From: Paenirhodobacter populi
GTDB taxonomy: Bacteria > Pseudomonadota > Alphaproteobacteria > Rhodobacterales > Rhodobacteraceae
Assembly: GCF_004022215.1 (NCBI RefSeq)
Contig: NZ_SAUZ01000006.1
Coordinates: 62,001-126,000, forward strand
Length of the DNA stretch: 64,000 bases
Reading direction: 5' to 3'
A program made the translations under genes and the position numbers. Under the pieces are notes generated by a model. The model was not told the DNA's origin, searched no databases, and saw nothing but the letters and a program-made list of their open reading frames with translations. This document shows, one piece after another, positions 1-64,000 of the stretch; position 1 is the stretch's first letter; every line of letters starts with the position of its first letter.

Positions 1-34
1 GGGGCGAAAGCGGGAGTGTCCGGGTCATGGTCAT
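1..34 (-). CDS. Start of a second ABC permease gene (partial)
   Basis: Directly after the stop of the permease at 39-953, a minus-strand ATG at 34 (or 28) opens a frame reading MTMTRTLPLSP and running off the window edge. In dipeptide/oligopeptide ABC operons the DppB-type permease is normally followed by a DppC-type permease, so this is probably its N-terminus. Only about 11 codons are visible; the identity rests on gene order alone. Confidence 0.35.
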   Translation of the reverse strand, partial: MTMTRTLPLSP

Positions 35-38
35 GGCC

Positions 39-953
39 TCAATCCCTCAGCCGCGGGTCGAGCCACGCATTCAGGGCATCCGCGAGGAAAGTGAAGATGA
101 TGTAGAAAAGCGAGAAGATCAGGATCAGCGCCTGCATCGTCGGCAGGTCGTTTCGGGAAATCGACTGCCACGCCAGATAGCCCGCGCCATGCAGCGCGAA
201 GACGCTTTCCGTCACGATCGAACCGCCGAGCATGAAGCCCATCTGCACCGCGGCCAGGCTGACCACCGGGATCACCGCGTTGCGCAGCGCGTGCTTGAAC
301 AGGATCTTGCGCGGCGGAACGCCCTTGGCCCGGGCGGTGCGGATATAGTCCGACCCCAGCACCTCGATCATGCCCGTGCGCGTCAGCCGCATGATGGCGG
401 GGGTGGCGTAATAGCCCAGAACGATGGTCGGCAGCACGAAGCCCTTCCAGCTGTCGGCACCCGAGGCCGGCAGCCAGCCAAGGTTCACCGCGAACAGGAC
501 GATGAGGATCAGCCCGAACCAGAACGAGGGGATCGCCTGCCCCACCACCGCGATGAAAAGCGCCGCCCGGTCGATCATCGAATTCGGCCGCATCGCCGCC
601 AGAACGCCCATCGGCACGCCCACGAGCAGCGCGAAGGAGATGCCCAGCACCCCCAGCGTCATGGTGATCCGCAACCGGTCGGCGATCAGCGTTGCGACCT
701 CGATCTTGAAATAGGGACTGACGCCGAAATCGCCGCGCAGCGCATGGGCGAGCCAGTCCAGATATTGCACCGCGATCGGCCGGTCATAGCCGTGCTGGGC
801 ACGGATCTGGGCGATGATCTCCGGCGTCGCATTCTCGCCCGCCAGAGCCACGGCCGGATCCCCCGCCATATAGATGAGCCCGAAGCTGATGACCGAGACG
901 GTCAACGCCACCAGCGCCGCCATCCCGAGCCGTCCCAGAAGATATCTGAGCAT
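39..953 (-). CDS. ABC transporter permease, DppB/OppB family
   Basis: Inner-membrane permease of a peptide-type (family 5) ABC importer, 304 aa, the usual length. It starts MLRYLLGRLGMAALVAL with the typical first membrane helix, has about six hydrophobic segments, and carries the EAA-loop region around residues 195-215 (YIRTARAKGVPPRKILFKHA), which contacts the ATPase. It follows the substrate-binding protein gene at 1038-2552 and precedes another permease start at the window edge. The substrate cannot be read from the permease. The neighbouring gamma-glutamyltransferase and amino acid oxidase suggest peptides or gamma-glutamyl compounds (inference). Confidence 0.93.
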   Translation of the reverse strand: MLRYLLGRLGMAALVALTVSVISFGLIYMAGDPAVALAGENATPEIIAQIRAQHGYDRPIAVQYLDWLAHALRGDFGVSPYFKIEVATLIADRLRITMTLGVLGISFALLVGVPMGVLAAMRPNSMIDRAALFIAVVGQAIPSFWFGLILIVLFAVNLGWLPASGADSWKGFVLPTIVLGYYATPAIMRLTRTGMIEVLGSDYIRTARAKGVPPRKILFKHALRNAVIPVVSLAAVQMGFMLGGSIVTESVFALHGAGYLAWQSISRNDLPTMQALILIFSLFYIIFTFLADALNAWLDPRLRD

Positions 954-1037
954 TGCCGCCCCTGTTGTCTTGATTTTCCGGTTCCCGACAAAAGGTGCGC
1001 CACCCGCCCTGACGGCGGGGGCGCACAGGATGTCAGG

Positions 1038-2552
1038 TCATTTCCACGACATGTCGAAGAAGCGAACGAATTCGTCCGGCGTCGGCTCGAAATCGAGGTC
1101 GGACGCCATCACGTAATTCGACGTATAGGTCCACAGCGGCACCCAGTAGGCCTCGTCGGCGATGAGCTTGAGCGCCTTGGAATAGTTTTCCTTGCGAACC
1201 TCGGGATCGGTTGTGGTGTCGCCGGTCCGCAGCAGGGCCGTCAGCTCCGGGTTCCGCACATCATCGATGGCCGAACCGTCGAAGAATTTCGAGGTGGAGG
1301 CGGAGACATCGGCGATGGATCCCGACCCCCAGGTCATGAAGGACATCGGGATCTCGTCCTTCAGCACCTTTTCGGCCAGCGCCGAATACTGCAGGAAGGT
1401 CAGGTTGGTCCTGATCCCCACTTCCTCAAGCATCTGCGCCATCGCCTCGGCCGCCTGACGGTCGCGATAGGCATAGAAATCGACGCTGAAGCCGTCGGAA
1501 TAGCCGGCCTCCGCCAGAAGTGCCTTGGCCTTTTCCGGGTCGTAATCGTAGGTGGTCACATCCTGTTCGCAGCCGAACTGGACGGGATTGCAGATGGAAT
1601 TGATGATCTCCGACGTCGGCGCGAAGAAGGCGTCACGGATCGCCACGCGGTCGATCGCATGGTTGACCGCCTGACGCACGCGGATGTCGGTGAAGGGTTT
1701 CGTGCCCGTCCGCCCCGCAGCGTCGAGCGAGAGATAGCCAAACCGCACCGTTGGCGCCTGTGTGACGGTATAGCCGCCGCGCTGCGCGATACGCTGAGCC
1801 TGATCCTCGGGCACCTGCCACATGAAATCGACGGCGCCCGAGAAGAGATCGGCGATCTGGGTGTTCACATCGGGGATGGAGCGCACCTCGACGGTGCCGA
1901 TATGGGCTTTGCCGCGCGGGCCCGCTTCATGATACCCGTCGAAGGCCTTGAGCGTATAGCCCCGGCCCGGGTCGATCGAGGCCACCGCATAGGGGCCGGT
2001 TCCGACAGGCTTTTGCGCGAAGCCCTGCGGGCCGACCTCCTGGTAGTATTGGTCGGGATAGATCTGCAGCGCGCTTTCCACATAATCGAGCGCGGCGGGG
2101 AAAGGCGCCTTGAGATGGACGCGCACGGTGTATTGGTCGATCTTTTCGGCAGACCCGATCCAGTTCACCGTGTTGGGCATCGCCACGCCCGTCGCCGGGT
2201 CGGAGAAGTGGTTGAAGGTGAAGACCACGTCATCGGCGTCGAAATCCTCGCCATTGTGGAACTTCACCCCCTGACGCAGCTTGAACTCCAGCGTCAGGTC
2301 ATCGACCCATTCGTAGCTTTCGGCCAGATTGCCGACCCATTCGCCGGTTTTCAGATCGCGTTCGACCAGCGCGTCGAAGACCGAATAGCCAAAGACGGTG
2401 CTTTCGCGTGCCGAGCTGAAATAGATATCGGCGCTGTCGAGATCCTTGGACAGGGCGATGCGGACGGTATCGTCGCTCTTGCCGGCCATGGCGGTGAGGG
2501 GCAGCATCGCGACAAGCGCTGCCGAGCCGAGAATGCGTGACATGGTGCTCAT
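1038..2552 (-). CDS. ABC transporter substrate-binding protein, family 5
   Basis: Periplasmic binding protein of the dipeptide/oligopeptide/nickel family, 504 aa. It has a classic signal peptide (residues 1-23, hydrophobic core then AMA cleavage site) followed by the mature start GKSDDTVRIALSKDLDSAD. The family pattern LRQGVKFHNGEDFDADDVVFTF lies around residues 95-116. A GGAAGGAAG ribosome-binding site precedes the ATG at 2552. It sits between the gamma-glutamyltransferase gene and the permease, so it probably delivers the substrate of this catabolic operon. Ligand class (peptide, opine, glutathione) is not determinable from sequence. Confidence 0.93.
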   Translation of the reverse strand: MSTMSRILGSAALVAMLPLTAMAGKSDDTVRIALSKDLDSADIYFSSARESTVFGYSVFDALVERDLKTGEWVGNLAESYEWVDDLTLEFKLRQGVKFHNGEDFDADDVVFTFNHFSDPATGVAMPNTVNWIGSAEKIDQYTVRVHLKAPFPAALDYVESALQIYPDQYYQEVGPQGFAQKPVGTGPYAVASIDPGRGYTLKAFDGYHEAGPRGKAHIGTVEVRSIPDVNTQIADLFSGAVDFMWQVPEDQAQRIAQRGGYTVTQAPTVRFGYLSLDAAGRTGTKPFTDIRVRQAVNHAIDRVAIRDAFFAPTSEIINSICNPVQFGCEQDVTTYDYDPEKAKALLAEAGYSDGFSVDFYAYRDRQAAEAMAQMLEEVGIRTNLTFLQYSALAEKVLKDEIPMSFMTWGSGSIADVSASTSKFFDGSAIDDVRNPELTALLRTGDTTTDPEVRKENYSKALKLIADEAYWVPLWTYTSNYVMASDLDFEPTPDEFVRFFDMSWK

Positions 2553-2582
2553 GTGGTCTTCCTTCCCATTGGTCGTTTCTGT

Positions 2583-4190
2583 TCAGTATTCCGCAACGGC
2601 TTCCGCCCAGGGCATCGTGGTTTCACAGGCGCCGCTGTTGGTGCCGTCCTTGCGGGCGACGGCGACCGGGCAGGCAAAGGCCAGCGGAAAGAAGGATCGC
2701 GGGACGGCGATCGTTTCATATTCCCCGCCCAGTGCCGCCAGCACATCCGCGGACAGCGCCGCATCCGCCTGAAGCGTCGCCCCGCCGGAGACATCGATCC
2801 GCGGCGTATGCACGGCGGCATCGAGATCGAGCCCGTGATCGGTCATCAAGAGCGCCATCTGCGTCACGGCGGGCAGGATCTTGCGCCCGCCCGATGCGCC
2901 AAGCGCCACCCGCAGACCGTCGTTTTCCACGATCACCGGGCAGATGTTCATCAGGCAGCGCTTGCCCGGCCCCACGGAATTGGGTCGCCCCGGTTCGGGG
3001 TCGAACCACATGATCCCGTTGTTCAGCAAAAGCCCGGTCGAGGGCGAGACCACCGCCGAGCCAAAGGCCGAAAGCAGCGTCTGCGTCATCGAGATCATGT
3101 TGCCCTTCCGGTCCACCACGGCGAAATGCGTGGTGCAGGAAGGGGCGTTGGGCGCATCCGCGCCGGCCTCCGCCACCTCGGTATCGCCGGCATTGGCCAG
3201 CCGGTTGCGATAGGCGGCGCGCAGGGCCCCGGCCCAGGCAAGGTAATCCGCCGCGCCGGGGGCGCCCTTGGCCGGGGCGGGATGAGCGGCCTCCAGATGC
3301 GCCAGCGTATCGGCCAGCGTCGGCCCTGCGGTCAGTTTCGGCGTGGCATGGATCAGCCCGCCCCTGTGGGCGATGGCAAGCGGCTTTTGCCATTCCGGCC
3401 GGTAATCCCGCAGATCTTCCGCGATCATGCGGCTGCCCTTGGCCTGAAGATCGCCGACGAGACTTTGCGCCAGATCGCCCCGGTAGAAATCCTGCCAGCC
3501 GGCCTCGGCCAGATGCGAAAGCGTCGCGGCGATCCGGTCCATGTTCACCCGCATGTCGGAAAGCGCCGTCCAGCCGGCGATCTTGGGCCAGATGCCGTCA
3601 TCAAGGAACATCGCCGCGGCATTCGCATCGCGCGACAGCGCCTGCGCCCGCGATGCGATCATCAGCGCGGCATACCAGTCGATCAGCATCCCCTCCCGCG
3701 CGCAGGCGATCGCGGGGGTAAGGAGGTCTTTCCACGGCATGGTGCCGAAACGGTCGTGCAACGTGCCGATCCCAGCGACGGTGCCCGGAACCGCCACGGC
3801 CAGCGGGCCATAGACGTTGCGATCGCCCTCCACCGCGCGCCAGGGGAAGAGGTCGGAGGCATGACCGTCAGCCGCCAGCGGATAATCCGCAGGATCGAGC
3901 TTTTGCGGTGCGCGCATTCCGTAGTAAAGCGCCTCGACCGGCCCGCCCTCGGGCGCGACCATCATCGCACCGCCGCCGAACGGCCCCGACATCCACGGTT
4001 CCAGCACGCCGAGCGCGAAGGAAACCGCAACCGCCGCATCATAGGCATTGCCGCCCGCGCGCAGGATTTCCGCGCCGATCTCGGAGGCGCGGCGGTGCTG
4101 GGTGGAGACCACCCCGCCCGTGCTGCTGATGGCGGGCTTGCGCAATTCGGCCCGCAGCGAGGTATTGGTTTCCTTGAAGGCAAGGGTCAT
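2583..4190 (-). CDS. Gamma-glutamyltransferase family protein
   Basis: Ntn-hydrolase of the gamma-glutamyltranspeptidase family, 535 aa. It would hydrolyse or transfer gamma-glutamyl groups after autoprocessing at a threonine. The processing site is visible around residue 360 as SCTTHFAVVDRKGN, with the nucleophile Thr before HFAVVD. The small-subunit motif PGKRCLMNICPVIV follows. There is no signal peptide, so the enzyme is probably cytoplasmic, unlike periplasmic E. coli Ggt; this fits processing of a substrate imported by the neighbouring ABC transporter. GGAG precedes the ATG. It lies in one operon with the DadA-like oxidase and RidA. Confidence 0.92.
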   Translation of the reverse strand: MTLAFKETNTSLRAELRKPAISSTGGVVSTQHRRASEIGAEILRAGGNAYDAAVAVSFALGVLEPWMSGPFGGGAMMVAPEGGPVEALYYGMRAPQKLDPADYPLAADGHASDLFPWRAVEGDRNVYGPLAVAVPGTVAGIGTLHDRFGTMPWKDLLTPAIACAREGMLIDWYAALMIASRAQALSRDANAAAMFLDDGIWPKIAGWTALSDMRVNMDRIAATLSHLAEAGWQDFYRGDLAQSLVGDLQAKGSRMIAEDLRDYRPEWQKPLAIAHRGGLIHATPKLTAGPTLADTLAHLEAAHPAPAKGAPGAADYLAWAGALRAAYRNRLANAGDTEVAEAGADAPNAPSCTTHFAVVDRKGNMISMTQTLLSAFGSAVVSPSTGLLLNNGIMWFDPEPGRPNSVGPGKRCLMNICPVIVENDGLRVALGASGGRKILPAVTQMALLMTDHGLDLDAAVHTPRIDVSGGATLQADAALSADVLAALGGEYETIAVPRSFFPLAFACPVAVARKDGTNSGACETTMPWAEAVAEY

Positions 4191-4205
4191 CGGGACAGTC
4201 TCCGA

Positions 4206-5438
4206 TCAGTCGAAACGGCCCGGGGCAAGCGCCCGGGTCAGGGGAAGCGGATTGCCGGACATCAATTCCGCCAGGATATGGGCCGAGGCCGGCCCCGCGG
4301 TGAAACCCTGATGCGCATGGCCGAAATGGAACCACAGGCCGGGATGGCGCGAGGCCTCGCCCAGAACCGGCAGCATGTCGGGCAGGCAGGGGCGGTGGCC
4401 GAACCAGGGATCCGCCTCGACCGCGGGGCCCATGTCGAACAGCTCGCGCGTGGAAAGCTCTGCCCGGCGGATCTGCGACCAGTTGACGGGGGCATCCATC
4501 CGGGTGAATTCCGCGCCGGTCGTCAGCCGCAGCCCCTGGTTCATCCGGGCAAGGAAGACGCCCCGCTCGGCATCGAACATGGAGATGCGGGGGCCGTTCG
4601 CGGCCTCGAAATGGCGGTGATAGCCGCGCTTGCGGAACAACGGGATGCGATACCCCAGCCGCGCGGTGACCTGCGTCGACCAGGGGCCGAGCGCCAGAAC
4701 CGCGCGTTCGGCCGCCTGCACCCCCTCTTCGGTCCGCACCGACCAGCCGGAACCGTCCTGCGTCAGGCTCTGCGCGTCGCCATAGGCGAAACGCCCGCCC
4801 CTTTCGACAAAGAGCCGGCCATAGGCGGCGGTCAGGCCGCCGGGGCTCAGACAGGTCCAGACAGACCCGTAATGGATCGCCCCGGCCAGAGACCGTTTCA
4901 GCCCCGGTTCGGCCGCGGCAAGCTCCGCCGCTGTCTCGGTGGCGAAGGGCACGCCGAAGACGCCCTCGACCCGCTGCGCCTCGCGCAGCGCCGCCCCGAA
5001 CGCGCGCTCGGTGCGGAAGATGCAGCGATACCCCCTGCGCTCGATCAGATGCTGCACGCCCGCCGCCTTGATCAGCGGGGCGTGGTAGAGGTCGGATTTG
5101 CCGACAAGCTGGCTGTAGGTTTCCGAGGCCCGCGCATGACCCGCGGGGGAGGAATTCTTCCAGTAGGTCCAGAGCGGGCGGACATGTTCCGGCAATGACG
5201 AAAGGTGCCAGTTGACATCATTCGTCCGTTTCAGCGCGACGTCGATCAGCTTCGGGATCGAGCGGGGAAAGGCATAGGGCTCCACCGCCTCCGTCTGGAT
5301 GGCGCCGGCATTGCCGTAGCTCGTCTCCCGCCCGATGCCGCGGCGATCGACCAGCAGCACCTCGTCGCCGCGCGCCTGAAGGGCCAGAGCCGTCGAGACC
5401 CCGACCATCCCCGCGCCAAGAACAATCGTCTGGACCAT
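4206..5438 (-). CDS. FAD-dependent amino acid dehydrogenase, DadA-like
   Basis: Flavoprotein of the DAO/DadA family, 410 aa. The N-terminus MVQTIVLGAGMVGVSTALAL is the FAD-binding GxGxxG Rossmann motif, followed by EVLLVDRR with the acidic ribose-binding position. The C-terminal GHAHQGFTAGPASAHILAEL is the second FAD contact typical of the family. It likely oxidises a D-amino acid or N-substituted amino acid to an imine/2-oxo acid. The RidA homologue 11 nt upstream fits, because RidA hydrolyses reactive imines released by such oxidases. It is 15 nt upstream of the gamma-glutamyltransferase gene, same operon. Exact substrate unknown. Confidence 0.9.
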   Translation of the reverse strand: MVQTIVLGAGMVGVSTALALQARGDEVLLVDRRGIGRETSYGNAGAIQTEAVEPYAFPRSIPKLIDVALKRTNDVNWHLSSLPEHVRPLWTYWKNSSPAGHARASETYSQLVGKSDLYHAPLIKAAGVQHLIERRGYRCIFRTERAFGAALREAQRVEGVFGVPFATETAAELAAAEPGLKRSLAGAIHYGSVWTCLSPGGLTAAYGRLFVERGGRFAYGDAQSLTQDGSGWSVRTEEGVQAAERAVLALGPWSTQVTARLGYRIPLFRKRGYHRHFEAANGPRISMFDAERGVFLARMNQGLRLTTGAEFTRMDAPVNWSQIRRAELSTRELFDMGPAVEADPWFGHRPCLPDMLPVLGEASRHPGLWFHFGHAHQGFTAGPASAHILAELMSGNPLPLTRALAPGRFD

Positions 5439-5449
5439 CTCGTTCCGCC

Positions 5450-5806
5450 TCAGGCCGTCACGGCGTGGACCTGAATCTCGACCCTGAGCGAGGGATGCGC
5501 GAGGCGCGCCTCGACACAGGCGCGGGCGGGGGCGGATCCGGGCACGACCCAGGCATCCCAGACCGCGTTCATCTCGTCGAAGGTGGCGATGTCGGAAAGC
5601 CAGATCGTGGCGCTGACGATATCCTTGCGCCCCACGCCCGCCTTGGCCAGCAGGGCGTCGATCTTGGCGAGGATATCGGCGGTCTGCGCCGCCACGTCAC
5701 CGTCGCGATCATCCGCAACCTGCCCGGACAGCACGACCATGCGGCCGTTCAGCGGCCAGCTTACCGCCATGCTCATCCGTGCGTTGGGCTCGATGCGCTC
5801 GATCAT
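5450..5806 (-). CDS. RidA/YjgF family enamine/imine deaminase
   Basis: Small RidA-family protein, 118 aa from ATG at 5806, a typical length. An upstream extension is open to 5887 but crosses the operator and has no ribosome-binding site; GGGGGAAGA lies just before 5806. The family arginine is in PARACVEARL (residues ~93-102), and GRMVVLSGQVADD is the usual N-terminal strand region. It is the first gene of the minus-strand operon and would hydrolyse imines made by the oxidase encoded next. The divergent IclR gene and operator at 5832-5865 lie directly upstream. Confidence 0.9.
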   Translation of the reverse strand: MIERIEPNARMSMAVSWPLNGRMVVLSGQVADDRDGDVAAQTADILAKIDALLAKAGVGRKDIVSATIWLSDIATFDEMNAVWDAWVVPGSAPARACVEARLAHPSLRVEIQVHAVTA

Positions 5807-5831
5807 CTTTGGTCTTCCCCCATTCAAAATT

Positions 5832-5865
5832 TCCACTATAGTGGACTTGTATTTCCTATAATGGA
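5832..5865. promoter_or_regulatory. Two-box operator between ridA and iclR genes
   Basis: Box 1 (5832-5845) is a perfect 14-bp palindrome, TCCACTATAGTGGA. Box 2 (5854-5865), TCCTATAATGGA, is a degenerate copy. Their centres are 21 bp apart, about two helix turns. Box 2 contains a perfect TATAAT (5857-5862) reading toward the IclR gene. Location between divergent genes and two in-phase sites fit binding by the IclR-family protein encoded at 5908 (inference). Confidence 0.72.
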
Positions 5866-5907
5866 CGATGACGGGTGTGGAATTCACCTGTCAAGGAGCA
5901 AACTGCC

Positions 5908-6735
5908 TTGAGTTCGGACAATGATGAAAAAAAGGGCGCTCATCGCGCCAAGGGCACGGATCGTGTGCTCGATATTCTTGAATGTCTGGCGATGCAGAAT
6001 CGTCCCGTCGGCCGGAGCGAGCTGACAGGCCTGACCGGCATGCCCCGATCGACCATCTATGCGCTGACCGATCTGCTTTTGCACCGCAACTGGCTCGAGG
6101 AAACCGAGCGGGGGCTTCAGCTTGGTCCGCAGGCCGGGTTCGTCAGCAACGGCTATCTGCATCAGAACGGGTTCGAGCGGCTTGCGCGGGACGTTCTGGC
6201 GGAGCTGTCAGCCCGCACCGGCACCTTGACGGAAATCGACGTGGTCGAGGATTGGGTCCATGTCGTGGCCCTGAGCGAGGGGCGGATGGCGCAGGGCTAT
6301 CTGCGCCCGATCGAAGGCGCGCGCCTGCCGCTGATGCCCACGGCGGCGGCGCGGGTGATTCTGGCCGATGTGCCGCGCGACGTGATCCGCCGCAAGATAG
6401 CGGATGAGGAACTGGTGGATGTCTCGGGCAGGCGGATCAGCTGGGAGGGCTTTTTCGAGGACGTGGATCGCGGCCGTCTTCAGGGCTATGTCACCGTCAC
6501 CGGCTGGCTGGGGGGCACGGTGTCCACTCTCGCCTGTCCGGTCGTGGACGGGCAGGGACGCATCCTCGCCTCGCTTTGCATGATCATCCCCACCGAGGAG
6601 ATCCGGCGCAACCTGCATTCCTATCTCGTGCCGTTGCAGGAGGCGGGGCAGAAGCTCGGCAATATCATCAACCGCATGTCATGGCCCTATGCCGATCTGA
6701 ACTGGCACAAGCTGCATCCCGCCAGATCCGCATAG
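5908..6735 (+). CDS. IclR family transcriptional regulator
   Basis: DNA-binding regulator, 275 aa from a TTG start at 5908. AAGGAG lies 9 nt upstream; the open frame extends to a GTG at 5875, but that start has no ribosome-binding site. The N-terminal winged helix-turn-helix is at residues ~15-70 (RVLDILECLAM, then SELTGLTGMPRSTIYALTDL). The C-terminal ligand-binding domain follows. It is divergent from the RidA/oxidase/gamma-glutamyltransferase/ABC operon and probably controls it and itself through the palindromes at 5832-5865. Inducer unknown; likely a metabolite of that operon. Confidence 0.93.
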   Translation: MSSDNDEKKGAHRAKGTDRVLDILECLAMQNRPVGRSELTGLTGMPRSTIYALTDLLLHRNWLEETERGLQLGPQAGFVSNGYLHQNGFERLARDVLAELSARTGTLTEIDVVEDWVHVVALSEGRMAQGYLRPIEGARLPLMPTAAARVILADVPRDVIRRKIADEELVDVSGRRISWEGFFEDVDRGRLQGYVTVTGWLGGTVSTLACPVVDGQGRILASLCMIIPTEEIRRNLHSYLVPLQEAGQKLGNIINRMSWPYADLNWHKLHPARSA

Positions 6736-6780
6736 CCGCCCGAACCGCATGCCCGGCACAGACCTTCCCGGGGCTGGCGC

Positions 6781-7440
6781 CTAACGGCTCAGCTTGCCGA
6801 AGGTCTGCGCCAGCCTGCGGGCGATTTCGTCCCAATCGGGGGTATCGTCCGTCTTGTGACGGGTGATGAACTGGGTGCCGATGCGCAAGGCTTGGCCACC
6901 GGGCACAGCCGGGTCGGCGCAGGTGCCCAGAAGGATGCCATCTTCGGCGAAGATACGGATCGCCCCGGCCTGCGGGACCGAAGACGGCAACGGCACCAGC
7001 AATTGATGCGTCAGGATCTCGTCCGAGCGCCGTGATCTGGATCTCGCAGGCACGTCTCAGATGGAACATGTTGTTGTACATCTCGGTCGCGCTTCGCCCG
7101 GCGGCGATCAGCCCGTGATTGCGCGGAACCATGACCGGACAGGACCCCGGATCGGCGATGATCCTTTCCCGTTCGGCCAGATCTAGGGCGATCCCCCCGA
7201 AATCATGATGGATGATGCGGTTGAAGAATCGCCGCGAGATCTGGTTGAGCGGCAGGAACCCCTCTTCCATGCATGACATCGCCACCCCGGCACGGGTATG
7301 CATGAGCTACGTGGCCTCATGCACCGGCATGTGCAATGCCGAATGGATGGGGAAGCCCCCGGACAGCGGGGGCTGCCTGTGATTACAACAGGCCTGAGCT
7401 GCGTCAGGCTGATCGCGCAGGGGCCGAACATGCCTATCGG
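6781..7440 (-). pseudogene. Decayed class II aldolase/adducin family gene
   Basis: Minus-strand remnants of a class II aldolase-type gene. Around 7440-7390 a fragment reads PIGMFGPCAIS, matching the family NPYG region. Around 7350-7300 another frame gives IHSALHM, an in-frame stop, then LMHTRAGVAMSCMEEGF. The stretch 7303 down to about 7030 continues with PLNQISRRFF, then GGIALDLAERERIIADPG, MVPRNHGL and RRACEIQITAL, all recognisable family blocks including the metal-site HTRAG and NHG. Near 7028 the frame shifts, and the rest (ending GKLSR at 6781) reads in another frame. Multiple frameshifts plus a stop mean no full product. Ends are approximate. Confidence 0.75.
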
Positions 7441-7729
7441 TGAATCATGCGGCACTGGCAAAGGAAGGCGGCATCGACTTCCGGAGCCAGATCCGCCGGG
7501 GATCTGGGACGGGCGCAGGAAGGACTGTTCAAGTCCGTCCGCATGTTGGCCATGATCCGGGAACGGGTCCTGACCCCAGCGGAGGGCATCTGTGCAATCG
7601 CGTTTGCCGATTGGCCGGCAGGCGGACCTCCATCCGTTCAGCAAACTGCGCCGTCCCGGCCCCGGGGCGGCGCAGAGACATCCGGGGCAGAGTCACCAGC
7701 CCCCGAACGCCCTTTTCTGTTCGGCTTTC

Positions 7730-9340
7730 CTATTCTGCGGCGAACTGGTTCATCGTGTTCTTGTGCCCGCCCGCCTTCAGCGCGCGTTCTCCCGCGACCA
7801 TTTCCTTGAACGAATCGCCCAGATCCGAGCCGACCTCGTGCTGGTGCTTCACCGCCGAGATGCCGCGGCGGATTTCCTCACGCTGCACCGTCTTGACGTA
7901 GGCGAGCATCTTTTCCTCGCCGAAGTAGCCGCGGCTGAGTTCGTCCATCGACTTCGCCGTCAGGTGGAAGGTCGGCAGCGTGATCAGGTTGTGGAACACC
8001 CCCGCGCGGGCCGAGATATCGGTCTGGAACTTCTGCAGGCGGGCATCCGCCTCGCGGCCCAGATCGGTGGCGTCGTAATCGGCCTTCATCAGCTCGTTGC
8101 CTTCGGGGTAATCGTCGGCCTTGATCCTGCCTTCCTTGATCCACTGGTCGCGCACCTGCTTGCGCAGGTTCAGCGTCCAGTTGAACGAGGGCGAGTTGTT
8201 GTAGGCAAGCTTCGCATTCGGCACCACCTTGCGGATCTCGTTCACCATGCCGGCGATCTCGTCGACGTTCGGGGTGTCGGTCTCGATCCACAGCAGGTCG
8301 GCGCCGCCTTCGGTCAGGTTGACGATGCCATCCTCGATCACCCGCGCCCGGCCGGAGCCGTCCTTGAACGGGAAGAGGCCGTTCGGCAGCCGCACCGGCT
8401 TCACGAATTCGCCGCCCTGATACAGCGCCAGTTCGCCTTCCTCGATCGGGTTCGCCTCGGTGATCGGCTCGACCTTCAGCCACTTGATGTATTGCGAGGC
8501 CAGATCGCCCGGCTCGCGGCTGACCGGCACCTTCTGCGTCAGGCCCGCGCCAAGGCTGTCGGTGCGCGCCACGATGACGCCCTGATCGACGCCCAGTTCC
8601 TCGAACGCCAGACGGCAGGCGCGGAGCTTTTCGATGAAATCCTCACGCGGGACGGTGACCTTGCCGTCCTGATGGCCGCATTGCTTGGCGTCCGACACCT
8701 GATTTTCGATCTGCAGGCAGCAGGCGCCGGCCTTGATCATCTCTTTCGCCAGCAGATAGGTGGCATGTTCGTTGCCGAAGCCCGCGTCGATATCGGCGAT
8801 GATCGGCACGACATGGGTTTCGAAATTGTCGATCGCCGCGATGGCCTTGGCGCGTTCGGCCTCGGTCTTGGCAGCTTTCAGCACCTTGAACAGGTCGTTG
8901 ATCGCCACCTCGTCTGCCTGCCGCAGGGAGACGTAGATCTCCTCGATCAGATCGGCCACGGCGGTCTTTTCGTGCATCGACTGGTCCGGCAGATGCCCCC
9001 AGGTGTTGCGCAGCCCCGCGACCATCCAGCCGGAAAGGTAGACATAGGTGCCCTTGGCCGTGCCGCGCAGGCGCTTGATCGACTTGATCATCTGCTGCGC
9101 ATGGAACCCCGACCAGCAGCCGAGCGACTGGGTGAACTTCGACGGATCGGCGTCATAGGCGGCCATGTCGGCGCGCATCACCCCGGCCATTTCCCGCGCG
9201 ATGTCCAGATGCGTGTCGTAGGTGTTCTGCAACCGCAGCTGCACGATATCGTCGACCGAAACGCCACCCGGCGTCTGACCCGAGGGATAACGGGCCCGCA
9301 CTTCCGCTTCGAGTTCGGCGTAGGTCTTGTGATGTGCCAT
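7730..9340 (-). CDS. aceA: Isocitrate lyase
   Basis: Cleaves isocitrate to glyoxylate and succinate, first step of the glyoxylate shunt; 536 aa. The active-site signature is SDAKQCGHQDGKVTVP (residues ~208-223), a variant of the family K-K-C-G-H with the catalytic Cys and His retained. The ATG at 9340 is chosen because GAGGAG lies just upstream; seven codons of open frame precede it. The stop TAG is at 7730. It is 33 nt downstream of malate synthase and almost surely co-transcribed with it. Regulation is probably by the RamB homologue at 11155. Confidence 0.96.
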   Translation of the reverse strand: MAHHKTYAELEAEVRARYPSGQTPGGVSVDDIVQLRLQNTYDTHLDIAREMAGVMRADMAAYDADPSKFTQSLGCWSGFHAQQMIKSIKRLRGTAKGTYVYLSGWMVAGLRNTWGHLPDQSMHEKTAVADLIEEIYVSLRQADEVAINDLFKVLKAAKTEAERAKAIAAIDNFETHVVPIIADIDAGFGNEHATYLLAKEMIKAGACCLQIENQVSDAKQCGHQDGKVTVPREDFIEKLRACRLAFEELGVDQGVIVARTDSLGAGLTQKVPVSREPGDLASQYIKWLKVEPITEANPIEEGELALYQGGEFVKPVRLPNGLFPFKDGSGRARVIEDGIVNLTEGGADLLWIETDTPNVDEIAGMVNEIRKVVPNAKLAYNNSPSFNWTLNLRKQVRDQWIKEGRIKADDYPEGNELMKADYDATDLGREADARLQKFQTDISARAGVFHNLITLPTFHLTAKSMDELSRGYFGEEKMLAYVKTVQREEIRRGISAVKHQHEVGSDLGDSFKEMVAGERALKAGGHKNTMNQFAAE

Positions 9341-9373
9341 CTTTTCACTCCTCTGTGGCAAATTCCGGTGCGC

Positions 9374-11017
9374 TCAGTCGAGCGCGTTCAGCACCGCATA
9401 AGCGGGCGTGGTGATGAAATCGGGCAGCACCTCGGCGCCGGCCGCCTCTTGCAGGATGCGCGCCGCCGGGGCGTAATGCCCGCGGTGGAAGCCGCCGGGA
9501 CCGATCCGGCCCAGCACGGCGACGATTTCCGCCTGAATGAGCTCGGCCAGCCAGTCGCGGGTCAGGCTGCGTTCGCCCGAACCCGTCTGGACCTGCGCGC
9601 CGTGGCGGATCCATTGCCAGAGCTGCGCACGGCTGATCTCGGCGGTAGCGGCGTCTTCCAGCAGGTGATGGATCGGCACCGCGCCCCGGCCCGAAAGCCA
9701 CGCCGCCAGATATTCCATCGCGACCGAGATATTGGTCCGCACGCCCTCCTCGGTGATCGTGCCGGTATGCGGCTTGAGCAGCATCTCCGGCTCGATCCGC
9801 CATTCCTGACGCTGCCGGCGGATCTGGTTCGGGCCGTGCAGTTCGGCGTCGAAGACCTCCATCGCCACGGGCACGAGGTCGGGATGCGTGACCCATGTGC
9901 CGTCATGACCGGCGCGCACCTCGCGTTCCTTGTCCAGACGGAAACCGGCCAGCGCCTCGGCATTGGCAACCGGATCGTCGCCCTCGGGGATTTGCGGCGC
10001 CACGCCGCCCATCGCATGGATGCCGCGCCGGTGACAGACCTTGATGAGCCGCGCGACATAGGTGGCCAGAAAGGCGCGGTCCATCGTCACCTGCGCCCGG
10101 TCGGGCAGGACATAGCCCGGATGGGCGCGCAGGGTCTTGATGTAGCTGAAGATGTAATCCCAGCGGCCGCAGTTCAGCCCGGCGATATGGTCGCGCAGCT
10201 CCCAGATGATCTCGTCCATCTCGAAGGCGGCGGTCAGCGTCTCGATCAGCACGGTGGCCTTGATCGTGCCCGGCGCGATGCCAAGGTAATCCTGCGCGAA
10301 CAGGAACACCTGATTCCAGAAGCGCGCCTCGTCGTGGTTCTGGATCTTGGGCAGGTAGTAGAACGGCCCCTGCCCGCGTTCGGCCAGCGAGACACCGTTG
10401 TGAAAGATGTGCAGCCCGAAATCGAACAGCGCCGCCGAGACGGGATAACCGCCCTGCATCACGTTCGCCTCCTGCATGTGCAGGCCGCGCGGGCGCACCA
10501 TCATCAGCGCGGTTTCGTCGTTCAGGCGGTATTCCCGGCCGGTCTTCGGATCGTCGAAGCTCAGCCGCCCGTCGCGGTAGTCGATGATGTTCACCTGACC
10601 GGCGATCAGGATGTCGAAGCGCGGCGAGGTCGCATCCTCGAAATCCGCCATGAAGACCTTGGCGCCGGAATTCAGCGCGGCGATCATCGTCTTGCGGTCC
10701 ACGGGGCCGGTGATCTCCACCCGGCGGTCCTGCAGGATCTCGGGCACGGGGGCCACCTGCCAGATGCCGCGGCGGATATCCGTGGTCTCTTCGAGGTAGT
10801 CGGGCAGGCGCCCGGCGTCGAAGCGTTCCTGCCGGCGTTCGCGGGCCACCATCAGCGCGTTCAGCTTTTGCCCGAAGCGGGCCTGAAGCGCGCCGATGAA
10901 ATCGAGCGCGCCTTCCGTCAGCACCCGGTCGACACCGGGAACGTCACGCAGCACGACCGGCCGTTCGGCAACCGATGCGCCGGTCTGGATCAGGGAAGCA
11001 GGCGTTGCAAGGTTCAT
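9374..11017 (-). CDS. aceB: Malate synthase A
   Basis: Condenses glyoxylate with acetyl-CoA to malate; 547 aa, normal for the A isoform rather than the ~720-aa G isoform. The family signature is visible as RDHIAGLNCGRWDYIFSYIK (residues ~270-289). Catalytic-region blocks FMADFEDATSP and MMVRPRGLHM are also present. It is the first gene of the aceB-aceA pair and divergent from ramB; the 137-nt gap contains inverted and direct repeats that may be the control sites. Confidence 0.96.
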   Translation of the reverse strand: MNLATPASLIQTGASVAERPVVLRDVPGVDRVLTEGALDFIGALQARFGQKLNALMVARERRQERFDAGRLPDYLEETTDIRRGIWQVAPVPEILQDRRVEITGPVDRKTMIAALNSGAKVFMADFEDATSPRFDILIAGQVNIIDYRDGRLSFDDPKTGREYRLNDETALMMVRPRGLHMQEANVMQGGYPVSAALFDFGLHIFHNGVSLAERGQGPFYYLPKIQNHDEARFWNQVFLFAQDYLGIAPGTIKATVLIETLTAAFEMDEIIWELRDHIAGLNCGRWDYIFSYIKTLRAHPGYVLPDRAQVTMDRAFLATYVARLIKVCHRRGIHAMGGVAPQIPEGDDPVANAEALAGFRLDKEREVRAGHDGTWVTHPDLVPVAMEVFDAELHGPNQIRRQRQEWRIEPEMLLKPHTGTITEEGVRTNISVAMEYLAAWLSGRGAVPIHHLLEDAATAEISRAQLWQWIRHGAQVQTGSGERSLTRDWLAELIQAEIVAVLGRIGPGGFHRGHYAPAARILQEAAGAEVLPDFITTPAYAVLNALD

Positions 11018-11070
11018 GGTCTCGGCCTTTCTGCTGGATTCGTCCGATACTGTGATGTTAGTAATGTCTC

Positions 11071-11140
11071 CAAGGGATGGAATAAGTATTTGTAATTAAA
11101 GGGTCATGCTGTAACTGTTGTCACAGGGATCCCTTGTAAT
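11071..11140. promoter_or_regulatory. Candidate RamB sites between aceB and ramB
   Basis: This AT-richer divergent gap holds CAAGGGAT (11071-11078) and its inverse ATCCCTTG (11129-11136), the latter inside the palindrome AGGGATCCCT (11125-11134). The word TTGTAAT occurs twice in the same orientation (11090-11096 and 11134-11140). Repeated words between a regulator and its likely target operon suggest binding sites, but no footprint or consensus was available to test them. Confidence 0.45.
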
Positions 11141-11154
11141 CTGTAAGGTCTGTC

Positions 11155-12588
11155 ATGTCCGAACGGGGGGAGAAGCTGGTGATCGGGGCGCGGCTGAAAC
11201 GGCTGCGCAAGACGCTTGGGCTGACGCAGGCGCAGATGGCGCAGGATCTGGACGTCTCGCCCAGCTACATCACCCTGATCGAGGCGAACCAGCGCCCGAT
11301 CAGCGCCAAGCTGCTGCTGAAGCTGTCGCAGGTCTACGATTTCGCGCCCCGCGACATCGCCGGCGGGCAGGATCTGCAGTTGCAGGCCGAACTGGAAGCC
11401 GCGCTGAAGGATCCGGTCTTCGCCGAGACGATTCCGCGCAGCGAGGTGGAGGATGTGGTCAACGCCTCGCCGGCGCTCGCCCGCGCGCTGCTGCGCCTGC
11501 ACGACCGTTACCGCACGATGGCGATGGCGGCGATCTCGGACAAGAACCCGCTGTCCGACCGCGAGAAGGTCGAGATGCTGGAACAGACCGCCCGCCCGGT
11601 CGAGGAGGTGCGCGCCCATCTGCACGCCCGCAACAACCACATCGACGCGCTCGACCGCGCCGCCGAGGCGCTGTCCGAAGAGCTGGAGATGCAACGCCGC
11701 GAGCCGCATATCGTGCTCAGCGCGCGGCTGCGCGACCGGCACGGCTTTCGCGTGCGCATCCTGCCGCAGGATGTGATGCCGGAAAAGCTGCGGCTGATCG
11801 ACCCGCACCGCAAGCATCTGAACCTGTCCGAGCGGCTGGAACAGACCGGGCGGCGGTTCCAGATCGCGGTGCTGCTGGCGCGGCTGGAATATGGCGACCT
11901 GATCGAGAAGGAGGCCGAGGATTTTTCCCCCGAGGCGCGCCCCCTCGCCCGCGCGGCCTTTGCCAATTATTTCGCCGCCGCGCTGCTGATGCCCTACAAG
12001 CGCTTCCTGCAAAACGCCGAATCGGAGCGCTACGACATCGAATTGCTGGGCCAGCGCTTCGGCACCAGCTACGAACAGGTGGCGCACCGGCTGACCACCC
12101 TGCAACGGCCCGAGGCGCGCGGCGTGCCCTTCTTCTTCGTGCGGATGGATCAGGCGGGCAATGTCTCGAAACGGTTCAGCGCCGGGCGGTTCCATTTTTC
12201 CAAGTTCGGCGGGTCGTGCCCGTTGTGGAACATCCACAGCTGTTTCGAGGTCCCGGGCCGGGTGCAGACCCAGGTGATCGCCATGCCCGACGGGACGACC
12301 TATTTTTCCATCGCCCGCACCGTCGCGCGCCATATCGGCAATTATTCCGAACCCGCCGCGCAATTCGCCATCGGGCTTGGCTGCGACATCGCCTATGCGC
12401 CGCGGCTGGTCTATGCGCGCGGGCTGAACCTCGAGGCGGTGACGCCGGTGCGGATCGGGGTGAACTGCTACCTGTGCGAACGGCAGAACTGCGGCTCGCG
12501 CGCCTATCCGCCGATCAACCGCCCCTTCCGGTTTTCCGAACGCGAGCGCGGCGTGTCGAGTTTCCATTTCGAGGTGGACGAGGAATAG
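11155..12588 (+). CDS. ramB: RamB-type short-chain fatty acid regulator
   Basis: XRE/IrrE-DUF2083 family regulator, 477 aa. The N-terminal helix-turn-helix is at residues ~9-63 (LGLTQAQMAQDLDVSPSYIT). The middle carries an IrrE-like fold (PLARAAFANYFAAALLMPYKR) without a visible HExxH zinc-peptidase motif. The C-terminus has a cysteine-containing block (CYLCERQNCGSRAYPPINRP) typical of this family. It is divergent from aceB-aceA. Family members in actinobacteria and in Paracoccus control glyoxylate-cycle genes, sensing acyl-CoA-linked signals, so control of the adjacent pair is the natural reading. AAGG precedes the ATG. Confidence 0.85.
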   Translation: MSERGEKLVIGARLKRLRKTLGLTQAQMAQDLDVSPSYITLIEANQRPISAKLLLKLSQVYDFAPRDIAGGQDLQLQAELEAALKDPVFAETIPRSEVEDVVNASPALARALLRLHDRYRTMAMAAISDKNPLSDREKVEMLEQTARPVEEVRAHLHARNNHIDALDRAAEALSEELEMQRREPHIVLSARLRDRHGFRVRILPQDVMPEKLRLIDPHRKHLNLSERLEQTGRRFQIAVLLARLEYGDLIEKEAEDFSPEARPLARAAFANYFAAALLMPYKRFLQNAESERYDIELLGQRFGTSYEQVAHRLTTLQRPEARGVPFFFVRMDQAGNVSKRFSAGRFHFSKFGGSCPLWNIHSCFEVPGRVQTQVIAMPDGTTYFSIARTVARHIGNYSEPAAQFAIGLGCDIAYAPRLVYARGLNLEAVTPVRIGVNCYLCERQNCGSRAYPPINRPFRFSERERGVSSFHFEVDEE

Positions 12589-12615
12589 GGCGGGATCCTG
12601 GGTGGAGAGGGAGAG

Positions 12616-12676
12616 AGGGGGCCAGCCCCCTCGGCGCAAGCGCCTCACCCCCGGGATATTTATGGAAGAATGAAGG
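12616..12676 (+). repeat. Two-hairpin intergenic repeat, copy 1
   Basis: Begins 28 nt after the ramB stop. Hairpin 1 is AGGGGGC/GCCCCCT (12616-12631). Hairpin 2 is GGCG/CGCC around CAAG (12633-12644). The conserved tail, CCCCCGGGATATTT then ATGGAAGAATGAAGG, ends at 12676. Located between the convergent ramB and cobB genes. Confidence 0.85.
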
Positions 12677-12686
12677 GAGAGGGGCC

Positions 12687-13976
12687 TCAGGAGGCCGCGG
12701 TGATGAGGTGGAAGAAGGTGCCGCTGACCCGGCCCCGGTGCGAGCCGGTTTCCGCGACCGTCGCCCCCTCGGCATCCGTGACGCGGGCGAGCGGCGCGTC
12801 GGGTTGCGCGAGGATGGTGGAATAGTGGAATTCATGCCCGCGCAGGCGCGCCCCCGGCGCGTGACCGGGCATCGGGGCCGCAAGCTCCGCCAGCCGGTAG
12901 CCAAGGTGCATCCGCCGCTTTTCGTAGCTGGTGACGAGGCCGAGCAACCCGGCCATTTCATGGCGCGCGCCCTGGGCGTCGATCAACGCCTGCCCCAGAA
13001 CCATGTAGCCGCCGCATTCCCCGTGTATCGGCCCGGCGAAGCTGCGCAGCCCGGCCAGAAACCGCCCCGCTGCGGCGATCCGCCCGGCATGGAGTTCCGG
13101 ATAGCCACCGGGGAGCCAGCACAGATCGGCCTCGGGCGGGGGCTCGTCGGCCAGCGGCGAGAAAGGCAGGATCCCGGCCCCCTGCGCGCGCCAGGCGTCC
13201 AGCAGGTGGGGATAGGTGAAGGAAAACGCCGCGTCCCGCGCCAGCGCGATCCGTTGCGCGGGCGGCGGGGGCAGCGTGCCCGGTTCCGGTGCCGTGCCGC
13301 CCGAGGCCGCGCGCCGCAGCGCCGCCAGATCGACATGTTCGCGCAGGAAGGCCGCATAGCCCGCGATGGCGGTATCGAGGTCGGGATGTTCCACCGCCTG
13401 CACCAGCCCCAGATGGCGCTCCGGCAGGGTCAGGTCGCCCCGTCGCGGCAGCGCACCGAAGACCGTGATGCCCGCATCCTCCAGCGCCAGACGGCACAGC
13501 CTTTCGTGGCGCGGGCTGGCGACGCGGTTCAGGATCACCCCCGCCACCCGCACATCCGCCCGGTAGCGCGCCATCCCCACCGCAATCGCCGCCGCCGTCT
13601 GCGCCTGCCCCGACACGTCGAGCACCACCACCACCGGCCAGCCCGTCCGCGCGGCGATATCGGCGCTGGCGCCGGTCCCTGCCTCGCCCGCCCGCGCGAC
13701 GCCGTCGAACAGGCCCATCGAGCCCTCGGCCAGCGCCATATCCCCGCCGCGCGCCAGTTGCGCCGCCAAGAGCGCATCCGGCATCGCCCAAGTGTCGATG
13801 TTGAAGCTGTCGCGCCCGCAGGCCGCGCGGTGGAATGCCGGGTCGATGTAATCCGGCCCGCATTTGTAGGGCTGCACGGCGACGCCATCCTCGGCCAGAC
13901 AGCGCAAGAGGCCCAGCATCACCGTGGTCTTGCCCGCGCCCGAGCGGGGGGCCGAGATGATCAGGCCGGGCGTCAT
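12687..13976 (-). CDS. cobB: Cobyrinate a,c-diamide synthase
   Basis: Glutamine-dependent amidation of the a and c carboxylates of hydrogenobyrinate, 429 aa. An N-terminal P-loop is visible ([17 protein letters not shown], residues ~7-23). Substrate-binding blocks [16 protein letters not shown] and SFNIDTWAM follow. The C-terminal class I amidotransferase domain has the Cys nucleophile in [14 protein letters not shown] and a later HEFHYS. The start at 13976 gives a 4-nt ATGA overlap with cobM; a longer open frame upstream lies inside cobM and is rejected. Last gene of the cobL-cobE-cobM-cobB unit. Confidence 0.96.
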
Positions 13977-14746
13977 TCCTTCACCGCATCCGCCCGCCCG
14001 GCACGAAACCGGCGGTCGTAATCGGCGGCATAGAGGCGGCTTTCGTCGAACCCCTCCTGCGCCAGCGCGGGGCCGACAAGGATCAGGGCCGTGCGCTCCA
14101 TCGTTTCGCCGACCTCCGCCGCGATGGTGGCAAGCGTTCCGCGCACGATCCGCTGATCGGGCCAGGACGCGCGCCAGACCACCGCCACCGGGCAATCCGC
14201 GCCGTAATGGCCCGCCAGTTCCGCCGCCACGGCCTCGAGCCGATGGATCGACAGGTGGATGGCCAGCGTCGCCCCCGTCGCGGCAAAGGCCGACAGCCGC
14301 TCGCCCTCGGGCATGGGCGAGGCGCGGCCACCCGTCCGGGTCAGCACCACGCTTTGCGCGACACCCGGCAGGGTCAGTTCCGCCCCCAAGGCCGCCGCCG
14401 CCGCCGCGAAGGACGGCACCCCCGGCGTGACGGTATAGGGTATGCCCAGATCGCGCAGCCGGCGGAGCTGTTCGCCCATCACCGACCAGACCGACAGATC
14501 GCCCGAATGCAGCCGCGCCACGTCCTGCCCCGCCGCATGGGCCGCCGCGATTTCCGCGATGATCGCGTCAAGGTCCATCGGCGCCGTGTTCACCACCCGC
14601 GCGCCGGGCGGGCAATGGGCCAGCACCGCCTCGGGGATCAGCGATCCTGCGTAAAGGCACACCGGGCAGGCGGCGATCAGATCCCGCCCGCGCAACGTCA
14701 GCAGATCGGCGGCCCCCGGCCCCGCGCCGATGAAATGGACGGTCAT
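13973..14746 (-). CDS. cobM: Precorrin-4 C11-methyltransferase
   Basis: SAM-dependent methylation at C-11 of the corrin precursor, 257 aa. It has the tetrapyrrole methylase fold: glycine-rich start [33 protein letters not shown] (the G-D motif of the SAM pocket), and [17 protein letters not shown]. It is coupled by ATGA overlaps to cobE upstream and cobB downstream. The visible LYAGSL segment near residue 31 is characteristic of the CobM/CbiF subfamily. Confidence 0.96.
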
Positions 14747-15102
14747 TCGCTTTCCTCCCTTGCCAGTGCGGCGGTTGCCATCCCATCGGCGGAAACGGCG
14801 CGCGGCGCCATCAGCCGAGCGCCCGGCCCAAGCGCCGCCAGCGCGCAGGCCTCGGCCACGCTGCCGGTGCCATGCGTGGCGCGGGCGGCGGGGCTGTCGG
14901 TCAGCGTCGCGGGCCGGGTCAGCGCCTCGGCGGTGATTTCGGTGACATGATAGCCAAAGCGGCGCAGCGTCTGAATGGCGGGATGGCGCGCCTTGACCTC
15001 GGGCACCGCGATGCGGCGCAGGTCGCCCGCCCCCGCCCGCGCCAGCGCGTCAAGGATCGAGGCCGGGCTTGCCGCCTCCCTGAACCCAACCCCCGCGATC
15101 AT
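14743..15102 (-). CDS. cobE: Cobalamin biosynthesis protein CobE
   Basis: Small protein (119 aa) related to the C-terminal half of CbiG, found in aerobic cobalamin pathways; its precise role is not settled. The start [17 protein letters not shown] has the family VGFR motif, and the later [17 protein letters not shown] block is also typical. ATG at 15102 overlaps the cobL stop as ATGA; an in-frame ATG five codons earlier lies inside cobL and is less likely. Its stop overlaps the cobM start. Confidence 0.9.
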
Positions 15103-16277
15103 CGCGTCACGCTCCATTGCACCACCGGATAGCTGGCCTTCCAGCCGCGCTTGCGGCCAAGGGGCGCGGCCTCGGACAGTTCCACGCGCAAGAGGCTGCC
15201 GCCCGCGCGGCCGTGCCAGATGGTCAGCAAGGCCTCGGTCTCCAGCGTGACGGCATGGGCGACGAGGCGGGTGCCCGCGGGCAGCAGGTCCCACAGCGCC
15301 GTCATCAGCGCGGTCTCCGCGCCGCCGCCCACAAACACCGCATCGGGGCGCGGCAGGCCGGGCAGCAGGTCCAGCGCCCGCCCCTCGCGGATCTCCGGAT
15401 CCACCCCGAGCCGCGCGGCATTGGCGCGGGCGCGGGCGGCGCGGGCGGGATCGGCCTCGACACCCACACAGCGCATCTCGGGACCCGCCAGCAGCCATTC
15501 GATCCCGACCGAGCCGGAACCCGCGCCGATGTCCCACAGCATTTCCCCGGCACGCGGGGCCAGCGCCGACAGCGCCAGCGCCCGCACCGGCCGCTTGGTG
15601 ATCTGCCCGTCATGGTCGAAGAGATCATCCGGCAGACCCGAGGCGCGCGGGATCACCCGGCCCCCGCCCGCCACCGTCAGCGCGACGGTGACCAGCGGGT
15701 CGATCACGGTCAGGTCGAAATCCTCGGCCCGCACTATGCGCAGCCGCTCGCGCGGGCCGCCGAGGCATTCCATCACCACTATCCGCGTCGCGCCGAAGCC
15801 CTCGGCCACCAGCCAACCCGCCAGCGCCCCCGCCGCCGCCCCGTCGCGCAGGGTGACAAGGGCGCGCAGGCCCGGCGCCAGATGCGGGCGCAGGCGCGCG
15901 ACCGGCGCGGCATGGAGGCCAAGGCACAGCACCCGTTCCAGCCGCCATCCCATCCGCGCCGCCGCCAGCGACAGCACCGAGGGCGCGGGGAAGGCCCGCC
16001 ATTCGCCGGGGGTCAGCGCCTCGGCCAGCGCGCCGCCCGCGCCGTGCCAGAACGGATCGCCCGAGGCCAGCACCGCCACCCGCCGTCCACGCAGCGCCAG
16101 CACCGGCGCGACGGAGAACGGCACCGGCCACGGGCGCTTGTCCGGATGATCGACCAGCGCCAGATGACGCGGCCCGCCAAAGACCGCCTCGGCCCCCGAC
16201 AGCGCCGCAAGGCTTGCGCGCGGCAGGCCATCCGGGCCATCCTCGCCGATGCCGATGATCGAAAGCCATTCACCCAT
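15099..16277 (-). CDS. cobL: Precorrin-6Y C5,15-methyltransferase (decarboxylating)
   Basis: Bifunctional fusion, 392 aa. The N-terminal CbiE-like methylase (residues 1-~200, start MGEWLSIIGIGEDG) methylates C-5. The C-terminal CbiT-like domain (from ~residue 220) has the SAM motif LWDIGAGSGSVGIEW and carries out C-12 decarboxylation and C-15 methylation. GGAGGAGG precedes ATG 16277. First gene of the cobL-E-M-B unit. Its upstream region contains repeat copy 2 and the divergent cobK, with no riboswitch seen there. Confidence 0.95.
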   Translation of the reverse strand: MGEWLSIIGIGEDGPDGLPRASLAALSGAEAVFGGPRHLALVDHPDKRPWPVPFSVAPVLALRGRRVAVLASGDPFWHGAGGALAEALTPGEWRAFPAPSVLSLAAARMGWRLERVLCLGLHAAPVARLRPHLAPGLRALVTLRDGAAAGALAGWLVAEGFGATRIVVMECLGGPRERLRIVRAEDFDLTVIDPLVTVALTVAGGGRVIPRASGLPDDLFDHDGQITKRPVRALALSALAPRAGEMLWDIGAGSGSVGIEWLLAGPEMRCVGVEADPARAARARANAARLGVDPEIREGRALDLLPGLPRPDAVFVGGGAETALMTALWDLLPAGTRLVAHAVTLETEALLTIWHGRAGGSLLRVELSEAAPLGRKRGWKASYPVVQWSVTR

Positions 16278-16327
16278 GCGCCCTCCTCCCGACCTACGCG
16301 GTAAAACCGGCCGAAAAACCCTGTCAC

Positions 16328-16391
16328 CTTCATTCTTCCACAAATATCCCGGGGGTGAGCCGGCATCGCCGGCGAGGGGGCGGCGCCCCCT
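16328..16391 (-). repeat. Two-hairpin intergenic repeat, copy 2
   Basis: Read on the minus strand: hairpin 1 AGGGGGC/GCCCCCT (16375-16391), hairpin 2 GCCGGC/GCCGGC (16359-16373), then the CCCCCGGGATATTT tail with GTGGAAGAATGAAGG. It lies between the divergent cobL and cobK genes, so it is not at a 3' end here. Confidence 0.85.
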
Positions 16392-16424
16392 GCGCCCCAT
16401 CCCCACAAACCGCGGATCGCGATC

Positions 16425-17177
16425 TTGAGCCCCGCTTCCATCCCGCGGATATTGATTCTGGGCGGCACGACCGAGGCGAGCCGCCTTGCCGCCGCGCTGG
16501 CCGCGCGCGGCCTGCCCGCGATCCTGTCCTACGCCGGGCGCACGGCGGCCCCGCGCGCGCAGCCGGTGCCGGTGCGCACGGGCGGCTTTGGCGGGGCCGA
16601 AGGGCTGGCCGCCTATCTGCGCGCCGAGGGCATCGGGCAGGTGATCGACGCGACCCATCCTTTCGCCGCGCGGATCAGCGCCAATGCCGTCGCGGCCTGT
16701 GCGGCGGCGGAGGTGCCGCTGCTGGCGCTCGAACGGCCCGCATGGGTGCCCGGCCCCGGCGATCGCTGGACCCGGGTGTCGGATGTCGCGGAGGCGGTGG
16801 CGGCGCTGGACATGGCCCCCCGGCGCGTGTTTCTGGCGATCGGGCGGCAGACCCTCGCCCCTTTCGCCGTCCATCCGCATCACTACCTGCTGCGGCTGGT
16901 GGACCCGCCCGAAGCCCTGCCCCTGCCCGACTGCACGGTGGAAATCGCCCGCGGCCCCTTCGACCCGGCCACGGATCGCGCCCTGATGGAACGGCACCGC
17001 ATCGACCTGATCGTCGCCAAGAACGCCGGCGGCGCGGGGGCCGAGGCCAAGCTGATCGCGGCGCGCGCCCTTGGCCTCCCGGTGATCCTGATTGACCGTC
17101 CGGCCCTGCCGCCGCGCGATACCGTGGCGACGGTCGAGGAGGTTCTGTCCCGCCTTCATGCCGACCTCGGCGTATAG
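16425..17177 (+). CDS. cobK: Precorrin-6A reductase
   Basis: NADPH-dependent reduction of precorrin-6A, 250 aa. The N-terminal nucleotide-binding motif is RILILGGTTEASRLAAALA (residues ~8-26), followed by YAGRTA and VIDATHPFAARISANA, both typical of CobK/CbiJ. The C-terminal IVAKNAGGAGAEAKLIAAR block completes the family pattern. The frame opens with TTG at 16425; no convincing ribosome-binding site is visible and the true start could be a few codons downstream. The 3' end overlaps the convergent cobJ by 22 bp. Confidence 0.93.
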   Translation: MSPASIPRILILGGTTEASRLAAALAARGLPAILSYAGRTAAPRAQPVPVRTGGFGGAEGLAAYLRAEGIGQVIDATHPFAARISANAVAACAAAEVPLLALERPAWVPGPGDRWTRVSDVAEAVAALDMAPRRVFLAIGRQTLAPFAVHPHHYLLRLVDPPEALPLPDCTVEIARGPFDPATDRALMERHRIDLIVAKNAGGAGAEAKLIAARALGLPVILIDRPALPPRDTVATVEEVLSRLHADLGV

Positions 17178-17887
17178 ACCCATCCGCCGACGCGGCGGGT
17201 GGCGGAGGATCCGACGATCACCACCGTGCGCATGTCGGCCATCTCGGGCGTCACCTCGCACAGCGGCAGCACCCGCAGCGCCTGCTCGGGCGTCGACACC
17301 GCGCGGGCAAGGATCACCAGCCGCTCCGGCGCGCAGGCCGCGCGCAAGACCTCCAGCACATGGCCGAACTGATCGGGCCGCGCCTTTGAACGGGGATTGT
17401 AGAAGGCCATGGCGAAATCCGCCTCCGCCGCCAGCCGCACCCGTTTCAGCACCAGATCGAAGGGCTTGAGATTGTCCGACAGGTTGATCGCGCAGAAGTC
17501 ATGGCCAAGCGGCGCGCCCGCCGCCGCCGCCGCCGCCAGCATCGCGGTGATGCCGGGCAGGACGCGGATATCCAGCCCATGCCATTCGGGATGCGGCTCC
17601 AGCGCCTCGAACACCGCCGAGGCCATGGCGAAAACCCCCGGATCGCCCGAGGACACGACGACCACATGCCGCCCCTCCGCCGCCATGCGCAAGGCCGCCG
17701 TGGCGCGGTCCATCTCCACCCTGTTGTCCGAGGCATGAAGGGTCAGCCCCGCACGCGGCGCGATGCGGGCGACATAGGGGATATAGCCCACGACATCGGT
17801 GGCGCGGGCCAGCGCCCCGGTCACCTCGGGGGTCACCATCGCATCGGAGCCGGGGCCGAGACCGGCGATGACAAGCGATCCGGTCAC
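17156..17887 (-). CDS. cobJ: Precorrin-3B C17-methyltransferase
   Basis: SAM-dependent C-17 methylation with ring contraction, 243 aa. Start GTG at 17887 overlaps the cobI stop as GTGA; the N-terminus is then MTGSLVIAGLGPGSDAMVTPE. The motif VVSSGDPGVFAMASAVFE is the SAM-pocket G-D block, followed by VLPGITAMLAAAA. DFCAINLSDNLKPF and FYNPRSKARPDQ are highly characteristic of CobJ/CbiH. Last gene of the riboswitch-controlled unit; convergent with cobK. Confidence 0.96.
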   Translation of the reverse strand: MTGSLVIAGLGPGSDAMVTPEVTGALARATDVVGYIPYVARIAPRAGLTLHASDNRVEMDRATAALRMAAEGRHVVVVSSGDPGVFAMASAVFEALEPHPEWHGLDIRVLPGITAMLAAAAAAGAPLGHDFCAINLSDNLKPFDLVLKRVRLAAEADFAMAFYNPRSKARPDQFGHVLEVLRAACAPERLVILARAVSTPEQALRVLPLCEVTPEMADMRTVVIVGSSATRRVGGWVYTPRSA

Positions 17888-18594
17888 GGCCTGCGCCCCC
17901 GGCCATGCACGATCGCGATGGTGAAATAGGGGACGGGGCCTTCGACCTCGGCCAGCCGGCGCACGGTTTCGCCGGGCATCGTGCCGCGCTCCACCAGCCA
18001 CGCATCATCGAGCCGCCCTGCCGCCGCCAGCGCCCGGCGCAGGCGCGGCAGATTGCGGCCGATCTTCATCACCACCAGCGCGTCGGTATCGGCGATGCGG
18101 CGGGTCAGTTCATCCTCGGGCAGGGTCGCGGGCAGGACGGTCAGCACATCGTCGCCCCAGGTGATTGGCTGCCCCGTCGCGGTCCAGCAGCCCGACATGC
18201 CGGGGATGCCGGGCACGACCTCGACACGCTCGCGCGGCAGGCGGGCGTGCAGGTGCATGAAACTGCCGTAGAAGAAGGGATCGCCCTCGCACAGAACCAC
18301 CACATCCGCCGCCGCCGCCGCCAGACGCGCGGCCCAGAGGTCGTAAAACGCCGCAAGCTGCGCGTTGTAGGCCGGGTCGTCAAAGGGGATCTCGGTCGTG
18401 ACGGGATATTCCATCGGCCATTCCTCGGCCGTCGCGGGGATCAGGCCCTCGACGATGCGGCGCGCCTGACCGGGGCGGCCGGCCTTGCGGAAATAGGCGA
18501 CGATGCGCGCCCCGGCCAGCGTGCGATGCGCCCGCAGGCTCATCAGGTCCGGGTCGCCGGGGCCGAGGCCGATGCAGATCACCTTGCCCATCAT
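17884..18594 (-). CDS. cobI: Precorrin-2 C20-methyltransferase
   Basis: SAM-dependent C-20 methylation, 236 aa. N-terminus [20 protein letters not shown] has the glycine-rich family start. LCEGDPFFYGSFMHLHARL is the SAM-binding block, and VVPGIPGMSGCWTATG follows. ATG at 18594 forms an ATGA overlap with the cobH stop; 18591 is a second possible ATG. It reads on into cobJ by a 4-nt overlap. Confidence 0.96.
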   Translation of the reverse strand: MMGKVICIGLGPGDPDLMSLRAHRTLAGARIVAYFRKAGRPGQARRIVEGLIPATAEEWPMEYPVTTEIPFDDPAYNAQLAAFYDLWAARLAAAAADVVVLCEGDPFFYGSFMHLHARLPRERVEVVPGIPGMSGCWTATGQPITWGDDVLTVLPATLPEDELTRRIADTDALVVMKIGRNLPRLRRALAAAGRLDDAWLVERGTMPGETVRRLAEVEGPVPYFTIAIVHGRGRRP

Positions 18595-19220
18595 TCCCTC
18601 CGCGAGGCGAGCGCGTTGACCGCCGCCACGGTGATGGCCGAGCCGCCAAGCCGCCCCCGCACCACGCACCACGGCACCGGATTGTCCCCCATCAGCGCCG
18701 CTTTCGATTCCGCCGCGCCGATGAAGCCGACGGGGCATCCGATGATCGCTGCCGGGCGGGGAAAATCCGGGTCCTGCAAGCGGTTGAGCAGATGGAACAG
18801 CGCCGTCGGCGCATTGCCGATGGCGACCACCGCGCCCTGCAGATGCGGGCGCCACAGCTCCACCGCCGCGGCCGAACGGGTATTGCCCATCGCCGCGGCC
18901 AGCGCGGGCACCTGCGGATCCGGCAGGGTGCAGATGACGGCGTTGCCAGCGGGCAGACGGGCGCGGGTGACGCCCTCGCTCACCATCCGCGCGTCGCACA
19001 GGATCGGCGCCCCGGCCTCAAGCGCCGCGCGCGCGGCAAGGGCGAAACCGGGGGCGAAGGCGATCTGCGGGGCGAGGTCGACCATGCCGCTCGCATGGAT
19101 CATGCGCACGGCCACCACCTCTTCCTCGGGGGTGAAGCGGGCCAGATCCGCCTCCGCCCGGATGGTGGCGAAAGAGGCCCGGTAGATCGCGGCGCCATCG
19201 GTTTCGTAGCTATGGGGCAA
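18591..19220 (-). CDS. cobH: Precorrin-8X methylmutase
   Basis: Moves the C-11 methyl to C-12 to give hydrogenobyrinate, 209 aa. The catalytic histidine lies in [13 protein letters not shown] (residues ~39-51). The [17 protein letters not shown] block is a further family hallmark. The start is a TTG at 19220 inside the last codons of cobG (11-nt overlap), giving [20 protein letters not shown], the usual CobH N-terminus. Confidence 0.95.
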
Positions 19221-20319
19221 GGGGATCTCTTAGGAATCGGGGTCTGAGGATGTCGCGGCGGGTGAGTCCGCCAAGGATCGGGGTGTCGCCCGGTTTGCCG
19301 CGAATGACCAGATCATATCGGCCCTCGCGCCCCGTCAAGGTCAGATCGGCGGGGGCGGGATGCGCGCAGCCCTTGGCGCAGCCGGAAATGTGGAGCGTCG
19401 CGCCCTCGGGCAACCGCGCGGCCAGTTCGCGGGCCAGCGCGCGCGTCTCGACACTGGCCGAGAGGCAGCCGGGCGCGCCGGTGCAGGCGCTGATCCGCAG
19501 CAGCGGATCGGCGGGATCGGTGATCAGCTCCTCGCGCGGGGCAACATGATCGACGCCTTCCAGAAGCAGCGACCGCCACGGCGTCAGCCGCACCGGCGCC
19601 CCGGCCAGATCGCGCAGCAGCGCCGCCGTGATCCGCCCGAACGGCAGGCCGACGCAGAAGCCAAGCGGCCCCGGCCCCGGTTGCAGGGGTGCCCCCGTCA
19701 GCGGCGGGACCAAAGCCTCCATCGGCGGGCGCAGCCCCGCCATCCGCCGCGCCGCGCCGCGATGCGCGGCGAACCAGCGCGCCAGATCGACGGCGCGCTG
19801 CGGCGCCTCTTCGGCCGTCACCGACGCGCCCATCGCCATCCCGTCGGCGCGTAGGATCAGGCCCCGCTCCGCCCGCTCGATCCGAATGTCCGCCGAGGCA
19901 CCGCCCAGCACCGCCGCCGCCCCGGTATCCACCGCGAAGCCGAACTTGGCGGGCAAGGGCGGCGCATCCGCCAGCGCGGATTCCAGCGCGGCGACAAGGC
20001 GGGGCGTTTCGTCCCCGGTCCAGAGGGGCGTCGTCAGGATGTTGCGCCGCGCCTCGGCCTCCGGGTCGGGGTCGAGCAGGCCGAGCCCTTCCAGCACCGC
20101 ATGGGCGGCGGGCAGCGCGGCCTCGGTCAGCCCGCGCAGTTGCAGATGCGCGCGGCTGCCAAGGTCGATCAGCCCGTTGCCGTGGTCCTGCGCCAGATCG
20201 GCCAGCGCGCGGACGGCCCCCGCCGTCAGCCGCCCGGCATGGGGCCGGATGCGCAGCACCAGCCCGTCGCCCGAGGCCATCGGGCGCAGCGCGCCGGGGC
20301 ACCATCCCCGGACGGTCAT
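19210..20319 (-). CDS. cobG: Precorrin-3B synthase (oxygen-dependent)
   Basis: Monooxygenase of nitrite/sulfite reductase ancestry that makes precorrin-3B with molecular oxygen, 369 aa. The [4Fe-4S] site is visible as [16 protein letters not shown] and [12 protein letters not shown] (four cysteines, residues ~285-335). Start ATG at 20319 overlaps the cobN stop as ATGA. Its presence, with CobF, marks the aerobic (late cobalt insertion) pathway. An open frame continuing upstream lies within cobN and is a shadow. Confidence 0.94.
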
Positions 20320-23300
20320 CGCACACCCGCCCGGCGGCTGTTCGACCGCCCGTCCCACAGCCCGGCCCGTTCCAGCGCGGCAAAGCGCGCCTCCAGCGCG
20401 GCCAGAGCCTCGGGGTTCGCGGCCTGCATGAAGGCGCGGATCTCCGGGTCCTCCAGCGTCGCGCAATGATAAAGCTCGAACAGATGCGGCGGCACGACCC
20501 CCGCCAGATGCGCGAAGGCCGCGAGATGGTCGAGCGTCGCCGCGATCTCCGCCGCGCCGCGAAAGCCGTGGCGCATCATGCCGCGCAGCCAGATGGGGTT
20601 GGTGGCGCGGGCACGGACGACACGGGCGATTTCCTCGGCCAGCGGCCGGGCATGGGGCCGGTCGGGCCGCGTGGCGTCGAGATGATAAAGCGTGGGGGCG
20701 GCGCCGATCCGTTCCATCGCGGCGGCGAAACCGGCCTCGTGCGCGGCGTAATCCTCGGCCAGCAGCAGGTCGGTTTCCGGCATGTCCTGCACATGGACGA
20801 AGGTATCCACCCCGCGCAGCCGGGTTTCCAGCGCCGCGCGGGCGGGCACGCCGGCGGCGGTATGGGCGGAGGCCGCAAGCCATGCCTCCCCCGCCGCCGC
20901 GCGGGCCTCGGGCGTCAGGGGGCCGGTGTCGATCGCCAGCCCGTAGCCCCCCGGCGCGGGGGCAAAGACGCGCGGTCCCGGCGGCGCGGCGATATAGGGG
21001 TTCATGTCGGCCATCTCGTCCCGCGCCGCCAAGGCGGCGGCCGCCGCCTCGAACAGCCGCGCGAGATCGGGGAACACGTCGCGGAACAGGCCCGAGATGC
21101 GCAGCGTCACCTCGATCCTCGGGCGATCCAGCAGCGCCAGCGGCACCACCTCGAACCCCGTCACCCGGTCTGAGGAGACATCCCACACAGGCGCCACCCC
21201 CGCCAGATGCAGCGCCATGGCGAATTCCTCGCCCGCCGTGCGCATGGTGGCGGACCCCCAGAGATTGACCACCAGCCCGCGCGGATAATCGCCCTGATCC
21301 TGCAAATGGCGGCGGATCAGCTCCCCGGCCAGCTTCACCCCCTGCGCATGGGCGGCGCGGGTCGGCACGGCGCGCGGATCGGTGCCGTAGAGGTTGCGCC
21401 CCGTCGGCAGCACATCCACCCGCCCGCGAAAGGGCGAGCCGGAAGGCCCCGGCGCGATCCGCCGCCCCGCCAGCGCCGCGACCAGCGCGGCCCGTTCCCC
21501 GGCGAGAGAGGCGGCGTCCGCCACTCCCCCCGGCGTGCCGCGGCCCCAGATGTGCAGCCCCTCGCCGAACTGCGATTCCTTGATGTCGCAGACGAAACGG
21601 TCGATGCGGGGCACCGCCTCGGCCGGGCTGGCGTCAGGGGGGATGCCCAGATCGGTTTCGACGCCCGCCCCCCGCGCCTCGTCCCGGATCGCGGCGATCA
21701 GCCGGCCGCGCCGCGCGGGGTCCAGCCCGTCGGCCGTCGAATATTCGTCCAGCAGCCGTTCCAGCCGGGCGAGCGGCGCGGGCACCCCCGCCCCCGCCAG
21801 AGGCGGCGGCAGATGGCCGAGCGTCACCGCGCCAAGGCGGCGGCGGGCCTGCGCCGCCTCGCCGGGGTCGTTGACGATGAAGGGATAGATCACCGGCAAG
21901 GCACCCGTCAGCGCCTCGGGCCAGCAGGCGGCCGACAGGGCCACCGCCTTGCCCGGCAGCCATTCCAGCGTCCCATGCGCGCCGATATGCACCAGCGCAT
22001 CCGCCTGCCCCTGAAGCCAGAGGTAGAAGGCCACATAGGCATGGCAGGGCACGCGGGAGGTATCGTGATATTCGCCCTCGCGGTCCGGGGCGGCGCCGCG
22101 CTCGGGTTGCAGTGCGACCAGCGCCCGGCCCCGGCGGGTGACGGCAAAGGCGAAATCGCCCTCGGGGTCGCCATGCGCCTCGGTCAGCGCCTGTTGCAGC
22201 GGTTCCGGCAGGCGGGCCAGCGCGCGGCGGTAATCGGCCAGCGGCCAGATCACCGGGTCCCGGCGCAGCGCCACGTCCAGCTCCGCCCCCTCGGGGTCCG
22301 CGTCGAAACCGGCCTCGCGCAGATCGGCCAGCATCGCCTCGGCCGAGGCAAGGACATCAAGCCCCACCGCATGGGCCATCCGGTGCGCATGACCGGGATA
22401 GGTCGAGACCACCAGCGCCACCCGCCGCGCCCCGGGTGCGAGACGCGCCAGACGCAGCCAGCCATCCACCCGCGCGACCGTGGCCGCGATCCGGTCGGGC
22501 GCGGCGCGATGTTCGGGATGGGCCCATTGCAGATCGGGGTCGCGGGGCGCGTGTTCCTTGAACGACACGACGCCCGCCGGGATACGCCCGTCGACCTCGG
22601 GCAAGGCCACATGCATCGCCAGATCGGCGGGGGACAGGCCGCGATCGGCCCCCTCCCACGCGGCGCGGTCCGAGGTGGCGTGGATCACCTGAAACACCGG
22701 CGCGTCCGTGGCGTCGAGGGGCGATCCCCCCTCGCTCCGCGCCGAAAAGGCGGTGGCGTTGACCACCGCGGCGGGGGCGAGCCGAGGCAGAAGATCGCGC
22801 AGCCAGCGGGCGGCGGCCGGGTCCTTGAGACTGGGCACGAAGGCGCCCACGGCGCGGTAGCCCGAAGCCTCGAACCCCCGGATCAGGCCTGCGACGCCAT
22901 CCGTATCGGCGGCGGCGGCCCATGCGCGGTAGAAGGGGATGACGATCAGCGGCGCATCCCCCCCGGGCACATCGCCCCCGTCCGGGTGCCACAGCCCGAA
23001 GGGCGGCAGGGTCCGCGCCCCTTCGACCGGCCCGGCGGGCAGGCCCGCCGCCTGCGCCATCCGCGCCAGCGCCGCCTGCGCCGCGACCGCACCCCCGGCA
23101 TCGCAGAGCGTCGCCAGTTCGCGCAGCACCGCCACCGGCACCGTCGAGGCGGCGTCGAGCGCCGGATCCTGCCGCCCGTCCGCGGGCAGCACGGCCAGCG
23201 CGATGCCCCGGTCCCGCGCGACGCGGGCCACCTGTTCCAGCCCATAGGCCCAATAGGCCGCGCCGCCGATCAGTCGGATCAGCACGCCTTTCGCCTGCGC

Positions 23301-23522
23301 CAAGGTGCGCTCGATATAGGTATCGACCGACAGGGGATGCGCCAGATCCGCCAGATTGGCCAATCGCAGCGTCGGCAGAGCCCCCCGCCGCCAGCCCGCC
23401 GCGAAAGCCCCAAGGTCGCTGTCGGAAAACGACAGCACCAGCAGATTCGCGGGCGCCTGCCCCAGATCGCGCGGCGTTGCCGTTTCCTCCAGCCCGTGGC
23501 TTTCGCGGAACAGGACGTGCAT
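20316..23522 (-). CDS. cobN: Cobaltochelatase subunit CobN
   Basis: Large, corrin-binding subunit of the aerobic ATP-dependent cobaltochelatase, 1068 aa; shorter than the ~1270-aa Pseudomonas denitrificans CobN but within the range seen in rhodobacteria. Family blocks include [21 protein letters not shown] (about residues 509-529), [37 protein letters not shown] and [20 protein letters not shown]. It should act with CobS and CobT, which are not in this window. It overlaps cobW by one nucleotide and cobG by four. Confidence 0.95.
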
Positions 23523-24532
23523 CAGACCAGCGCCGCCCGGATCGCAGCGGCGTCGATGTCGCCCTTCTCGGCGATCACCACCAGCCGGCCAAGGCGCGGC
23601 TGCGCGCCCCAGGGCCGGTCGAACTGATGCCGCACGCGCGTGCCCACCGCCTGCACAAGCAGCCGCATCGGCTTGCCGCGGACGGCGACATGCCCCTTGA
23701 CCCGCAGGATGCGATGCGCGGCGGCCAGCGCGGCGATCCTGTCGGACAGGGCCTGCGGATCGTCGATTTCCGGGATCTCGATCACCACAGTGTCGAAATC
23801 GTCGTGATCATGCGGCTCCCCCCCGTCGTGATGCGAGGGACGGGCGTCCAGCCCATCCTCGGCCGCTGCGCTGATGCCCAGAACCACGCGGGCGTCGATC
23901 ACGCCTTCGGTCAGCGCGAGCATCGGCAGGGGGCGGGGGGCTTCGGCCTCGATCACCGCGCGGGCGGCTGCCAGACCCGCCTCCCCGGCCAGATCGGCCT
24001 TGGACAGCAGGATGAGGTCGGCACAGGTGATCTGATCCTCGAACACCTCCGATAGCGGGGTTTCATGATCGGCTTCGGTCCCCGGATGCGTCGGATCGGG
24101 GGCGAAGATGCCCGCGGCCACCGCCTCGGCATCGGCCACGGCCACCACCCCGTCGATGGTGATGCGGCTTCGCAGATCGGGCCAGTCGAAAGCCTTCAGC
24201 AGCGGTTTCGGCAGCGCCAGCCCCGAGGTCTCGATCACGATATGGTCGGGGCGCGGGTCCATCGCCATCAGCCGCTCGATCGCCGGGATGAATTCGTCGG
24301 CGACGGTGCAGCAGATGCAGCCGTTGGTCAGTTCGAGGATGCTGGATTCCGGGCAGTTCGCATCGGCGCAGGCGCGGATCAGGTCACCATCGACGCCGAC
24401 ATCGCCGAATTCGTTGACCAGCACCGCCAGCCGCCGCCCGTCGGGGTTCTGCAACAGATGACGGATCAGAGTGGTCTTGCCGGCGCCGAGGAAGCCGGTG
24501 ACGATGGTGACGGGGGTTTTCTCAAGGGACAT
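23522..24532 (-). CDS. cobW: CobW GTPase, metallochaperone family
   Basis: G3E-family GTPase (336 aa) presumed to deliver cobalt or another metal for cobalamin synthesis. The P-loop is TGFLGAGKTTLIRHLL (residues ~11-26). The metal-binding CxCC is in LTNGCICCTVADEF, and VIETSGLALPKPLL is the switch region. A His/Asp-rich stretch (HHDGGEPHDHDD) separates the domains. The start at 24532 lies 11 nt inside the preceding DUF1636 gene; upstream open frame is rejected because it is within that gene. Confidence 0.95.
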   Translation of the reverse strand: MSLEKTPVTIVTGFLGAGKTTLIRHLLQNPDGRRLAVLVNEFGDVGVDGDLIRACADANCPESSILELTNGCICCTVADEFIPAIERLMAMDPRPDHIVIETSGLALPKPLLKAFDWPDLRSRITIDGVVAVADAEAVAAGIFAPDPTHPGTEADHETPLSEVFEDQITCADLILLSKADLAGEAGLAAARAVIEAEAPRPLPMLALTEGVIDARVVLGISAAAEDGLDARPSHHDGGEPHDHDDFDTVVIEIPEIDDPQALSDRIAALAAAHRILRVKGHVAVRGKPMRLLVQAVGTRVRHQFDRPWGAQPRLGRLVVIAEKGDIDAAAIRAALV

Positions 24533-24872
24533 TCTGGATCTCCAGCGGGGGAATGCGGGCAATGGTGTTCTTGCGGATGACCTCGGGGCGCGCGCGCCAT
24601 GGCACGACGCCATCCGGCGCGGCGTCGTAGGCGCGGATCATGGCGATCAGGTCGTCAAGGTCGCGGTCGGGGTCGAGCCCGCCCTGCACATAGGTCCAGC
24701 GCCCCGGCCCGCGCAGCACCACGGCGCAGCCGCGCGTGCAGGCGGACAGGCATTCCTGTGCCCGGTGCGCGATGCCGCGTTCGGCCAGCGCCGCCGACAG
24801 GCGCGCGCCGTCGCGGGGGGCGGCGGGATCGGCGCCGGGCGCGCGGCAGGTGGTGCAGACGACAAGCTCCAT
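24522..24872 (-). CDS. DUF1636 family metal-binding protein
   Basis: Small protein of the DUF1636 (thioredoxin-like ferredoxin-fold) family, 116 aa. It starts MELVVCTTCRAPG with a CxxC, and a second pair lies in QECLSACTRGCAVVLRG; four to five cysteines could bind a cluster or metal. No catalytic role is established. Family members are commonly found beside cobW and cobN and behind cobalamin riboswitches, exactly as here, so a role in cobalt handling is a reasonable inference. First gene after the riboswitch; GGAAGAGG precedes the ATG. Confidence 0.88.
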   Translation of the reverse strand: MELVVCTTCRAPGADPAAPRDGARLSAALAERGIAHRAQECLSACTRGCAVVLRGPGRWTYVQGGLDPDRDLDDLIAMIRAYDAAPDGVVPWRARPEVIRKNTIARIPPLEIQNVP

Positions 24873-24968
24873 CCTCTTCCTTTCCGGTTACGGCGGGATG
24901 CGCGGGAACCGGGGGCCTGCGGCCCCGTATCGTCCCGACTGCGGCACACCCCGTCCGCATCTTCCAAA

Positions 24969-24997
24969 CGGCACCGCCCATGAATGGATCGGTGCCG
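24969..24997 (-). terminator. Possible riboswitch expression-platform hairpin
   Basis: On the minus strand, just 3' of the cobalamin aptamer, CGGCACCG pairs with CGGTGCCG across a 13-nt loop and is followed by TTT. The short U-run makes it a weak intrinsic terminator, but its place between aptamer and first gene fits an expression platform. Confidence 0.45.
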
Positions 24998-25170
24998 GTG
25001 CTGGCAGGTCTCCCGGCTTGCGGATGTCAGGGTCGCCCCTGGCGGTCACCCGGCCTTCCCGGCAGAGCCAGTGGCGGTTGGGCGACCTCTCCGGTCACGG
25101 TCGCGGGGGCGGCTGCGTTTCGCGCAAGGCTTTCGCATTCCCTCTTCGCCTGCCATAAGCAGGAACCAGC
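24993..25170 (-). promoter_or_regulatory. Cobalamin riboswitch
   Basis: On the minus strand this gap has the ordered landmarks of the B12 aptamer: GAGGGAATGCG near the 5' end, AACGCAGCCGCCCCCGCGAC, the B12-box core CCGCCACTGG, GGGAAGGC, and the 3' closing GCCGGGAGACCTGCC. It stands upstream of DUF1636-cobW-cobN-cobG-cobH-cobI-cobJ and should shut the operon off when adenosylcobalamin is plentiful. The divergent cobO gene begins 49 nt beyond the 5' end of the aptamer. Confidence 0.93.
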
Positions 25171-25218
25171 GATGCACCAGCCAAGCCACGCCCCCCCGGA
25201 TATGTCAAGCAGGCACCG

Positions 25219-25848
25219 ATGACCGAAACCCCGCCCGCCAAAGACGAAGACGCCCGCCGCCACGCCGAAAAGAAGGCGAAGATCAAGGCCGCACGCGACC
25301 GGATGATGGCGACGAAGACCGGTGAAAAGGGGCTGGTCGTCGTGCTGACCGGACCGGGGAAGGGAAAGTCCTCCTCGGCCTTCGGGATGGTGATGCGGGC
25401 AATCGCGCATGGGATGCCGGTTGCCGTGGTGCAGTTCATCAAGGGCGCGATGGCGGCGGGGGAGCGCGACTTCCTGCTGACGCATTTCCCGGACATGTGC
25501 CGGTTCCACACGATGGGCGAGGGCTTCACCTGGGAAACGCAGGATCTGGCGCGCGACAGGGCGGCGGCGCGGGCGGGCTGGGACAAGGCGAAGGAGATGA
25601 TCCGCGATCCGTCGAACCGGCTGGTGCTGCTGGATGAAATCAACATCGCGCTGCGCTACGATTATCTGGAGGTGGCCGAGGTGGTGGATTTCCTGCGCGA
25701 CGAGAAGCCCGCCATGACCCATGTGATCCTGACCGGCCGCAACGCGAAGCCCGAGCTGATCGCGCTGGCCGATCTGGTGACCGAGATGACCGTGGTGAAG
25801 CATCCCTTCCGCGACGGCATCAAGGCGCAGCCGGGGATCGAATTCTGA
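25219..25848 (+). CDS. cobO: Corrinoid adenosyltransferase
   Basis: ATP:cob(I)yrinate a,c-diamide adenosyltransferase, CobO/BtuR family, 209 aa. The P-loop is VVLTGPGKGKSSSAFGMVMR (residues ~40-59). Later family blocks are VVQFIKGAMAAGERDFL, MGEGFTWETQD and LVLLDEINIALRYDYL. A Lys-rich N-terminal helix precedes the P-loop, as usual. It is transcribed alone on the plus strand, followed by repeat copy 3 and a strong terminator at 26025-26062. Confidence 0.96.
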   Translation: MTETPPAKDEDARRHAEKKAKIKAARDRMMATKTGEKGLVVVLTGPGKGKSSSAFGMVMRAIAHGMPVAVVQFIKGAMAAGERDFLLTHFPDMCRFHTMGEGFTWETQDLARDRAAARAGWDKAKEMIRDPSNRLVLLDEINIALRYDYLEVAEVVDFLRDEKPAMTHVILTGRNAKPELIALADLVTEMTVVKHPFRDGIKAQPGIEF

Positions 25849-25872
25849 CCGGGGGCGAGCGGATGGCGCGGC

Positions 25873-25938
25873 AGGGGGCCAGCCCCCTCTTTGCCTGAAG
25901 GCAAATTCACCCCCGGGATATTTATGGAAGAATGAAGG
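25873..25938 (+). repeat. Two-hairpin intergenic repeat, copy 3
   Basis: Starts 25 nt after the cobO stop. Hairpin 1 AGGGGGC/GCCCCCT (25873-25888); hairpin 2 TTTGCC-TGAA-GGCAAA (25890-25905); then the CCCCCGGGATATTT tail ending at 25938. It forms an inverted pair with copy 4, 127 bp away. Confidence 0.87.
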
Positions 25939-26024
25939 CCATTAAGTCTTCAGTTACCAGATCCGGGCAATTCTGGATATGCGGAACAGGCGGGGACGCC
26001 GATGACCGTGAAGGATGAAGGTCT

Positions 26025-26062
26025 GGCCCGGCTTCGCCGAGCGTCCCGGGTCGGGCCTTTTT
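26025..26062 (+). terminator. Rho-independent terminator
   Basis: GGCCCGGC (26025-26032) pairs with GTCGGGCC (26050-26057), one G-U pair, followed by TTTTT. It reads on the plus strand, about 180 nt after cobO, and would end cobO transcripts or a short transcript from the 25939-26024 gap. Confidence 0.7.
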
Positions 26063-26064
26063 GT

Positions 26065-26125
26065 CTTCATTCTTCCATAAATATCCCGGGGGTGAGCCCG
26101 GAACGGGCGAGGGGGCTGGCCCCCT
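26065..26125 (-). repeat. Two-hairpin intergenic repeat, copy 4
   Basis: Minus orientation, 12 nt after the cobF stop. Hairpin 1 AGGGGGC/GCCCCCT (26110-26125); hairpin 2 GCCCG-TTC-CGGGC on the minus strand (26096-26108); then the conserved tail. Its tail end abuts the U-run of the plus-strand terminator. Confidence 0.87.
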
Positions 26126-26137
26126 TGCCACCCTAAT

Positions 26138-26896
26138 TCACGCGCGCACGGGCTCGGTTTCGGCGCACCGCCTCAACAGGTAGATGTCCATGATCCAGCC
26201 GCGGGTGGCACGGGCGGCGGCGCGGGTGGCGAGGATGCGCGGGCCGGCCTCGGCCAGCGGACCGTGGTCGAGGATCTGGCCCTCCATCCCGACATAGGCC
26301 CCCCACCAGATGGAGATGCCCTCGGGCGGCAGGGTGGCGAAGGCGCAATCGCCGTCGAGCATCACGACCAGCGTGTCCACCCCTTCGGGCCAGCCATCCT
26401 CGCGCAGGCGCCGCCCGGTGGTGACGAGAAACGGCGCGCCAAGCTCGTTCAGCGGTACCCCATGCGCCGCCGTCAGCACCTGCGGCGACATCAGGCCGGG
26501 GATCACCGTCACGGGCGCGCCGAGCCGCGCCGCGATGCGCAGCGAACTGTCGTAGAGCGCCGGATCGCCCCAGACCAGCAGCGCCACCCGATCCGCGCCG
26601 GGATGGGCGGCGATGGTCTCGGCCCAGACCCGCGCCACCGCGTCGTGCCAGTCGTTCACGCCGTCGAGATAGGAGGGGTTCGCGGCATCGCGGCGCGGCA
26701 TCTCGAAACCCGCCACCCGCGTCGCGGGATTGGTCAGAACCTCGTCGCAGATCGTGCGGCGCAGATGCGCCAGCTCGGCCTTCTCCGCGCCTTTCGAGGG
26801 GATCAGCACCAGATCGGCGGAATTGAGCGCCCGGATCGCCTGCAGGGTCAGATGCTCGGGATTGCCCGTGCCGATGCCGATCAGAAGAAGTTCCAT
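26138..26896 (-). CDS. cobF: Precorrin-6A synthase (deacetylating)
   Basis: SAM-dependent C-1 methylation with loss of acetate, 252 aa; specific to the aerobic pathway. The start MELLLIGIGTGNPEHLTLQA is chosen because GGAGG lies upstream; 14 codons of open frame before it have no support. LLVWGDPALYDSSLRIAARL is the SAM-pocket block, and VIPGLMSPQVLTAAHGVPLN follows. It is a single gene after the MHS transporter gene, from which a hairpin terminator separates it, and is not in either main cob unit. Confidence 0.94.
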   Translation of the reverse strand: MELLLIGIGTGNPEHLTLQAIRALNSADLVLIPSKGAEKAELAHLRRTICDEVLTNPATRVAGFEMPRRDAANPSYLDGVNDWHDAVARVWAETIAAHPGADRVALLVWGDPALYDSSLRIAARLGAPVTVIPGLMSPQVLTAAHGVPLNELGAPFLVTTGRRLREDGWPEGVDTLVVMLDGDCAFATLPPEGISIWWGAYVGMEGQILDHGPLAEAGPRILATRAAARATRGWIMDIYLLRRCAETEPVRA

Positions 26897-26941
26897 GCGC
26901 GCCTCCGATATCCGCAGACATCGCATCCGGCGCGGCAAATG

Positions 26942-26971
26942 AAAAGACCGGCGCGGTTGCCCGCGCCGGTC
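26942..26971 (-). terminator. Terminator after the MHS transporter gene
   Basis: GACCGGCGCGG (26946-26956) pairs perfectly with CCGCGCCGGTC (26961-26971), 11 bp with a 4-nt loop. On the minus strand it is followed by TTTTC. It lies 19 nt after the stop of the transporter gene and would separate it from cobF. Confidence 0.82.
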
Positions 26972-26990
26972 CCTGTCGGTTTCCGCCGGA

Positions 26991-28316
26991 TCAGTCTTCC
27001 TTGATCTGGCTGTGCTTCGAGGTGTCCTTCATCCGCACATAGACGATCAGCGAGATGAAGATCATCCCGGTGATGTACCAGTAGAACCCATGTTCCCAGC
27101 CGTGGCTCTTGAAGCTGAGCGCCACATATTCCGCCGTGCCGCCAAAGAGGGTGTTGGCCAGCGCATAGGGCAGCGCCACGCCAAGGGCGCGGATATGGGC
27201 GGGGAACAGTTCGGCCTTCACCACCGCGTTGATCGAGGTATAGCCGGTGATGATGATGAGCCCCGCCATGACCAGCAGCCCCGCCGTCACCGGATCGGTC
27301 GTCGTTTCCAGCGTCGAGAAGATCGGATAGGTGAACAGCACCCCGCAGACCCCGAAGAAGATCATCAGCGGCTTGCGCCCGATCTTGTCCGAAAGCCCGC
27401 CCGCGACCGGCTGAAGGCACATGAAGATGAACAGCGTGATGGCGTTGATTTCCGACGCCGTTTCCTTGGAAAAGCCCGAGGTGTTCACCAGGAACTTCTG
27501 CATGTAGATCGAATAGGCGTAGAAGGCGAGCGTGCCCCCCGCCGTCAGCATCATGACGGTCAGGGTTTCGCGCGGATGCTTGGTCACCAGCAGCCAGAAG
27601 CCGGACTGGGGCTTTTTCTCGGTCTTGGCGTTCTTGTAGCTTTCGGTTTCATCCAGCCCGCGGCGCAGCCAGAAGACGACGACGGCGAGGATCGACCCGA
27701 TGAAGAACGGGATCCGCCAGCCCCAGCTGTTCAGCGCCTCGGACGACATGGTATTCTGCAGGATCAGCAGCACCGCGATCGCCAGAAGCTGGCCCGAGAT
27801 CAGCGTCACATAGGCGAAGGAGGAAAAGAAGCCGCGCCGGTTCTTGCCCGCCATTTCGGACAGATAGGTGGCGCTGGCGCCATATTCGCCGCCGACCGAC
27901 AGCCCCTGCATCAGCCGCGCGACCACCAGCAGGATCGGGGCGAACACGCCGATCGTGTTGTAATCCGGCGTCAGCGCGATGATCAGCGAGCCAAGGCACA
28001 TCAGCGTCACCGACAGCGTCAGCCCCGCCTTGCGGCCCTTGTTGTCGGCATACATCCCCATCAGCCATGCGCCGATCGGGCGCATCAGGAAGCCCACGGC
28101 AAAGACCGCGGCCGAGGACAGCAGCTGCGCCGTCTGGTCGCCCTTCGGAAAGAAGTGCGGCGCGAAATACAGCGCGAAGGCGGCATAGACATACCAGTCG
28201 AACCATTCGACGAGGTTGCCGGTCGAACCGCCAATGATGTTCTTCAGCCGCTTGCGGCGGTCCTGCGCATCGGTCAGCCCGGGCGTGATGCCGGCGGGGA
28301 TGGGCGATGAGGTCAT
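26991..28316 (-). CDS. MHS-family carboxylate:H+ symporter (MFS)
   Basis: Metabolite:H+ symporter, 441 aa, twelve predicted membrane helices, related to KgtP/ShiA/ProP. The N-terminal helix STGNLVEWFDWYVYAAFALY is the family signature. The loop 2-3 motif is GMYADNKGRKAGL and the loop 8-9 motif is GGLSDKIGRKPLMI. Start 28316 has GGAGGAG upstream. The divergent DctB/DctD-like system suggests a dicarboxylate or 2-oxoacid as substrate; this is by context only. Confidence 0.92.
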   Translation of the reverse strand: MTSSPIPAGITPGLTDAQDRRKRLKNIIGGSTGNLVEWFDWYVYAAFALYFAPHFFPKGDQTAQLLSSAAVFAVGFLMRPIGAWLMGMYADNKGRKAGLTLSVTLMCLGSLIIALTPDYNTIGVFAPILLVVARLMQGLSVGGEYGASATYLSEMAGKNRRGFFSSFAYVTLISGQLLAIAVLLILQNTMSSEALNSWGWRIPFFIGSILAVVVFWLRRGLDETESYKNAKTEKKPQSGFWLLVTKHPRETLTVMMLTAGGTLAFYAYSIYMQKFLVNTSGFSKETASEINAITLFIFMCLQPVAGGLSDKIGRKPLMIFFGVCGVLFTYPIFSTLETTTDPVTAGLLVMAGLIIITGYTSINAVVKAELFPAHIRALGVALPYALANTLFGGTAEYVALSFKSHGWEHGFYWYITGMIFISLIVYVRMKDTSKHSQIKED

Positions 28317-28628
28317 TCGAATCTCTCCTCCTGTTGCGGGCCGGGGATGGCCCCGCGTGCGGATGGACCGGGAGGATCGGGCGGCAATCGCATGACATGG
28401 CCGACAGGGCGGCATCATGATCGCTTGCGGTAAACCTCCTCCCCCGAAGGTCCGGCAATTCCGATCCTGTCAAGGTCGCCGAGGATGAAACGGGACGCCA
28501 GCCTTGCGCGGCATTTTTGGTAAGCCACTGAAAATAGTCATATTTCCGAAAGAACAAGTGTTCACGAAAGATTGTTTCGCGCAGAATATTGCATGGCGTG
28601 CGTCATGTTTTTGCAATATCCTGCACAA
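28317..28628. other. Divergent promoter region, transporter/sensor kinase
   Basis: About 310 bp without a gene. The half near the kinase (28500-28620) is AT-richer and probably holds both promoters. I looked for a sigma-54 -24/-12 element with correct GG-N10-GC spacing on both strands and found none. No other feature was recognised. Confidence 0.4.
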
Positions 28629-30386
28629 ATGCGGAAGTTGCCCGGATTCGTCATCGCGCTGATGGTTGCCCTTGTGGCGGCGGGGGTCTGGGCTGTCAGC
28701 TCGGCCCTGTTGCAGCGCAAGGCGATGGCGGGCCTGTCCGGCGAGGCGGCGCAGCTTGCCCGGCAGCACAGCCGCCTGATCGACAGCGAGCTGGCGCGGT
28801 TCCGGCTGCTGCCGATCGTGCTGGGCGAGTATACCGACCTTGAAAACGCGCTGACCGGGCGGTCGGCGGCGGCGCTTGAGCGGATGAACGGCAAGCTCCA
28901 TTCGCTCGCCGCGGAAACCGGCGCGCCGGTCATCTACCTGATCGACGCCGAGGGGCGGGTGATGGGCGCCTCGAACGCCGGGACGGAGGAAAGCTTCGTC
29001 GGGCGCGACTACGGTTTCCGCCCCTATTTCCGCGTGGCGATGGCGCGGGGCACGGCGGAATATTACGCGGTGGGCGATCTGTCGGGCCGGCCGGGGCTGT
29101 TTCTGTCGCGCCGGATCGGGCCCGCGGCGGCGCCGATCGGCGTCGTCGTGGTGAAATACGAATTCGGCGCGCTGACGCGGATCTGGGGCAACGATCCGGG
29201 CCAGACCTTCATCGTCGATCCAAACGGGATCATCCTTGCGGCAACGGATCCGCAGGCGGAGCTGCATGTCCTGCTGCCGCTGCCCGCCGCCCTGCGCGAA
29301 AACGTCGCCGCCTCGGGCCAGTTCCATGACGCGCCGCTGGACGCCGGTCCCTACCGGCTGGACGACCGGGGCCGGATGCGCGGGCCGGGCGATGCGCTGA
29401 TGGCCGAGGCGGCCGAGCCGGTCGCGGGCACCGACCTGCAACTGGTCCATCTGCTGCCCACCGGCCCGGCGCTGCGGGCGGCGGCGGATCAGGCGGTGGT
29501 GGGGACGCTGGCGATCGTCTCGGCGCTCGGGCTGCTGGCGGGGGCGGTGGGATGGCGGCTCACGCGCGCCGCCCGCGCGGCGGCGGACCGGCGCGCGCTG
29601 GAAGCCGCCGTGGCAAGCCGCACCGCCGAACTCAGCACCGAGATCGCCGAACGCGCCCGCGCCGATCAGCGTTTCCGCGAGGCGCGCGAGGAACTGGCGC
29701 AGGCGAACCGGCTCGCCTCGCTCGGCTCGATCACGGCGGGGCTGGTGCATGAGATCAACCAGCCGGTGGCGACGATCCGCACGCTGGCGGAAAACGCCCG
29801 ACATCACCTGACGGCGGCGCGGCTGGACCGGGTGGCGCGGAACCTCGACACCACGGTCGAGCTGACCGCCCGGATCGGCCAGATCACGCAGGAGATGCGC
29901 CGCTTCGCCCGGCGCGGGCGCGGCGCGGTGGGGCCGGTGGCGCTGGACGACGTGATCGAGGGGACGATGCTGCTGACCGGGGACCGGTTCCGCAAGGCGG
30001 GGGTGCGGCTCGACCTGCCGCCGCGCGGCCAGCCCGTGGTGCTGGCGGAGCGGGTGCGGCTGGAACAGGTGCTGGTCAACCTGCTGCAAAACGCGCTCGA
30101 CGCCGTGGCCGGGCGGCCGGACCCGCATGTCGCGCTGATCGTCGGCGGCGACGGCGAGGCGCTGACCCTGACCGTCGCCGACAACGGGCCGGGCGTCGAT
30201 GCGGCTTTGGGCGCCGAGGTGTTCAGCCCCTTCGTCACCGGCAAGGCCGAGGGGCTGGGCCTTGGCCTCGGCATCGCGCGCGACATCATGAAGGATCTGG
30301 GCGGCGGGCTGGAACTGGCGCCCTCCCCCCTTGGCGGCGCGGCGTTCACCGCGCGCGTGCCCAAAGCGCGCGTGCCAAATGCATGA
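28629..30386 (+). CDS. DctB-like sensor histidine kinase
   Basis: Membrane sensor kinase, about 585 aa. Signal-anchor helix at residues ~6-28, a periplasmic PDC/Cache-type sensor domain (~45-270; FVGRDYGFRPYFRVAM is the DctB-family block), a second membrane helix (~290-310), then the kinase core. The phospho-His is in GLVHEINQPVATIRTLAENA; the N box is LVNLLQNALDAV; G boxes are VADNGPGVD and GLGLGLGIA. The start is uncertain: ATGs at 28593, 28605 and 28629 and a TTG at 28572 are in frame, none with a clear ribosome-binding site. Its partner regulator begins 8 nt after the stop. Confidence 0.88.
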   Translation: MRKLPGFVIALMVALVAAGVWAVSSALLQRKAMAGLSGEAAQLARQHSRLIDSELARFRLLPIVLGEYTDLENALTGRSAAALERMNGKLHSLAAETGAPVIYLIDAEGRVMGASNAGTEESFVGRDYGFRPYFRVAMARGTAEYYAVGDLSGRPGLFLSRRIGPAAAPIGVVVVKYEFGALTRIWGNDPGQTFIVDPNGIILAATDPQAELHVLLPLPAALRENVAASGQFHDAPLDAGPYRLDDRGRMRGPGDALMAEAAEPVAGTDLQLVHLLPTGPALRAAADQAVVGTLAIVSALGLLAGAVGWRLTRAARAAADRRALEAAVASRTAELSTEIAERARADQRFREAREELAQANRLASLGSITAGLVHEINQPVATIRTLAENARHHLTAARLDRVARNLDTTVELTARIGQITQEMRRFARRGRGAVGPVALDDVIEGTMLLTGDRFRKAGVRLDLPPRGQPVVLAERVRLEQVLVNLLQNALDAVAGRPDPHVALIVGGDGEALTLTVADNGPGVDAALGAEVFSPFVTGKAEGLGLGLGIARDIMKDLGGGLELAPSPLGGAAFTARVPKARVPNA

Positions 30387-30393
30387 GGAGCGG

Positions 30394-31689
<1,296 letters not shown>

Positions 31690-31712
31690 GGTGCCGGGTG
31701 GATGGCGGGTCA

Positions 31713-31780
31713 AGGGGGCCAGCCCCCTCTTTGCGCTGACGCGCAAATTCACCCCCGGGATATTTATGGAAGAATGAAGG
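31713..31780 (+). repeat. Two-hairpin intergenic repeat, copy 5
   Basis: Begins 24 nt after the response-regulator stop. Hairpin 1 AGGGGGC/GCCCCCT (31713-31728); hairpin 2 TTTGCGC-TGAC-GCGCAAA (31730-31747), one base pair longer than in copy 3 with matched changes on both arms; then the CCCCCGGGATATTT tail. Confidence 0.87.
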
Positions 31781-31881
31781 CAGGAGGCCGCGCGGGGTTT
31801 GGGGCCGTCACGGCGGCAATATGCGTGAAGCCGCTTTGCTCCGCCGCCGCGCGCTGCTAGGGCCTGCCGCAGGAGGCGCGC

Positions 31882-32988
31882 ATGATCCTGTTCGACCATG
31901 GACCCGATGGGAAACCGGCCTGTTTCGACAGGCCGCGGGAGCTTGTCCGCGCCGATACCGCCGAAGAGGTCCTGCCCGCGCTGGCCCGGGCCGAGCGCGC
32001 GCGGCGCGATGGCGCATGGGTCGCGGGCTGGATGGCGTATGAGGCGGGGCTGGCCTTCGAGGAGCGCCTGCCCCCGCGCCCGACCGGGGAGCCATTGTTG
32101 CTGTTCGGCCTGTATGACGCGCCCGGCCCGGTGTCGCCCCATGCGGCGGGGCCGGTGCGGCTCGCTCCGCTGGAGCCGCTGATCGGGCGCGTGGATTACG
32201 ACCGCGCCTTCGCCCGGGTTCAGGCCTATATCGCGGCGGGGGATTGCTATCAGGTCAACCTGACCTTTCCGATCGGCACCCGGCTGCTGTCCGGCACGCC
32301 GCGCGATCTGGCCGCGGCGCTGGCCGCGTTGCAGCCCGTGGGCTTCGGCGCCTTCGCCGATATGGGCGCGGGGCCGGTAATCGTGTCGCGCTCGCCCGAG
32401 CTGTTCTTCCGCCTGTCCGCCGATGGCCGGATCGAGGCCCGCCCGATGAAGGGCACCGCGCCGCGCCATCCCGACCCCGCGCGCGATGCGGCGACGGCGC
32501 GGGGGCTGGCGGCCTCGGTCAAGGACCGGGCGGAGAACCTGATGATCGTCGACCTGCTGCGCAACGACCTCGCCCGCATCGCGCGGGTCGGATCGGTCGC
32601 GGTGCCCGAGCTGTTCGCCGTCGAGACCTTTGTCACGGTGCATCAGATGACCTCGCGCATCACAGCGCGGCTGGCGGGGCCGCCGGAGCTGACGGGGCTG
32701 ATGCGGGCGCTGTTCCCCTGCGGCTCGATCACCGGGGCGCCGAAGATCCGCGCCATGCAGATCATCGCCGAACTGGAGCCGCATCCGCGGGGCATCTATT
32801 GCGGCACGATGGGCTGGATGGCGCCCGACGGATCGGCGGCCTTCTCTGTGGCGATTCGCACACTGGCGATCCGCGGGGCATCCGTGACATTGAATGTCGG
32901 CGGCGGAATCGTGAGCGATTCCCGCGCCGACAGCGAATGGGAGGAAGCCCTGTGGAAAGCCCGCTACATCGCGCCCCTGACGGGCTGA
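31882..32988 (+). CDS. pabB: Aminodeoxychorismate synthase component I
   Basis: Chorismate-using enzyme of p-aminobenzoate (folate) synthesis, 368 aa; ammonia comes from a PabA partner not seen here. The active-site lysine motif is ARPMKGTAPRHPD (residues ~186-198), equivalent to PIKGT of PabB rather than the PIAGT of anthranilate synthases. The C-terminal LFPCGSITGAPKIRAMQII and VGGGIVSDS blocks are chorismate-binding. AGGAGG precedes the ATG. It overlaps pabC by 37 nt, so the two are translated together. Confidence 0.93.
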   Translation: MILFDHGPDGKPACFDRPRELVRADTAEEVLPALARAERARRDGAWVAGWMAYEAGLAFEERLPPRPTGEPLLLFGLYDAPGPVSPHAAGPVRLAPLEPLIGRVDYDRAFARVQAYIAAGDCYQVNLTFPIGTRLLSGTPRDLAAALAALQPVGFGAFADMGAGPVIVSRSPELFFRLSADGRIEARPMKGTAPRHPDPARDAATARGLAASVKDRAENLMIVDLLRNDLARIARVGSVAVPELFAVETFVTVHQMTSRITARLAGPPELTGLMRALFPCGSITGAPKIRAMQIIAELEPHPRGIYCGTMGWMAPDGSAAFSVAIRTLAIRGASVTLNVGGGIVSDSRADSEWEEALWKARYIAPLTG

Positions 32989-33575
32989 AGCTGATCGAGA
33001 CGGCGCATTGGGACGGTGCGGCGTGCCGGTTCCTCGACCGGCATCTGGCGCGGCTTGCCGATGGCGCGCGGCGGCTGGGCTGGCACCTGCCGGTGCTGCG
33101 CGGGGCCTTTGCCGGGCCTGCGGGGCGGGCGGCGCGGCTGCGGCTGCTGATCGGCGCGGATGGGGTGGCCAGCGTGGAAACCGCCTCCCTGCCCGCCCCC
33201 GTCGCGCGCTGGCATGTCGGGCTGTCGGGGGAACGGCTGCGCTCGGACGATCCGTGGCTGCGGATCAAGTCCACCCACCGCCCGGCCTATGACGCGGCGC
33301 GGCGCGCCCTGCCCGGGGGGCTGGACGAGGTGCTGTTGCTGAACGAACGCGGCGAGGTCTGCGACGGTTCGATCACCACCCTCTTCTTCGACCGGGGCGC
33401 GGGGATGCGGACGCCGCCGCTCGCCTCGGGCGTGCTGCCCGGCGTGCTGCGGTCCGAGATGATCGCGCGCGGCGTGCGGGAAGAGGTGCTGGTGCCGCAT
33501 GACCTGCCGCTGGTCCGGCTGTGGCTGGGCAATGCGCTGCGCGGCATGGGCGAGGCGGTCTTCGTGCCCCGCTAA
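32952..33575 (+). CDS. pabC: Aminodeoxychorismate lyase
   Basis: PLP enzyme of fold type IV that releases pyruvate from aminodeoxychorismate to give p-aminobenzoate, 207 aa, short for the family. GTG start at 32952 inside pabB with GAGGAA just upstream. The PLP lysine is in LRIKSTHRPAYDAAR (about residues 98-112); LLLNERGEVCDGSITTLFF is the cofactor-phosphate region. Its stop codon overlaps that of the convergent GMC oxidoreductase gene (33572-33575). Confidence 0.9.
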   Translation: MESPLHRAPDGLKLIETAHWDGAACRFLDRHLARLADGARRLGWHLPVLRGAFAGPAGRAARLRLLIGADGVASVETASLPAPVARWHVGLSGERLRSDDPWLRIKSTHRPAYDAARRALPGGLDEVLLLNERGEVCDGSITTLFFDRGAGMRTPPLASGVLPGVLRSEMIARGVREEVLVPHDLPLVRLWLGNALRGMGEAVFVPR

Positions 33576-35083
33576 CCCTGCCCGGCCGCGAATTTCTGCG
33601 CGATCGCCATCACCGCCGCGTGGATCGGCCCGCATGGGATCGCCGGGATCACCGAGGCATCGACGACCGACACGTTGTCGAGCCCCCGCAACGACAGATC
33701 AGGCCGCACCACGGCATCGTCCGAGGCGCCCATGGCGCAGGTGGCGACCGGATGGTGATGGGTGATCGCCGCCCTCTGGATAAAGTCGTCAAGGTCGCGC
33801 ATGCCGGGGCCGGGCAGGATCTCGCCCCCGTTCCAGTCGCGCATCGCCCGGGTGCCGGCGACCATGCGGGCGCGGTCGAGTGCCGCCCGGAAGGCGGTGC
33901 GGTCGTGATCGGTGCTGAGGTAGCGCGGGTCGATGCGCGGCGCATCCGCCAGATCCGGCCCGGTGATCGCCAGCTCACCCCGGCTGGTCGGATGGGTGAC
34001 GCCGAACAGCAGGGTGAAGGTCTCGCCCGGGCCGGGCATCGGGAAGCATTCCGACACCGAGGGCGCGACGACGCAGCCCACGACGATATCCGGCGCGCCG
34101 GTATGGACATCGAGCCCGCGCGACGACTGATAGGCGAGCGATTCCGAATGTTGCAGGCGCGAGGGCGCGACGGGCCTGCGCGCCCGGCAGACGACGCCCG
34201 CGCCCAGCATGTGGTCGTGCAGGTTGCGGCCAAGCGCGTGCCGCTCCACCCGGCAGGGCACGCCCGCCGCGGCCAGCACCCCGGGGTCGCCGACGCCCGA
34301 GCGCATCAGCAGCAGCGGGTCGCCGATCGTTCCCATCGACAGGATCACCTGTCCGGCGGCCAGCACCGTATCGCCCTCGGGCGTGCGGATCTCGACCCCG
34401 GTGACGCGGCCCGAGGCGATGCGCAGCCGGTGCACCTCGGCCCCGGTGATCACGGTCAGGTTCGGGCGACCGAGCACCGGGCGCAGAAAGGCCTCGCCCG
34501 TCGTCACCCGCCTGCCATCGCGGATCATCAGCGCATTCGGCGCGGCGCCGATCACCTCGCGGCCGTTGTGATCGGGCAGGCGCGGCAGGCCGAGTTCCTG
34601 CCAGCCCTCAATATAGCTGCGCACCAGCGGATGGGTCTCGGCCTCCGGGATCGTCACCGGCATCTCGCCCCGCGCCCCATGCAGGGGCGTTTCCGTGGCA
34701 TAGCCCTCGGTCGCGCGGAAATGCGGCAGCAGGGCATCGTAGGACCAGCCCGCATCGCCGGTCATCGCCCCCCAGCGGTCGAAATCCGCCGGATGGCCGC
34801 GCAGGTGGAACATGGCGTGCAACCCGCTCGACCCGCCGACCATCCGCCCGCGCGCCCAGTGATGCACCCGCCCCGCCGTGCCGGGCTGCGGCACCGTGCG
34901 GTAATCCCAGTCATAGGGCCGGCGCTGGATCATCGGCCACATCGCCGGATCGAAGATATCGGGATCGGTCGGGAAACCCCCCGCCTCGACCAGCGTGACC
35001 CGGCGCGCGGGATCGGCGCTCAGCCGGTTCGCAAGGATGCAGCCGGCGCTGCCCGCGCCAAGGATCAGGACATCGGTCGTCAC
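33572..35083 (-). CDS. GMC oxidoreductase, candidate pyridoxine 4-oxidase
   Basis: FAD-dependent GMC-family enzyme, 503 aa, GTG start at 35083. The N-terminal FAD motif is DVLILGAGSAGCILANRLS; GRMVGGSSGLHAMFHLRG is GMC signature 1. In the active site I see THHHPVATCAMG (H442-H444) and, where most GMC enzymes have Asn or His, a proline in PCGPIHAAV (P486). The spacing H442/H444/P486 equals that of the reported Mesorhizobium loti pyridoxine 4-oxidase residues His460/His462/Pro504. Together with the adjacent pyridoxamine transaminase this suggests oxidation of pyridoxine to pyridoxal. Another alcohol substrate remains possible. Confidence 0.78.
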   Translation of the reverse strand: MTTDVLILGAGSAGCILANRLSADPARRVTLVEAGGFPTDPDIFDPAMWPMIQRRPYDWDYRTVPQPGTAGRVHHWARGRMVGGSSGLHAMFHLRGHPADFDRWGAMTGDAGWSYDALLPHFRATEGYATETPLHGARGEMPVTIPEAETHPLVRSYIEGWQELGLPRLPDHNGREVIGAAPNALMIRDGRRVTTGEAFLRPVLGRPNLTVITGAEVHRLRIASGRVTGVEIRTPEGDTVLAAGQVILSMGTIGDPLLLMRSGVGDPGVLAAAGVPCRVERHALGRNLHDHMLGAGVVCRARRPVAPSRLQHSESLAYQSSRGLDVHTGAPDIVVGCVVAPSVSECFPMPGPGETFTLLFGVTHPTSRGELAITGPDLADAPRIDPRYLSTDHDRTAFRAALDRARMVAGTRAMRDWNGGEILPGPGMRDLDDFIQRAAITHHHPVATCAMGASDDAVVRPDLSLRGLDNVSVVDASVIPAIPCGPIHAAVMAIAQKFAAGQG

Positions 35084-35160
35084 GGCGGTCCCTTTCGGAC
35101 ATGACCACGGAGGCGGCCGAAGGGGCTCCGGCCGGGCGGGAAGGCATCGGGGGAAAGGGG

Positions 35161-35862
35161 TCAGCCCGGCTCGAACCCGGTCAGGCCAAGCCGCCCCATC
35201 AGTTTCGCCTGCATCGCCGACAGATGCGCCCGCATCGCCTCGGCCGCGCCGGCGGGATCGCGCGCGGCGATCGCCTCGGCGATGGCGCGATGCGCGGCGT
35301 CACGGTCGCGCACGCGGGCCTCGGTCGTGCGGGCATCGGCATCGCTGTCGGTGAAGCGCAGGCGCGCATCGGTCTGCACGCAATGCAGAAGGAAGTTCAG
35401 CTCGCTCGCCAGACTGTTGCGCGCCCCGGCGGCAATGGCGCGGTGAAAGGCCTGATCGGCCTCGCTCGGCGTCATGTGCGGGGCGGAACTGGCGGCCTCG
35501 ACGATCTTCGCGATCTCGTCGGGCGAGGCGCGCAGCGCCGCCAGCCGCGCAAGCGAAGGCTCGATCATCAGGCGCATCTCCATCACCTCGAAGGGATTGG
35601 TCGACTGCACCATCCGCTTCGGGCTGAGCGCGGAGACCGCCCCCGTGCCACCGGCTGCGCGCCGGCCGCTGCGCGTCTCGCGGATCTCGCCCGCCTCGCG
35701 CAGCACGCGCAGGGCCTTGCGCAGCAGATGCCGGGTCACCTGAAGCTGATCGCACAGCACCCGTTCGGGCGGCAGTTCGCCGCTGTCCGGGATCTGCGCG
35801 CGCAGCGCCGCGACCAGCTGGTCCAGCCGCGCGTCAGGGGCCTCCGTCGCCGTATCCGTCAT
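35161..35862 (-). CDS. GntR/FCD-family regulator of the B6/pyridine island
   Basis: 233 aa. N-terminal winged helix (residues ~12-65, with LPPERVLCDQLQVTRHLLRKALRVL) and a C-terminal FCD helical ligand domain carrying the usual metal-site residues (ADQAFHRAIA, AAHRAIAEAI and EAMRAHL). It is divergent from the transaminase gene and 77 nt upstream of the GMC oxidase gene on the same strand. Repeated CAACCA/TGGTTG words in the divergent gap, also found 9 kb away before the monooxygenase operon, are its likely operators. M. loti B6-degradation genes are likewise controlled by a GntR-family repressor (established knowledge; orthology untested). Confidence 0.88.
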   Translation of the reverse strand: MTDTATEAPDARLDQLVAALRAQIPDSGELPPERVLCDQLQVTRHLLRKALRVLREAGEIRETRSGRRAAGGTGAVSALSPKRMVQSTNPFEVMEMRLMIEPSLARLAALRASPDEIAKIVEAASSAPHMTPSEADQAFHRAIAAGARNSLASELNFLLHCVQTDARLRFTDSDADARTTEARVRDRDAAHRAIAEAIAARDPAGAAEAMRAHLSAMQAKLMGRLGLTGFEPG

Positions 35863-35956
35863 CTCTGCCCTTCCGCTGCCCCATGTCCCTGTCGCGGCCC
35901 CGTCCGGGGTTTGCGCCAGATCCGGTTGCCGCCAAGCTGCTGGATATTTCGGCGCA

Positions 35957-36006
35957 GGTCAACCATTTCAACCAAAAACACAGGCGAAATCCTGCAAATG
36001 GTTGCA
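35957..36006. promoter_or_regulatory. Operator cluster A, CAACCA/TGGTTG
   Basis: Between the GntR and transaminase genes: GGTCAACCATTT (35957-35968), CAACCAAAAACA (35969-35980), and TGCAA-ATGG-TTGCA (35993-36006), which contains TGGTTG. The first two words recur exactly or nearly so in cluster B at 44740-44982. Best explained as binding sites of the GntR protein. Confidence 0.7.
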
Positions 36007-36056
36007 TGTTCGGCGCGGCTGCCGTTCCCTGACCCCATCGCCGCAAGGAGACACCC

Positions 36057-37214
36057 GTGACCGCCGATCCCCGCCCCGCCCTGTTCACCCTGACCACCGG
36101 CCCCGTCAACTGCTACCCCGAGGTGCTGAGCGCCCTTGGCCGCCCGGTCAGCTACGACTACGACCCGGTGTTCCAGCGGTTCTACCAAGACCTGTCCCTG
36201 AAGCTGCAACGCATCATGGGCGCGGCGACGGTGCCGGTGATCCTGCAGGGCGAGCCGGTTCTGGGGCTGGAGGCGGCGGCCGCCTCGCTCGTCGGGCCGG
36301 GCGACCACGTGCTGAACCTCGTGTCGGGCGTCTATGGCGCGGCCTATGGCGGCTGGCTCCGGCCACATGCCGCCTCGATGGCCGAGCTGCGGGTGGACTA
36401 CGACCGCATCATCACTCCCGATCTGCTGCGGAAGGCGCTGCGCAATCATCCGCAGACCACCATCGTCGCCCTGTGCCATCACGACACGCCCTCGGGCACG
36501 ATCAACCCGTTGGCGGAACTGGCCGAAGTGGTGCGCGATCACGGCGCGCTGCTGCTGGTCGATTCCGTCTCGGCCTATGGCGGGACGCGGGTGGACCTTG
36601 ATCTGATCGACATGCTGGTGACGGGGCCGAACAAATGCCTCGGCTGCCCGCCGGGGCTGTCGGTTCTGGCGATCTCGGAGCGGGCGTGGGATCACATGAA
36701 GGCCAATCCGGCGGCGCCACGCGGCTCCATCCTGTCGGTGCTCGACTGGGAGAATGCGTGGAAGGCGGGCGCGCCCTTCCCCTTCACGCCCTCGATCGCG
36801 GAACTGAACGGGCTCGACGCCGCGCTCGACCGTTACGCGGCCGAGGGGCCGGAGGCCGTCTGGGCGCGCCATGCGCGGACGGCGGCGGCGATGCGCGCCG
36901 GGGTGAAGGCGATGGGGCTGGACCTCTGGGCGGCCGAGGAGGCTTTCGCCGCGCCCACCGCCACCGCGATCCGCCTGCCCGAGGGCGTCGACGAAACCGC
37001 CCTGCGCGACCTGATGCAGCGGGATTACGGCGTGGTGATCTCGTCGGGCCGCGGCGAGACCTTCAACCGGCTGGTGCGCGTCGGGCATATGGGGCCGACC
37101 GCCTGGCCGATGTATGCGGTGGTCGCGCTGACCGCGCTCCACGGCGCGATGTCGCGGCTGACCACCCGCCCCCTGCGCCTCGGCGCCGCGATCGAGGCGG
37201 CCCTGGCCGCCTGA
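36057..37214 (+). CDS. ppaT: Pyridoxamine-pyruvate transaminase
   Basis: Class V (fold type I) aminotransferase, 385 aa, converting pyridoxamine and pyruvate to pyridoxal and L-alanine in vitamin B6 degradation. The sequence follows the M. loti enzyme closely: ILQGEPVLGLEAAAASL (Glu66, M. loti Glu68), CHHDTPSGTINPL, TGPNKCLGCPPGL (Lys193, M. loti Lys197), VLDWENAW, and SSGRGETFNRLVRVGHMGPT (Arg332 and Arg341, M. loti Arg336 and Arg345). GTG start with AAGGAG 6 nt upstream. A serine-glyoxylate or alanine-glyoxylate transaminase is the alternative, but the matched specificity residues argue against it. Confidence 0.9.
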   Translation: MTADPRPALFTLTTGPVNCYPEVLSALGRPVSYDYDPVFQRFYQDLSLKLQRIMGAATVPVILQGEPVLGLEAAAASLVGPGDHVLNLVSGVYGAAYGGWLRPHAASMAELRVDYDRIITPDLLRKALRNHPQTTIVALCHHDTPSGTINPLAELAEVVRDHGALLLVDSVSAYGGTRVDLDLIDMLVTGPNKCLGCPPGLSVLAISERAWDHMKANPAAPRGSILSVLDWENAWKAGAPFPFTPSIAELNGLDAALDRYAAEGPEAVWARHARTAAAMRAGVKAMGLDLWAAEEAFAAPTATAIRLPEGVDETALRDLMQRDYGVVISSGRGETFNRLVRVGHMGPTAWPMYAVVALTALHGAMSRLTTRPLRLGAAIEAALAA

Positions 37215-37232
37215 TCCGGTGCGCATGATCGC

Positions 37233-37260
37233 AAAAGGGGCGCGCCCGCGCGCCCCTTTT
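37233..37260. terminator. Bidirectional terminator
   Basis: A-run, GGGGCGCG (37237-37244), 4-nt loop, CGCGCCCC (37249-37256), T-run. With the AAAA/TTTT arms the stem is 12 bp. It lies between the convergent transaminase and NicX-like genes and works on both strands. Confidence 0.92.
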
Positions 37261-37269
37261 TCCTTATGG

Positions 37270-38301
37270 TCAGCTGACGACCTTGCCATCCACCGTCATC
37301 GGCCGGCCGTCGAGCGACAACGAACACCCCCGCAGCGGGATATCCAGATGGCAGGGCGTGTCGCGCGTGCCCCCTGCCTCGGTGTTCGGGCCGGTCGAGA
37401 ACAGGAAATTCCCGGCAAAGCAGCGGCTGTCCATGCTCAGCGCCGCCTCCCGGTCATAGAGACCCAGCGTCGTCCAGCTTGCCCGGTGTTCCAACCCCCA
37501 GCCGACATGCGCCATCGCATAGGCGTCCGGGTCGTCGAAACTGTCCATGAAGGCCTTCATGTATTCCGCCGTCACGCCCCCCTCGATCTTCGCGACGCGG
37601 CCCTTGTCGATGGTCAGCACCACCCGGTCGCGGGCGTAATGCTTGAAGGGCAGCAGGATGTCGCCCTCGTCGATGACGATCACGCCCTCGGCGCTGCCCT
37701 CGTCAGGCCAGCGCGCGATCATGCAGCTCGGCCAGTGGTCCCAGCGGCCCGGTTCATCCGCCAGCCCGTATTGCATCAGCACCGGATATTGCCCGAGCGC
37801 GCAGCGGAAATCGGTCCCGGCCTTCGAGGTCACGGTCATCACCCGCGCCGGTTCCATGTAGCGATTCGCCGCGATCACCTTAGCCTTCGCCTCGGGCGTC
37901 GGGATCATCCGCAGCATCGTCTCCGGCGGCTCCACCGCCAGCAGCATCCGCGTCCCGGTCTTCAGGATCTGCTCCTGCTCCTTGGAAAACAGCAGCTGCA
38001 TCGTGTCGATCACCATGTCCGCGGCCTTCAGCCCGGCCAGCGCGGCGGTGTTGAACGCCAGGGGCGTCTTGCCCACATAGCCCGACTTGTCGCGGCTCAG
38101 CGCCTTGTCCCCGTTGATCGGCGGCAGGTGGATCAGCGTCAGGATCCCGCCCAGCAACCCCACCGCAATCCGCGCGGTGCCGACGATCTGCATGTTGCTG
38201 TCGTCGCTCATCAGGATGGCGACCTGCTCGCCCGCCTTCAGGTTGCACTGCTCCAGCACGTTCTTCCAGGCTATCACCATGTCGGCGTCGCTGATGGCCA
38301 T
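37270..38301 (-). CDS. nicX: NicX-type dihydroxypyridine 5,6-dioxygenase
   Basis: Fe(II) ring-cleaving dioxygenase of the NicX family, 343 aa. In the nicotinate pathway this enzyme opens 2,5-dihydroxypyridine to N-formylmaleamate. Family blocks match Pseudomonas NicX closely: ILKTGTRMLLAVEPPETMLRM, GQYPVLMQYGLADEPGRWDHW, and the C-terminal TGPNTEAGGTRDTPCHLDIPL. The iron ligands appear retained: His in AHVGWGLE, His and Asp in CHLDIPL. AGGAGA precedes the ATG at 38301. Last gene of the minus-strand operon that begins with the HpaB-type monooxygenase. The real substrate may be a substituted dihydroxypyridine. Confidence 0.88.
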   Translation of the reverse strand: MAISDADMVIAWKNVLEQCNLKAGEQVAILMSDDSNMQIVGTARIAVGLLGGILTLIHLPPINGDKALSRDKSGYVGKTPLAFNTAALAGLKAADMVIDTMQLLFSKEQEQILKTGTRMLLAVEPPETMLRMIPTPEAKAKVIAANRYMEPARVMTVTSKAGTDFRCALGQYPVLMQYGLADEPGRWDHWPSCMIARWPDEGSAEGVIVIDEGDILLPFKHYARDRVVLTIDKGRVAKIEGGVTAEYMKAFMDSFDDPDAYAMAHVGWGLEHRASWTTLGLYDREAALSMDSRCFAGNFLFSTGPNTEAGGTRDTPCHLDIPLRGCSLSLDGRPMTVDGKVVS

Positions 38302-38321
38302 GCCAATTCTCCTGTCGTTGT

Positions 38322-38834
38322 TCAGCCGCCGATCGGGCGCAGCGCCCGGTCGTAATGCACAAGCGGCCGGGCCGAGGGCGTCAGCAGTACCTCCTCCACC
38401 CGGCCGAGGAAGATGGTATGCGTCCCCTCCTCGATCATGCCCGAAACGGTGCAGCCGATCGCGGCCAGCGCGCCCTTCAGCGCCAGATCCTCGCCCGCGC
38501 AGGGCGACCAGTCGAAGGGCCCGAACCGATCGGCCCCCGACAGCCCGCTCTGCCCGGAAAAGGTGGCGCAGGCTTCGTCCTGCCCTTCGGCAAGGATGTT
38601 GACGCAGAACCGCCCCGCCCCGCGCACCGCCGGATTGGCCGAGCTCGCCCGGTTGAGACAGACGAGCACCGTCGGCGGCTCCATCGTGACCGAGGTGAAG
38701 GCCGTCGCCGTCGTTCCGCGACGCGCCTCCCCGGTGCCGGCGGTGATCACCGTCACGCCCGAGGCGAAATGGCGCATCGCCGTCTTCAGCCCTTCGAGCG
38801 GGTCGGAAATGCGTTCCGTGGAAACCTGTGTCAT
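38322..38834 (-). CDS. Flavin reductase (two-component monooxygenase partner)
   Basis: NAD(P)H:flavin reductase of the HpaC/flavin reductase-like family, 170 aa. MRHFASGVTVITAG and TATAFTSVTMEPPTVLVCLNR are the flavin-binding blocks; RFCVNILAEGQ and the C-terminal LGRVEEV region complete the fold. It would supply reduced FAD to the HpaB-type oxygenase at 43129-44631, the only group D monooxygenase in the window. It sits 20 nt upstream of nicX. GAGGTGA precedes the ATG at 38834. Confidence 0.9.
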   Translation of the reverse strand: MTQVSTERISDPLEGLKTAMRHFASGVTVITAGTGEARRGTTATAFTSVTMEPPTVLVCLNRASSANPAVRGAGRFCVNILAEGQDEACATFSGQSGLSGADRFGPFDWSPCAGEDLALKGALAAIGCTVSGMIEEGTHTIFLGRVEEVLLTPSARPLVHYDRALRPIGG

Positions 38835-38839
38835 CGAGA

Positions 38840-39928
38840 TCACCTCTGTTCTTGGGATATGCGGCCCACCGGGCCATCTTTGCGCCACGGCAGGCGGCGC
38901 AGCAGGATTTGCAGGATCGTCGGGCCGCACAGCACCACGGCGAACAGCCGCACCGTCTGGAACGCCAGCACGATCGAGACATTGGCATGGATCGCCACGG
39001 CGATCAGGGTCATCGTCTCGATCCCGCCGGGCGCGGTGGACAGGAACGCCGTCGCCGCGTCGAGCCCGAGGATCAGCGACAGCCCCGCCGCGATGATCCC
39101 GCCGCAGATCACCATCACCACATTCGCGCCCAGCACCACCGGCAGCAGCCGCAGCGCATGGCCGACCATCTGGCGGGTGAACAGCAGCCCGACCTCCAGC
39201 CCGATGACGATGAAGGTCGCGTCCACGACCATCGGCGGCACCGACAGCCGCGCAAGGCCGAACCCCTCGATCACCGCGCCCAGCCCCATCGGCACCAGCA
39301 TCCCGCCCGCCGGCATCCATTTCAGCCGCGCGGAGGCCAGCGACAGCCCGATCAGCGCAAGGGTCAGGACCAGCGATCCCGGCCCGTCGTCGCCGGGCGG
39401 AAGGATGTCGGACGTGCCCTCGGGCAGCAGTTTCGACACCAGCGTCGCCGCGACGATGACGAAGGCCAGCCGGCAATATTGCATCAGCGCGACGATGCGG
39501 CTGTCGATGCCGCGTTCGTGCGCGATGATGACCATGGCGCCCGACATGCCGGGCAGGCTGCCGAAGACGGCGGCATCCGCCGAAACCCCGGCCCATCGGT
39601 TCAGCGCCCAGCCCGTGGCGAAGGAAACCGCCACCGTCAGCACCGTCACCAGCAGCACCAGCGGCAGATGCGCCAGCATGTCGGCATAGATCCCGGGCGT
39701 CAGCGAGGTGGCGATGAACACCCCCGCCGCCCCCTGCGCCAGCACATAGACCGGGCGCGGGTTGCGCAGCGTCACGCCCGCCGCCGTCGCCGCGACGATC
39801 CCCGCCGCCATGCCGCCCAGCAGCGGCGCCGCCGGAAACCGCAGCAGCGCGAACAGCCCCCAGAACACACCGACAAGGCCGATCAGCAAGCCCCATTGCG
39901 CCGCCCGGTTTTGCGGGAAAGGGATCAT
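38840..39928 (-). CDS. AbrB-family (PF05145-type) integral membrane protein
   Basis: 362 aa, about ten to eleven hydrophobic helices. The internal duplicated layout (FGSLPGMSGAMVIIAHERG in the first half, FLSTAPGGIETMTLIAVAI in the second) is typical of the AbrB/AmoA-like membrane family, often annotated as ammonia monooxygenase or AbrB regulator despite being a probable transporter. ATG at 39928 overlaps the upstream amidase stop as ATGA. Within this operon it may import a pyridine substrate or export an intermediate; the direction is unknown. Confidence 0.82.
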   Translation of the reverse strand: MIPFPQNRAAQWGLLIGLVGVFWGLFALLRFPAAPLLGGMAAGIVAATAAGVTLRNPRPVYVLAQGAAGVFIATSLTPGIYADMLAHLPLVLLVTVLTVAVSFATGWALNRWAGVSADAAVFGSLPGMSGAMVIIAHERGIDSRIVALMQYCRLAFVIVAATLVSKLLPEGTSDILPPGDDGPGSLVLTLALIGLSLASARLKWMPAGGMLVPMGLGAVIEGFGLARLSVPPMVVDATFIVIGLEVGLLFTRQMVGHALRLLPVVLGANVVMVICGGIIAAGLSLILGLDAATAFLSTAPGGIETMTLIAVAIHANVSIVLAFQTVRLFAVVLCGPTILQILLRRLPWRKDGPVGRISQEQR

Positions 39929-41229
39929 GCGGCGGTCCAGTCGCAGGCCAGCGCGGCCTCGACCCGCGCGGCGGCGGCAAGCGTCGCGCGGTCCGCGCCG
40001 CGCCGCCCGATCACCTGCACGCCGACCGGCAGCCCCTGCCACCGGATCGCGGGCAGGGTCAGCGCCGGCATCCGGAACAGCGTCCACGGCGTGTTGAAGA
40101 CCGGATCGCCCGTGCTGTCGAGCCCGACCGGCGCCACATCGGGGGCCGAGGGTGCCAGCAGCACGTCGATCCCCTCCATCAGCGCCGCCATCCTGCGGGC
40201 GTGTTCATCGCGGAAGGCCAGCGCGGCGTCATATTCCTCGGCCGTCACGCCCTCTTTCACGGCCAGAAAATCGCGCGTCACGCCGGTCAGCGCAACCTGT
40301 GGCGAGAGGCGTTCATAAGCCAGCGCCGCCGTCACCTCGAACCCCATGACCCGGTGATGCGCGAGATGCGCGTCGATGAACCAGTCGGGGGTTTGCAGGG
40401 CCGCGACCTCGACCCCCGCGTCGCGCAGCGCCTTTTCGGCGGCCTCCAGCGCGGCGATGGTGCCCGGCCCGGCCTTGTCGAAGGGCGCCGGGCGGAACAG
40501 CCCGACCCGCAGCCGCCCGGCCGGTTCGACCGGGAACAGATCGGGCCGCCACCCCAGAACCGAGGCCGCCAGCCCCGCATCCGCCACCGTCCGCGTCAGC
40601 AGCCCGATGGTGTCGAGGCTCTGCGCCAGCACCTTGACCTCGGCCGGGTTGATCAGCCCGTGCGTCGGCTTGTAGCCCACCACCCCGCAATAAGAGGCCG
40701 GGCGGATCACCGATCCCGCCGTCTGCGTGCCAAAGCCCAGCAGCGCCATCCCCGCCCCCACCGCCGCGCAGGACCCCGAGGACGATCCCCCCGGCGTGCG
40801 CGCCGGGTCAAAGGGGTTGCGGGTCTTGCCCGGGCTCGCCATGGCGAATTCGGTGGTGACGGATTTGCCCAGCACGATCCCGTCGCCCGCGCGGGTCAGC
40901 GCGACGCAGGGCGCATCGCAGACCGTCCGCGTGCCCGCATAGCTGGCGTTGCCGTAGCCCGTCGGCATGTCATGCGTGGCGATCACGTCCTTGACCGCCA
41001 CCGGCAGCCCGGCCAGAGGTCCCCGCGCGCCGCGCCGGTCCAGCGCCCGCGCGGCCGCAAGCGCCTGTTCGGGCGACAGATATTGCCAGGCCCGCACCGC
41101 ATCCTCGCGCGCCGCGATCCGGTCCAGATAGGCCTCGGTCACCGCCACGGCGCTGATCGTGCCCGCGCGGACGGCGGCGGTCAGGGAAACCGCGTCCAGC
41201 GCGCGGATGGCTTCAGAGGAAAGGGTCAT
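39925..41229 (-). CDS. Amidase signature family hydrolase 1
   Basis: Ser-Ser-Lys amidase, 434 aa. The catalytic Lys is in GLPVAVKDVIAT (about residue 79). The Gly/Ser-rich signature is RTPGGSSSGSCAAVGAGMAL, and the nucleophile Ser lies in GTQTAGSVIRPASYCG. It overlaps both neighbours by 4 nt, so it is firmly part of this operon. It could hydrolyse an amide made by ring opening, such as a maleamate or formamide; this is inferred from context. The canonical nicotinate-pathway NicD and NicF enzymes belong to other families. Confidence 0.9.
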   Translation of the reverse strand: MTLSSEAIRALDAVSLTAAVRAGTISAVAVTEAYLDRIAAREDAVRAWQYLSPEQALAAARALDRRGARGPLAGLPVAVKDVIATHDMPTGYGNASYAGTRTVCDAPCVALTRAGDGIVLGKSVTTEFAMASPGKTRNPFDPARTPGGSSSGSCAAVGAGMALLGFGTQTAGSVIRPASYCGVVGYKPTHGLINPAEVKVLAQSLDTIGLLTRTVADAGLAASVLGWRPDLFPVEPAGRLRVGLFRPAPFDKAGPGTIAALEAAEKALRDAGVEVAALQTPDWFIDAHLAHHRVMGFEVTAALAYERLSPQVALTGVTRDFLAVKEGVTAEEYDAALAFRDEHARRMAALMEGIDVLLAPSAPDVAPVGLDSTGDPVFNTPWTLFRMPALTLPAIRWQGLPVGVQVIGRRGADRATLAAAARVEAALACDWTAA

Positions 41230-42674
41230 CGGGCTGCCTCCTGCATCTGTCCGGGGCGCAGATGCGCCCAGGGGGCGGCGCGCTCGATCTGTCCGGCGAG
41301 GGAAAAGAGCGTCTCCTCGTGCCCGAAGCCCGCGCCGAAATGCACCCCCACCGGCAGGCCCGAGGCGAGGAAGCCGAAGGGCACCGACATCGCCGGAAAG
41401 CCCGCCGCGTTGAAGGCGCAGGTGAAGGGGCTGTGCGCCCAGAAACGGTCGTAGAAGACGTCGAGCGTGGTGCCCGCGCTGGCCATTTCGCCGTGCCTTG
41501 GCGCGGGTTCGGCGGCGACGGGCGACAGCAGCACGTCATAACGCGCGAAGAACCGCCCCAGATCGCGCGCCGTCCGGTGCAACTGGTTGACCGAGGCGAG
41601 GTAATCCCCCGCCGTCAGCCGCAGCCCCTCGCGCACCCATTCGGCATTGACGGGTTCCAGCGCGGCGGGCGGGTCGGTCAGACCGAGCGCCGCGCCCCGC
41701 GCCATCACCGCCGCCGCGACGGCGGTGCCCGGAATGACCCGCCACGCGGTCTTCAGCGCCGGGCCGTCATAGCCCGCGTCCGCGACCTCCTCGACATGAT
41801 GGCCGAGGCTTTCCAGAAGCCGCGCCGCCGCCTGCACCCGCGCGACGATTTCCGGATCGACCGGCGTGCCAAGGGGTGAGGCCAGCGTCATGCCGATCCG
41901 CAGCGGGCGCGGATCACGCCCCGCGGCGGCAAGGAAGCTGCCCTCGCGCGGCGGCGGACCGTAGGGGTCGCCCTGATCCGGCCCCGCCGTCGCGTCCAGC
42001 AGCGCCGCGCTGTCGCGCACGGTGCGGGTCAGGGCATGGGGCGTGGACATGCCGGCGATCGCCTCGACCGCGACGGGGCCGAGGGGGTTGCGCATCCGGC
42101 TGGGCTTGAAGCCGAACAGGTTGGTGTGGCTTGCGGGCAGCCGGGTCGAACCCGCGCCGTCCGAGGCATTGGCGAAGGGCAGCAGCCCGCCCGCCACCGC
42201 CGCCGCCGACCCGCCAGATGACCCGCCCGCCGAATACCCGTGCTTCCACGGGTTGTGCGTCGGGCCGAAGGCCGCGGGCTCGGTCGCGAAGCTGAGCGCG
42301 AATTCGGGGGTGTTGGTCTTGCCGAGGATCACGAGGCCCGCCCGCCGATACCGCGCGACCAGCGTGCAATCGGCCTGCGAGACGCAGCCCCGGAACAGCG
42401 CCGATCCGGTCGACAGCTCCATCCCCGCGACATCGAGCCCGGTGTTCTTGATCGCAAAGGGCACGCCGGTGAACGGCCCCTCGGGCAGGCCCGCGTCGAT
42501 CTGCGCCTGCGCGAGGTCGAAATGCCTGTGCGCGAAGGCGTTGAGCGCGGGATCCGCCGCCTCGATCCGCGCGAGGGCGGTGTCGAACACCTCCTGCGCC
42601 GTCGTTTCCCCGGTCCGGATCAGCGTGGCGAGGGCGGTGGCATCTGAACGGTCGTAATCGTCGAAGGACAGCAT
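41226..42674 (-). CDS. Amidase signature family hydrolase 2
   Basis: Second Ser-Ser-Lys amidase, 482 aa from ATG 42674. Catalytic Lys in GVPFAIKNTGLDVAG; signature YSAGGSSGGSAAAVAGGLLP; nucleophile Ser in ASDGAGSTRLPAS. It is clearly diverged from amidase 1 (different length, different C-terminal half), so the pair probably acts on two successive amide intermediates rather than being redundant (inference). Weak ribosome-binding site; probably translationally linked to the SnoaL-like gene 7 nt upstream. Confidence 0.9.
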   Translation of the reverse strand: MLSFDDYDRSDATALATLIRTGETTAQEVFDTALARIEAADPALNAFAHRHFDLAQAQIDAGLPEGPFTGVPFAIKNTGLDVAGMELSTGSALFRGCVSQADCTLVARYRRAGLVILGKTNTPEFALSFATEPAAFGPTHNPWKHGYSAGGSSGGSAAAVAGGLLPFANASDGAGSTRLPASHTNLFGFKPSRMRNPLGPVAVEAIAGMSTPHALTRTVRDSAALLDATAGPDQGDPYGPPPREGSFLAAAGRDPRPLRIGMTLASPLGTPVDPEIVARVQAAARLLESLGHHVEEVADAGYDGPALKTAWRVIPGTAVAAAVMARGAALGLTDPPAALEPVNAEWVREGLRLTAGDYLASVNQLHRTARDLGRFFARYDVLLSPVAAEPAPRHGEMASAGTTLDVFYDRFWAHSPFTCAFNAAGFPAMSVPFGFLASGLPVGVHFGAGFGHEETLFSLAGQIERAAPWAHLRPGQMQEAAR

Positions 42675-42681
42675 GAAGGGC

Positions 42682-43077
42682 CTATCGGATCCGGGCAAGG
42701 AAGGCTTCCTTGTCCCAGTAGTCGGCAGTTGCGGCAATCCGGCCGCCTGTCAGGGTGAACATCAGGATGCCCGGCAGGCTGACCGTGCGCGGCGTGGCAT
42801 CCGCCGCCGCGCGCGGGGTGAAGGTGCCCGCCAGATCGTAGCGCAAAAGCAGGTGAGGACCAGAGGTTATCCGTTCCCGTTCGTGCCAGGCCACATCGGG
42901 CAGCATGGCGGCAAGGCCGTTCAGGCCCGCCTCGATCGCCTCGCGGCCCGTGCGTGTCTTGCCCATGGCGGCCTCGTGATGCGTGGCCTCGGGCGCGTAA
43001 AGCGCCGCCGCCCCCTGCCAGTCGTGCCGGTTATAGGCCGCAAGGAATGCGGTGACGATATCGTTCGCGTCCGGCAT
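42682..43077 (-). CDS. SnoaL-like/NTF2-fold protein
   Basis: Small cone-shaped-fold protein, 131 aa, of the SnoaL/nuclear transport factor 2-like group. IVTAFLAAYNRHDWQGAAALYAPEATHHEAAMG is the usual N-terminal helix-strand pattern; TDYW-like ATADYWDKEAF ends it. GGAGGGG precedes the ATG at 43077. Such proteins are often isomerases, hydrolases or dehydratases, and in catabolic operons act on ring-opened or unstable intermediates. The specific role here is unknown. Confidence 0.85.
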   Translation of the reverse strand: MPDANDIVTAFLAAYNRHDWQGAAALYAPEATHHEAAMGKTRTGREAIEAGLNGLAAMLPDVAWHERERITSGPHLLLRYDLAGTFTPRAAADATPRTVSLPGILMFTLTGGRIAATADYWDKEAFLARIR

Positions 43078-43128
43078 GAGCCCCTCCGGCGAAAGACCGC
43101 GCGCCCGGCGGGCACGCGGCATGGCCGC

Positions 43129-44631
43129 TTACCAGTCCATCCCGGCCAGCGTCTTGACCTGATCGACGAATTTCGTCCGGTCCACCTCGTCATGCAGTCT
43201 CGCGCGCAGGCGCGGCGCGGGGCTGGAATTGACGTTCTCGAACAGCGCCACACGACCGGCGAGCGCGCCGCTCGTCATGTCCCAGATGAAGTTCATCAGG
43301 TGTTCCTTCTGCATCGCCGAAACGCCATGACCGGGCAGCAGGTCGTTCAGGTAATGGCCGATGTCCGGGTTGCCGAAGGCGCTCTGGCCAAAGCGCATGA
43401 CCAGCCCCTGACCGCACAGCTCCTGCAGGATATGGATGATGCGCGGATATTCCTGAATCGAGTAGAGCCGCCCCGCCGTCAGCATCCCCACATCCGGGGT
43501 CAGGACGCCCGCCTCGGTATAGGTGGCCTTGGCCTCGGCCGCGGTGACAAAGGCGCGCAGGGTCTGCTGATACTGCACCAGCTCGCCCAGCATCTGCTGC
43601 ACCGCGGGGATCTTGCCGGTGCCCAGCACGTCGAGCACCATCTGCCCGGCGCCGACGAAAAGCTCGGATTTCACCGCAAGCCGCGTCAGCACGTGCCAGT
43701 GGGCAAAGACGCAGACCGGCCCATACCACGACATTCCGTCCGGATCGCCAAGGTTGAAGATCCGGTCCTTCGGCACGAAAACATTGTCGAAGACGATGAA
43801 CTGGTCGGCCTCTTCGCCCATCGAGGCAACCGGATGGTCGAACTTGCTGGCCTCGGGTTGGGACACCATCTCGCGCGAGATCATGGTGATCCCCTCGGCG
43901 GCGATCGGCACGGCGCCCCAGACGCAGGCCTCGGGCGGGGTGGTGGCGAGCCCGCCGAGATTGGTGAAGAAGATGTCGTTCGCCTGCGCCGCGATCGAGC
44001 CCACGGTCTTGGCGCCCGAAACGTAGATCCCGTCCTTCGTCACCTTCTTCACACGCAGGAAGGCGGCTTCGGCGGCCTTGGGGTTGGACCGGTCGGTCTG
44101 CGGCCCGGCCAGGCTTTCCGAGGCGGTCAGGTTGTTCTGCCGCCCGTATTCCATATAAGCCTCGATATTCGCGGCGAAATCGGGATCGCAGCCCTCGATC
44201 ATCGACTTCTTTTTCCGGAACGTCGGCAGATAGGCCATCAGCCCCGCGACGATCCCGGGCGCGAGGTCGGAGGGACGGCCAAAGGTGCCCCCGGTCTTCA
44301 GCGAGGAATATTCGATGATCTTGCGCCGGTCGGTCAGCTCCGCGGGGCTGCGCGGCACCTGCCAGGCGCGGCTGGACAGCTCGCCCGTGGCGGGATCGGT
44401 GAAGGTGGTGGCATCGGCGAATTCGGGCCTGAACTGATCGTCGAAGGTCTCGGCCATCAGTTCCGCCCCCTTGGCGAGGCCGGGTTCGTCGAACACCGTG
44501 TCGAGCCTGCGCCCGCCAAGATAGATCCGCCGCCCGTCGCGGAGCGATGCGAGAAATTCCGCCCCGGTCTTCAGCCGGCTGACCGGCTTTCCCGCCGGAT
44601 GGGGCGATGCCGCCGCGTGCTGCGATGTCAT
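43129..44631 (-). CDS. HpaB-family FADH2-dependent monooxygenase
   Basis: Oxygenase component of a two-component flavin monooxygenase (4-hydroxyphenylacetate 3-hydroxylase family, group D), 500 aa. It has the acyl-CoA dehydrogenase-like fold; VSGAKTVGSIAAQANDIFFTN and WGAVPIAAEGITMISREMV are family blocks. AGGAGA precedes the ATG at 44631. First gene of the minus operon HpaB-SnoaL-amidase-amidase-AbrB-reductase-NicX. In this setting it likely hydroxylates a hydroxypyridine to the dihydroxypyridine cleaved by NicX. No 4-hydroxyphenylacetate pathway genes are nearby, so the substrate is probably not HPA. Confidence 0.88.
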   Translation of the reverse strand: MTSQHAAASPHPAGKPVSRLKTGAEFLASLRDGRRIYLGGRRLDTVFDEPGLAKGAELMAETFDDQFRPEFADATTFTDPATGELSSRAWQVPRSPAELTDRRKIIEYSSLKTGGTFGRPSDLAPGIVAGLMAYLPTFRKKKSMIEGCDPDFAANIEAYMEYGRQNNLTASESLAGPQTDRSNPKAAEAAFLRVKKVTKDGIYVSGAKTVGSIAAQANDIFFTNLGGLATTPPEACVWGAVPIAAEGITMISREMVSQPEASKFDHPVASMGEEADQFIVFDNVFVPKDRIFNLGDPDGMSWYGPVCVFAHWHVLTRLAVKSELFVGAGQMVLDVLGTGKIPAVQQMLGELVQYQQTLRAFVTAAEAKATYTEAGVLTPDVGMLTAGRLYSIQEYPRIIHILQELCGQGLVMRFGQSAFGNPDIGHYLNDLLPGHGVSAMQKEHLMNFIWDMTSGALAGRVALFENVNSSPAPRLRARLHDEVDRTKFVDQVKTLAGMDW

Positions 44632-45054
44632 GCTGTTCTCCTGAAAATCTGGGCGGGACAGGCCGCCGAACGAAACCACGAGGGTGCGGCAGGCCCGCCG
44701 CGATCATCGGAATCAGGTAAACAGCACGACCAATAGCGCGCAACCAAAAACAATGGTTGCAAACTGATTCCGGCAGGATTGCCGATTTTTCAGGCAGCAG
44801 CCCGGGGGATTTCCACAGATAAATCTTCGTAATCAGGCAATAATTTCGACTTTTCGTCGGAATCTGCGCAAATTTTGAACAGAGGCGCCGTCCCCCAAGG
44901 GGAAAGGCGTCAGCGGGTCATTTTCAACCATTTAATCGGTTGCATTGTGTTGACGACCAAATGACGCCCGATATGGTTGACCCGCCGCATCACACCTGCC
45001 GCAGAGCCCGACATGATCCAGTCCCCGCCCCATCCGATCCGGACCGGCGCCGCC
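44632..45054. other. AT-rich control region upstream of the monooxygenase operon
   Basis: About 420 bp with no gene. It is distinctly AT-richer than the flanks and contains the three CAACCA/TGGTTG sites described separately (44740-44982). A small hairpin CGGCA-GGAT-TGCCG with ATTTTT lies at 44771-44790 on the plus strand; its role is unclear. The promoter of the minus operon should lie here. Confidence 0.6.
44740..44982. promoter_or_regulatory. Operator cluster B, CAACCA/TGGTTG
   Basis: Site B1: GCAACCA (44740-44746) and TGGTTGC (44754-44760), a perfect inverted repeat with a 7-nt spacer. Site B2: TCAACCATTT (44924-44933) followed by CGGTTGCA (44937-44944). Site B3: ATGGTTGACC (44973-44982), the inverse of GGTCAACCAT in cluster A. 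The 12-mer CAACCAAAAACA at 44741 is identical to one at 35969. Likely bound by the GntR protein at 35161-35862. Confidence 0.7.
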
Positions 45055-45471
45055 TCAGCGGCAATCGGTGGCGGTCTCCTGCGCGGCGCAGCGCAGGATG
45101 GGCGCGGTGGCGACCGCCCCGCCCCGCCGCGCAAGGTCGATTTCATGGCGCGTTTCCCAGGACCGGCCATCGAGCCCGCACCACAGCCGCTCGACCGGCA
45201 TCCGGTCCTGCGCCTCGTTCATCAGATAGACGGCGCCCGTGGCGGCGTCGGACCACAGGGTGAAGCCACCTTGCGCCTGCGGCGCGATGGTGGCCAGATG
45301 GTCGGAATACCAATGCGCCAGCTTCACATCGCAGGACAGAACGGTGGCGCCGGTGTTTTCCACGGCGTAATCCAGAGGCGAAAGCCCCTCGGTGCCCTTG
45401 CGGTGGTCGCTGTCGGCAAGGGCCGCGGAGGCGGCGGCGGAAACCATGGCTGCGAAAGCGAGGGCTTTCAT
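45055..45471 (-). CDS. Hypothetical secreted protein
   Basis: 138 aa with a clear signal peptide (MKALAFAAMVSAAASAALA then DSDHRKG). The mature part has four cysteines (VLSCDVK, RLWCGLDG, ILRCAAQ, ATDCR), suggesting two disulfides in the periplasm, and a LYLMNEAQDRMPVE-like strand region. I do not recognise the family. It is transcribed away from the BMP transporter gene and toward the operator region, with only a weak ribosome-binding site. Its position inside the island may be incidental. Confidence 0.65.
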   Translation of the reverse strand: MKALAFAAMVSAAASAALADSDHRKGTEGLSPLDYAVENTGATVLSCDVKLAHWYSDHLATIAPQAQGGFTLWSDAATGAVYLMNEAQDRMPVERLWCGLDGRSWETRHEIDLARRGGAVATAPILRCAAQETATDCR

Positions 45472-45556
45472 CGTGACCCATCCCCATTCGGTTGATCCGG
45501 GGCGAAATCGGCAACCGACGCATGCGAATGTCAACAACCAAACAGGGAGCCAGAAG

Positions 45557-46591
45557 ATGACGAATGGAAAAGTGAAGGGCCTTGCCCGCCTTCTGGGCGG
45601 CGCGGCCCTGGCACTGGCGATCGGCGGGGCGGCGGGGGCGGCGGACCTGACCTCGATCGCCATCCTGACGCCGGAACAGGGCACGGATTACGGCTGGAAC
45701 CAGCAGGGCATCGAAGGCGCCAAGGCCGCGGGGGCCGCCGCCGGGGTCGAGGTGATCGTGGCCGAGAACCTTGGATACGGCGACGTGCGCCCGACGCTTC
45801 AGGAACTGGCCGAGGATGGCGCGGGCCTGCTGATCGCCCATGCGAGCGGCTACAACACCGCGGCGCCCGAGGTCGGCGCGCAATACGACGTTCCGGTGGC
45901 GGTGGTCGACACGCCGCAATCGCTGAAGGAAGGGGCGGTGGCGGATTATACCGCCTCGGGCCACCAGGGGGCCTATCTCGCGGGCGTGCTGGCGGCGAAG
46001 ATGACGCGCACCGGCACCGTCGGCATCGTCGTTTCGGGCGAGCCGCCGTCGTGGAACGCGCAGTCGACGGCCTTCGCCGAGGGCGTGAAGGCGACGCAGC
46101 CCGATACGGTGATCCGCTACGCGGTGATCGGCCCGGCGGCCTATTCCGACGCGGCGGGCGGCAAGCGCGTGACCGAATCGCTGATCGCCGCGGGCGCCGA
46201 CATCATCTTTGGCCAAGGGAACGGATCGTCCTTCGGCATGTTGCAGGCGGTCGAGACCACCAAGGCCACCGATGGCGGCAAGGTGCTGTTCATCGACGTG
46301 ATCGGCGACAAGACCCCGATCGACAAGGGCTTCCTGCTGTCCTCGGTGCTGTGGAACCTTGAACCCGTCTATGCGGGGATGATCGCCGATGTGAAGGCGG
46401 GCATCTACGGCACGCACAACTACGACATCAACCTGAAGGACGGCTCGGTCGATCTGCTGAAGACCGCGAATATCCCCGATGACATCTGGACCGAGGTGCA
46501 GGCGGTCCGGCAGGATATCATCGACGGCAAGATCACCGTGACGCCGAAATACGATGCGGCTTCGGTGCACGCGCTGGTCACCGGGAACTGA
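45557..46591 (+). CDS. BMP-family ABC transporter substrate-binding protein
   Basis: Basic membrane protein (BmpA/PnrA-like) periplasmic binding protein, 344 aa, with a signal peptide (ARLLGGAALALAIGGAAGAA). The mature start DLTSIAILTPEQGTDYGWNQQG contains the family D-x-G-x-N-Q block; SGHQGAYLAGVLAAKMT and IFGQGNGSSFGMLQAVE follow. BMP systems usually carry nucleosides or other heteroaromatic compounds, so a pyridine or B6 vitamer is plausible here (inference). First gene of a four-gene transporter unit; GGGAG precedes the ATG at 45557. GTCAACAACCAAAC just upstream resembles the island operator. Confidence 0.92.
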   Translation: MTNGKVKGLARLLGGAALALAIGGAAGAADLTSIAILTPEQGTDYGWNQQGIEGAKAAGAAAGVEVIVAENLGYGDVRPTLQELAEDGAGLLIAHASGYNTAAPEVGAQYDVPVAVVDTPQSLKEGAVADYTASGHQGAYLAGVLAAKMTRTGTVGIVVSGEPPSWNAQSTAFAEGVKATQPDTVIRYAVIGPAAYSDAAGGKRVTESLIAAGADIIFGQGNGSSFGMLQAVETTKATDGGKVLFIDVIGDKTPIDKGFLLSSVLWNLEPVYAGMIADVKAGIYGTHNYDINLKDGSVDLLKTANIPDDIWTEVQAVRQDIIDGKITVTPKYDAASVHALVTGN

Positions 46592-46606
46592 GGCGGATGG
46601 GAAGCG

Positions 46607-46668
46607 AGGGGGCCAGCCCCCTCGCGCGTTCCGCGCTCACCCCCGGGATATTTGTGGAAAGATGAAAG
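46607..46668 (+). repeat. Two-hairpin intergenic repeat, copy 6
   Basis: Starts 15 nt after the BMP gene stop. Hairpin 1 AGGGGGC/GCCCCCT (46607-46622); hairpin 2 GCGCG-TTC-CGCGC (46624-46636); then CCCCCGGGATATTT and a tail with GTGGAAAGATGAAAG. It lies inside the transporter operon, between the binding-protein and ATPase genes. Confidence 0.87.
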
Positions 46669-46699
46669 CCAGAAGGGCTCCGGCGTGAAGGAGAAACAG

Positions 46700-48235
46700 A
46701 TGGCCGATCCGGCGCCGATCATCCGGCTGCGGGGGGTGACGAAGCGCTATCCGGGCATCGTCGCCAACGACAGCATCGACATGGAGTTCCGGCAGGGCGA
46801 GGTCCATGTCCTGCTGGGCGAGAACGGCGCGGGCAAATCGACGCTGGTGAGCATGCTGGCCGGTCTGCAACAGCCCGACGAGGGCGTGATCGAGGTGGAG
46901 GGCGTGCCCACGGCGCTGTCCTCGCCCGAGCGCGCGCTGGAACTGGGCATCAGCACGGTGTTCCAGCATTCGATGCTGGTGCCGACGCTGACGCTGGCGG
47001 AGAATGCGGCGCTTGGCGGGCGCTGGTGGCGGAACCCGGACCGGCGCGGGCATGAGGCGCGGATGGCCGAAACCGCCGCGCGGATCGGGGTGGTGCTGAC
47101 GCCCTCGGCCCTGACCGGAAGCCTGTCGCTTGGCGAGCGCCAGCAGGCGGAGATCGTGCGCGCGCTGATGCGGGGGGCGCGGTTCCTGATCCTCGACGAG
47201 GCGACGGCGATGCTGACCCCGCATGACGCGGCGGGGTTGGGGCAGTTGATGCGGCGGCTGGCCTCGGAAGGGGTCGCGGTGGTGTTCATCACCCACAAGC
47301 TGAACGAGGCGATCGAATATGGCGACCGGGTCAGCGTGCTGCGCCTTGGCCGCAAGGTCGGCGGTATCGCGCCCGAAGAGATGCGCGCCCTGACCCCCCG
47401 CGCCGCGACGGAGCGGATCGTGCATCTGATGTTCGGCGCGCAGGATGCGGCGGTGGCGGCGGTGGCCCCGCCCCCGGTCGGGGCGGATGCGCCGGTGGTT
47501 CTGGAATGCCTCGCCCTGCATGTCGCGGATGCGACGGTCCCGGTCAGCGCCATCAACCTGACCGTGGCGGCGGCGGAGATCCTTGGCATCGCCGGGATCG
47601 ACGGCAACGGGCAGAAGGAACTGGCCGAGGCGATCGCCGGCCAGCGCCCGATCAGCAGCGGGCGGATCCGGCTGGATGGCGCCTTCATCGACGGGCTCGA
47701 TGTCGGCGGGCGCCGCCGCGCGGGGTTGCGCTACGTGACGGACGACCGGCTGGGCGAGGGCACGGTGGGCGGCTTTCCCGTCTCGATCAACCTGCTGCTC
47801 AAGCAGATCGGCGATCCGCCCTTCTGGCAGGGCGGGATCGAGCGCCCGGCGAAGATCGACGAAAACGCCCGCGCGCTGGTGAAGGCCTTCGACATCCGCA
47901 CGCCCTCGATCCACACGCCCGCGGGCAAACTGTCGGGCGGCAATATCCAGAAGCTGCTGCTGGCGCGCGAGCTGACCGGCAGCGCGCGGGCGGTGATCTT
48001 TGCCAAACCGACCTACGGGCTGGATCTGCAGAACATCGCCGCCACCCGCCGTCGCATCCGCGAGGCCGCCGGGCGGGGCTGCGCGGCGATCGTGATCTCG
48101 ACCGAGCTGGACGAACTGCTGGAACTCGCGCATCGCATCGCGGTGATGTCGCAGGGCCGGATCGTCGGCGTCGTGCCGAACGATGCCGATGCCCGCCGCC
48201 GCATCGGCGAATTGATGAGCGGGGTCGCCGCATGA
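46700..48235 (+). CDS. Nucleoside-type ABC transporter ATPase (double ABC)
   Basis: Fused two-domain ATPase of the sugar/nucleoside (CUT2-like) importer type, 511 aa. First domain: Walker A GENGAGKSTLVSMLAG, signature SLSLGERQQAEIVRAL, Walker B FLILDEATAML. Second domain is degenerate at Walker A (GIAGIDGNGQKELAEAI) and has signature LSGGNIQKLLLARELT, as is normal for this family. ATG 46700 has AAGGAG upstream; a GTG at 46685 is an alternative. Partner of the BMP protein and the two permeases. Confidence 0.92.
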   Translation: MADPAPIIRLRGVTKRYPGIVANDSIDMEFRQGEVHVLLGENGAGKSTLVSMLAGLQQPDEGVIEVEGVPTALSSPERALELGISTVFQHSMLVPTLTLAENAALGGRWWRNPDRRGHEARMAETAARIGVVLTPSALTGSLSLGERQQAEIVRALMRGARFLILDEATAMLTPHDAAGLGQLMRRLASEGVAVVFITHKLNEAIEYGDRVSVLRLGRKVGGIAPEEMRALTPRAATERIVHLMFGAQDAAVAAVAPPPVGADAPVVLECLALHVADATVPVSAINLTVAAAEILGIAGIDGNGQKELAEAIAGQRPISSGRIRLDGAFIDGLDVGGRRRAGLRYVTDDRLGEGTVGGFPVSINLLLKQIGDPPFWQGGIERPAKIDENARALVKAFDIRTPSIHTPAGKLSGGNIQKLLLARELTGSARAVIFAKPTYGLDLQNIAATRRRIREAAGRGCAAIVISTELDELLELAHRIAVMSQGRIVGVVPNDADARRRIGELMSGVAA

Positions 48236-48431
48236 CTCTCCCCCGCTTCCTCAAGGTCCTTCCGGCGCCCTCTTTCCCCTCGCACCCCCGCAAGCGGAAT
48301 CGTGACCTGCTTTCGTGTTTCCATAAATATCCCGGGGGTGAGCCGGCCCGGCCGGCGAGGGGGCAGCGCCCCCTCTGCGCGCCCGCCGTCGGCGATCCGG
48401 TCCGCATTCAGGCAAGACGAGGAGGTTCCGC
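48236..48431 (-). repeat. Gap holding two-hairpin repeat copy 7 (48310-48374)
   Basis: The repeat reads on the minus strand: hairpin 1 AGGGGGC/GCCCCCT (48358-48374), hairpin 2 GCCGGC/GCCGGC (48342-48356), tail CCCCCGGGATATTT then ATGGAAACACGAAAG ending at 48310. It is antisense to the operon, between ATPase and permease genes. The rest of the gap shows nothing further except the GAGGAGG ribosome-binding site at its end. Confidence 0.8.
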
Positions 48432-49511
48432 ATGACCACGGAAACCACCAACCTGACCTCGGGGGGGCTGCCGCCCCGCCTGCGGGCGGCGCTGGCGACG
48501 GCGGGGCTGTCGCTTGGGCCGATGATCGGGGCTTTCGTGCTGTCGGGGCTGGTGCTGCTGCTGATGAAGGTCAATCCGTTCGACTATTACGGCTATGTGT
48601 TCCAGCGCGGGCTGCTGTCGCCCTCGGGCGTGCAGGCGACGCTGACGCGGATGGGACCGCTGCTGCTGCTGGCGGCGAGCCTTATCGTCGCCTTCCGGGC
48701 GGGGCTATGGAATCTTGGCGGCGATGCGCAATTCCTGATGGGGGCGGTCTTCGTCGCCGCATGGGCGCCCCTGATGGTGCAGCACCTGCCGGTCTGGCTG
48801 GTGCTGGTGCTGTCGATGCTGGTCTCGGTGGTCATCGGCGCGATCTGGGGCCTGCTGCCCGCGATCCTGCGCGCCTATCAGGGGATCAACGAGATCATCA
48901 CCACGCTGATGATGAATTTCCTCGGCATCTCGCTGTCCTCGGCGCTGGTGAAGCTGGTCTTTGCCGATCCCGACACCACCGTGCCGCAGACCCGGACCCT
49001 GCCGGTCGGGGACCGGCTGCCGGTGCTGTTCGGCTCGAACGTCTCAAGCGGGCTGGTGATCGGGCTGGTGGTGATCCTTGCGGTCCACTGGATGATGACG
49101 CGCACGGCCTTTGGGCTGAAGCTGCGGGTCGTCGGCGCGAACCCGGAGGCCGCGACCCATGCCGGGCTGTCCGTGCCAAAGCTGACCCTTGCGGTCTTTG
49201 CCATCTCGGCCGGGCTTGGCGGGCTTGCCGGGGCGGTGGCGATCCTTGGCCAGTATGGCAATGTCCGCGCCGACTGGAACCCCGCCTATGCCTTCACCAT
49301 CGTGCCGCTGGTCTTTCTGGCGCGGTTCAACGGCTACGCGGCGATCGGCTATGTGTTCCTGTTCTCGGCGCTTGGCATCGGGTCCGAAAGTGCCGCGCGC
49401 CGGCTGGACGTGCCGAACTATTTCACGCTGGTCACGGTGGCGCTGCTTCTGGTGCTGCTGGCCGTCACCGAAAGATGGGCCGCGCTCCGCCGCGCCCGGA
49501 AAGGGGTCTGA
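48432..49511 (+). CDS. ABC transporter permease, nucleoside type (1)
   Basis: Inner-membrane permease of the BmpC/YufP-like type, 359 aa, eight to ten helices. WNLGGDAQFLMGAVFVAAW and YQGINEIITTLMMNFLG are family blocks; GLKLRVVGANPEAATHAGL is the cytoplasmic loop that contacts the ATPase. GAGGAGG precedes the ATG. It is followed after one nucleotide by the second permease, with which it should form a heterodimer. Confidence 0.92.
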   Translation: MTTETTNLTSGGLPPRLRAALATAGLSLGPMIGAFVLSGLVLLLMKVNPFDYYGYVFQRGLLSPSGVQATLTRMGPLLLLAASLIVAFRAGLWNLGGDAQFLMGAVFVAAWAPLMVQHLPVWLVLVLSMLVSVVIGAIWGLLPAILRAYQGINEIITTLMMNFLGISLSSALVKLVFADPDTTVPQTRTLPVGDRLPVLFGSNVSSGLVIGLVVILAVHWMMTRTAFGLKLRVVGANPEAATHAGLSVPKLTLAVFAISAGLGGLAGAVAILGQYGNVRADWNPAYAFTIVPLVFLARFNGYAAIGYVFLFSALGIGSESAARRLDVPNYFTLVTVALLLVLLAVTERWAALRRARKGV

Positions 49512-49512
49512 G

Positions 49513-50448
49513 ATGTCCGGCCTGTTCACCGACGCCTTCATCATCGCGCTGCTGGCCGGGGTCGTCGCCGCCACGGTGCCGCTGCTGCTTGCCGGTCTGG
49601 GCGAGCAGATTTCCGAAAAGGCCGGGGTGCTGAACATCGGCATCGAGGGGATGATGCTGATGGGCGCCTATGGCGGCTTTTACGTCGCATGGGCAAGCGG
49701 GAACCTCTGGCTCGGCTTTCTGGGGGGCGGGATCGGCGGCATGGTCGTCGGCGCGCTGATGGCGCTGTTCTGCGTGCGGATGGGGCTGAACCAGATCGTC
49801 GTCGGCATCGCGCTGACACTGGGGGCCGAGGGGGTGACGGCGCTCTTGCATTACGAGCAGTTTTCGAGGCTCTACCCGAGGCTGTCGGTGATGGCGCCGC
49901 TGCCCATTCCCGGCCTGTCGCAGATCCCCATCGTGGGCCCGGCGCTGTTCACCCGCGAACCCGTGGTCTATCTGGCCTTCGCGCTGGTGCCGCTGTTCGT
50001 CTGGCTGTTCCGCCGCACGCAGCTGGGGCTGATGTTGCAGGCCGCCGGGGACAAGCCCGCGGCGCTGGACACCGCCGGGGTGAGCGTGCTGAAGATCCGC
50101 ACCATCGCCGTGCTGGCGACAGGGCTGCTGGTGGGGTTCGGCGGGGCCTTCCTGTCGATCGTCGCGGCGGGGGTCTTCGTCCCTTTCATGACGCATGGGA
50201 ACGGCTTCATCGGCATCGTGCTGGCCATGCTGGCGCGCGGCCGGCCGACATGGGTGATGGGCGGGGCGCTGGTCTTTGGCACCTGCCTGTCGGCCACCAC
50301 GGCCTTGCAGGTCGCGGGGGTGGATGTGCCCACGGACATCATCCAGATGCTGCCCTTCGTCGCGGTCATGGCGGTGCTGCTGGTCGCGGGGCGCAAGGCG
50401 CGCCTGCCCGCCGCTTTGGGCGCGGCCTATGTGCGCGGCGAACGCTGA
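49513..50448 (+). CDS. ABC transporter permease, nucleoside type (2)
   Basis: Second, shorter permease (YufQ/BmpD-like), 311 aa. EKAGVLNIGIEGMMLMGAYGG is the highly characteristic N-terminal block, GLMLQAAGDKPAALDTAGVSV the coupling loop. AAGGGG lies just upstream of ATG 49513. It is the last gene of the transporter unit; its 3' end overlaps the convergent DUF707 gene by 22 bp. Confidence 0.92.
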   Translation: MSGLFTDAFIIALLAGVVAATVPLLLAGLGEQISEKAGVLNIGIEGMMLMGAYGGFYVAWASGNLWLGFLGGGIGGMVVGALMALFCVRMGLNQIVVGIALTLGAEGVTALLHYEQFSRLYPRLSVMAPLPIPGLSQIPIVGPALFTREPVVYLAFALVPLFVWLFRRTQLGLMLQAAGDKPAALDTAGVSVLKIRTIAVLATGLLVGFGGAFLSIVAAGVFVPFMTHGNGFIGIVLAMLARGRPTWVMGGALVFGTCLSATTALQVAGVDVPTDIIQMLPFVAVMAVLLVAGRKARLPAALGAAYVRGER

Positions 50449-51401
50449 ACCTGTTGCGGGCGCCGCATCCCAAGCCCGATCCGCGCCATGTCAGTGCCCG
50501 GCCGCGCGCGGAGCTGTTCCGGCCGATAGGAGGCCTGCGTGAATGCGCGCAGCAAAAGCCCGGCGCTCGACCGTGCCGCGGCCATGCGTTTCTTCGACCG
50601 CATCCCCACCGCCAGCAGCCCGGCCCCGTTCAGCAGCCGCGCCGCCACCGGGCCGACCCGCCAGCCGTTCGCCAGATAGCCGCCATAGATCTGCATCCCG
50701 TGTGGCATGTTCTCGAAACTCGACGAGATCTTGTGGATTTCCTCGCGCGGATCGATCCCCTCGGCGTAGGAGCTGTAGAGCGGCCCGGAATACAGCGGCC
50801 TTGTATGCGTCATCGGCACCGCATCGACGATGGCGGCGCGGTAGGCCGGGTCCTCCATCAGCGTCGCCCAGACCAGATCGGTGCCCCAGCCGGTGAAATG
50901 CCGCTCGAACATCGGCAGCAGCCGGCGCAGGTAGCAGGACTTCAGGCAGCAGGCCATCGATTCCAGAAAGGTGCTGTAGCGCAGCCGGAACCCCGGTATC
51001 CGCAGCAGGATCGGATAGGAGATGTAGCTTTCGGGCGTCATCGCCGGCTGCGCGATGGTCAGGTCGTAGGCGACGGCGATCTCGAACAGGCGGTTGATGT
51101 CGCCCGCCTTCATCAGCAGATCGTCATCGGGCAGCATGATGTAGTCGTAACGGTCCAGCAATTCCGGCCGGGCACGGAAATGCCGGGCGATACTGTCCCA
51201 TTTGGTGCCGTGGTCGAAGACCGTGGGCAGATCCTCATCGGGGCAGTTCGCCGGATCCTTGGCGTAGGAATTGAGCTGAAGGTCCCAGTTGCGCCGGACC
51301 GAGGTATCGGCGGTCCAGCTTTTGTGCAGCGACTTGTCCCCGCATCGGCCAAGGACAAGAAAGCGGCGCGTCGGCGGCCGCAGGGAAGGATCCTGTTGCA
51401 T
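50427..51401 (-). CDS. DUF707 family protein (glycosyltransferase-like)
   Basis: 324 aa, DUF707 family. RFLVLGRCGDKSLHKSW opens it; the DDD cluster in YDYIMLPDDDLLM (residues ~83-95) resembles a nucleotide-sugar/metal DxD site. HFTGWGTDLVWATLM and VDAVPMTHTRPLYS are other conserved stretches of this group. No membrane helix. It lies at the edge of the polysaccharide locus, same strand as the nucleotide-sugar genes, so a transferase role in glycan assembly is likely but unproven. Confidence 0.75.
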   Translation of the reverse strand: MQQDPSLRPPTRRFLVLGRCGDKSLHKSWTADTSVRRNWDLQLNSYAKDPANCPDEDLPTVFDHGTKWDSIARHFRARPELLDRYDYIMLPDDDLLMKAGDINRLFEIAVAYDLTIAQPAMTPESYISYPILLRIPGFRLRYSTFLESMACCLKSCYLRRLLPMFERHFTGWGTDLVWATLMEDPAYRAAIVDAVPMTHTRPLYSGPLYSSYAEGIDPREEIHKISSSFENMPHGMQIYGGYLANGWRVGPVAARLLNGAGLLAVGMRSKKRMAAARSSAGLLLRAFTQASYRPEQLRARPGTDMARIGLGMRRPQQVQRSPRT

Positions 51402-51422
51402 AGGGGCGCTCCGATCCGGCGG

Positions 51423-52001
51423 TCAGGCGACGCCGGCGCGTTCGGGCGTCGCCCCGAATACCGCGGGCGTATCGGGTTGCAGCAGCGGCCATGCGGCATC
51501 CTTGGGCGACAGGCTGACCACCGGCAGCGGCCAGTCGATGCCAAGGGCCGGGTCGTCGTGGCGCAGGCCGCCCTCGGCCGCGGGCGCATAGGCGGCGCTG
51601 ACGGCGTAGAAGACCTCGCAATCCTCGGTCAGGGTCTGGAAGCCGTGGGCAAAGCCCTCGGGCACGAAGAGCATGTGGTGGTTGTCGGCGGTCAGCTCGA
51701 ACCCCTCATGCTGCATGTAGCTGGGCGAATCGGCGCGCAGATCGACGATCACGTCGAGGATGCGCCCCCGCGTGCAGCGGACGAGCTTTGCCTCCACATC
51801 CTTGCCGCGCTGGAAATGCATCCCCCGCACCGTGCCCTTCTGCGCCGAGACGGACATGTTGTGCTGCACGAAATCGGATTTGATCCCGTGGCGGTCGAAT
51901 TCCTCGCGGCACATCATCCGGGCGAAGAAGCCGCGGTCGTCGCCGCGCGGTTCCGGCTCGATCAGCCAGGCGTCCTTGAGCGTGGTTTCGTGGAAGATCA
52001 T
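51423..52001 (-). CDS. dTDP-4-dehydrorhamnose 3,5-epimerase family protein
   Basis: Cupin-fold sugar-nucleotide epimerase of the RmlC family, 192 aa. DARGFF-like RGDDRGFFARMMCREEF, QHNMSVSAQKGTVRGMHFQ (active-site His) and FVPEGFAHGFQTL are the RmlC blocks. ATG at 52001 overlaps the stop of the SAF-domain gene as ATGA; AGGAGG lies upstream. No RmlA, RmlB or RmlD is present here, and the neighbours are a cytidylyltransferase and an SDR, so the substrate may be a CDP-4-keto sugar. Confidence 0.9.
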   Translation of the reverse strand: MIFHETTLKDAWLIEPEPRGDDRGFFARMMCREEFDRHGIKSDFVQHNMSVSAQKGTVRGMHFQRGKDVEAKLVRCTRGRILDVIVDLRADSPSYMQHEGFELTADNHHMLFVPEGFAHGFQTLTEDCEVFYAVSAAYAPAAEGGLRHDDPALGIDWPLPVVSLSPKDAAWPLLQPDTPAVFGATPERAGVA

Positions 52002-53341
52002 GCCACGTCCTCCTGCACGGGGGCGGAAAACATCGCCTCCTGCTCCGCATGGAGCGTGTCGATCAGCCGCCCGGCGGGGCGGTCCACATCGGCGAAGGTG
52101 ATGGGCGTGTCCTTGGCGATGGGCTTGTTGACCTTGCCGCCGATGGCAAGGCCAAGCGGGATCAGATCGTCGGCCCGCATCACCTCGATGTTCTCGAGCA
52201 TGCCGTAGCATTCGAAACCGCCCAGCTCGGCGATGGTTTCGCCGGGTTGCAGATCCTTCTTGGCGACGGCCACCACGCCCACCGTCGGCGCGCCCGAGGG
52301 CGCCAGCACCGCATCGCCGAACAGCACCGCGCGCGCGATGGAGGACGGCACCTCGAAATGGCACAGGTGATAGGGGACGTAGAACAGGTAATAGGGTCCG
52401 GGGCCGAGCTTGTAATAGGCAAGCTGGTGCTGCTGCACCGGATCGTCGATCATGCCGAGCACGAAGACACCGGGGTTGGGCCGCGCGCCGATGACGTAAT
52501 CGACGATGCCCGTCGCCCCTGCGGCCAGATGTTCATCGAGCACCGGGAACAGCGCCTTGACCGCCTCGTCCAGCGGCACCAGCGGCGCATAGGGATCCCC
52601 GCCCGAGAAGTCCGGCCCGGTCATGCCGCGCCTGGCCACGCGCCAGCCGCGGCTGTTCGCCATCAACGCCTGTTCGATCGAAATCTTGGTCCCATCGGCG
52701 AAAGACGCGGCGGTCGAGGGCAGCATCCCCCATTTCGCCGCGAAGGAGACCTGCGTTTCCGGGTTGCGATAGGGATCGTGCAGCCCCTTGATGCTGCCTG
52801 CCAGAACCGGACGCACGCCGATCCCCTCGACAAAGCGCAGAAGGTTGCCCGCGACGCCCGGCTGATCGCCGTCGCCCGCCGTATAGGTCAACCCCATCGC
52901 ATCGGCCTTGGCCTTCAGCACCGGGCCGATGGTCGCGTCGAGTTCGGCGTTGACGAGGATCGGATGCTTGCCGCCCTCGATCGCCGCCAGTACCGCATGG
53001 GCGGAAAATTCCAGCGCGCCGGTCGATTCGACCACCGCGTCGATCCCCTCGGCCGGGCCGAACAGCGTCGGATCGGTGGTGACCGCACGGCCGCCCGCGG
53101 CGATGGTTTCGGTGATCTGCTGCGGCGTCGTGCACCATGTGGGCGTCAGGCCCAGATCGCTGAACACCGTTTCGGCGTTGCCCCGGCTGCGGTTCGCCAC
53201 GGCGACGACGCGCATTCCCGGTGTGGACTTCTCGATCGAGCGCGCCAGCGCCCGCGCCTGCATCCCCGCGCCGACGATGGCGACGGAGATCACCCTGCCT
53301 TCGGCCTCGAGCTTGCGCAGCGCATTATCGACGATGATCAT
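51998..53341 (-). CDS. SAF-domain NAD(P)-dependent oxidoreductase
   Basis: 447 aa. The N-terminal half is a Rossmann dehydrogenase related to homoserine dehydrogenase (VAIVGAGMQARALARSIEKS; MRVVAVANRS; AVVESTGALEFSAHAVLAAI). The C-terminal part (from ~residue 350) looks like an SAF fold (VVAVAKKDLQPGETIAELGGFECYG). This architecture turns up in sugar-nucleotide loci, but I know of no firm biochemical role. Being translationally coupled to the 3,5-epimerase and next to a cytidylyltransferase, it probably modifies an activated sugar. Confidence 0.8.
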   Translation of the reverse strand: MIIVDNALRKLEAEGRVISVAIVGAGMQARALARSIEKSTPGMRVVAVANRSRGNAETVFSDLGLTPTWCTTPQQITETIAAGGRAVTTDPTLFGPAEGIDAVVESTGALEFSAHAVLAAIEGGKHPILVNAELDATIGPVLKAKADAMGLTYTAGDGDQPGVAGNLLRFVEGIGVRPVLAGSIKGLHDPYRNPETQVSFAAKWGMLPSTAASFADGTKISIEQALMANSRGWRVARRGMTGPDFSGGDPYAPLVPLDEAVKALFPVLDEHLAAGATGIVDYVIGARPNPGVFVLGMIDDPVQQHQLAYYKLGPGPYYLFYVPYHLCHFEVPSSIARAVLFGDAVLAPSGAPTVGVVAVAKKDLQPGETIAELGGFECYGMLENIEVMRADDLIPLGLAIGGKVNKPIAKDTPITFADVDRPAGRLIDTLHAEQEAMFSAPVQEDVA

Positions 53342-53371
53342 GTATCTTTTCTCCGCTGAATTGCTGTCGCG

Positions 53372-54151
53372 TCAGTCGTTCCAGACCTTCCAGGGCGGCG
53401 CGCCGCCGGCCCAGTGGTTTTCCAGCACCTGCTTGTCGCGCAGGGTGTCCATGCTCTGCCAGAAGCCGTCGTGGACATAGCTGGCAAGTTTGCCCCGGTC
53501 GATCAGCCGGGCCATCGGCTCGGCCTCCCAGGTGGTGGTGTCGTCGTCGATCAGGTCGAAGATCTCGGGCTCGCAGACGAAGAAGCCGCCGTTGATCAGC
53601 CCCCCGTCCCCTGCCCGCTTTTCGCCGAAACCGCGGACCGCGTGGCTTTCATGGTCAAGATCCAGCACCCCGTAGCGGCCCGGCTGCACCACCGCCGTCA
53701 GCGTGCACCACGCCCGCGTGTCGCGGTGATGGCGGATCGTGTCGGGAATGTTCACGTTCGACACCCCATCGCCGTAGGTCAGGCAGAAGGTCCCGTCCTG
53801 CAGATGTTTCCGCGCCCGCCGGATGCGCCCGCCGGTCAGGGATTCCTTGCCGGTATCCAGAACGGTGACGCGCCAGTCCTCGCCCCGCGCCTCGACCCAG
53901 TCGACCTCACCCGTGCCGAGGTCGATGGTGAAATCGCTGCGCGAGGAACGGTAGCGCAGGAAATAATCCCGGATGAAATCGACCTTGTAGCCGCCGAGGA
54001 TGACGAAGTCCTTCATCCCGTAGTGGGAATAGATCTTCATGATATGCCACAGGATCGGATGCCCGCCGATCTCTGCCATCGGCTTCGGGCGGATCTGCGT
54101 CTCTTCGCTGAGGCGGGTTCCGAAACCACCCGCCAGAATCGCTACTTTCAT
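53372..54151 (-). CDS. rfbF: Glucose-1-phosphate cytidylyltransferase
   Basis: Makes CDP-glucose from CTP and glucose-1-phosphate, 259 aa, the standard length. MKVAILAGGFGTRLSEETQIRPKPM is the nucleotide-binding start and EIGGHPILWHIMKIYSHYG is the family-specific continuation. LTYGDGVSNVNI carries the metal-binding Asp and GLINGGFFVCEPEIFD is the sugar-phosphate region. It opens a route to CDP-deoxysugars, but a CDP-glucose 4,6-dehydratase (RfbG) is not obvious unless the SDR at 54171 fills that role. Confidence 0.92.
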   Translation of the reverse strand: MKVAILAGGFGTRLSEETQIRPKPMAEIGGHPILWHIMKIYSHYGMKDFVILGGYKVDFIRDYFLRYRSSRSDFTIDLGTGEVDWVEARGEDWRVTVLDTGKESLTGGRIRRARKHLQDGTFCLTYGDGVSNVNIPDTIRHHRDTRAWCTLTAVVQPGRYGVLDLDHESHAVRGFGEKRAGDGGLINGGFFVCEPEIFDLIDDDTTTWEAEPMARLIDRGKLASYVHDGFWQSMDTLRDKQVLENHWAGGAPPWKVWND

Positions 54152-54170
54152 GGAACACCACCACTGACTG

Positions 54171-55268
54171 TTACGCTTGCATCGCCATCCGGGGTTGCGC
54201 TTCGCCGCCCCCGTCCCGCCGGGCCGCGCCCTGCCAGACCAGCGTATCGTCGAGCCGCCCGGCGGCCATATGCGCCTCCAGCACCTTCAGGCGGATCATC
54301 TGCGAATTGCGGAAATCCGCGTCGTGGAACTGCATCCCGGTCAGCCCGTCCTTCAGCGCCGCGATGGACTGGGCCAGCGTCACCTGCGGCTGATGATCCG
54401 GGGCGAGGCTGCGGTAGAGGCTGAAGTCCACCTGATACGACCGGCTGTCGGCCGGGGCGTCGGTGTTGATGCTGACATCGGTGCCCGGCAGCGCGCCGGC
54501 CACCGCCTCGGCCAGTTGACGGACCTGATAGTTGCGGTCCTCGCTGCCGACGTTCACCGCCAGATAGCGGCCGCCCGCCGAGGGATCGCGGCTGATCGCC
54601 CAGTCGATGGCGCGGGCCATGTCCTCGGTGTCGATCAGCGGCCGCCACGGCGTGCCGTCCGACAGGACGGTGATCCGCCCGGTCGCCAGCGCCGAGGCGA
54701 CGAAATCGTTCAGCACCAGATCCAGCCGCAGCCGATCCGACATGCCGCAGGCCGTGGCGAAGCGCAGGCAACTGACGGTCATGTCGCCGTTCAGCCCGGC
54801 CAGCGCCCGTTCGGTGCCGATCTTCGATCGCGCATAGGCGGTGATCGGGTTGAGGGGATCGTCCTCCTTGCGCGGGCCGCCCTCGGCGATGCCGTAGACG
54901 CTGCAGCTTGAGGCGAAGACGAAATGGCCGACCCCCGCCGCCGCCGCCGCCTTGGCGAGGCTGATGGAGGAGGTCTGGTTGATTTCCTCGGTGATCCGCT
55001 CGAACCGATGCCCCATCGGGTCGTTCGAGATCGCGGCGAGCTGCACCACCGCGTCATAGCCCGCGAGCATCTCGGCGGGCAGATCGCGCACATCGCCGAA
55101 GAACTGCGCATCGAGTGCCGTCTCCGGCAGTCGTGCGGCGCCGGTCAGGCAATGGGCGAAATAGCCCGCATCGTAGCCGTGCAGAACGGCATCCGGATGC
55201 GCCTCGCGCAGGAATTTCGAAACGGTCGAGCCGACATAGCCCATGTTACCAGTAACAAGAACGCGCAC
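54171..55268 (-). CDS. NAD-dependent epimerase/dehydratase (extended SDR)
   Basis: 365 aa extended short-chain dehydrogenase. MRVLVTGNMGYVGSTVSKFL is the NAD-binding GxxGxxG, and the catalytic Tyr/Lys are in ITAYARSKIGTERAL with the Ser in FASSCSVYGI. It lacks any clear marker separating epimerase from 4,6-dehydratase. First gene of the minus-strand unit SDR-rfbF-SAF-RmlC-DUF707. The upstream gap (55269-55886) is shared with the Wza-like gene. Confidence 0.9.
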   Translation of the reverse strand: MRVLVTGNMGYVGSTVSKFLREAHPDAVLHGYDAGYFAHCLTGAARLPETALDAQFFGDVRDLPAEMLAGYDAVVQLAAISNDPMGHRFERITEEINQTSSISLAKAAAAAGVGHFVFASSCSVYGIAEGGPRKEDDPLNPITAYARSKIGTERALAGLNGDMTVSCLRFATACGMSDRLRLDLVLNDFVASALATGRITVLSDGTPWRPLIDTEDMARAIDWAISRDPSAGGRYLAVNVGSEDRNYQVRQLAEAVAGALPGTDVSINTDAPADSRSYQVDFSLYRSLAPDHQPQVTLAQSIAALKDGLTGMQFHDADFRNSQMIRLKVLEAHMAAGRLDDTLVWQGAARRDGGGEAQPRMAMQA

Positions 55269-55886
55269 ATCAAACCTTTCACATGCGGCCCCATGAGGAG
55301 GCGGCCGCTAAACTCGTTACACAAAACAGAAGCATCCAGTGGGAGAATGTTTTCCCCGGATGGCGTCGTTGTCTGCGTCCGGATCTTCCGGACTATTCGG
55401 TTCAATATCCGGATCGGATCCCTACGAGAAACCGGATGAACGGATCGGGCGCAGAATCACGTCGGATATGCTTGCTGATGCCGAAGCATGGCACGGCCCC
55501 AATGACCTGTCCACGCAAATTGCACGGAATGAGGGTGGGTCTTTGCAATCGCCAATTCCAATTCGTTCCTCGGGAGAATTCCGCAAAGGAGCAACTTTTC
55601 CCGATGAATTGCGACGGGCTATTGCCGGAATGGCGAAGCTCGGGCACAATTGCGCCATTCCGACTATTCGCGCTGCTGCATGACGGAACGGAACAGGCTG
55701 ATTTGCCCGGGTGGCCTCCCGCCCGTTTTCCGGACGAAACAGCGGCCTCCCGTAACGATCATATGTTTGACAGGTTGTCGCCATGAATTCCGTATCTGCT
55801 GCCGTCTCTCCGGGGCAAGGCCTCCGGCCCCCGTCGAGAGACCCGCATTCCTCCGCAACGCCGTGCAGCGCGGGGGGATTCCGGCC
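55269..55886. other. Gene-free control region with inverted repeat
   Basis: About 620 bp, AT-richer than its flanks, between the divergent SDR and Wza-like genes. It contains a perfect 10-bp inverted repeat, CGGAATGGCG (55626-55635) and CGCCATTCCG (55653-55662), with a 17-nt spacer. Open frames across it have no family resemblance or ribosome-binding sites. Probably promoters and regulator sites of the polysaccharide locus. Confidence 0.5.
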
Positions 55887-57149
55887 ATGAAATCCATCGG
55901 GGTGATCCTGCTGTCGACAAGCCTCGCGCTTGTCGCCGTGCCCGCATGGGCCGAAGAAGCGTCGCTGTCCGCCCCCTACCTGCTGGGCCCGCAGGACAAG
56001 ATCATGGTCCGCGTGCATTCGCTGCGCCGCAACACCGGCGAGGCCTATCCGTGGACACCGCTCAACGGCGAATTCTCGGTGGGCGCGGACGGTACCGTGT
56101 CGATGCCCATCCTTGGACGGCTGACCGCGGCCGGTGGCACCACCGAGAGTCTGGCCACCGATATCGGCGAGGCGCTGAAGGAAACCGCCAGCCTGTCGGA
56201 GACCCCTTCCGTCGCGGTCGAGGTGCTGACCTATCGCCCGTTCTTCATCATGGGGGCGGTACAACAGCCTGGAAAATATGAATTTGAGCCCGGATTGACC
56301 GTCTTGCAGGCGATCAGCATCGCGCAGGGTTTCCTGCGTTCGGCCGATGTCGCCGGGATCGAGCGCGAGGTCATCAGCGCGCAGGGCCAGTTGCGAGCGC
56401 TTGGCGCGGAACAGATCGGGCTGGAGGCGCAGCTCGTGCGGCTTGGCGCCGAGGCGGAGGCGGCGGAGGAGCTGGTGTTTCCCGCCGATCTGACCGAACG
56501 CAGCTATGATCCCCGCGTCGTCACCGCGATGCGCGAGGAAACGCAGCGGTTCCACGCCAACCGCGATGCCGTCACGACCGAGCTGACCGCGATCGAGGAT
56601 TCGAAAAAGCTGCTGGAAGAGGAACTCGTCTCGCTCGACGAAAAGAACAAGGCGATGGAGCGGCAGTATGAACTGCTCAGCGAACAGGTGCGGCTGAGCA
56701 CCGAGCTGCGCGACCGTGGCCTGACCCCCGCCACCCGGCAGATCGATGCGGAAAATTCCCGCGTCTCGGTGCAGAGCATCATGCTCGACGTGCAGCTGTC
56801 CAAACTCCGCGCGCAGCAGAGCCTGTCCCGCGCCAGCCGCGATGCGGTGGACGTGCAGGCCCGCTACCGCAAGACCGCGCTGGACGATCTGACCGAAACA
56901 CGGGCGCTGCTGGAACAGAACCACGAAAAGACCGAGACGGCCCGGCAGCTTTTGCAGGCGGCCTCGCTGCGGGGGCAGGAGGCGCTTGGCGTCAACCCCG
57001 ACCTGCGGCCGATCTTCAGGCTGGTGCGGCAGACAGCGACGGGGCCAAAGACCTCAACCGTCGAGGAAACGGCCGCGTTGCAGCCGGGCGATGTGCTGCA
57101 GGTGAACTTCATCGAGGCGCCCGCGCAGGATACGCCCCCCGGCCAGTGA
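55887..57149 (+). CDS. Polysaccharide export protein, Wza/ExoF-like
   Basis: Periplasmic/outer-membrane export protein, 420 aa. Signal peptide MKSIGVILLSTSLALVAVPAWAEE; then YLLGPQDKIMVRVHSL, the start of the polysaccharide-export (Poly_export) domain, and a SLBB-like segment (FFIMGAVQQPGKYEFEPGLTVLQAIS). A long coiled-coil region (residues ~170-360) follows, as in ExoF of rhizobia rather than the short Wza. It has no lipobox cysteine. It likely links the inner-membrane polymerisation machinery to the outer membrane. Confidence 0.88.
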   Translation: MKSIGVILLSTSLALVAVPAWAEEASLSAPYLLGPQDKIMVRVHSLRRNTGEAYPWTPLNGEFSVGADGTVSMPILGRLTAAGGTTESLATDIGEALKETASLSETPSVAVEVLTYRPFFIMGAVQQPGKYEFEPGLTVLQAISIAQGFLRSADVAGIEREVISAQGQLRALGAEQIGLEAQLVRLGAEAEAAEELVFPADLTERSYDPRVVTAMREETQRFHANRDAVTTELTAIEDSKKLLEEELVSLDEKNKAMERQYELLSEQVRLSTELRDRGLTPATRQIDAENSRVSVQSIMLDVQLSKLRAQQSLSRASRDAVDVQARYRKTALDDLTETRALLEQNHEKTETARQLLQAASLRGQEALGVNPDLRPIFRLVRQTATGPKTSTVEETAALQPGDVLQVNFIEAPAQDTPPGQ

Positions 57150-58592
57150 TCACAGCCAGCGGTCGTGCAGCGCGAAGTGGCCCGCCGCGCGGCTGAGCCG
57201 CATCCCCGTCGCGAACAGCACGGCCGCATAGAACAGCAGCCCCGCGGGCGCGATCAGCAGCATCTCGGCCAGCGCGGGCAGCTCGAGGGGCGCCAGCCCC
57301 ACGCGCAGCTCCGTCACCATCAGCGCCATCGCCATCGCGGCGACGGCCATCTTCCAGATATTGAGGATCTGCACCCGCAGGGATAGTTGCGCCAGCCTGC
57401 GGACATACAACAGATAGACAAGGAACATCCCGCCGGCGATCAACAGCCGCGCGCCCACCACCCCGTCCAGCGACATCAGCCAGAACCCCGAAGGGATCAG
57501 CAGGAGCCGCAGCGCCAGCTCGATCAGGCTGATCTTCATCAGTTGCGCGGGCCGGTCCGTCGCGAGGCAAAAGGAATACAGCGTCTGGTAATAGGGGATC
57601 GGCAGCACCGTCAGGGCAAGGAATTGCAGCAGGCTCGCGGCAAGGTGCCAGTTCGGGCCAAGCAGCAGCTCGACGATCAGGTCGGCGCTGACGGCGATGC
57701 CCGTGCAGACCGGCACCGAGACCAGCATGACGGCGCGCACCGCCTTGAGAAAGGCCAGCCGCATCCGCTCCGCATCGGTGTTGATGCTGGAAAACGCCGC
57801 CATGACCGACTGCATCGCCGGCCCGATGAAGCTTTGCGTCGGGAAGATGGACAGGTCGTTGCCCAGCACATACTGGCCGAAAGTGCCCTTGTCGAGGAAC
57901 CGCCCCAGCAGGATCCGGTCGAATTGTCCGTTCAGCGCCGTGACGATCTGCGCCGCGGTGAACCAGCCCGCGAAGGTCATGAAATCCGACAGCCGCGACA
58001 GCGTCAGCCGCGGCGCATAGGGCGCGAGGATATAGGACACCACCATCCCCGCCACCGCCGCCAGCACCGAATTCGCCACGATCGCCCAATATCCACCGCC
58101 ATGCAGCACGATGGTCACGGCGAAGGCAAAGGCGAAGGTCTTGCCGCTCAGCTCCACGATGAAGGTCTGCAAAAAGCTGATGTCGCGCGCGAAAACGACC
58201 ATCGCCGGGCTGGCGAGGCCCCTTGCCACCGGGGCTATGGACAGGGCCAGCAGGACGGGCACCAGCCGCATGTCGGAATAGGCCTGCGCGAAGGGCCAGG
58301 CGATGGCCACGATCACCAGCGTAACTATCAGACTGCGCAGCAGGTTGATGGTGAACCCGGTATCCAGATGCGACTTGTCGAAGCTCTGCCGCCGCAGCAG
58401 GGCCTGCACGATCGGCACCTCCAGCACCATTTCCACGATTGCGATCAGGCTTGCGGCGATGGCGGTGAGGCCAAAGTCGGCCGGGACAAGAATGCGCGCC
58501 AGAATGATGAGCGTGACGAAATCGATGAGCCGTCCGACGAAGCGTGACAAGACCAGCCACCCCGCCCCCTTCATCGCCTTCGCTGCGAGCAT
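57150..58592 (-). CDS. Polysaccharide flippase, Wzx/MOP superfamily
   Basis: Membrane protein with about 12-14 helices, 480 aa, of the MOP (polysaccharide transporter) superfamily, similar to ExoT/WzxC type. The N-terminal MKGAGWLVLSRFVGRLIDFVTLIILARIL and LVPADFGLTAIA motif, then VQALLRRQ, are characteristic of the WzxC group. GGGGGA precedes ATG 58592; the 32 codons before are unsupported. Its stop abuts that of the convergent Wza-like gene inside TGATCA (57148-57151). Confidence 0.9.
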   Translation of the reverse strand: MLAAKAMKGAGWLVLSRFVGRLIDFVTLIILARILVPADFGLTAIAASLIAIVEMVLEVPIVQALLRRQSFDKSHLDTGFTINLLRSLIVTLVIVAIAWPFAQAYSDMRLVPVLLALSIAPVARGLASPAMVVFARDISFLQTFIVELSGKTFAFAFAVTIVLHGGGYWAIVANSVLAAVAGMVVSYILAPYAPRLTLSRLSDFMTFAGWFTAAQIVTALNGQFDRILLGRFLDKGTFGQYVLGNDLSIFPTQSFIGPAMQSVMAAFSSINTDAERMRLAFLKAVRAVMLVSVPVCTGIAVSADLIVELLLGPNWHLAASLLQFLALTVLPIPYYQTLYSFCLATDRPAQLMKISLIELALRLLLIPSGFWLMSLDGVVGARLLIAGGMFLVYLLYVRRLAQLSLRVQILNIWKMAVAAMAMALMVTELRVGLAPLELPALAEMLLIAPAGLLFYAAVLFATGMRLSRAAGHFALHDRWL

Positions 58593-59249
58593 GCCGTCCC
58601 CCGCCCTTTCCGTTCGGGAAGGCGCCGAGGCATCCCGTCCGACACGGATCCGATACGCTAGCTGACCTGTAAACCCGCGTTTTGGCAATCATTTTCCTCA
58701 CCCGAATGTGATCGGATGTGTGGCGGGTCCGGATCCGGGGCCGGTGCGGCAGCCGCTGCCTCCTTGCCTGACACCGGCGGATGCCGCCCCGGACGGTGGA
58801 ATGCGCCTGTCCCCGGATGCGCGACGATCCGCGCATAGCCTGTGGAAAACTCGCATGAATCAGCCGATCGTAACACTTGTTGCGATCTTGGCATTGATTC
58901 ACGAATCACGCCCCCGCGAATCACCCCATAGACGTGCGCTGACCGGGATTTGTCTGAACATATTACGCCCCCAATCCGCCGTTTGGCCGGTTTCCCCCCG
59001 CCTGACCAAGAATAATGCGAGAAAAATTTGCATCCGGATGCCGTTGGGTCACCCCGTTAGGAAGTGTTAATAAATAATGACTTGGGGCCATGACTTCACC
59101 AAGGGTCAACCGGCTCCGCCTTCGTCCCGGCTGCGGCAGGGCGCACCGCGGCATAAAATCGTTGATCGGAAGCGGTGCTTCTCATATCCTTAAATTGCCT
59201 CACTTTTTAACGAGTAATTCCTCATTTGTAGCTTCGAGGAGATGTGTGT
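58593..59249. other. Gene-free control region upstream of exoY-like gene
   Basis: About 660 bp between the divergent flippase and sugar transferase genes. It holds a palindrome TGATTC-AC-GAATCA (58895-58908) followed by another GAATCA half-site (58918-58923). The last 200 bp are AT-rich (for example TTAATAAATAATGA near 59068-59081) and should contain the promoter of the plus-strand operon. No credible coding frame. Confidence 0.5.
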
Positions 59250-60059
59250 ATGGACGCGGCGTTGCACCGCGACAGTGGTGAGATTTTCAGGACGAATACC
59301 CCTGACATAGTTAAAGACACCACTGCCGCAATTTCTGTTTCCAACTATGATATTGGACCGAATTCGATAATCTCGAATGTTCCGCCCAGTATTACCGATT
59401 TCCAGAACATCCGCGAAAATACCGTCGTTGAATCCGAATATGAATCCGGGTTCTATGAAAAGGCGGGCAAGCGGATTTTCGATATATGCGCGGCGGGTTT
59501 CATTCTGTTCATGGCCTCGCCCGTCATTCTGGTGCTTTTGCTGATGGCGCGTCGGGACGGAGGCCCGGCGATCTTTCGTCATCATCGCATCGGGCGCGGC
59601 GGCGACAGGTTTCATTGCCTGAAAGTCCGTTCCATGGTGATCGATGCGGAACAGCGGCTTGCCGCCATTCTGCATCAGGATCCGGCCGCGGCGGAAGAAT
59701 GGCGCGAAACGCACAAGCTCACCCACGATCCCCGGGTTACCTGGTTCGGGCGGTTCATCCGCAAGACCAGTCTGGATGAACTGCCGCAGCTTTGGAACGT
59801 GATCCGCGGGGAAATGAGCCTCGTCGGCCCGCGGCCCATCGTGTCGGAGGAGATCGCCCGTTACGGCACCGACTTCGACAGCTATGCCCGCGTCAGACCG
59901 GGTATCACCGGCCTGTGGCAGGTCAGCGGCCGCAACGACACGACCTATGATGAACGTGTCGCGATGGACGTGGATTACGCCCGTTCCGTTTCGTTTCTGC
60001 AGGACCTGAAAATCCTGCTGCTGACGGCGCGCTCCGTCGCGCTGCGGACCGGACGGTGA
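59250..60059 (+). CDS. Undecaprenyl-phosphate sugar-1-phosphate transferase, ExoY-like
   Basis: Initiating bacterial sugar transferase, 269 aa, that loads the first sugar phosphate on the lipid carrier. One membrane helix ([20 protein letters not shown], residues ~71-90), then [37 protein letters not shown] and [14 protein letters not shown], all family hallmarks. The first ~65 residues are AT-rich, low-similarity and possibly disordered. ATG 59250 is preferred over a GTG at 59244 because GAGGAG sits 8 nt upstream. Confidence 0.93.
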
Positions 60060-60075
60060 GCGGAAAACCAACATG

Positions 60076-60098
60076 CGGGTGCCCCTCGCGGGCACCCG
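60076..60098. terminator. Hairpin after the exoY-like gene
   Basis: CGGGTGCCC (60076-60084) and GGGCACCCG (60090-60098) form a 9-bp stem with a 5-nt loop, 17 nt after the stop. There is no T-run on either strand, so it may slow exonucleases or attenuate rather than fully terminate. Confidence 0.5.
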
Positions 60099-60213
60099 GA
60101 AGCAGGCGGCGGCTTCGTGCCGCCGCTCGCATTGTCACGACCGGCATTTTCAAGACACGCATTTTCATGGCGGGGCTGGCCCGCCTCGGATCCCCTTTCC
60201 CCACGGTGGCCGC

Positions 60214-61626
60214 ATGAGCATAGAACCGATCGGCCTCTTCGTGATCGGCATCGGGCTTTTGTGCCTGTTCGCCGATTACCGGAACGTTCTGGTGCTGACG
60301 ATCTTCGCCACGGTCTTCGGCGCGGCCTCGGCGATGTTCCTGGGATCGGGGAACATTCCGCCGGGCCATGTGCTGCTTGGTCTGTGCGCGGTGGCCATCC
60401 TCAGCCGGAAAGAAAGCTGCACGGCCTTTCTGCGCGTCCTGCATCCGGACCGGCCCGGCTTCTGGCTGGCGTCGCTGGTGATCTACGCGGTGGCGACGGC
60501 CTTTCTGTATCCGCGCGTCATGGCCGGCTGGACAGAGATCGTGCCGCTCGGCTCCACCGAATTCGACAGCGCGGGATCCACCGTTCCGCTCGGCCCGGTG
60601 TCAGGCAACATCACCCAGAGCATCTACATGATCGCCAACCTGCTGTGCTTCGCGCTGGTGGCGGCGGCGGCGGCCTCGCCCGCGGGGTTCCGGGCGGCGG
60701 TGGCGGGACTGCTGGCCTATGCGATCGGCAACACCTTCTTTGCGGTGATGGATCTTGCGACCTATTTCACCGGCACCGCGGATCTGATGGGCTTCATGCG
60801 CAACGCCCGCTACACGCTGCACACCGAGGCCGAGGCCGAGGGCCTGAAACGCATCGTCGGCGCCTTCACCGAGGCCTCGTCCTTCGCGCGATCCTCGCTT
60901 GGGGTTCTGGGCGTGACCGGCACGCTGTGGCTGTGCGGCTACAAGCCCCGGCTGACGGGGGTGCTGGCGCTTGCCTCGCTGGTGCTGACGGGGCTGTCGA
61001 CCTCGTCGACGGGGCTCGCCGGCATTCCGGTGGCGCTCGGGCTGCTGTATCTGACAGCGCTGTCGCGTTGCGGCACGGCGCCGCGCGCATGGTTCAGCAC
61101 GGCGGCGGTGATGGCGATTCCGCTGATCGCGCTGCTGCTGACGCTGACGCTGCTGCTGCAACCGGCGATTCTGGCGGAACTGCATGGCTATTTCGACAGG
61201 ATCCTGCTGTCGAAGATGGACACCGATTCCGGGGTCGAGCGCAGTTCCTGGAACAGCTACGCCATCGGCAATTTCTTCGACACCGCGGGGATCGGGGTCG
61301 GGCTCGGCACGATCCGCAGCTCCAGTCTCCTCACCGGGCTTCTGGGCGGGGTCGGCGTGATCGGGACGGCGCTCTATGCCGTGTTCTTCGCCACCGCCTT
61401 CCTGCGCAACCCGGGACCGAAGGGCAGCTTCCCCACCGATGTCCGCACCGCCGCGCGCAACGGCTGCCTGTGCCTGATGGCGGGCGATCTGATGGTCGCG
61501 ACCACGATCGATCAGGGCCTGTTCTTCTACGTCCTCGCCGGCATCGCCGCCGCCCGCCCCGAGGAAGCCGCCGCGCCAAGCCGCGCCCCCGCAGGCGTTT
61601 CCACGCAGGGAGGCATCGTCGCATGA
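60214..61626 (+). CDS. Candidate polysaccharide polymerase (Wzy/ExoQ-like)
   Basis: Very hydrophobic protein, 470 aa, about ten to twelve helices, with a long periplasmic loop (residues ~205-245). It resembles O-antigen ligase/polymerase proteins in layout, and its place between the initiating transferase and a glycosyltransferase fits, but sequence in this class is too variable for a firm call. ATG 60214 is the first sensible start after the hairpin; an upstream open stretch has no membrane character. The stop overlaps the next start as ATGA. Confidence 0.7.
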   Translation: MSIEPIGLFVIGIGLLCLFADYRNVLVLTIFATVFGAASAMFLGSGNIPPGHVLLGLCAVAILSRKESCTAFLRVLHPDRPGFWLASLVIYAVATAFLYPRVMAGWTEIVPLGSTEFDSAGSTVPLGPVSGNITQSIYMIANLLCFALVAAAAASPAGFRAAVAGLLAYAIGNTFFAVMDLATYFTGTADLMGFMRNARYTLHTEAEAEGLKRIVGAFTEASSFARSSLGVLGVTGTLWLCGYKPRLTGVLALASLVLTGLSTSSTGLAGIPVALGLLYLTALSRCGTAPRAWFSTAAVMAIPLIALLLTLTLLLQPAILAELHGYFDRILLSKMDTDSGVERSSWNSYAIGNFFDTAGIGVGLGTIRSSSLLTGLLGGVGVIGTALYAVFFATAFLRNPGPKGSFPTDVRTAARNGCLCLMAGDLMVATTIDQGLFFYVLAGIAAARPEEAAAPSRAPAGVSTQGGIVA

Positions 61627-63632
61627 CCCTCTCCCCCGTTTCGTCAGGCTCCCCCGTTTCGTCAGGAGCGGATTTCACCATCAACGGCCGGTTCCTGACC
61701 CAGAAGGTCACCGGGGTGCAAAGGTATGCGCTGAACGTGGTGGCGGCGCTCGACCGGCTCTTGTCGCAGCAAGGCGCCACCGGCCGGATCGTCGCGCCGC
61801 AGGGGACCGCGGATCCGGGCCATGCCGCGTTGCCGATGACGGCCGGCGGGGCGCTGTCGGGGCATCTGTGGGAACAGATCACCCTGCCCGCCCGCAGCGA
61901 GGGCCGCCTGCTGAACCTGTGCAACACCGCCCCGGCAGTCAAGACGGATCAGATCGTCTGCATCCACGACGCCAATATCTTCACCGCGCCGCAAAGCTAC
62001 GGGCGCGGGTTCCGGACCGTCTACGGGCTGCTGCAACCGCTGCTGGCCCGGCGCGCGGCGCGGATCACCACGGTCTCGCATTTCTCCGCCCGGCAGATCG
62101 CCCGCTACCTGCCGATCCGCGCCTCGGATATCGCCGTCCTGCCGAACGGGCACGAACATGCGCTGCGCTGGAACGCGGAGCGGGCCGAAAAGGCCCCCGC
62201 CCTGCTGACCGGCCGGCTTTACGTGCTGGCGATCGGGTCGCAGGCGCGGCACAAGAACCTTGCGCTGCTGGCGGATCTGGCGCCGCAACTCGATGCGGCG
62301 GGGATCGATGTGGTGATCGCCGGCGGCGGCGGCGACATCTTCGCCGCGGCAACACTGGCCGCCGCGCCGAACCTGCATCTGACCGGGCCGGTGTCGGACG
62401 ACGACCTCGCCTTCCTGATGGATCACGCGCTGTGCCTTGCCTTTCCCTCCTGGACCGAGGGCTTCGGCCTGCCGATCGTCGAGGCGATGGCGCGCGGCTG
62501 CCCGGTGATTTCGTCGGACCGCGCCAGCATGCCCGACATCTGCGGCGACGCCGCGCGGCTTGCCGCACCCGACGATCCGCAGGCATGGCTGCGGCACATC
62601 CTTGAACTGAAAGGGTCGAACACATTGCGCACCGAACTGACCGGACGCGGCCGCGAACAGGTGCGGCGCTTCAGCTGGACCGAGACGGCGGCAGGCTATC
62701 TTGACCTGTTGCGCGACCCGGCGCATCTGCCCGAGGCCGCGCCCACCGCCCCGCCCGCGGGCAAGGTCGCCGTCGTCATCGCGACCCGGGGCCGGCCCGA
62801 GGTGGTCAGCGCCACGGTCCGCCATCTGGCCGCGAACCAGACGCTGAAACCTGAACGGATCGTCATTTCCTGCACCGATCCCACCGACGCGGGCGACCTT
62901 GCCGACCTGCCGGGGGTCGAGGTGCTGACCGGCCCCCCCGGCCTGCCCGCGCAACGCAACACCGCGCTGGCCGCGCTGCCCCCCGACACCGACATGGTCG
63001 CCTTCTTCGACGACGATTTCGTCGCCGACCGCGACTGGCTTGCCGTGGCGCTGCGCAGCTTTCGCGACGATCCGGCGCTTGTGGGCTTTACCGGGCGGGT
63101 GCTGGCCGACGGGATCGGCGGGCCGGGCATTTCCTTCGGGGATGCCTGCCGCATGGCCGCCGCCCCGCCGCCGCCCTGCGACTGGTCGTGGATCGCGCCC
63201 TACAGCCCCTATGGCTGCAACATGGCCTTCCGCTTCCCGGCGATCGGCACGCTGCGCTTTGACGAAAAGCTGGTGCTGTATGGCTGGCTCGAGGACCGCG
63301 ACTTCGCCGCGGCGCTCGCCCGCCAAAGCGACGGCAGGCTGGCGAAATCCGCCGATGCGCGCGGCGTCCACATGGGCACCAAGGGCGGGCGCGTCAGCGG
63401 CCGGCGTTTCGGCTATTCGCAGATCGTCAATCCGCTTTACATGATCCGCAAGGGGACGATGACGCCGGGCCAGGCCATGGGCCAGATCTTTCGCAACCTT
63501 TCCAAGAACCTCGTCCTGTCCGCGCGGCCCGAGCCATGGGTCGACCGACGCGGGCGGCTGCGGGGCAATCTGCTGGGGATTTCCGACATGATGAAGGGGC
63601 GCATCGCCCCGGAACGCGCCACGGAACTATAA
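61623..63632 (+). CDS. GT4-GT2 fusion glycosyltransferase
   Basis: 669 aa with two transferase domains. Residues ~15-365 are a GT4 (GT-B) enzyme: ITTVSHFSARQIARYL, VLAIGSQARHKNLALL, and the donor-site FPSWTEGFGLPIVEAMARGCPV. Residues ~380-640 are a GT2 (GT-A) domain: VAVVIATRGRPEVV, then VAFFDDDFVADRDWL with the metal DxD. The pair likely adds two successive sugars. The N-terminus has a duplicated SPVSSG encoded by an 18-bp tandem repeat. ATGA overlap with the upstream gene. Confidence 0.88.
   Translation: MTLSPVSSGSPVSSGADFTINGRFLTQKVTGVQRYALNVVAALDRLLSQQGATGRIVAPQGTADPGHAALPMTAGGALSGHLWEQITLPARSEGRLLNLCNTAPAVKTDQIVCIHDANIFTAPQSYGRGFRTVYGLLQPLLARRAARITTVSHFSARQIARYLPIRASDIAVLPNGHEHALRWNAERAEKAPALLTGRLYVLAIGSQARHKNLALLADLAPQLDAAGIDVVIAGGGGDIFAAATLAAAPNLHLTGPVSDDDLAFLMDHALCLAFPSWTEGFGLPIVEAMARGCPVISSDRASMPDICGDAARLAAPDDPQAWLRHILELKGSNTLRTELTGRGREQVRRFSWTETAAGYLDLLRDPAHLPEAAPTAPPAGKVAVVIATRGRPEVVSATVRHLAANQTLKPERIVISCTDPTDAGDLADLPGVEVLTGPPGLPAQRNTALAALPPDTDMVAFFDDDFVADRDWLAVALRSFRDDPALVGFTGRVLADGIGGPGISFGDACRMAAAPPPPCDWSWIAPYSPYGCNMAFRFPAIGTLRFDEKLVLYGWLEDRDFAAALARQSDGRLAKSADARGVHMGTKGGRVSGRRFGYSQIVNPLYMIRKGTMTPGQAMGQIFRNLSKNLVLSARPEPWVDRRGRLRGNLLGISDMMKGRIAPERATEL
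61631..61666 (+). repeat. 18-bp perfect tandem duplication
   Basis: The unit CTCCCCCGTTTCGTCAGG occurs twice back to back (61631-61648 and 61649-61666), encoding SPVSSG twice near the N-terminus of the fusion glycosyltransferase. The frame is kept. Confidence 0.95.
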
Positions 63633-63645
63633 CGAGGGAGAAACC

Positions 63646-64000
63646 ATGCCGCTTGAACAGCCGAACATTCCACCGGAACGGTCCCCACCCATTCGCTCCA
63701 GACAGGCCGTGCTGCGACGGATCCCGATCCCCGAGCCGCCCCGCCCACCCGCGCAGGCGACGCAGGACGGGCCGGTCGCCCTGATCCGTGCCGTGACGGG
63801 GATGATCCGGCGCGGCTGGGTGCCGCTGATGATCTGGACCATCGCCTGCATGATCCTTGCGGCGCTGTATGCCCGATCCCTGCCGCCAGTCTATACGGCG
63901 ACATCCTCGATCATCCTGCAATCGGTCGGGCAGGCGGGCGCGGCGGGGCAGGATCCGATCTCGCCGGTGACGCTCGACCTCAACCGGGTGGACAGCGAAT
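63646..64000 (+). CDS. Wzz/ExoP-like chain-length protein (partial)
   Basis: First 118 codons of a gene cut by the window end. A proline-rich cytoplasmic N-terminus (about 45 residues) is followed by a membrane helix (WVPLMIWTIACMILAALYA) and PPVYTATSSIILQ, the usual start of the periplasmic Wzz domain. GAGGGAG lies upstream of ATG 63646. Whether a C-terminal tyrosine kinase domain follows cannot be seen. Confidence 0.85.
   Translation, partial: MPLEQPNIPPERSPPIRSRQAVLRRIPIPEPPRPPAQATQDGPVALIRAVTGMIRRGWVPLMIWTIACMILAALYARSLPPVYTATSSIILQSVGQAGAAGQDPISPVTLDLNRVDSE

Follow-up and report, generated by a model that had tools for sequence, protein, structure and literature searches.

The window analysed here, a stretch of 64,000 nucleotides from Paenirhodobacter populi (contig NZ_SAUZ01000006.1), contains an island of genes at positions 33572..50448 that a sequence-only reading had linked to vitamin B6 breakdown; every gene named in that reading is present with support from its protein family. 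The gene at 33572..35083 (minus strand) encodes a pyridoxine 4-oxidase-like GMC flavoprotein (PNOX), whose best PDB match, 4ha6 ('Pyridoxine 4-oxidase', E 9.9e-168), is the top of 44 solved sequences matching at 1e-20. A pyridoxamine--pyruvate transaminase (PPAT) is encoded on the plus strand at 36057..37214 and scores 605.6 bits against NCBIfam NF046070 (cut-off 600), a cut-off exceeded in 8 of 385 alphaproteobacteria. It also matches PDB entry 2z9u (E 1.1e-147), which is named aspartate aminotransferase and which we take to be the PPAT of M. loti. The far end of the island encodes, on the plus strand, the BMP-type ABC importer noted earlier, and all four subunits exceed the cut-offs of the NCBIfam models for a putative B6 ABC transporter: the substrate-binding protein (45557..46591, start inferred; NF047927, 481.1 bits, cut-off 400), the ATP-binding subunit (46700..48235, start inferred, the longest ORF running from 46652; NF047930, 741.9 bits, cut-off 670), permease 2 (48432..49511; NF047929, 492.3 bits, cut-off 400) and permease 1 (49513..50448, start approximate; NF047928, 491.0 bits, cut-off 465). 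No difference was seen between the island importer and the transporter described by NF047927-NF047930, for which NCBI labels the substrate putative.

The oxygenase component of an HpaB-type monooxygenase (43129..44631, minus strand; PF11794/PF03241) carries both HpaB_N and HpaB domains and, with the gene of a flavin reductase that is its presumed partner (38322..38834, minus strand; PF01613, 9.8e-40), has the composition of a two-component monooxygenase. Of its six solved relatives at 1e-50, five bear the name of a chloro- or nitrophenol monooxygenase and the highest-scoring one that of a 4-hydroxyphenylacetate 3-hydroxylase; similarity to the para-hydroxylases is only distant. According to an excerpt of PMC6180312, HadA, a monooxygenase of the chloro-/nitrophenol type, introduces its hydroxyl group para to the phenol OH. 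The island protein shares with HadA, TftD and TcpA the HpaB family and a separate flavin reductase, and their putative catalytic His aligns with a residue (position counted by hand) that is invariant in 44 of 44 island-type sequences; however, the sequences are distant, and the predicted substrate is a pyridine rather than a phenol. Two amidases of the AS family are encoded on the minus strand: AmiB (39925..41229), whose nearest solved relative is malonamidase E2 (E 7.5e-70), and AmiA (41226..42674), whose nearest solved relative is 6-aminohexanoate-cyclic-dimer hydrolase (E 5.8e-78). Their Lys and Ser stretches, presumably catalytic, are invariant across 41 loci for AmiB and 45 for AmiA. These relatives would fit a pair of substrates, one a secondary amide and the other a carboxyl-amide.

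The gene at 35161..35862 (minus strand) encodes an FCD/GntR-type protein, the candidate regulator of the island, with an FCD domain above cut-off (1.8e-18) and a GntR domain at 23.5 bits, below the 27-bit cut-off. The GntR/PPAT promoter stretch (35960..36004) holds two CAACCA half-sites and one TGGTTG half-site. Upstream of HpaB lie two palindromes that are candidate operators, CAACC-N9-GGTTG at 44741..44759 and CAACC-N8-GGTTG at 44925..44942, the only two matches in the window against 0.12 expected. Across 22 loci, the half-site CAACCA/TGGTTG occurs 7.5 times per kb before PPAT, 6.5 before GntR and 6.6 before HpaB against 0.30 elsewhere, an enrichment of more than 20-fold; at two loci, L015 and L037, the 350 bases before PPAT contain none. 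Both operons are probably under the control of the FCD/GntR protein, acting at these sites. A scan of six genomes for additional regulon members with CAACC-N8/9-GGTTG gave seven places in this genome, two of them before HpaB, against two for the reversed control. In other genomes, three sites that were wholly or partly A/T-rich were inspected by eye; none had an evident catabolic gene, and they were dropped.

HpaB could be aligned at 46 loci, and the 42 with at least 65% identity were taken as the core set. The core loci contain PNOX (41), PPAT (39), NicX (41), AmiA (40), AmiB (40), SnoaL (40), the flavin reductase (36) and the importer substrate-binding protein (38), counts that are not independent because the loci are related. 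A close HpaB occurs in one of the 385 alphaproteobacteria, namely this genome, and carriers of the cluster include Rhodobacterales, Rhizobiaceae, Brucellaceae, Stappiaceae, Xanthobacteraceae and others, as well as two bins labelled Enterobacterales. Gene order is shuffled among the loci. Both amidases and the reductase are absent from the fetched stretches of two Neorhizobium loci (L017, L019), the reductase from L038, L041 and L048, and SnoaL from L033 and L048. In Thioclava (L008) and Pseudooceanicola (L053), HpaB and SnoaL occur together with a B6-type importer, and the fetched stretch contains no PPAT; a Haematobacter plasmid has PPAT without the cluster. PPAT lies within 10 kb of the close HpaB at 39 of the 42 core loci, and the remaining three are short contigs of 6.0-11.6 kb; thus, the B6 link of the cluster is not a matter of chance. 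The lack of an expression link from the 36 kb operon to the one at 43 kb had been named as a finding that would speak against a single island, but the half-site is enriched at both promoters and PPAT is linked at 39 of 39 loci once short contigs are set aside. With the PPAT linkage and the shared half-sites, the substrate can be narrowed to B6 or one of its direct derivatives, from the wider 'some hydroxypyridine'.

The island encodes a NicX-type pyridine-ring dioxygenase (37270..38301, minus strand) whose sole PDB match at 0.01 is 2,5-dihydroxypyridine 5,6-dioxygenase (E 9e-116). The Fe ligands H265, S302, H318 and D320 are kept in all 45 island-type NicX proteins, which form a separate clade in the tree (support 97/96). 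All 45 have Gln177, a residue not exclusive to the B6 clade since it also occurs in seven of eight more distant NicX-like proteins, whereas five of five plasmid nicotinate-type NicX and the nicotinate NicX of this genome have Glu. An excerpt of PMC7910607 states that Glu177 of P. putida NicX forms bonds to the substrate atoms N1 and O1. Phe105 is not diagnostic, as it is present in two of the five plasmid proteins and in this genome's own nicotinate NicX. That last protein belongs to a separate nicotinate cluster (L170) with relatives of NicB, C, D, E, F and X. Like the route proposed for the island, the nicotinate pathway opens the ring with a NicX-type Fe(II) enzyme and then hydrolyses amides. 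It differs in having NicC where the island has HpaB and flavin reductase, and NicD and NicF where the island has two AS amidases; NicC, NicD, NicE and NicF types are all missing from the island gene families, and the island NicX belongs to the Gln177 clade.

The classical B6 pathway (pathway I of M. loti and Pseudomonas MA-1) shares with the island a PNOX-like GMC enzyme and PPAT. The sequence-only reading had found the remaining classical genes missing from the island; a Pfam search (E 0.001) bears this out, with no metallo-beta-lactamase, SDR or decarboxylase family. Apart from the single GMC enzyme, the families of the island offer no candidate for 4-pyridoxate dehydrogenase, MHPC oxygenase, AAMS hydrolase or the decarboxylase. 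The same reading had named a complete classical set elsewhere in the genome as evidence that would count against it. Three markers, namely 4-pyridoxolactonase, the SDR pyridoxal 4-dehydrogenase and FHMPC dehydrogenase, were searched genome-wide and none was found. This genome and 23 other cluster genomes were compared with eight genomes that have a PPAT match and no cluster. For 4-pyridoxolactonase (NF047925), this genome has no match at 1e-8; among the 23 other cluster genomes one exceeds the cut-off, compared with five of the eight cluster-free ones. For the SDR pyridoxal 4-dehydrogenase (NF047923), the best score here is 188 bits (cut-off 325), and 0 of 24 cluster genomes exceed the cut-off versus 4 of 8. 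FHMPC dehydrogenase (NF042925) has no match at 1e-90 in any of the 24 cluster genomes, this one included, versus 5 of 8 cluster-free genomes (3 of the 5 above cut-off). The sole lactonase above cut-off in the other cluster genomes, from Actibacterium, lies by eye among ABC transporter and dehydrogenase-like genes rather than in a B6 cluster and was not taken as classical.

Relatives of the importer subunits (49-66% identity) adjoin PPAT in five of the eight PPAT regions from cluster-free genomes. In three of these (L106, L107 and L111) PNOX, pyridoxal dehydrogenase and 4-pyridoxolactonase are also present, so that the importer relatives adjoin classical upper genes. Two genomes (G037 and G263) have PPAT and the importer without the three classical markers and without a close HpaB. 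A candidate MHPC oxygenase at L106:18865-19992 was rejected, having no PDB match at 1e-50 and encoding an LVIVD-repeat protein (the same gene occurs in L126).

The failure to find the three markers, the PPAT linkage and the shared half-sites support the earlier proposal of a single regulated island for B6 whose lower pathway differs from the classical one, and the island probably encodes a third way of breaking down vitamin B6. From the gene families we infer the following reactions and their order. The ABC importer would take up B6 vitamers, after which the GMC oxidase would convert pyridoxine, and PPAT pyridoxamine, to pyridoxal. HpaB and the flavin reductase would then hydroxylate the 3-hydroxypyridine ring at C6, para to the 3-OH, and so give the 2,5-dihydroxypyridine arrangement on which NicX enzymes depend. 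Because no pyridoxal dehydrogenase above cut-off and no lactonase were found here, the substrate of HpaB may be either pyridoxal or 4-pyridoxate, the latter formed through a further oxidation. Oxidation of pyridoxal falls outside the proposed chemistry. The NicX homolog, taking with HpaB the ring-opening role that MHPC oxygenase has in pathway I, would cleave between C2 and C3, and since C2 bears a methyl group the product should be an N-acetyl amide instead of the N-formyl amide of ordinary NicX. The two amidases would act in turn, freeing acetate first and ammonia second; what is left would be a hydroxymethyl-substituted butenedioate-type acid. The chemistry suggested from the sequence alone (hydroxylation, NicX opening and two amide hydrolyses) is thus compatible with the enzyme families.

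The HpaB-NicX-amidase operon might instead degrade another hydroxypyridine, such as 3-hydroxypyridine or 2,5-dihydroxypyridine, and merely lie beside B6 genes. The sole solved NicX relative does act on 2,5-dihydroxypyridine, and more distant HpaB/NicX clusters exist without PPAT nearby; however, a chance neighbour is hard to reconcile with a PPAT linkage that persists despite shuffled gene order, or with half-sites common to both promoters. NicD-, NicF- and NicE-type genes (hydrolase, isochorismatase-type and racemase, by our own labels) adjoin NicX in four of five nicotinate-type loci, the racemase being absent from the stretch in the fifth (L123), but are lacking in the island. In this genome the maleate isomerase relative belongs to the separate nicotinate cluster, which has a NicX of its own; in 8 of 11 cluster genomes no such relative exceeds 30% identity. 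With Gln177 also setting the island proteins apart from six nicotinate-type NicX, we regard this explanation as unlikely.

A second alternative is that the island encodes the long-known second B6 pathway of Pseudomonas IA and Arthrobacter Cr-7, which runs through 5-pyridoxate, opens the ring in one flavoprotein step and, to our knowledge, has never had genes assigned. Such a one-step opening would leave NicX without a role, and the PNOX and PPAT families act at C4 to yield pyridoxal, not isopyridoxal. The identification is therefore very doubtful, although the route itself exists biochemically, with 2-(hydroxymethyl)-4-oxobutanoate given as its end product in an excerpt of PMC3538738. A third alternative, in which the products of the island enter the classical lower pathway and the genes not found lie elsewhere in the genome or were lost to assembly gaps, is scarcely credible even for a 91-contig draft and a search confined to three markers, given that these were not found in a genome whose completeness is listed as 100 and that 23 further cluster genomes yielded only one lactonase above cut-off, in a different gene context.

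The rhizobial (type B) version of the cluster has extra SDR, lactonase, MmgE/PrpD and carboxymuconolactone decarboxylase-like (CMD) genes. The MmgE/PrpD, SDR1 and CMD proteins of Rhizobium daejeonense were used as queries against 11 cluster genomes. In this genome MmgE gave no match at 1e-20 and SDR1 none at 1e-40, and the CMD relative reaches only 36%; thus, these genes were not counted in the shared core. A more detailed version of the third pathway is offered tentatively, at somewhat less than even confidence: HpaB may act directly on pyridoxal with no 4-pyridoxate stage, the NicX clade may be the first known dioxygenase to cleave a 2-methylpyridine to an N-acetyl amide, and the rhizobial SDR, lactonase, MmgE/PrpD and CMD-like genes may act after ring opening.

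Two routes of B6 breakdown are described in an excerpt of PMC3538738, with genes assigned for one, that of M. loti. No description of the present gene set was found in the open-licence literature (a subscription paper could exist), and the island looks like an undescribed bacterial way to eat vitamin B6. If so, a third B6 route with a conserved gene set would be present in dozens of species, including many rhizobia and bacteria from marine or soil habitats. In such clusters, the annotations '2,5-dihydroxypyridine dioxygenase' and '4-hydroxyphenylacetate hydroxylase' would be misnomers, and the B6 assignment of the transporter would become testable.

Three further products are given no role in the proposed scheme: the SnoaL/NTF2-like protein (42682..43077, minus strand; PF12680, 2.1e-18), an AbrB-type membrane protein of type A clusters (38840..39928, minus strand; PF05145, 2.4e-74), present at 12 of the 42 core loci, and a 138-aa protein of no known family. 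The gene for the last of these (45055..45471, minus strand) was overlooked in the sequence-only reading. The protein has no match in Pfam, but it has four invariant Cys and, by eye, a signal peptide-like start, and is probably secreted.

A pyridoxine 4-oxidase-like GMC enzyme (PNOX) and an FCD/GntR regulator lie on the minus strand of the island (33572-50448), whose genes were assigned by family models and PDB comparisons; PDB entries 2z9u and 4ha6 are the M. loti enzymes. Also on the minus strand, a gene run extends from the start of the HpaB-type monooxygenase (HpaB; 44631) through SnoaL, the AS-family amidases AmiA and AmiB, AbrB and the flavin reductase to the end of the ring dioxygenase NicX (37270). 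The plus strand carries a protein (36057-37214) scoring above the curated NCBIfam cut-off for 'pyridoxamine--pyruvate transaminase' (PPAT) and the four genes of an ABC importer (45557-50448). Each of the importer subunits likewise scores above its curated NCBIfam cut-off for 'putative B6 ABC transporter', and thus the importer already has an NCBI name, a putative one. Left of the island, ORFs at 12687-26938 of the window resemble a cobalamin biosynthesis cluster (by eye from translations).

The accessible text of PMC3538738 describes two routes of B6 degradation. In the features tested, the island does not fit the first; for the second, no reference genes for comparison are known. The sequence-only reading held that pyridoxal dehydrogenase and 4-pyridoxolactonase are missing from the island and that a different lower pathway operates. 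Consistent with this, neither reaches its cut-off anywhere in this genome: 4-pyridoxolactonase has no match at 1e-8, and the best SDR pyridoxal dehydrogenase score is 188 against a cut-off of 325 bits. FHMPC dehydrogenase likewise has no match here at 1e-90. The 32 whole genomes tested for these markers of the classical (M. loti-type) pathway comprise this one, eight that match PPAT and lack a close HpaB (G035, one of these, falls under the PPAT cut-off) and 23 from the 46 loci with an HpaB alignment. 4-Pyridoxolactonase is above cut-off in five of the eight versus one of the 23, SDR pyridoxal dehydrogenase in four versus none, and FHMPC dehydrogenase is found at 1e-90 in five (three above cut-off) versus none. 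In genomes G037 and G263, PPAT and the importer occur without any of the three markers and without the HpaB cluster.

In Actibacterium (L128, on contig C16 of G385), a 4-pyridoxolactonase above the NCBIfam cut-off lies, by eye, amid ABC transporter and dehydrogenase-like genes rather than B6 genes. GST, RidA-like, LVIVD-repeat and approximately 390-aa cupin genes recur near FHMPC dehydrogenase in three loci (L126:292-3686, L127 and L129; families scanned in L126) whose genomes carry classical upper B6 genes; this set may represent yet another lower route.

The linkage of the island genes is kept across lineages despite differing gene order. A scan of GTDB species, which requires one of two short peptides and so misses more distant clusters, gave the 46 HpaB loci. 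In the 42 with HpaB at 65% identity or more (core loci), presence called by set identity thresholds is 41 for PNOX, 39 for PPAT, 41 for NicX, 40 each for AmiA, AmiB and SnoaL, 38 for the importer's substrate-binding protein (SBP) and 36 for the flavin reductase, the presumed partner of HpaB. PPAT is missing from three core loci, whose contigs span 6417, 11611 and 6025 bases; the remaining four of the 46 have HpaB at 57-64% and no PPAT within the fetched stretch. A small protein of no assigned family (45055-45471, minus strand; signal peptide-like start by eye, no Pfam match) has counterparts (homologs in L012-L055) beside island genes in 39 of the 42 core loci, and four Cys residues and an AHW stretch are invariant among 32 aligned sequences.

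Type A architecture, with AbrB, occurs in 12 loci plus the window. Type B (19 loci) has two SDRs, a metallo-beta-lactamase-fold lactonase-like protein, MmgE/PrpD, a HIBADH-like dehydrogenase and a carboxymuconolactone decarboxylase-like protein; its lactonase-like protein (50.7 bits) and SDR2 (129 bits) fall far under the classical model cut-offs of 325. The remaining 11 loci are one truncated contig and ten Ancylobacter-like loci with a carboxymuconolactone decarboxylase-like gene, eight of the ten also having an enoyl-CoA hydratase-like gene. Two metagenome bins labelled Enterobacterales (L023 and L033, the latter without SnoaL) contain type A clusters, which suggests inter-class transfer or misbinning. 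Four records of the plasmid collection have PPAT at E<=1e-60; three of them (Rhizobium daejeonense, Rhizobium sp. ACO-34A and Ochrobactrum quorumnocens) are the top three for both HpaB and NicX and hold all three genes in one cluster, and the fourth (Haematobacter) has no other cluster genes in the fetched stretch. Among 385 sampled alphaproteobacterial genomes, PPAT is above cut-off in eight, including this one, and a close HpaB is found in this one only; the four further HpaB matches at 1e-60 show 39-40% identity.

The 45 island-type NicX proteins examined all retain Leu104, His189, Arg293 and the four Fe ligands, but have Gln at position 177 and Leu at 175. In a tree of 58 rows they fall together on one side of a branch supported at 97/96. 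In P. putida NicX, according to the accessible text of PMC7910607, Glu177 bonds N1 and O1 of 2,5-dihydroxypyridine and E177A retains 2.7% activity. Glu177 is kept in five nicotinate-type plasmid NicX proteins and in the NicX of this genome's separate nicotinate-type cluster (contig C3, 28001-48000), which has NicB, NicC, NicD, NicE and NicF relatives; Gln177 also occurs in seven of eight more distant NicX-like proteins. Phe105 is present in two of the five plasmid proteins and in the nicotinate-cluster NicX of this genome.

HpaB His311, invariant in 44 of 44 sequences, aligns with the proposed base His290 of HadA (counted by hand on a printed alignment with 7e8q, which we take to be HadA). At 1e-50, HpaB has six matches among solved sequences; five are named chloro- or nitrophenol monooxygenases, and the top match, narrowly, is named 4-hydroxyphenylacetate 3-hydroxylase. 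HadA, of the same group as these relatives, catalyzes para-hydroxylation of phenols in the accessible text of PMC6180312. The nearest solved relatives of AmiA and AmiB are 6-aminohexanoate-cyclic-dimer hydrolase and malonamidase E2, respectively.

B6 compounds bear a 3-OH and a 2-methyl group, and NicX requires two oxygens placed para; hydroxylation at C6 is therefore proposed, the single addition that would turn the B6 ring into a NicX-type substrate. Cleavage by NicX at C2-C3 would then yield an N-acetyl amide. From 4-pyridoxate, the predicted course is C8H9NO4 to C8H9NO5 to C8H9NO7 to acetate, ammonia and C6H6O7; from pyridoxal, the analogous end product would be C6H6O6. Because this genome yielded neither a lactonase nor a dedicated dehydrogenase, pyridoxal is probably either acted on directly by HpaB or oxidised by an unlinked enzyme. 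A literature search of open-licence papers found no report of this gene set, which we rate as a so far undescribed combination, for vitamin catabolism, of known enzyme families.

The window has two matches to CAACC-N7-10-GGTTG (0.12 expected), both upstream of HpaB. A palindrome of this type precedes HpaB in all nine examined of the 12 further type A loci and, in a shorter version, in one of two Ancylobacter loci; it is absent before HpaB in the type B locus L016. Across 22 loci whose GntR is similar (the window is one of them; the loci are related, not independent), the half-site CAACCA/TGGTTG occurs per kb at 7.53 before PPAT, 6.49 before GntR (these stretches overlap) and 6.62 before HpaB, and at 0.65 before SBP, 0.13 before PNOX and 0.30 elsewhere. 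These sites are presumably bound by the GntR protein.

Loci in Thioclava (L008) and Pseudooceanicola (L053) contain HpaB, SnoaL, a B6-type importer and a NicX-like protein, but neither PPAT nor PNOX lies within the stretch fetched; the locus of Thioclava additionally has two amidases and AbrB. These clusters perhaps begin from 4-pyridoxate or another pyridine. More distant HpaB and NicX-like clusters with amidases (L009, L010, L050, L056 and L057; partly by eye), some with isochorismatase, FAD-synthetase-like genes and a different ABC importer type, are perhaps further pyridine pathways.
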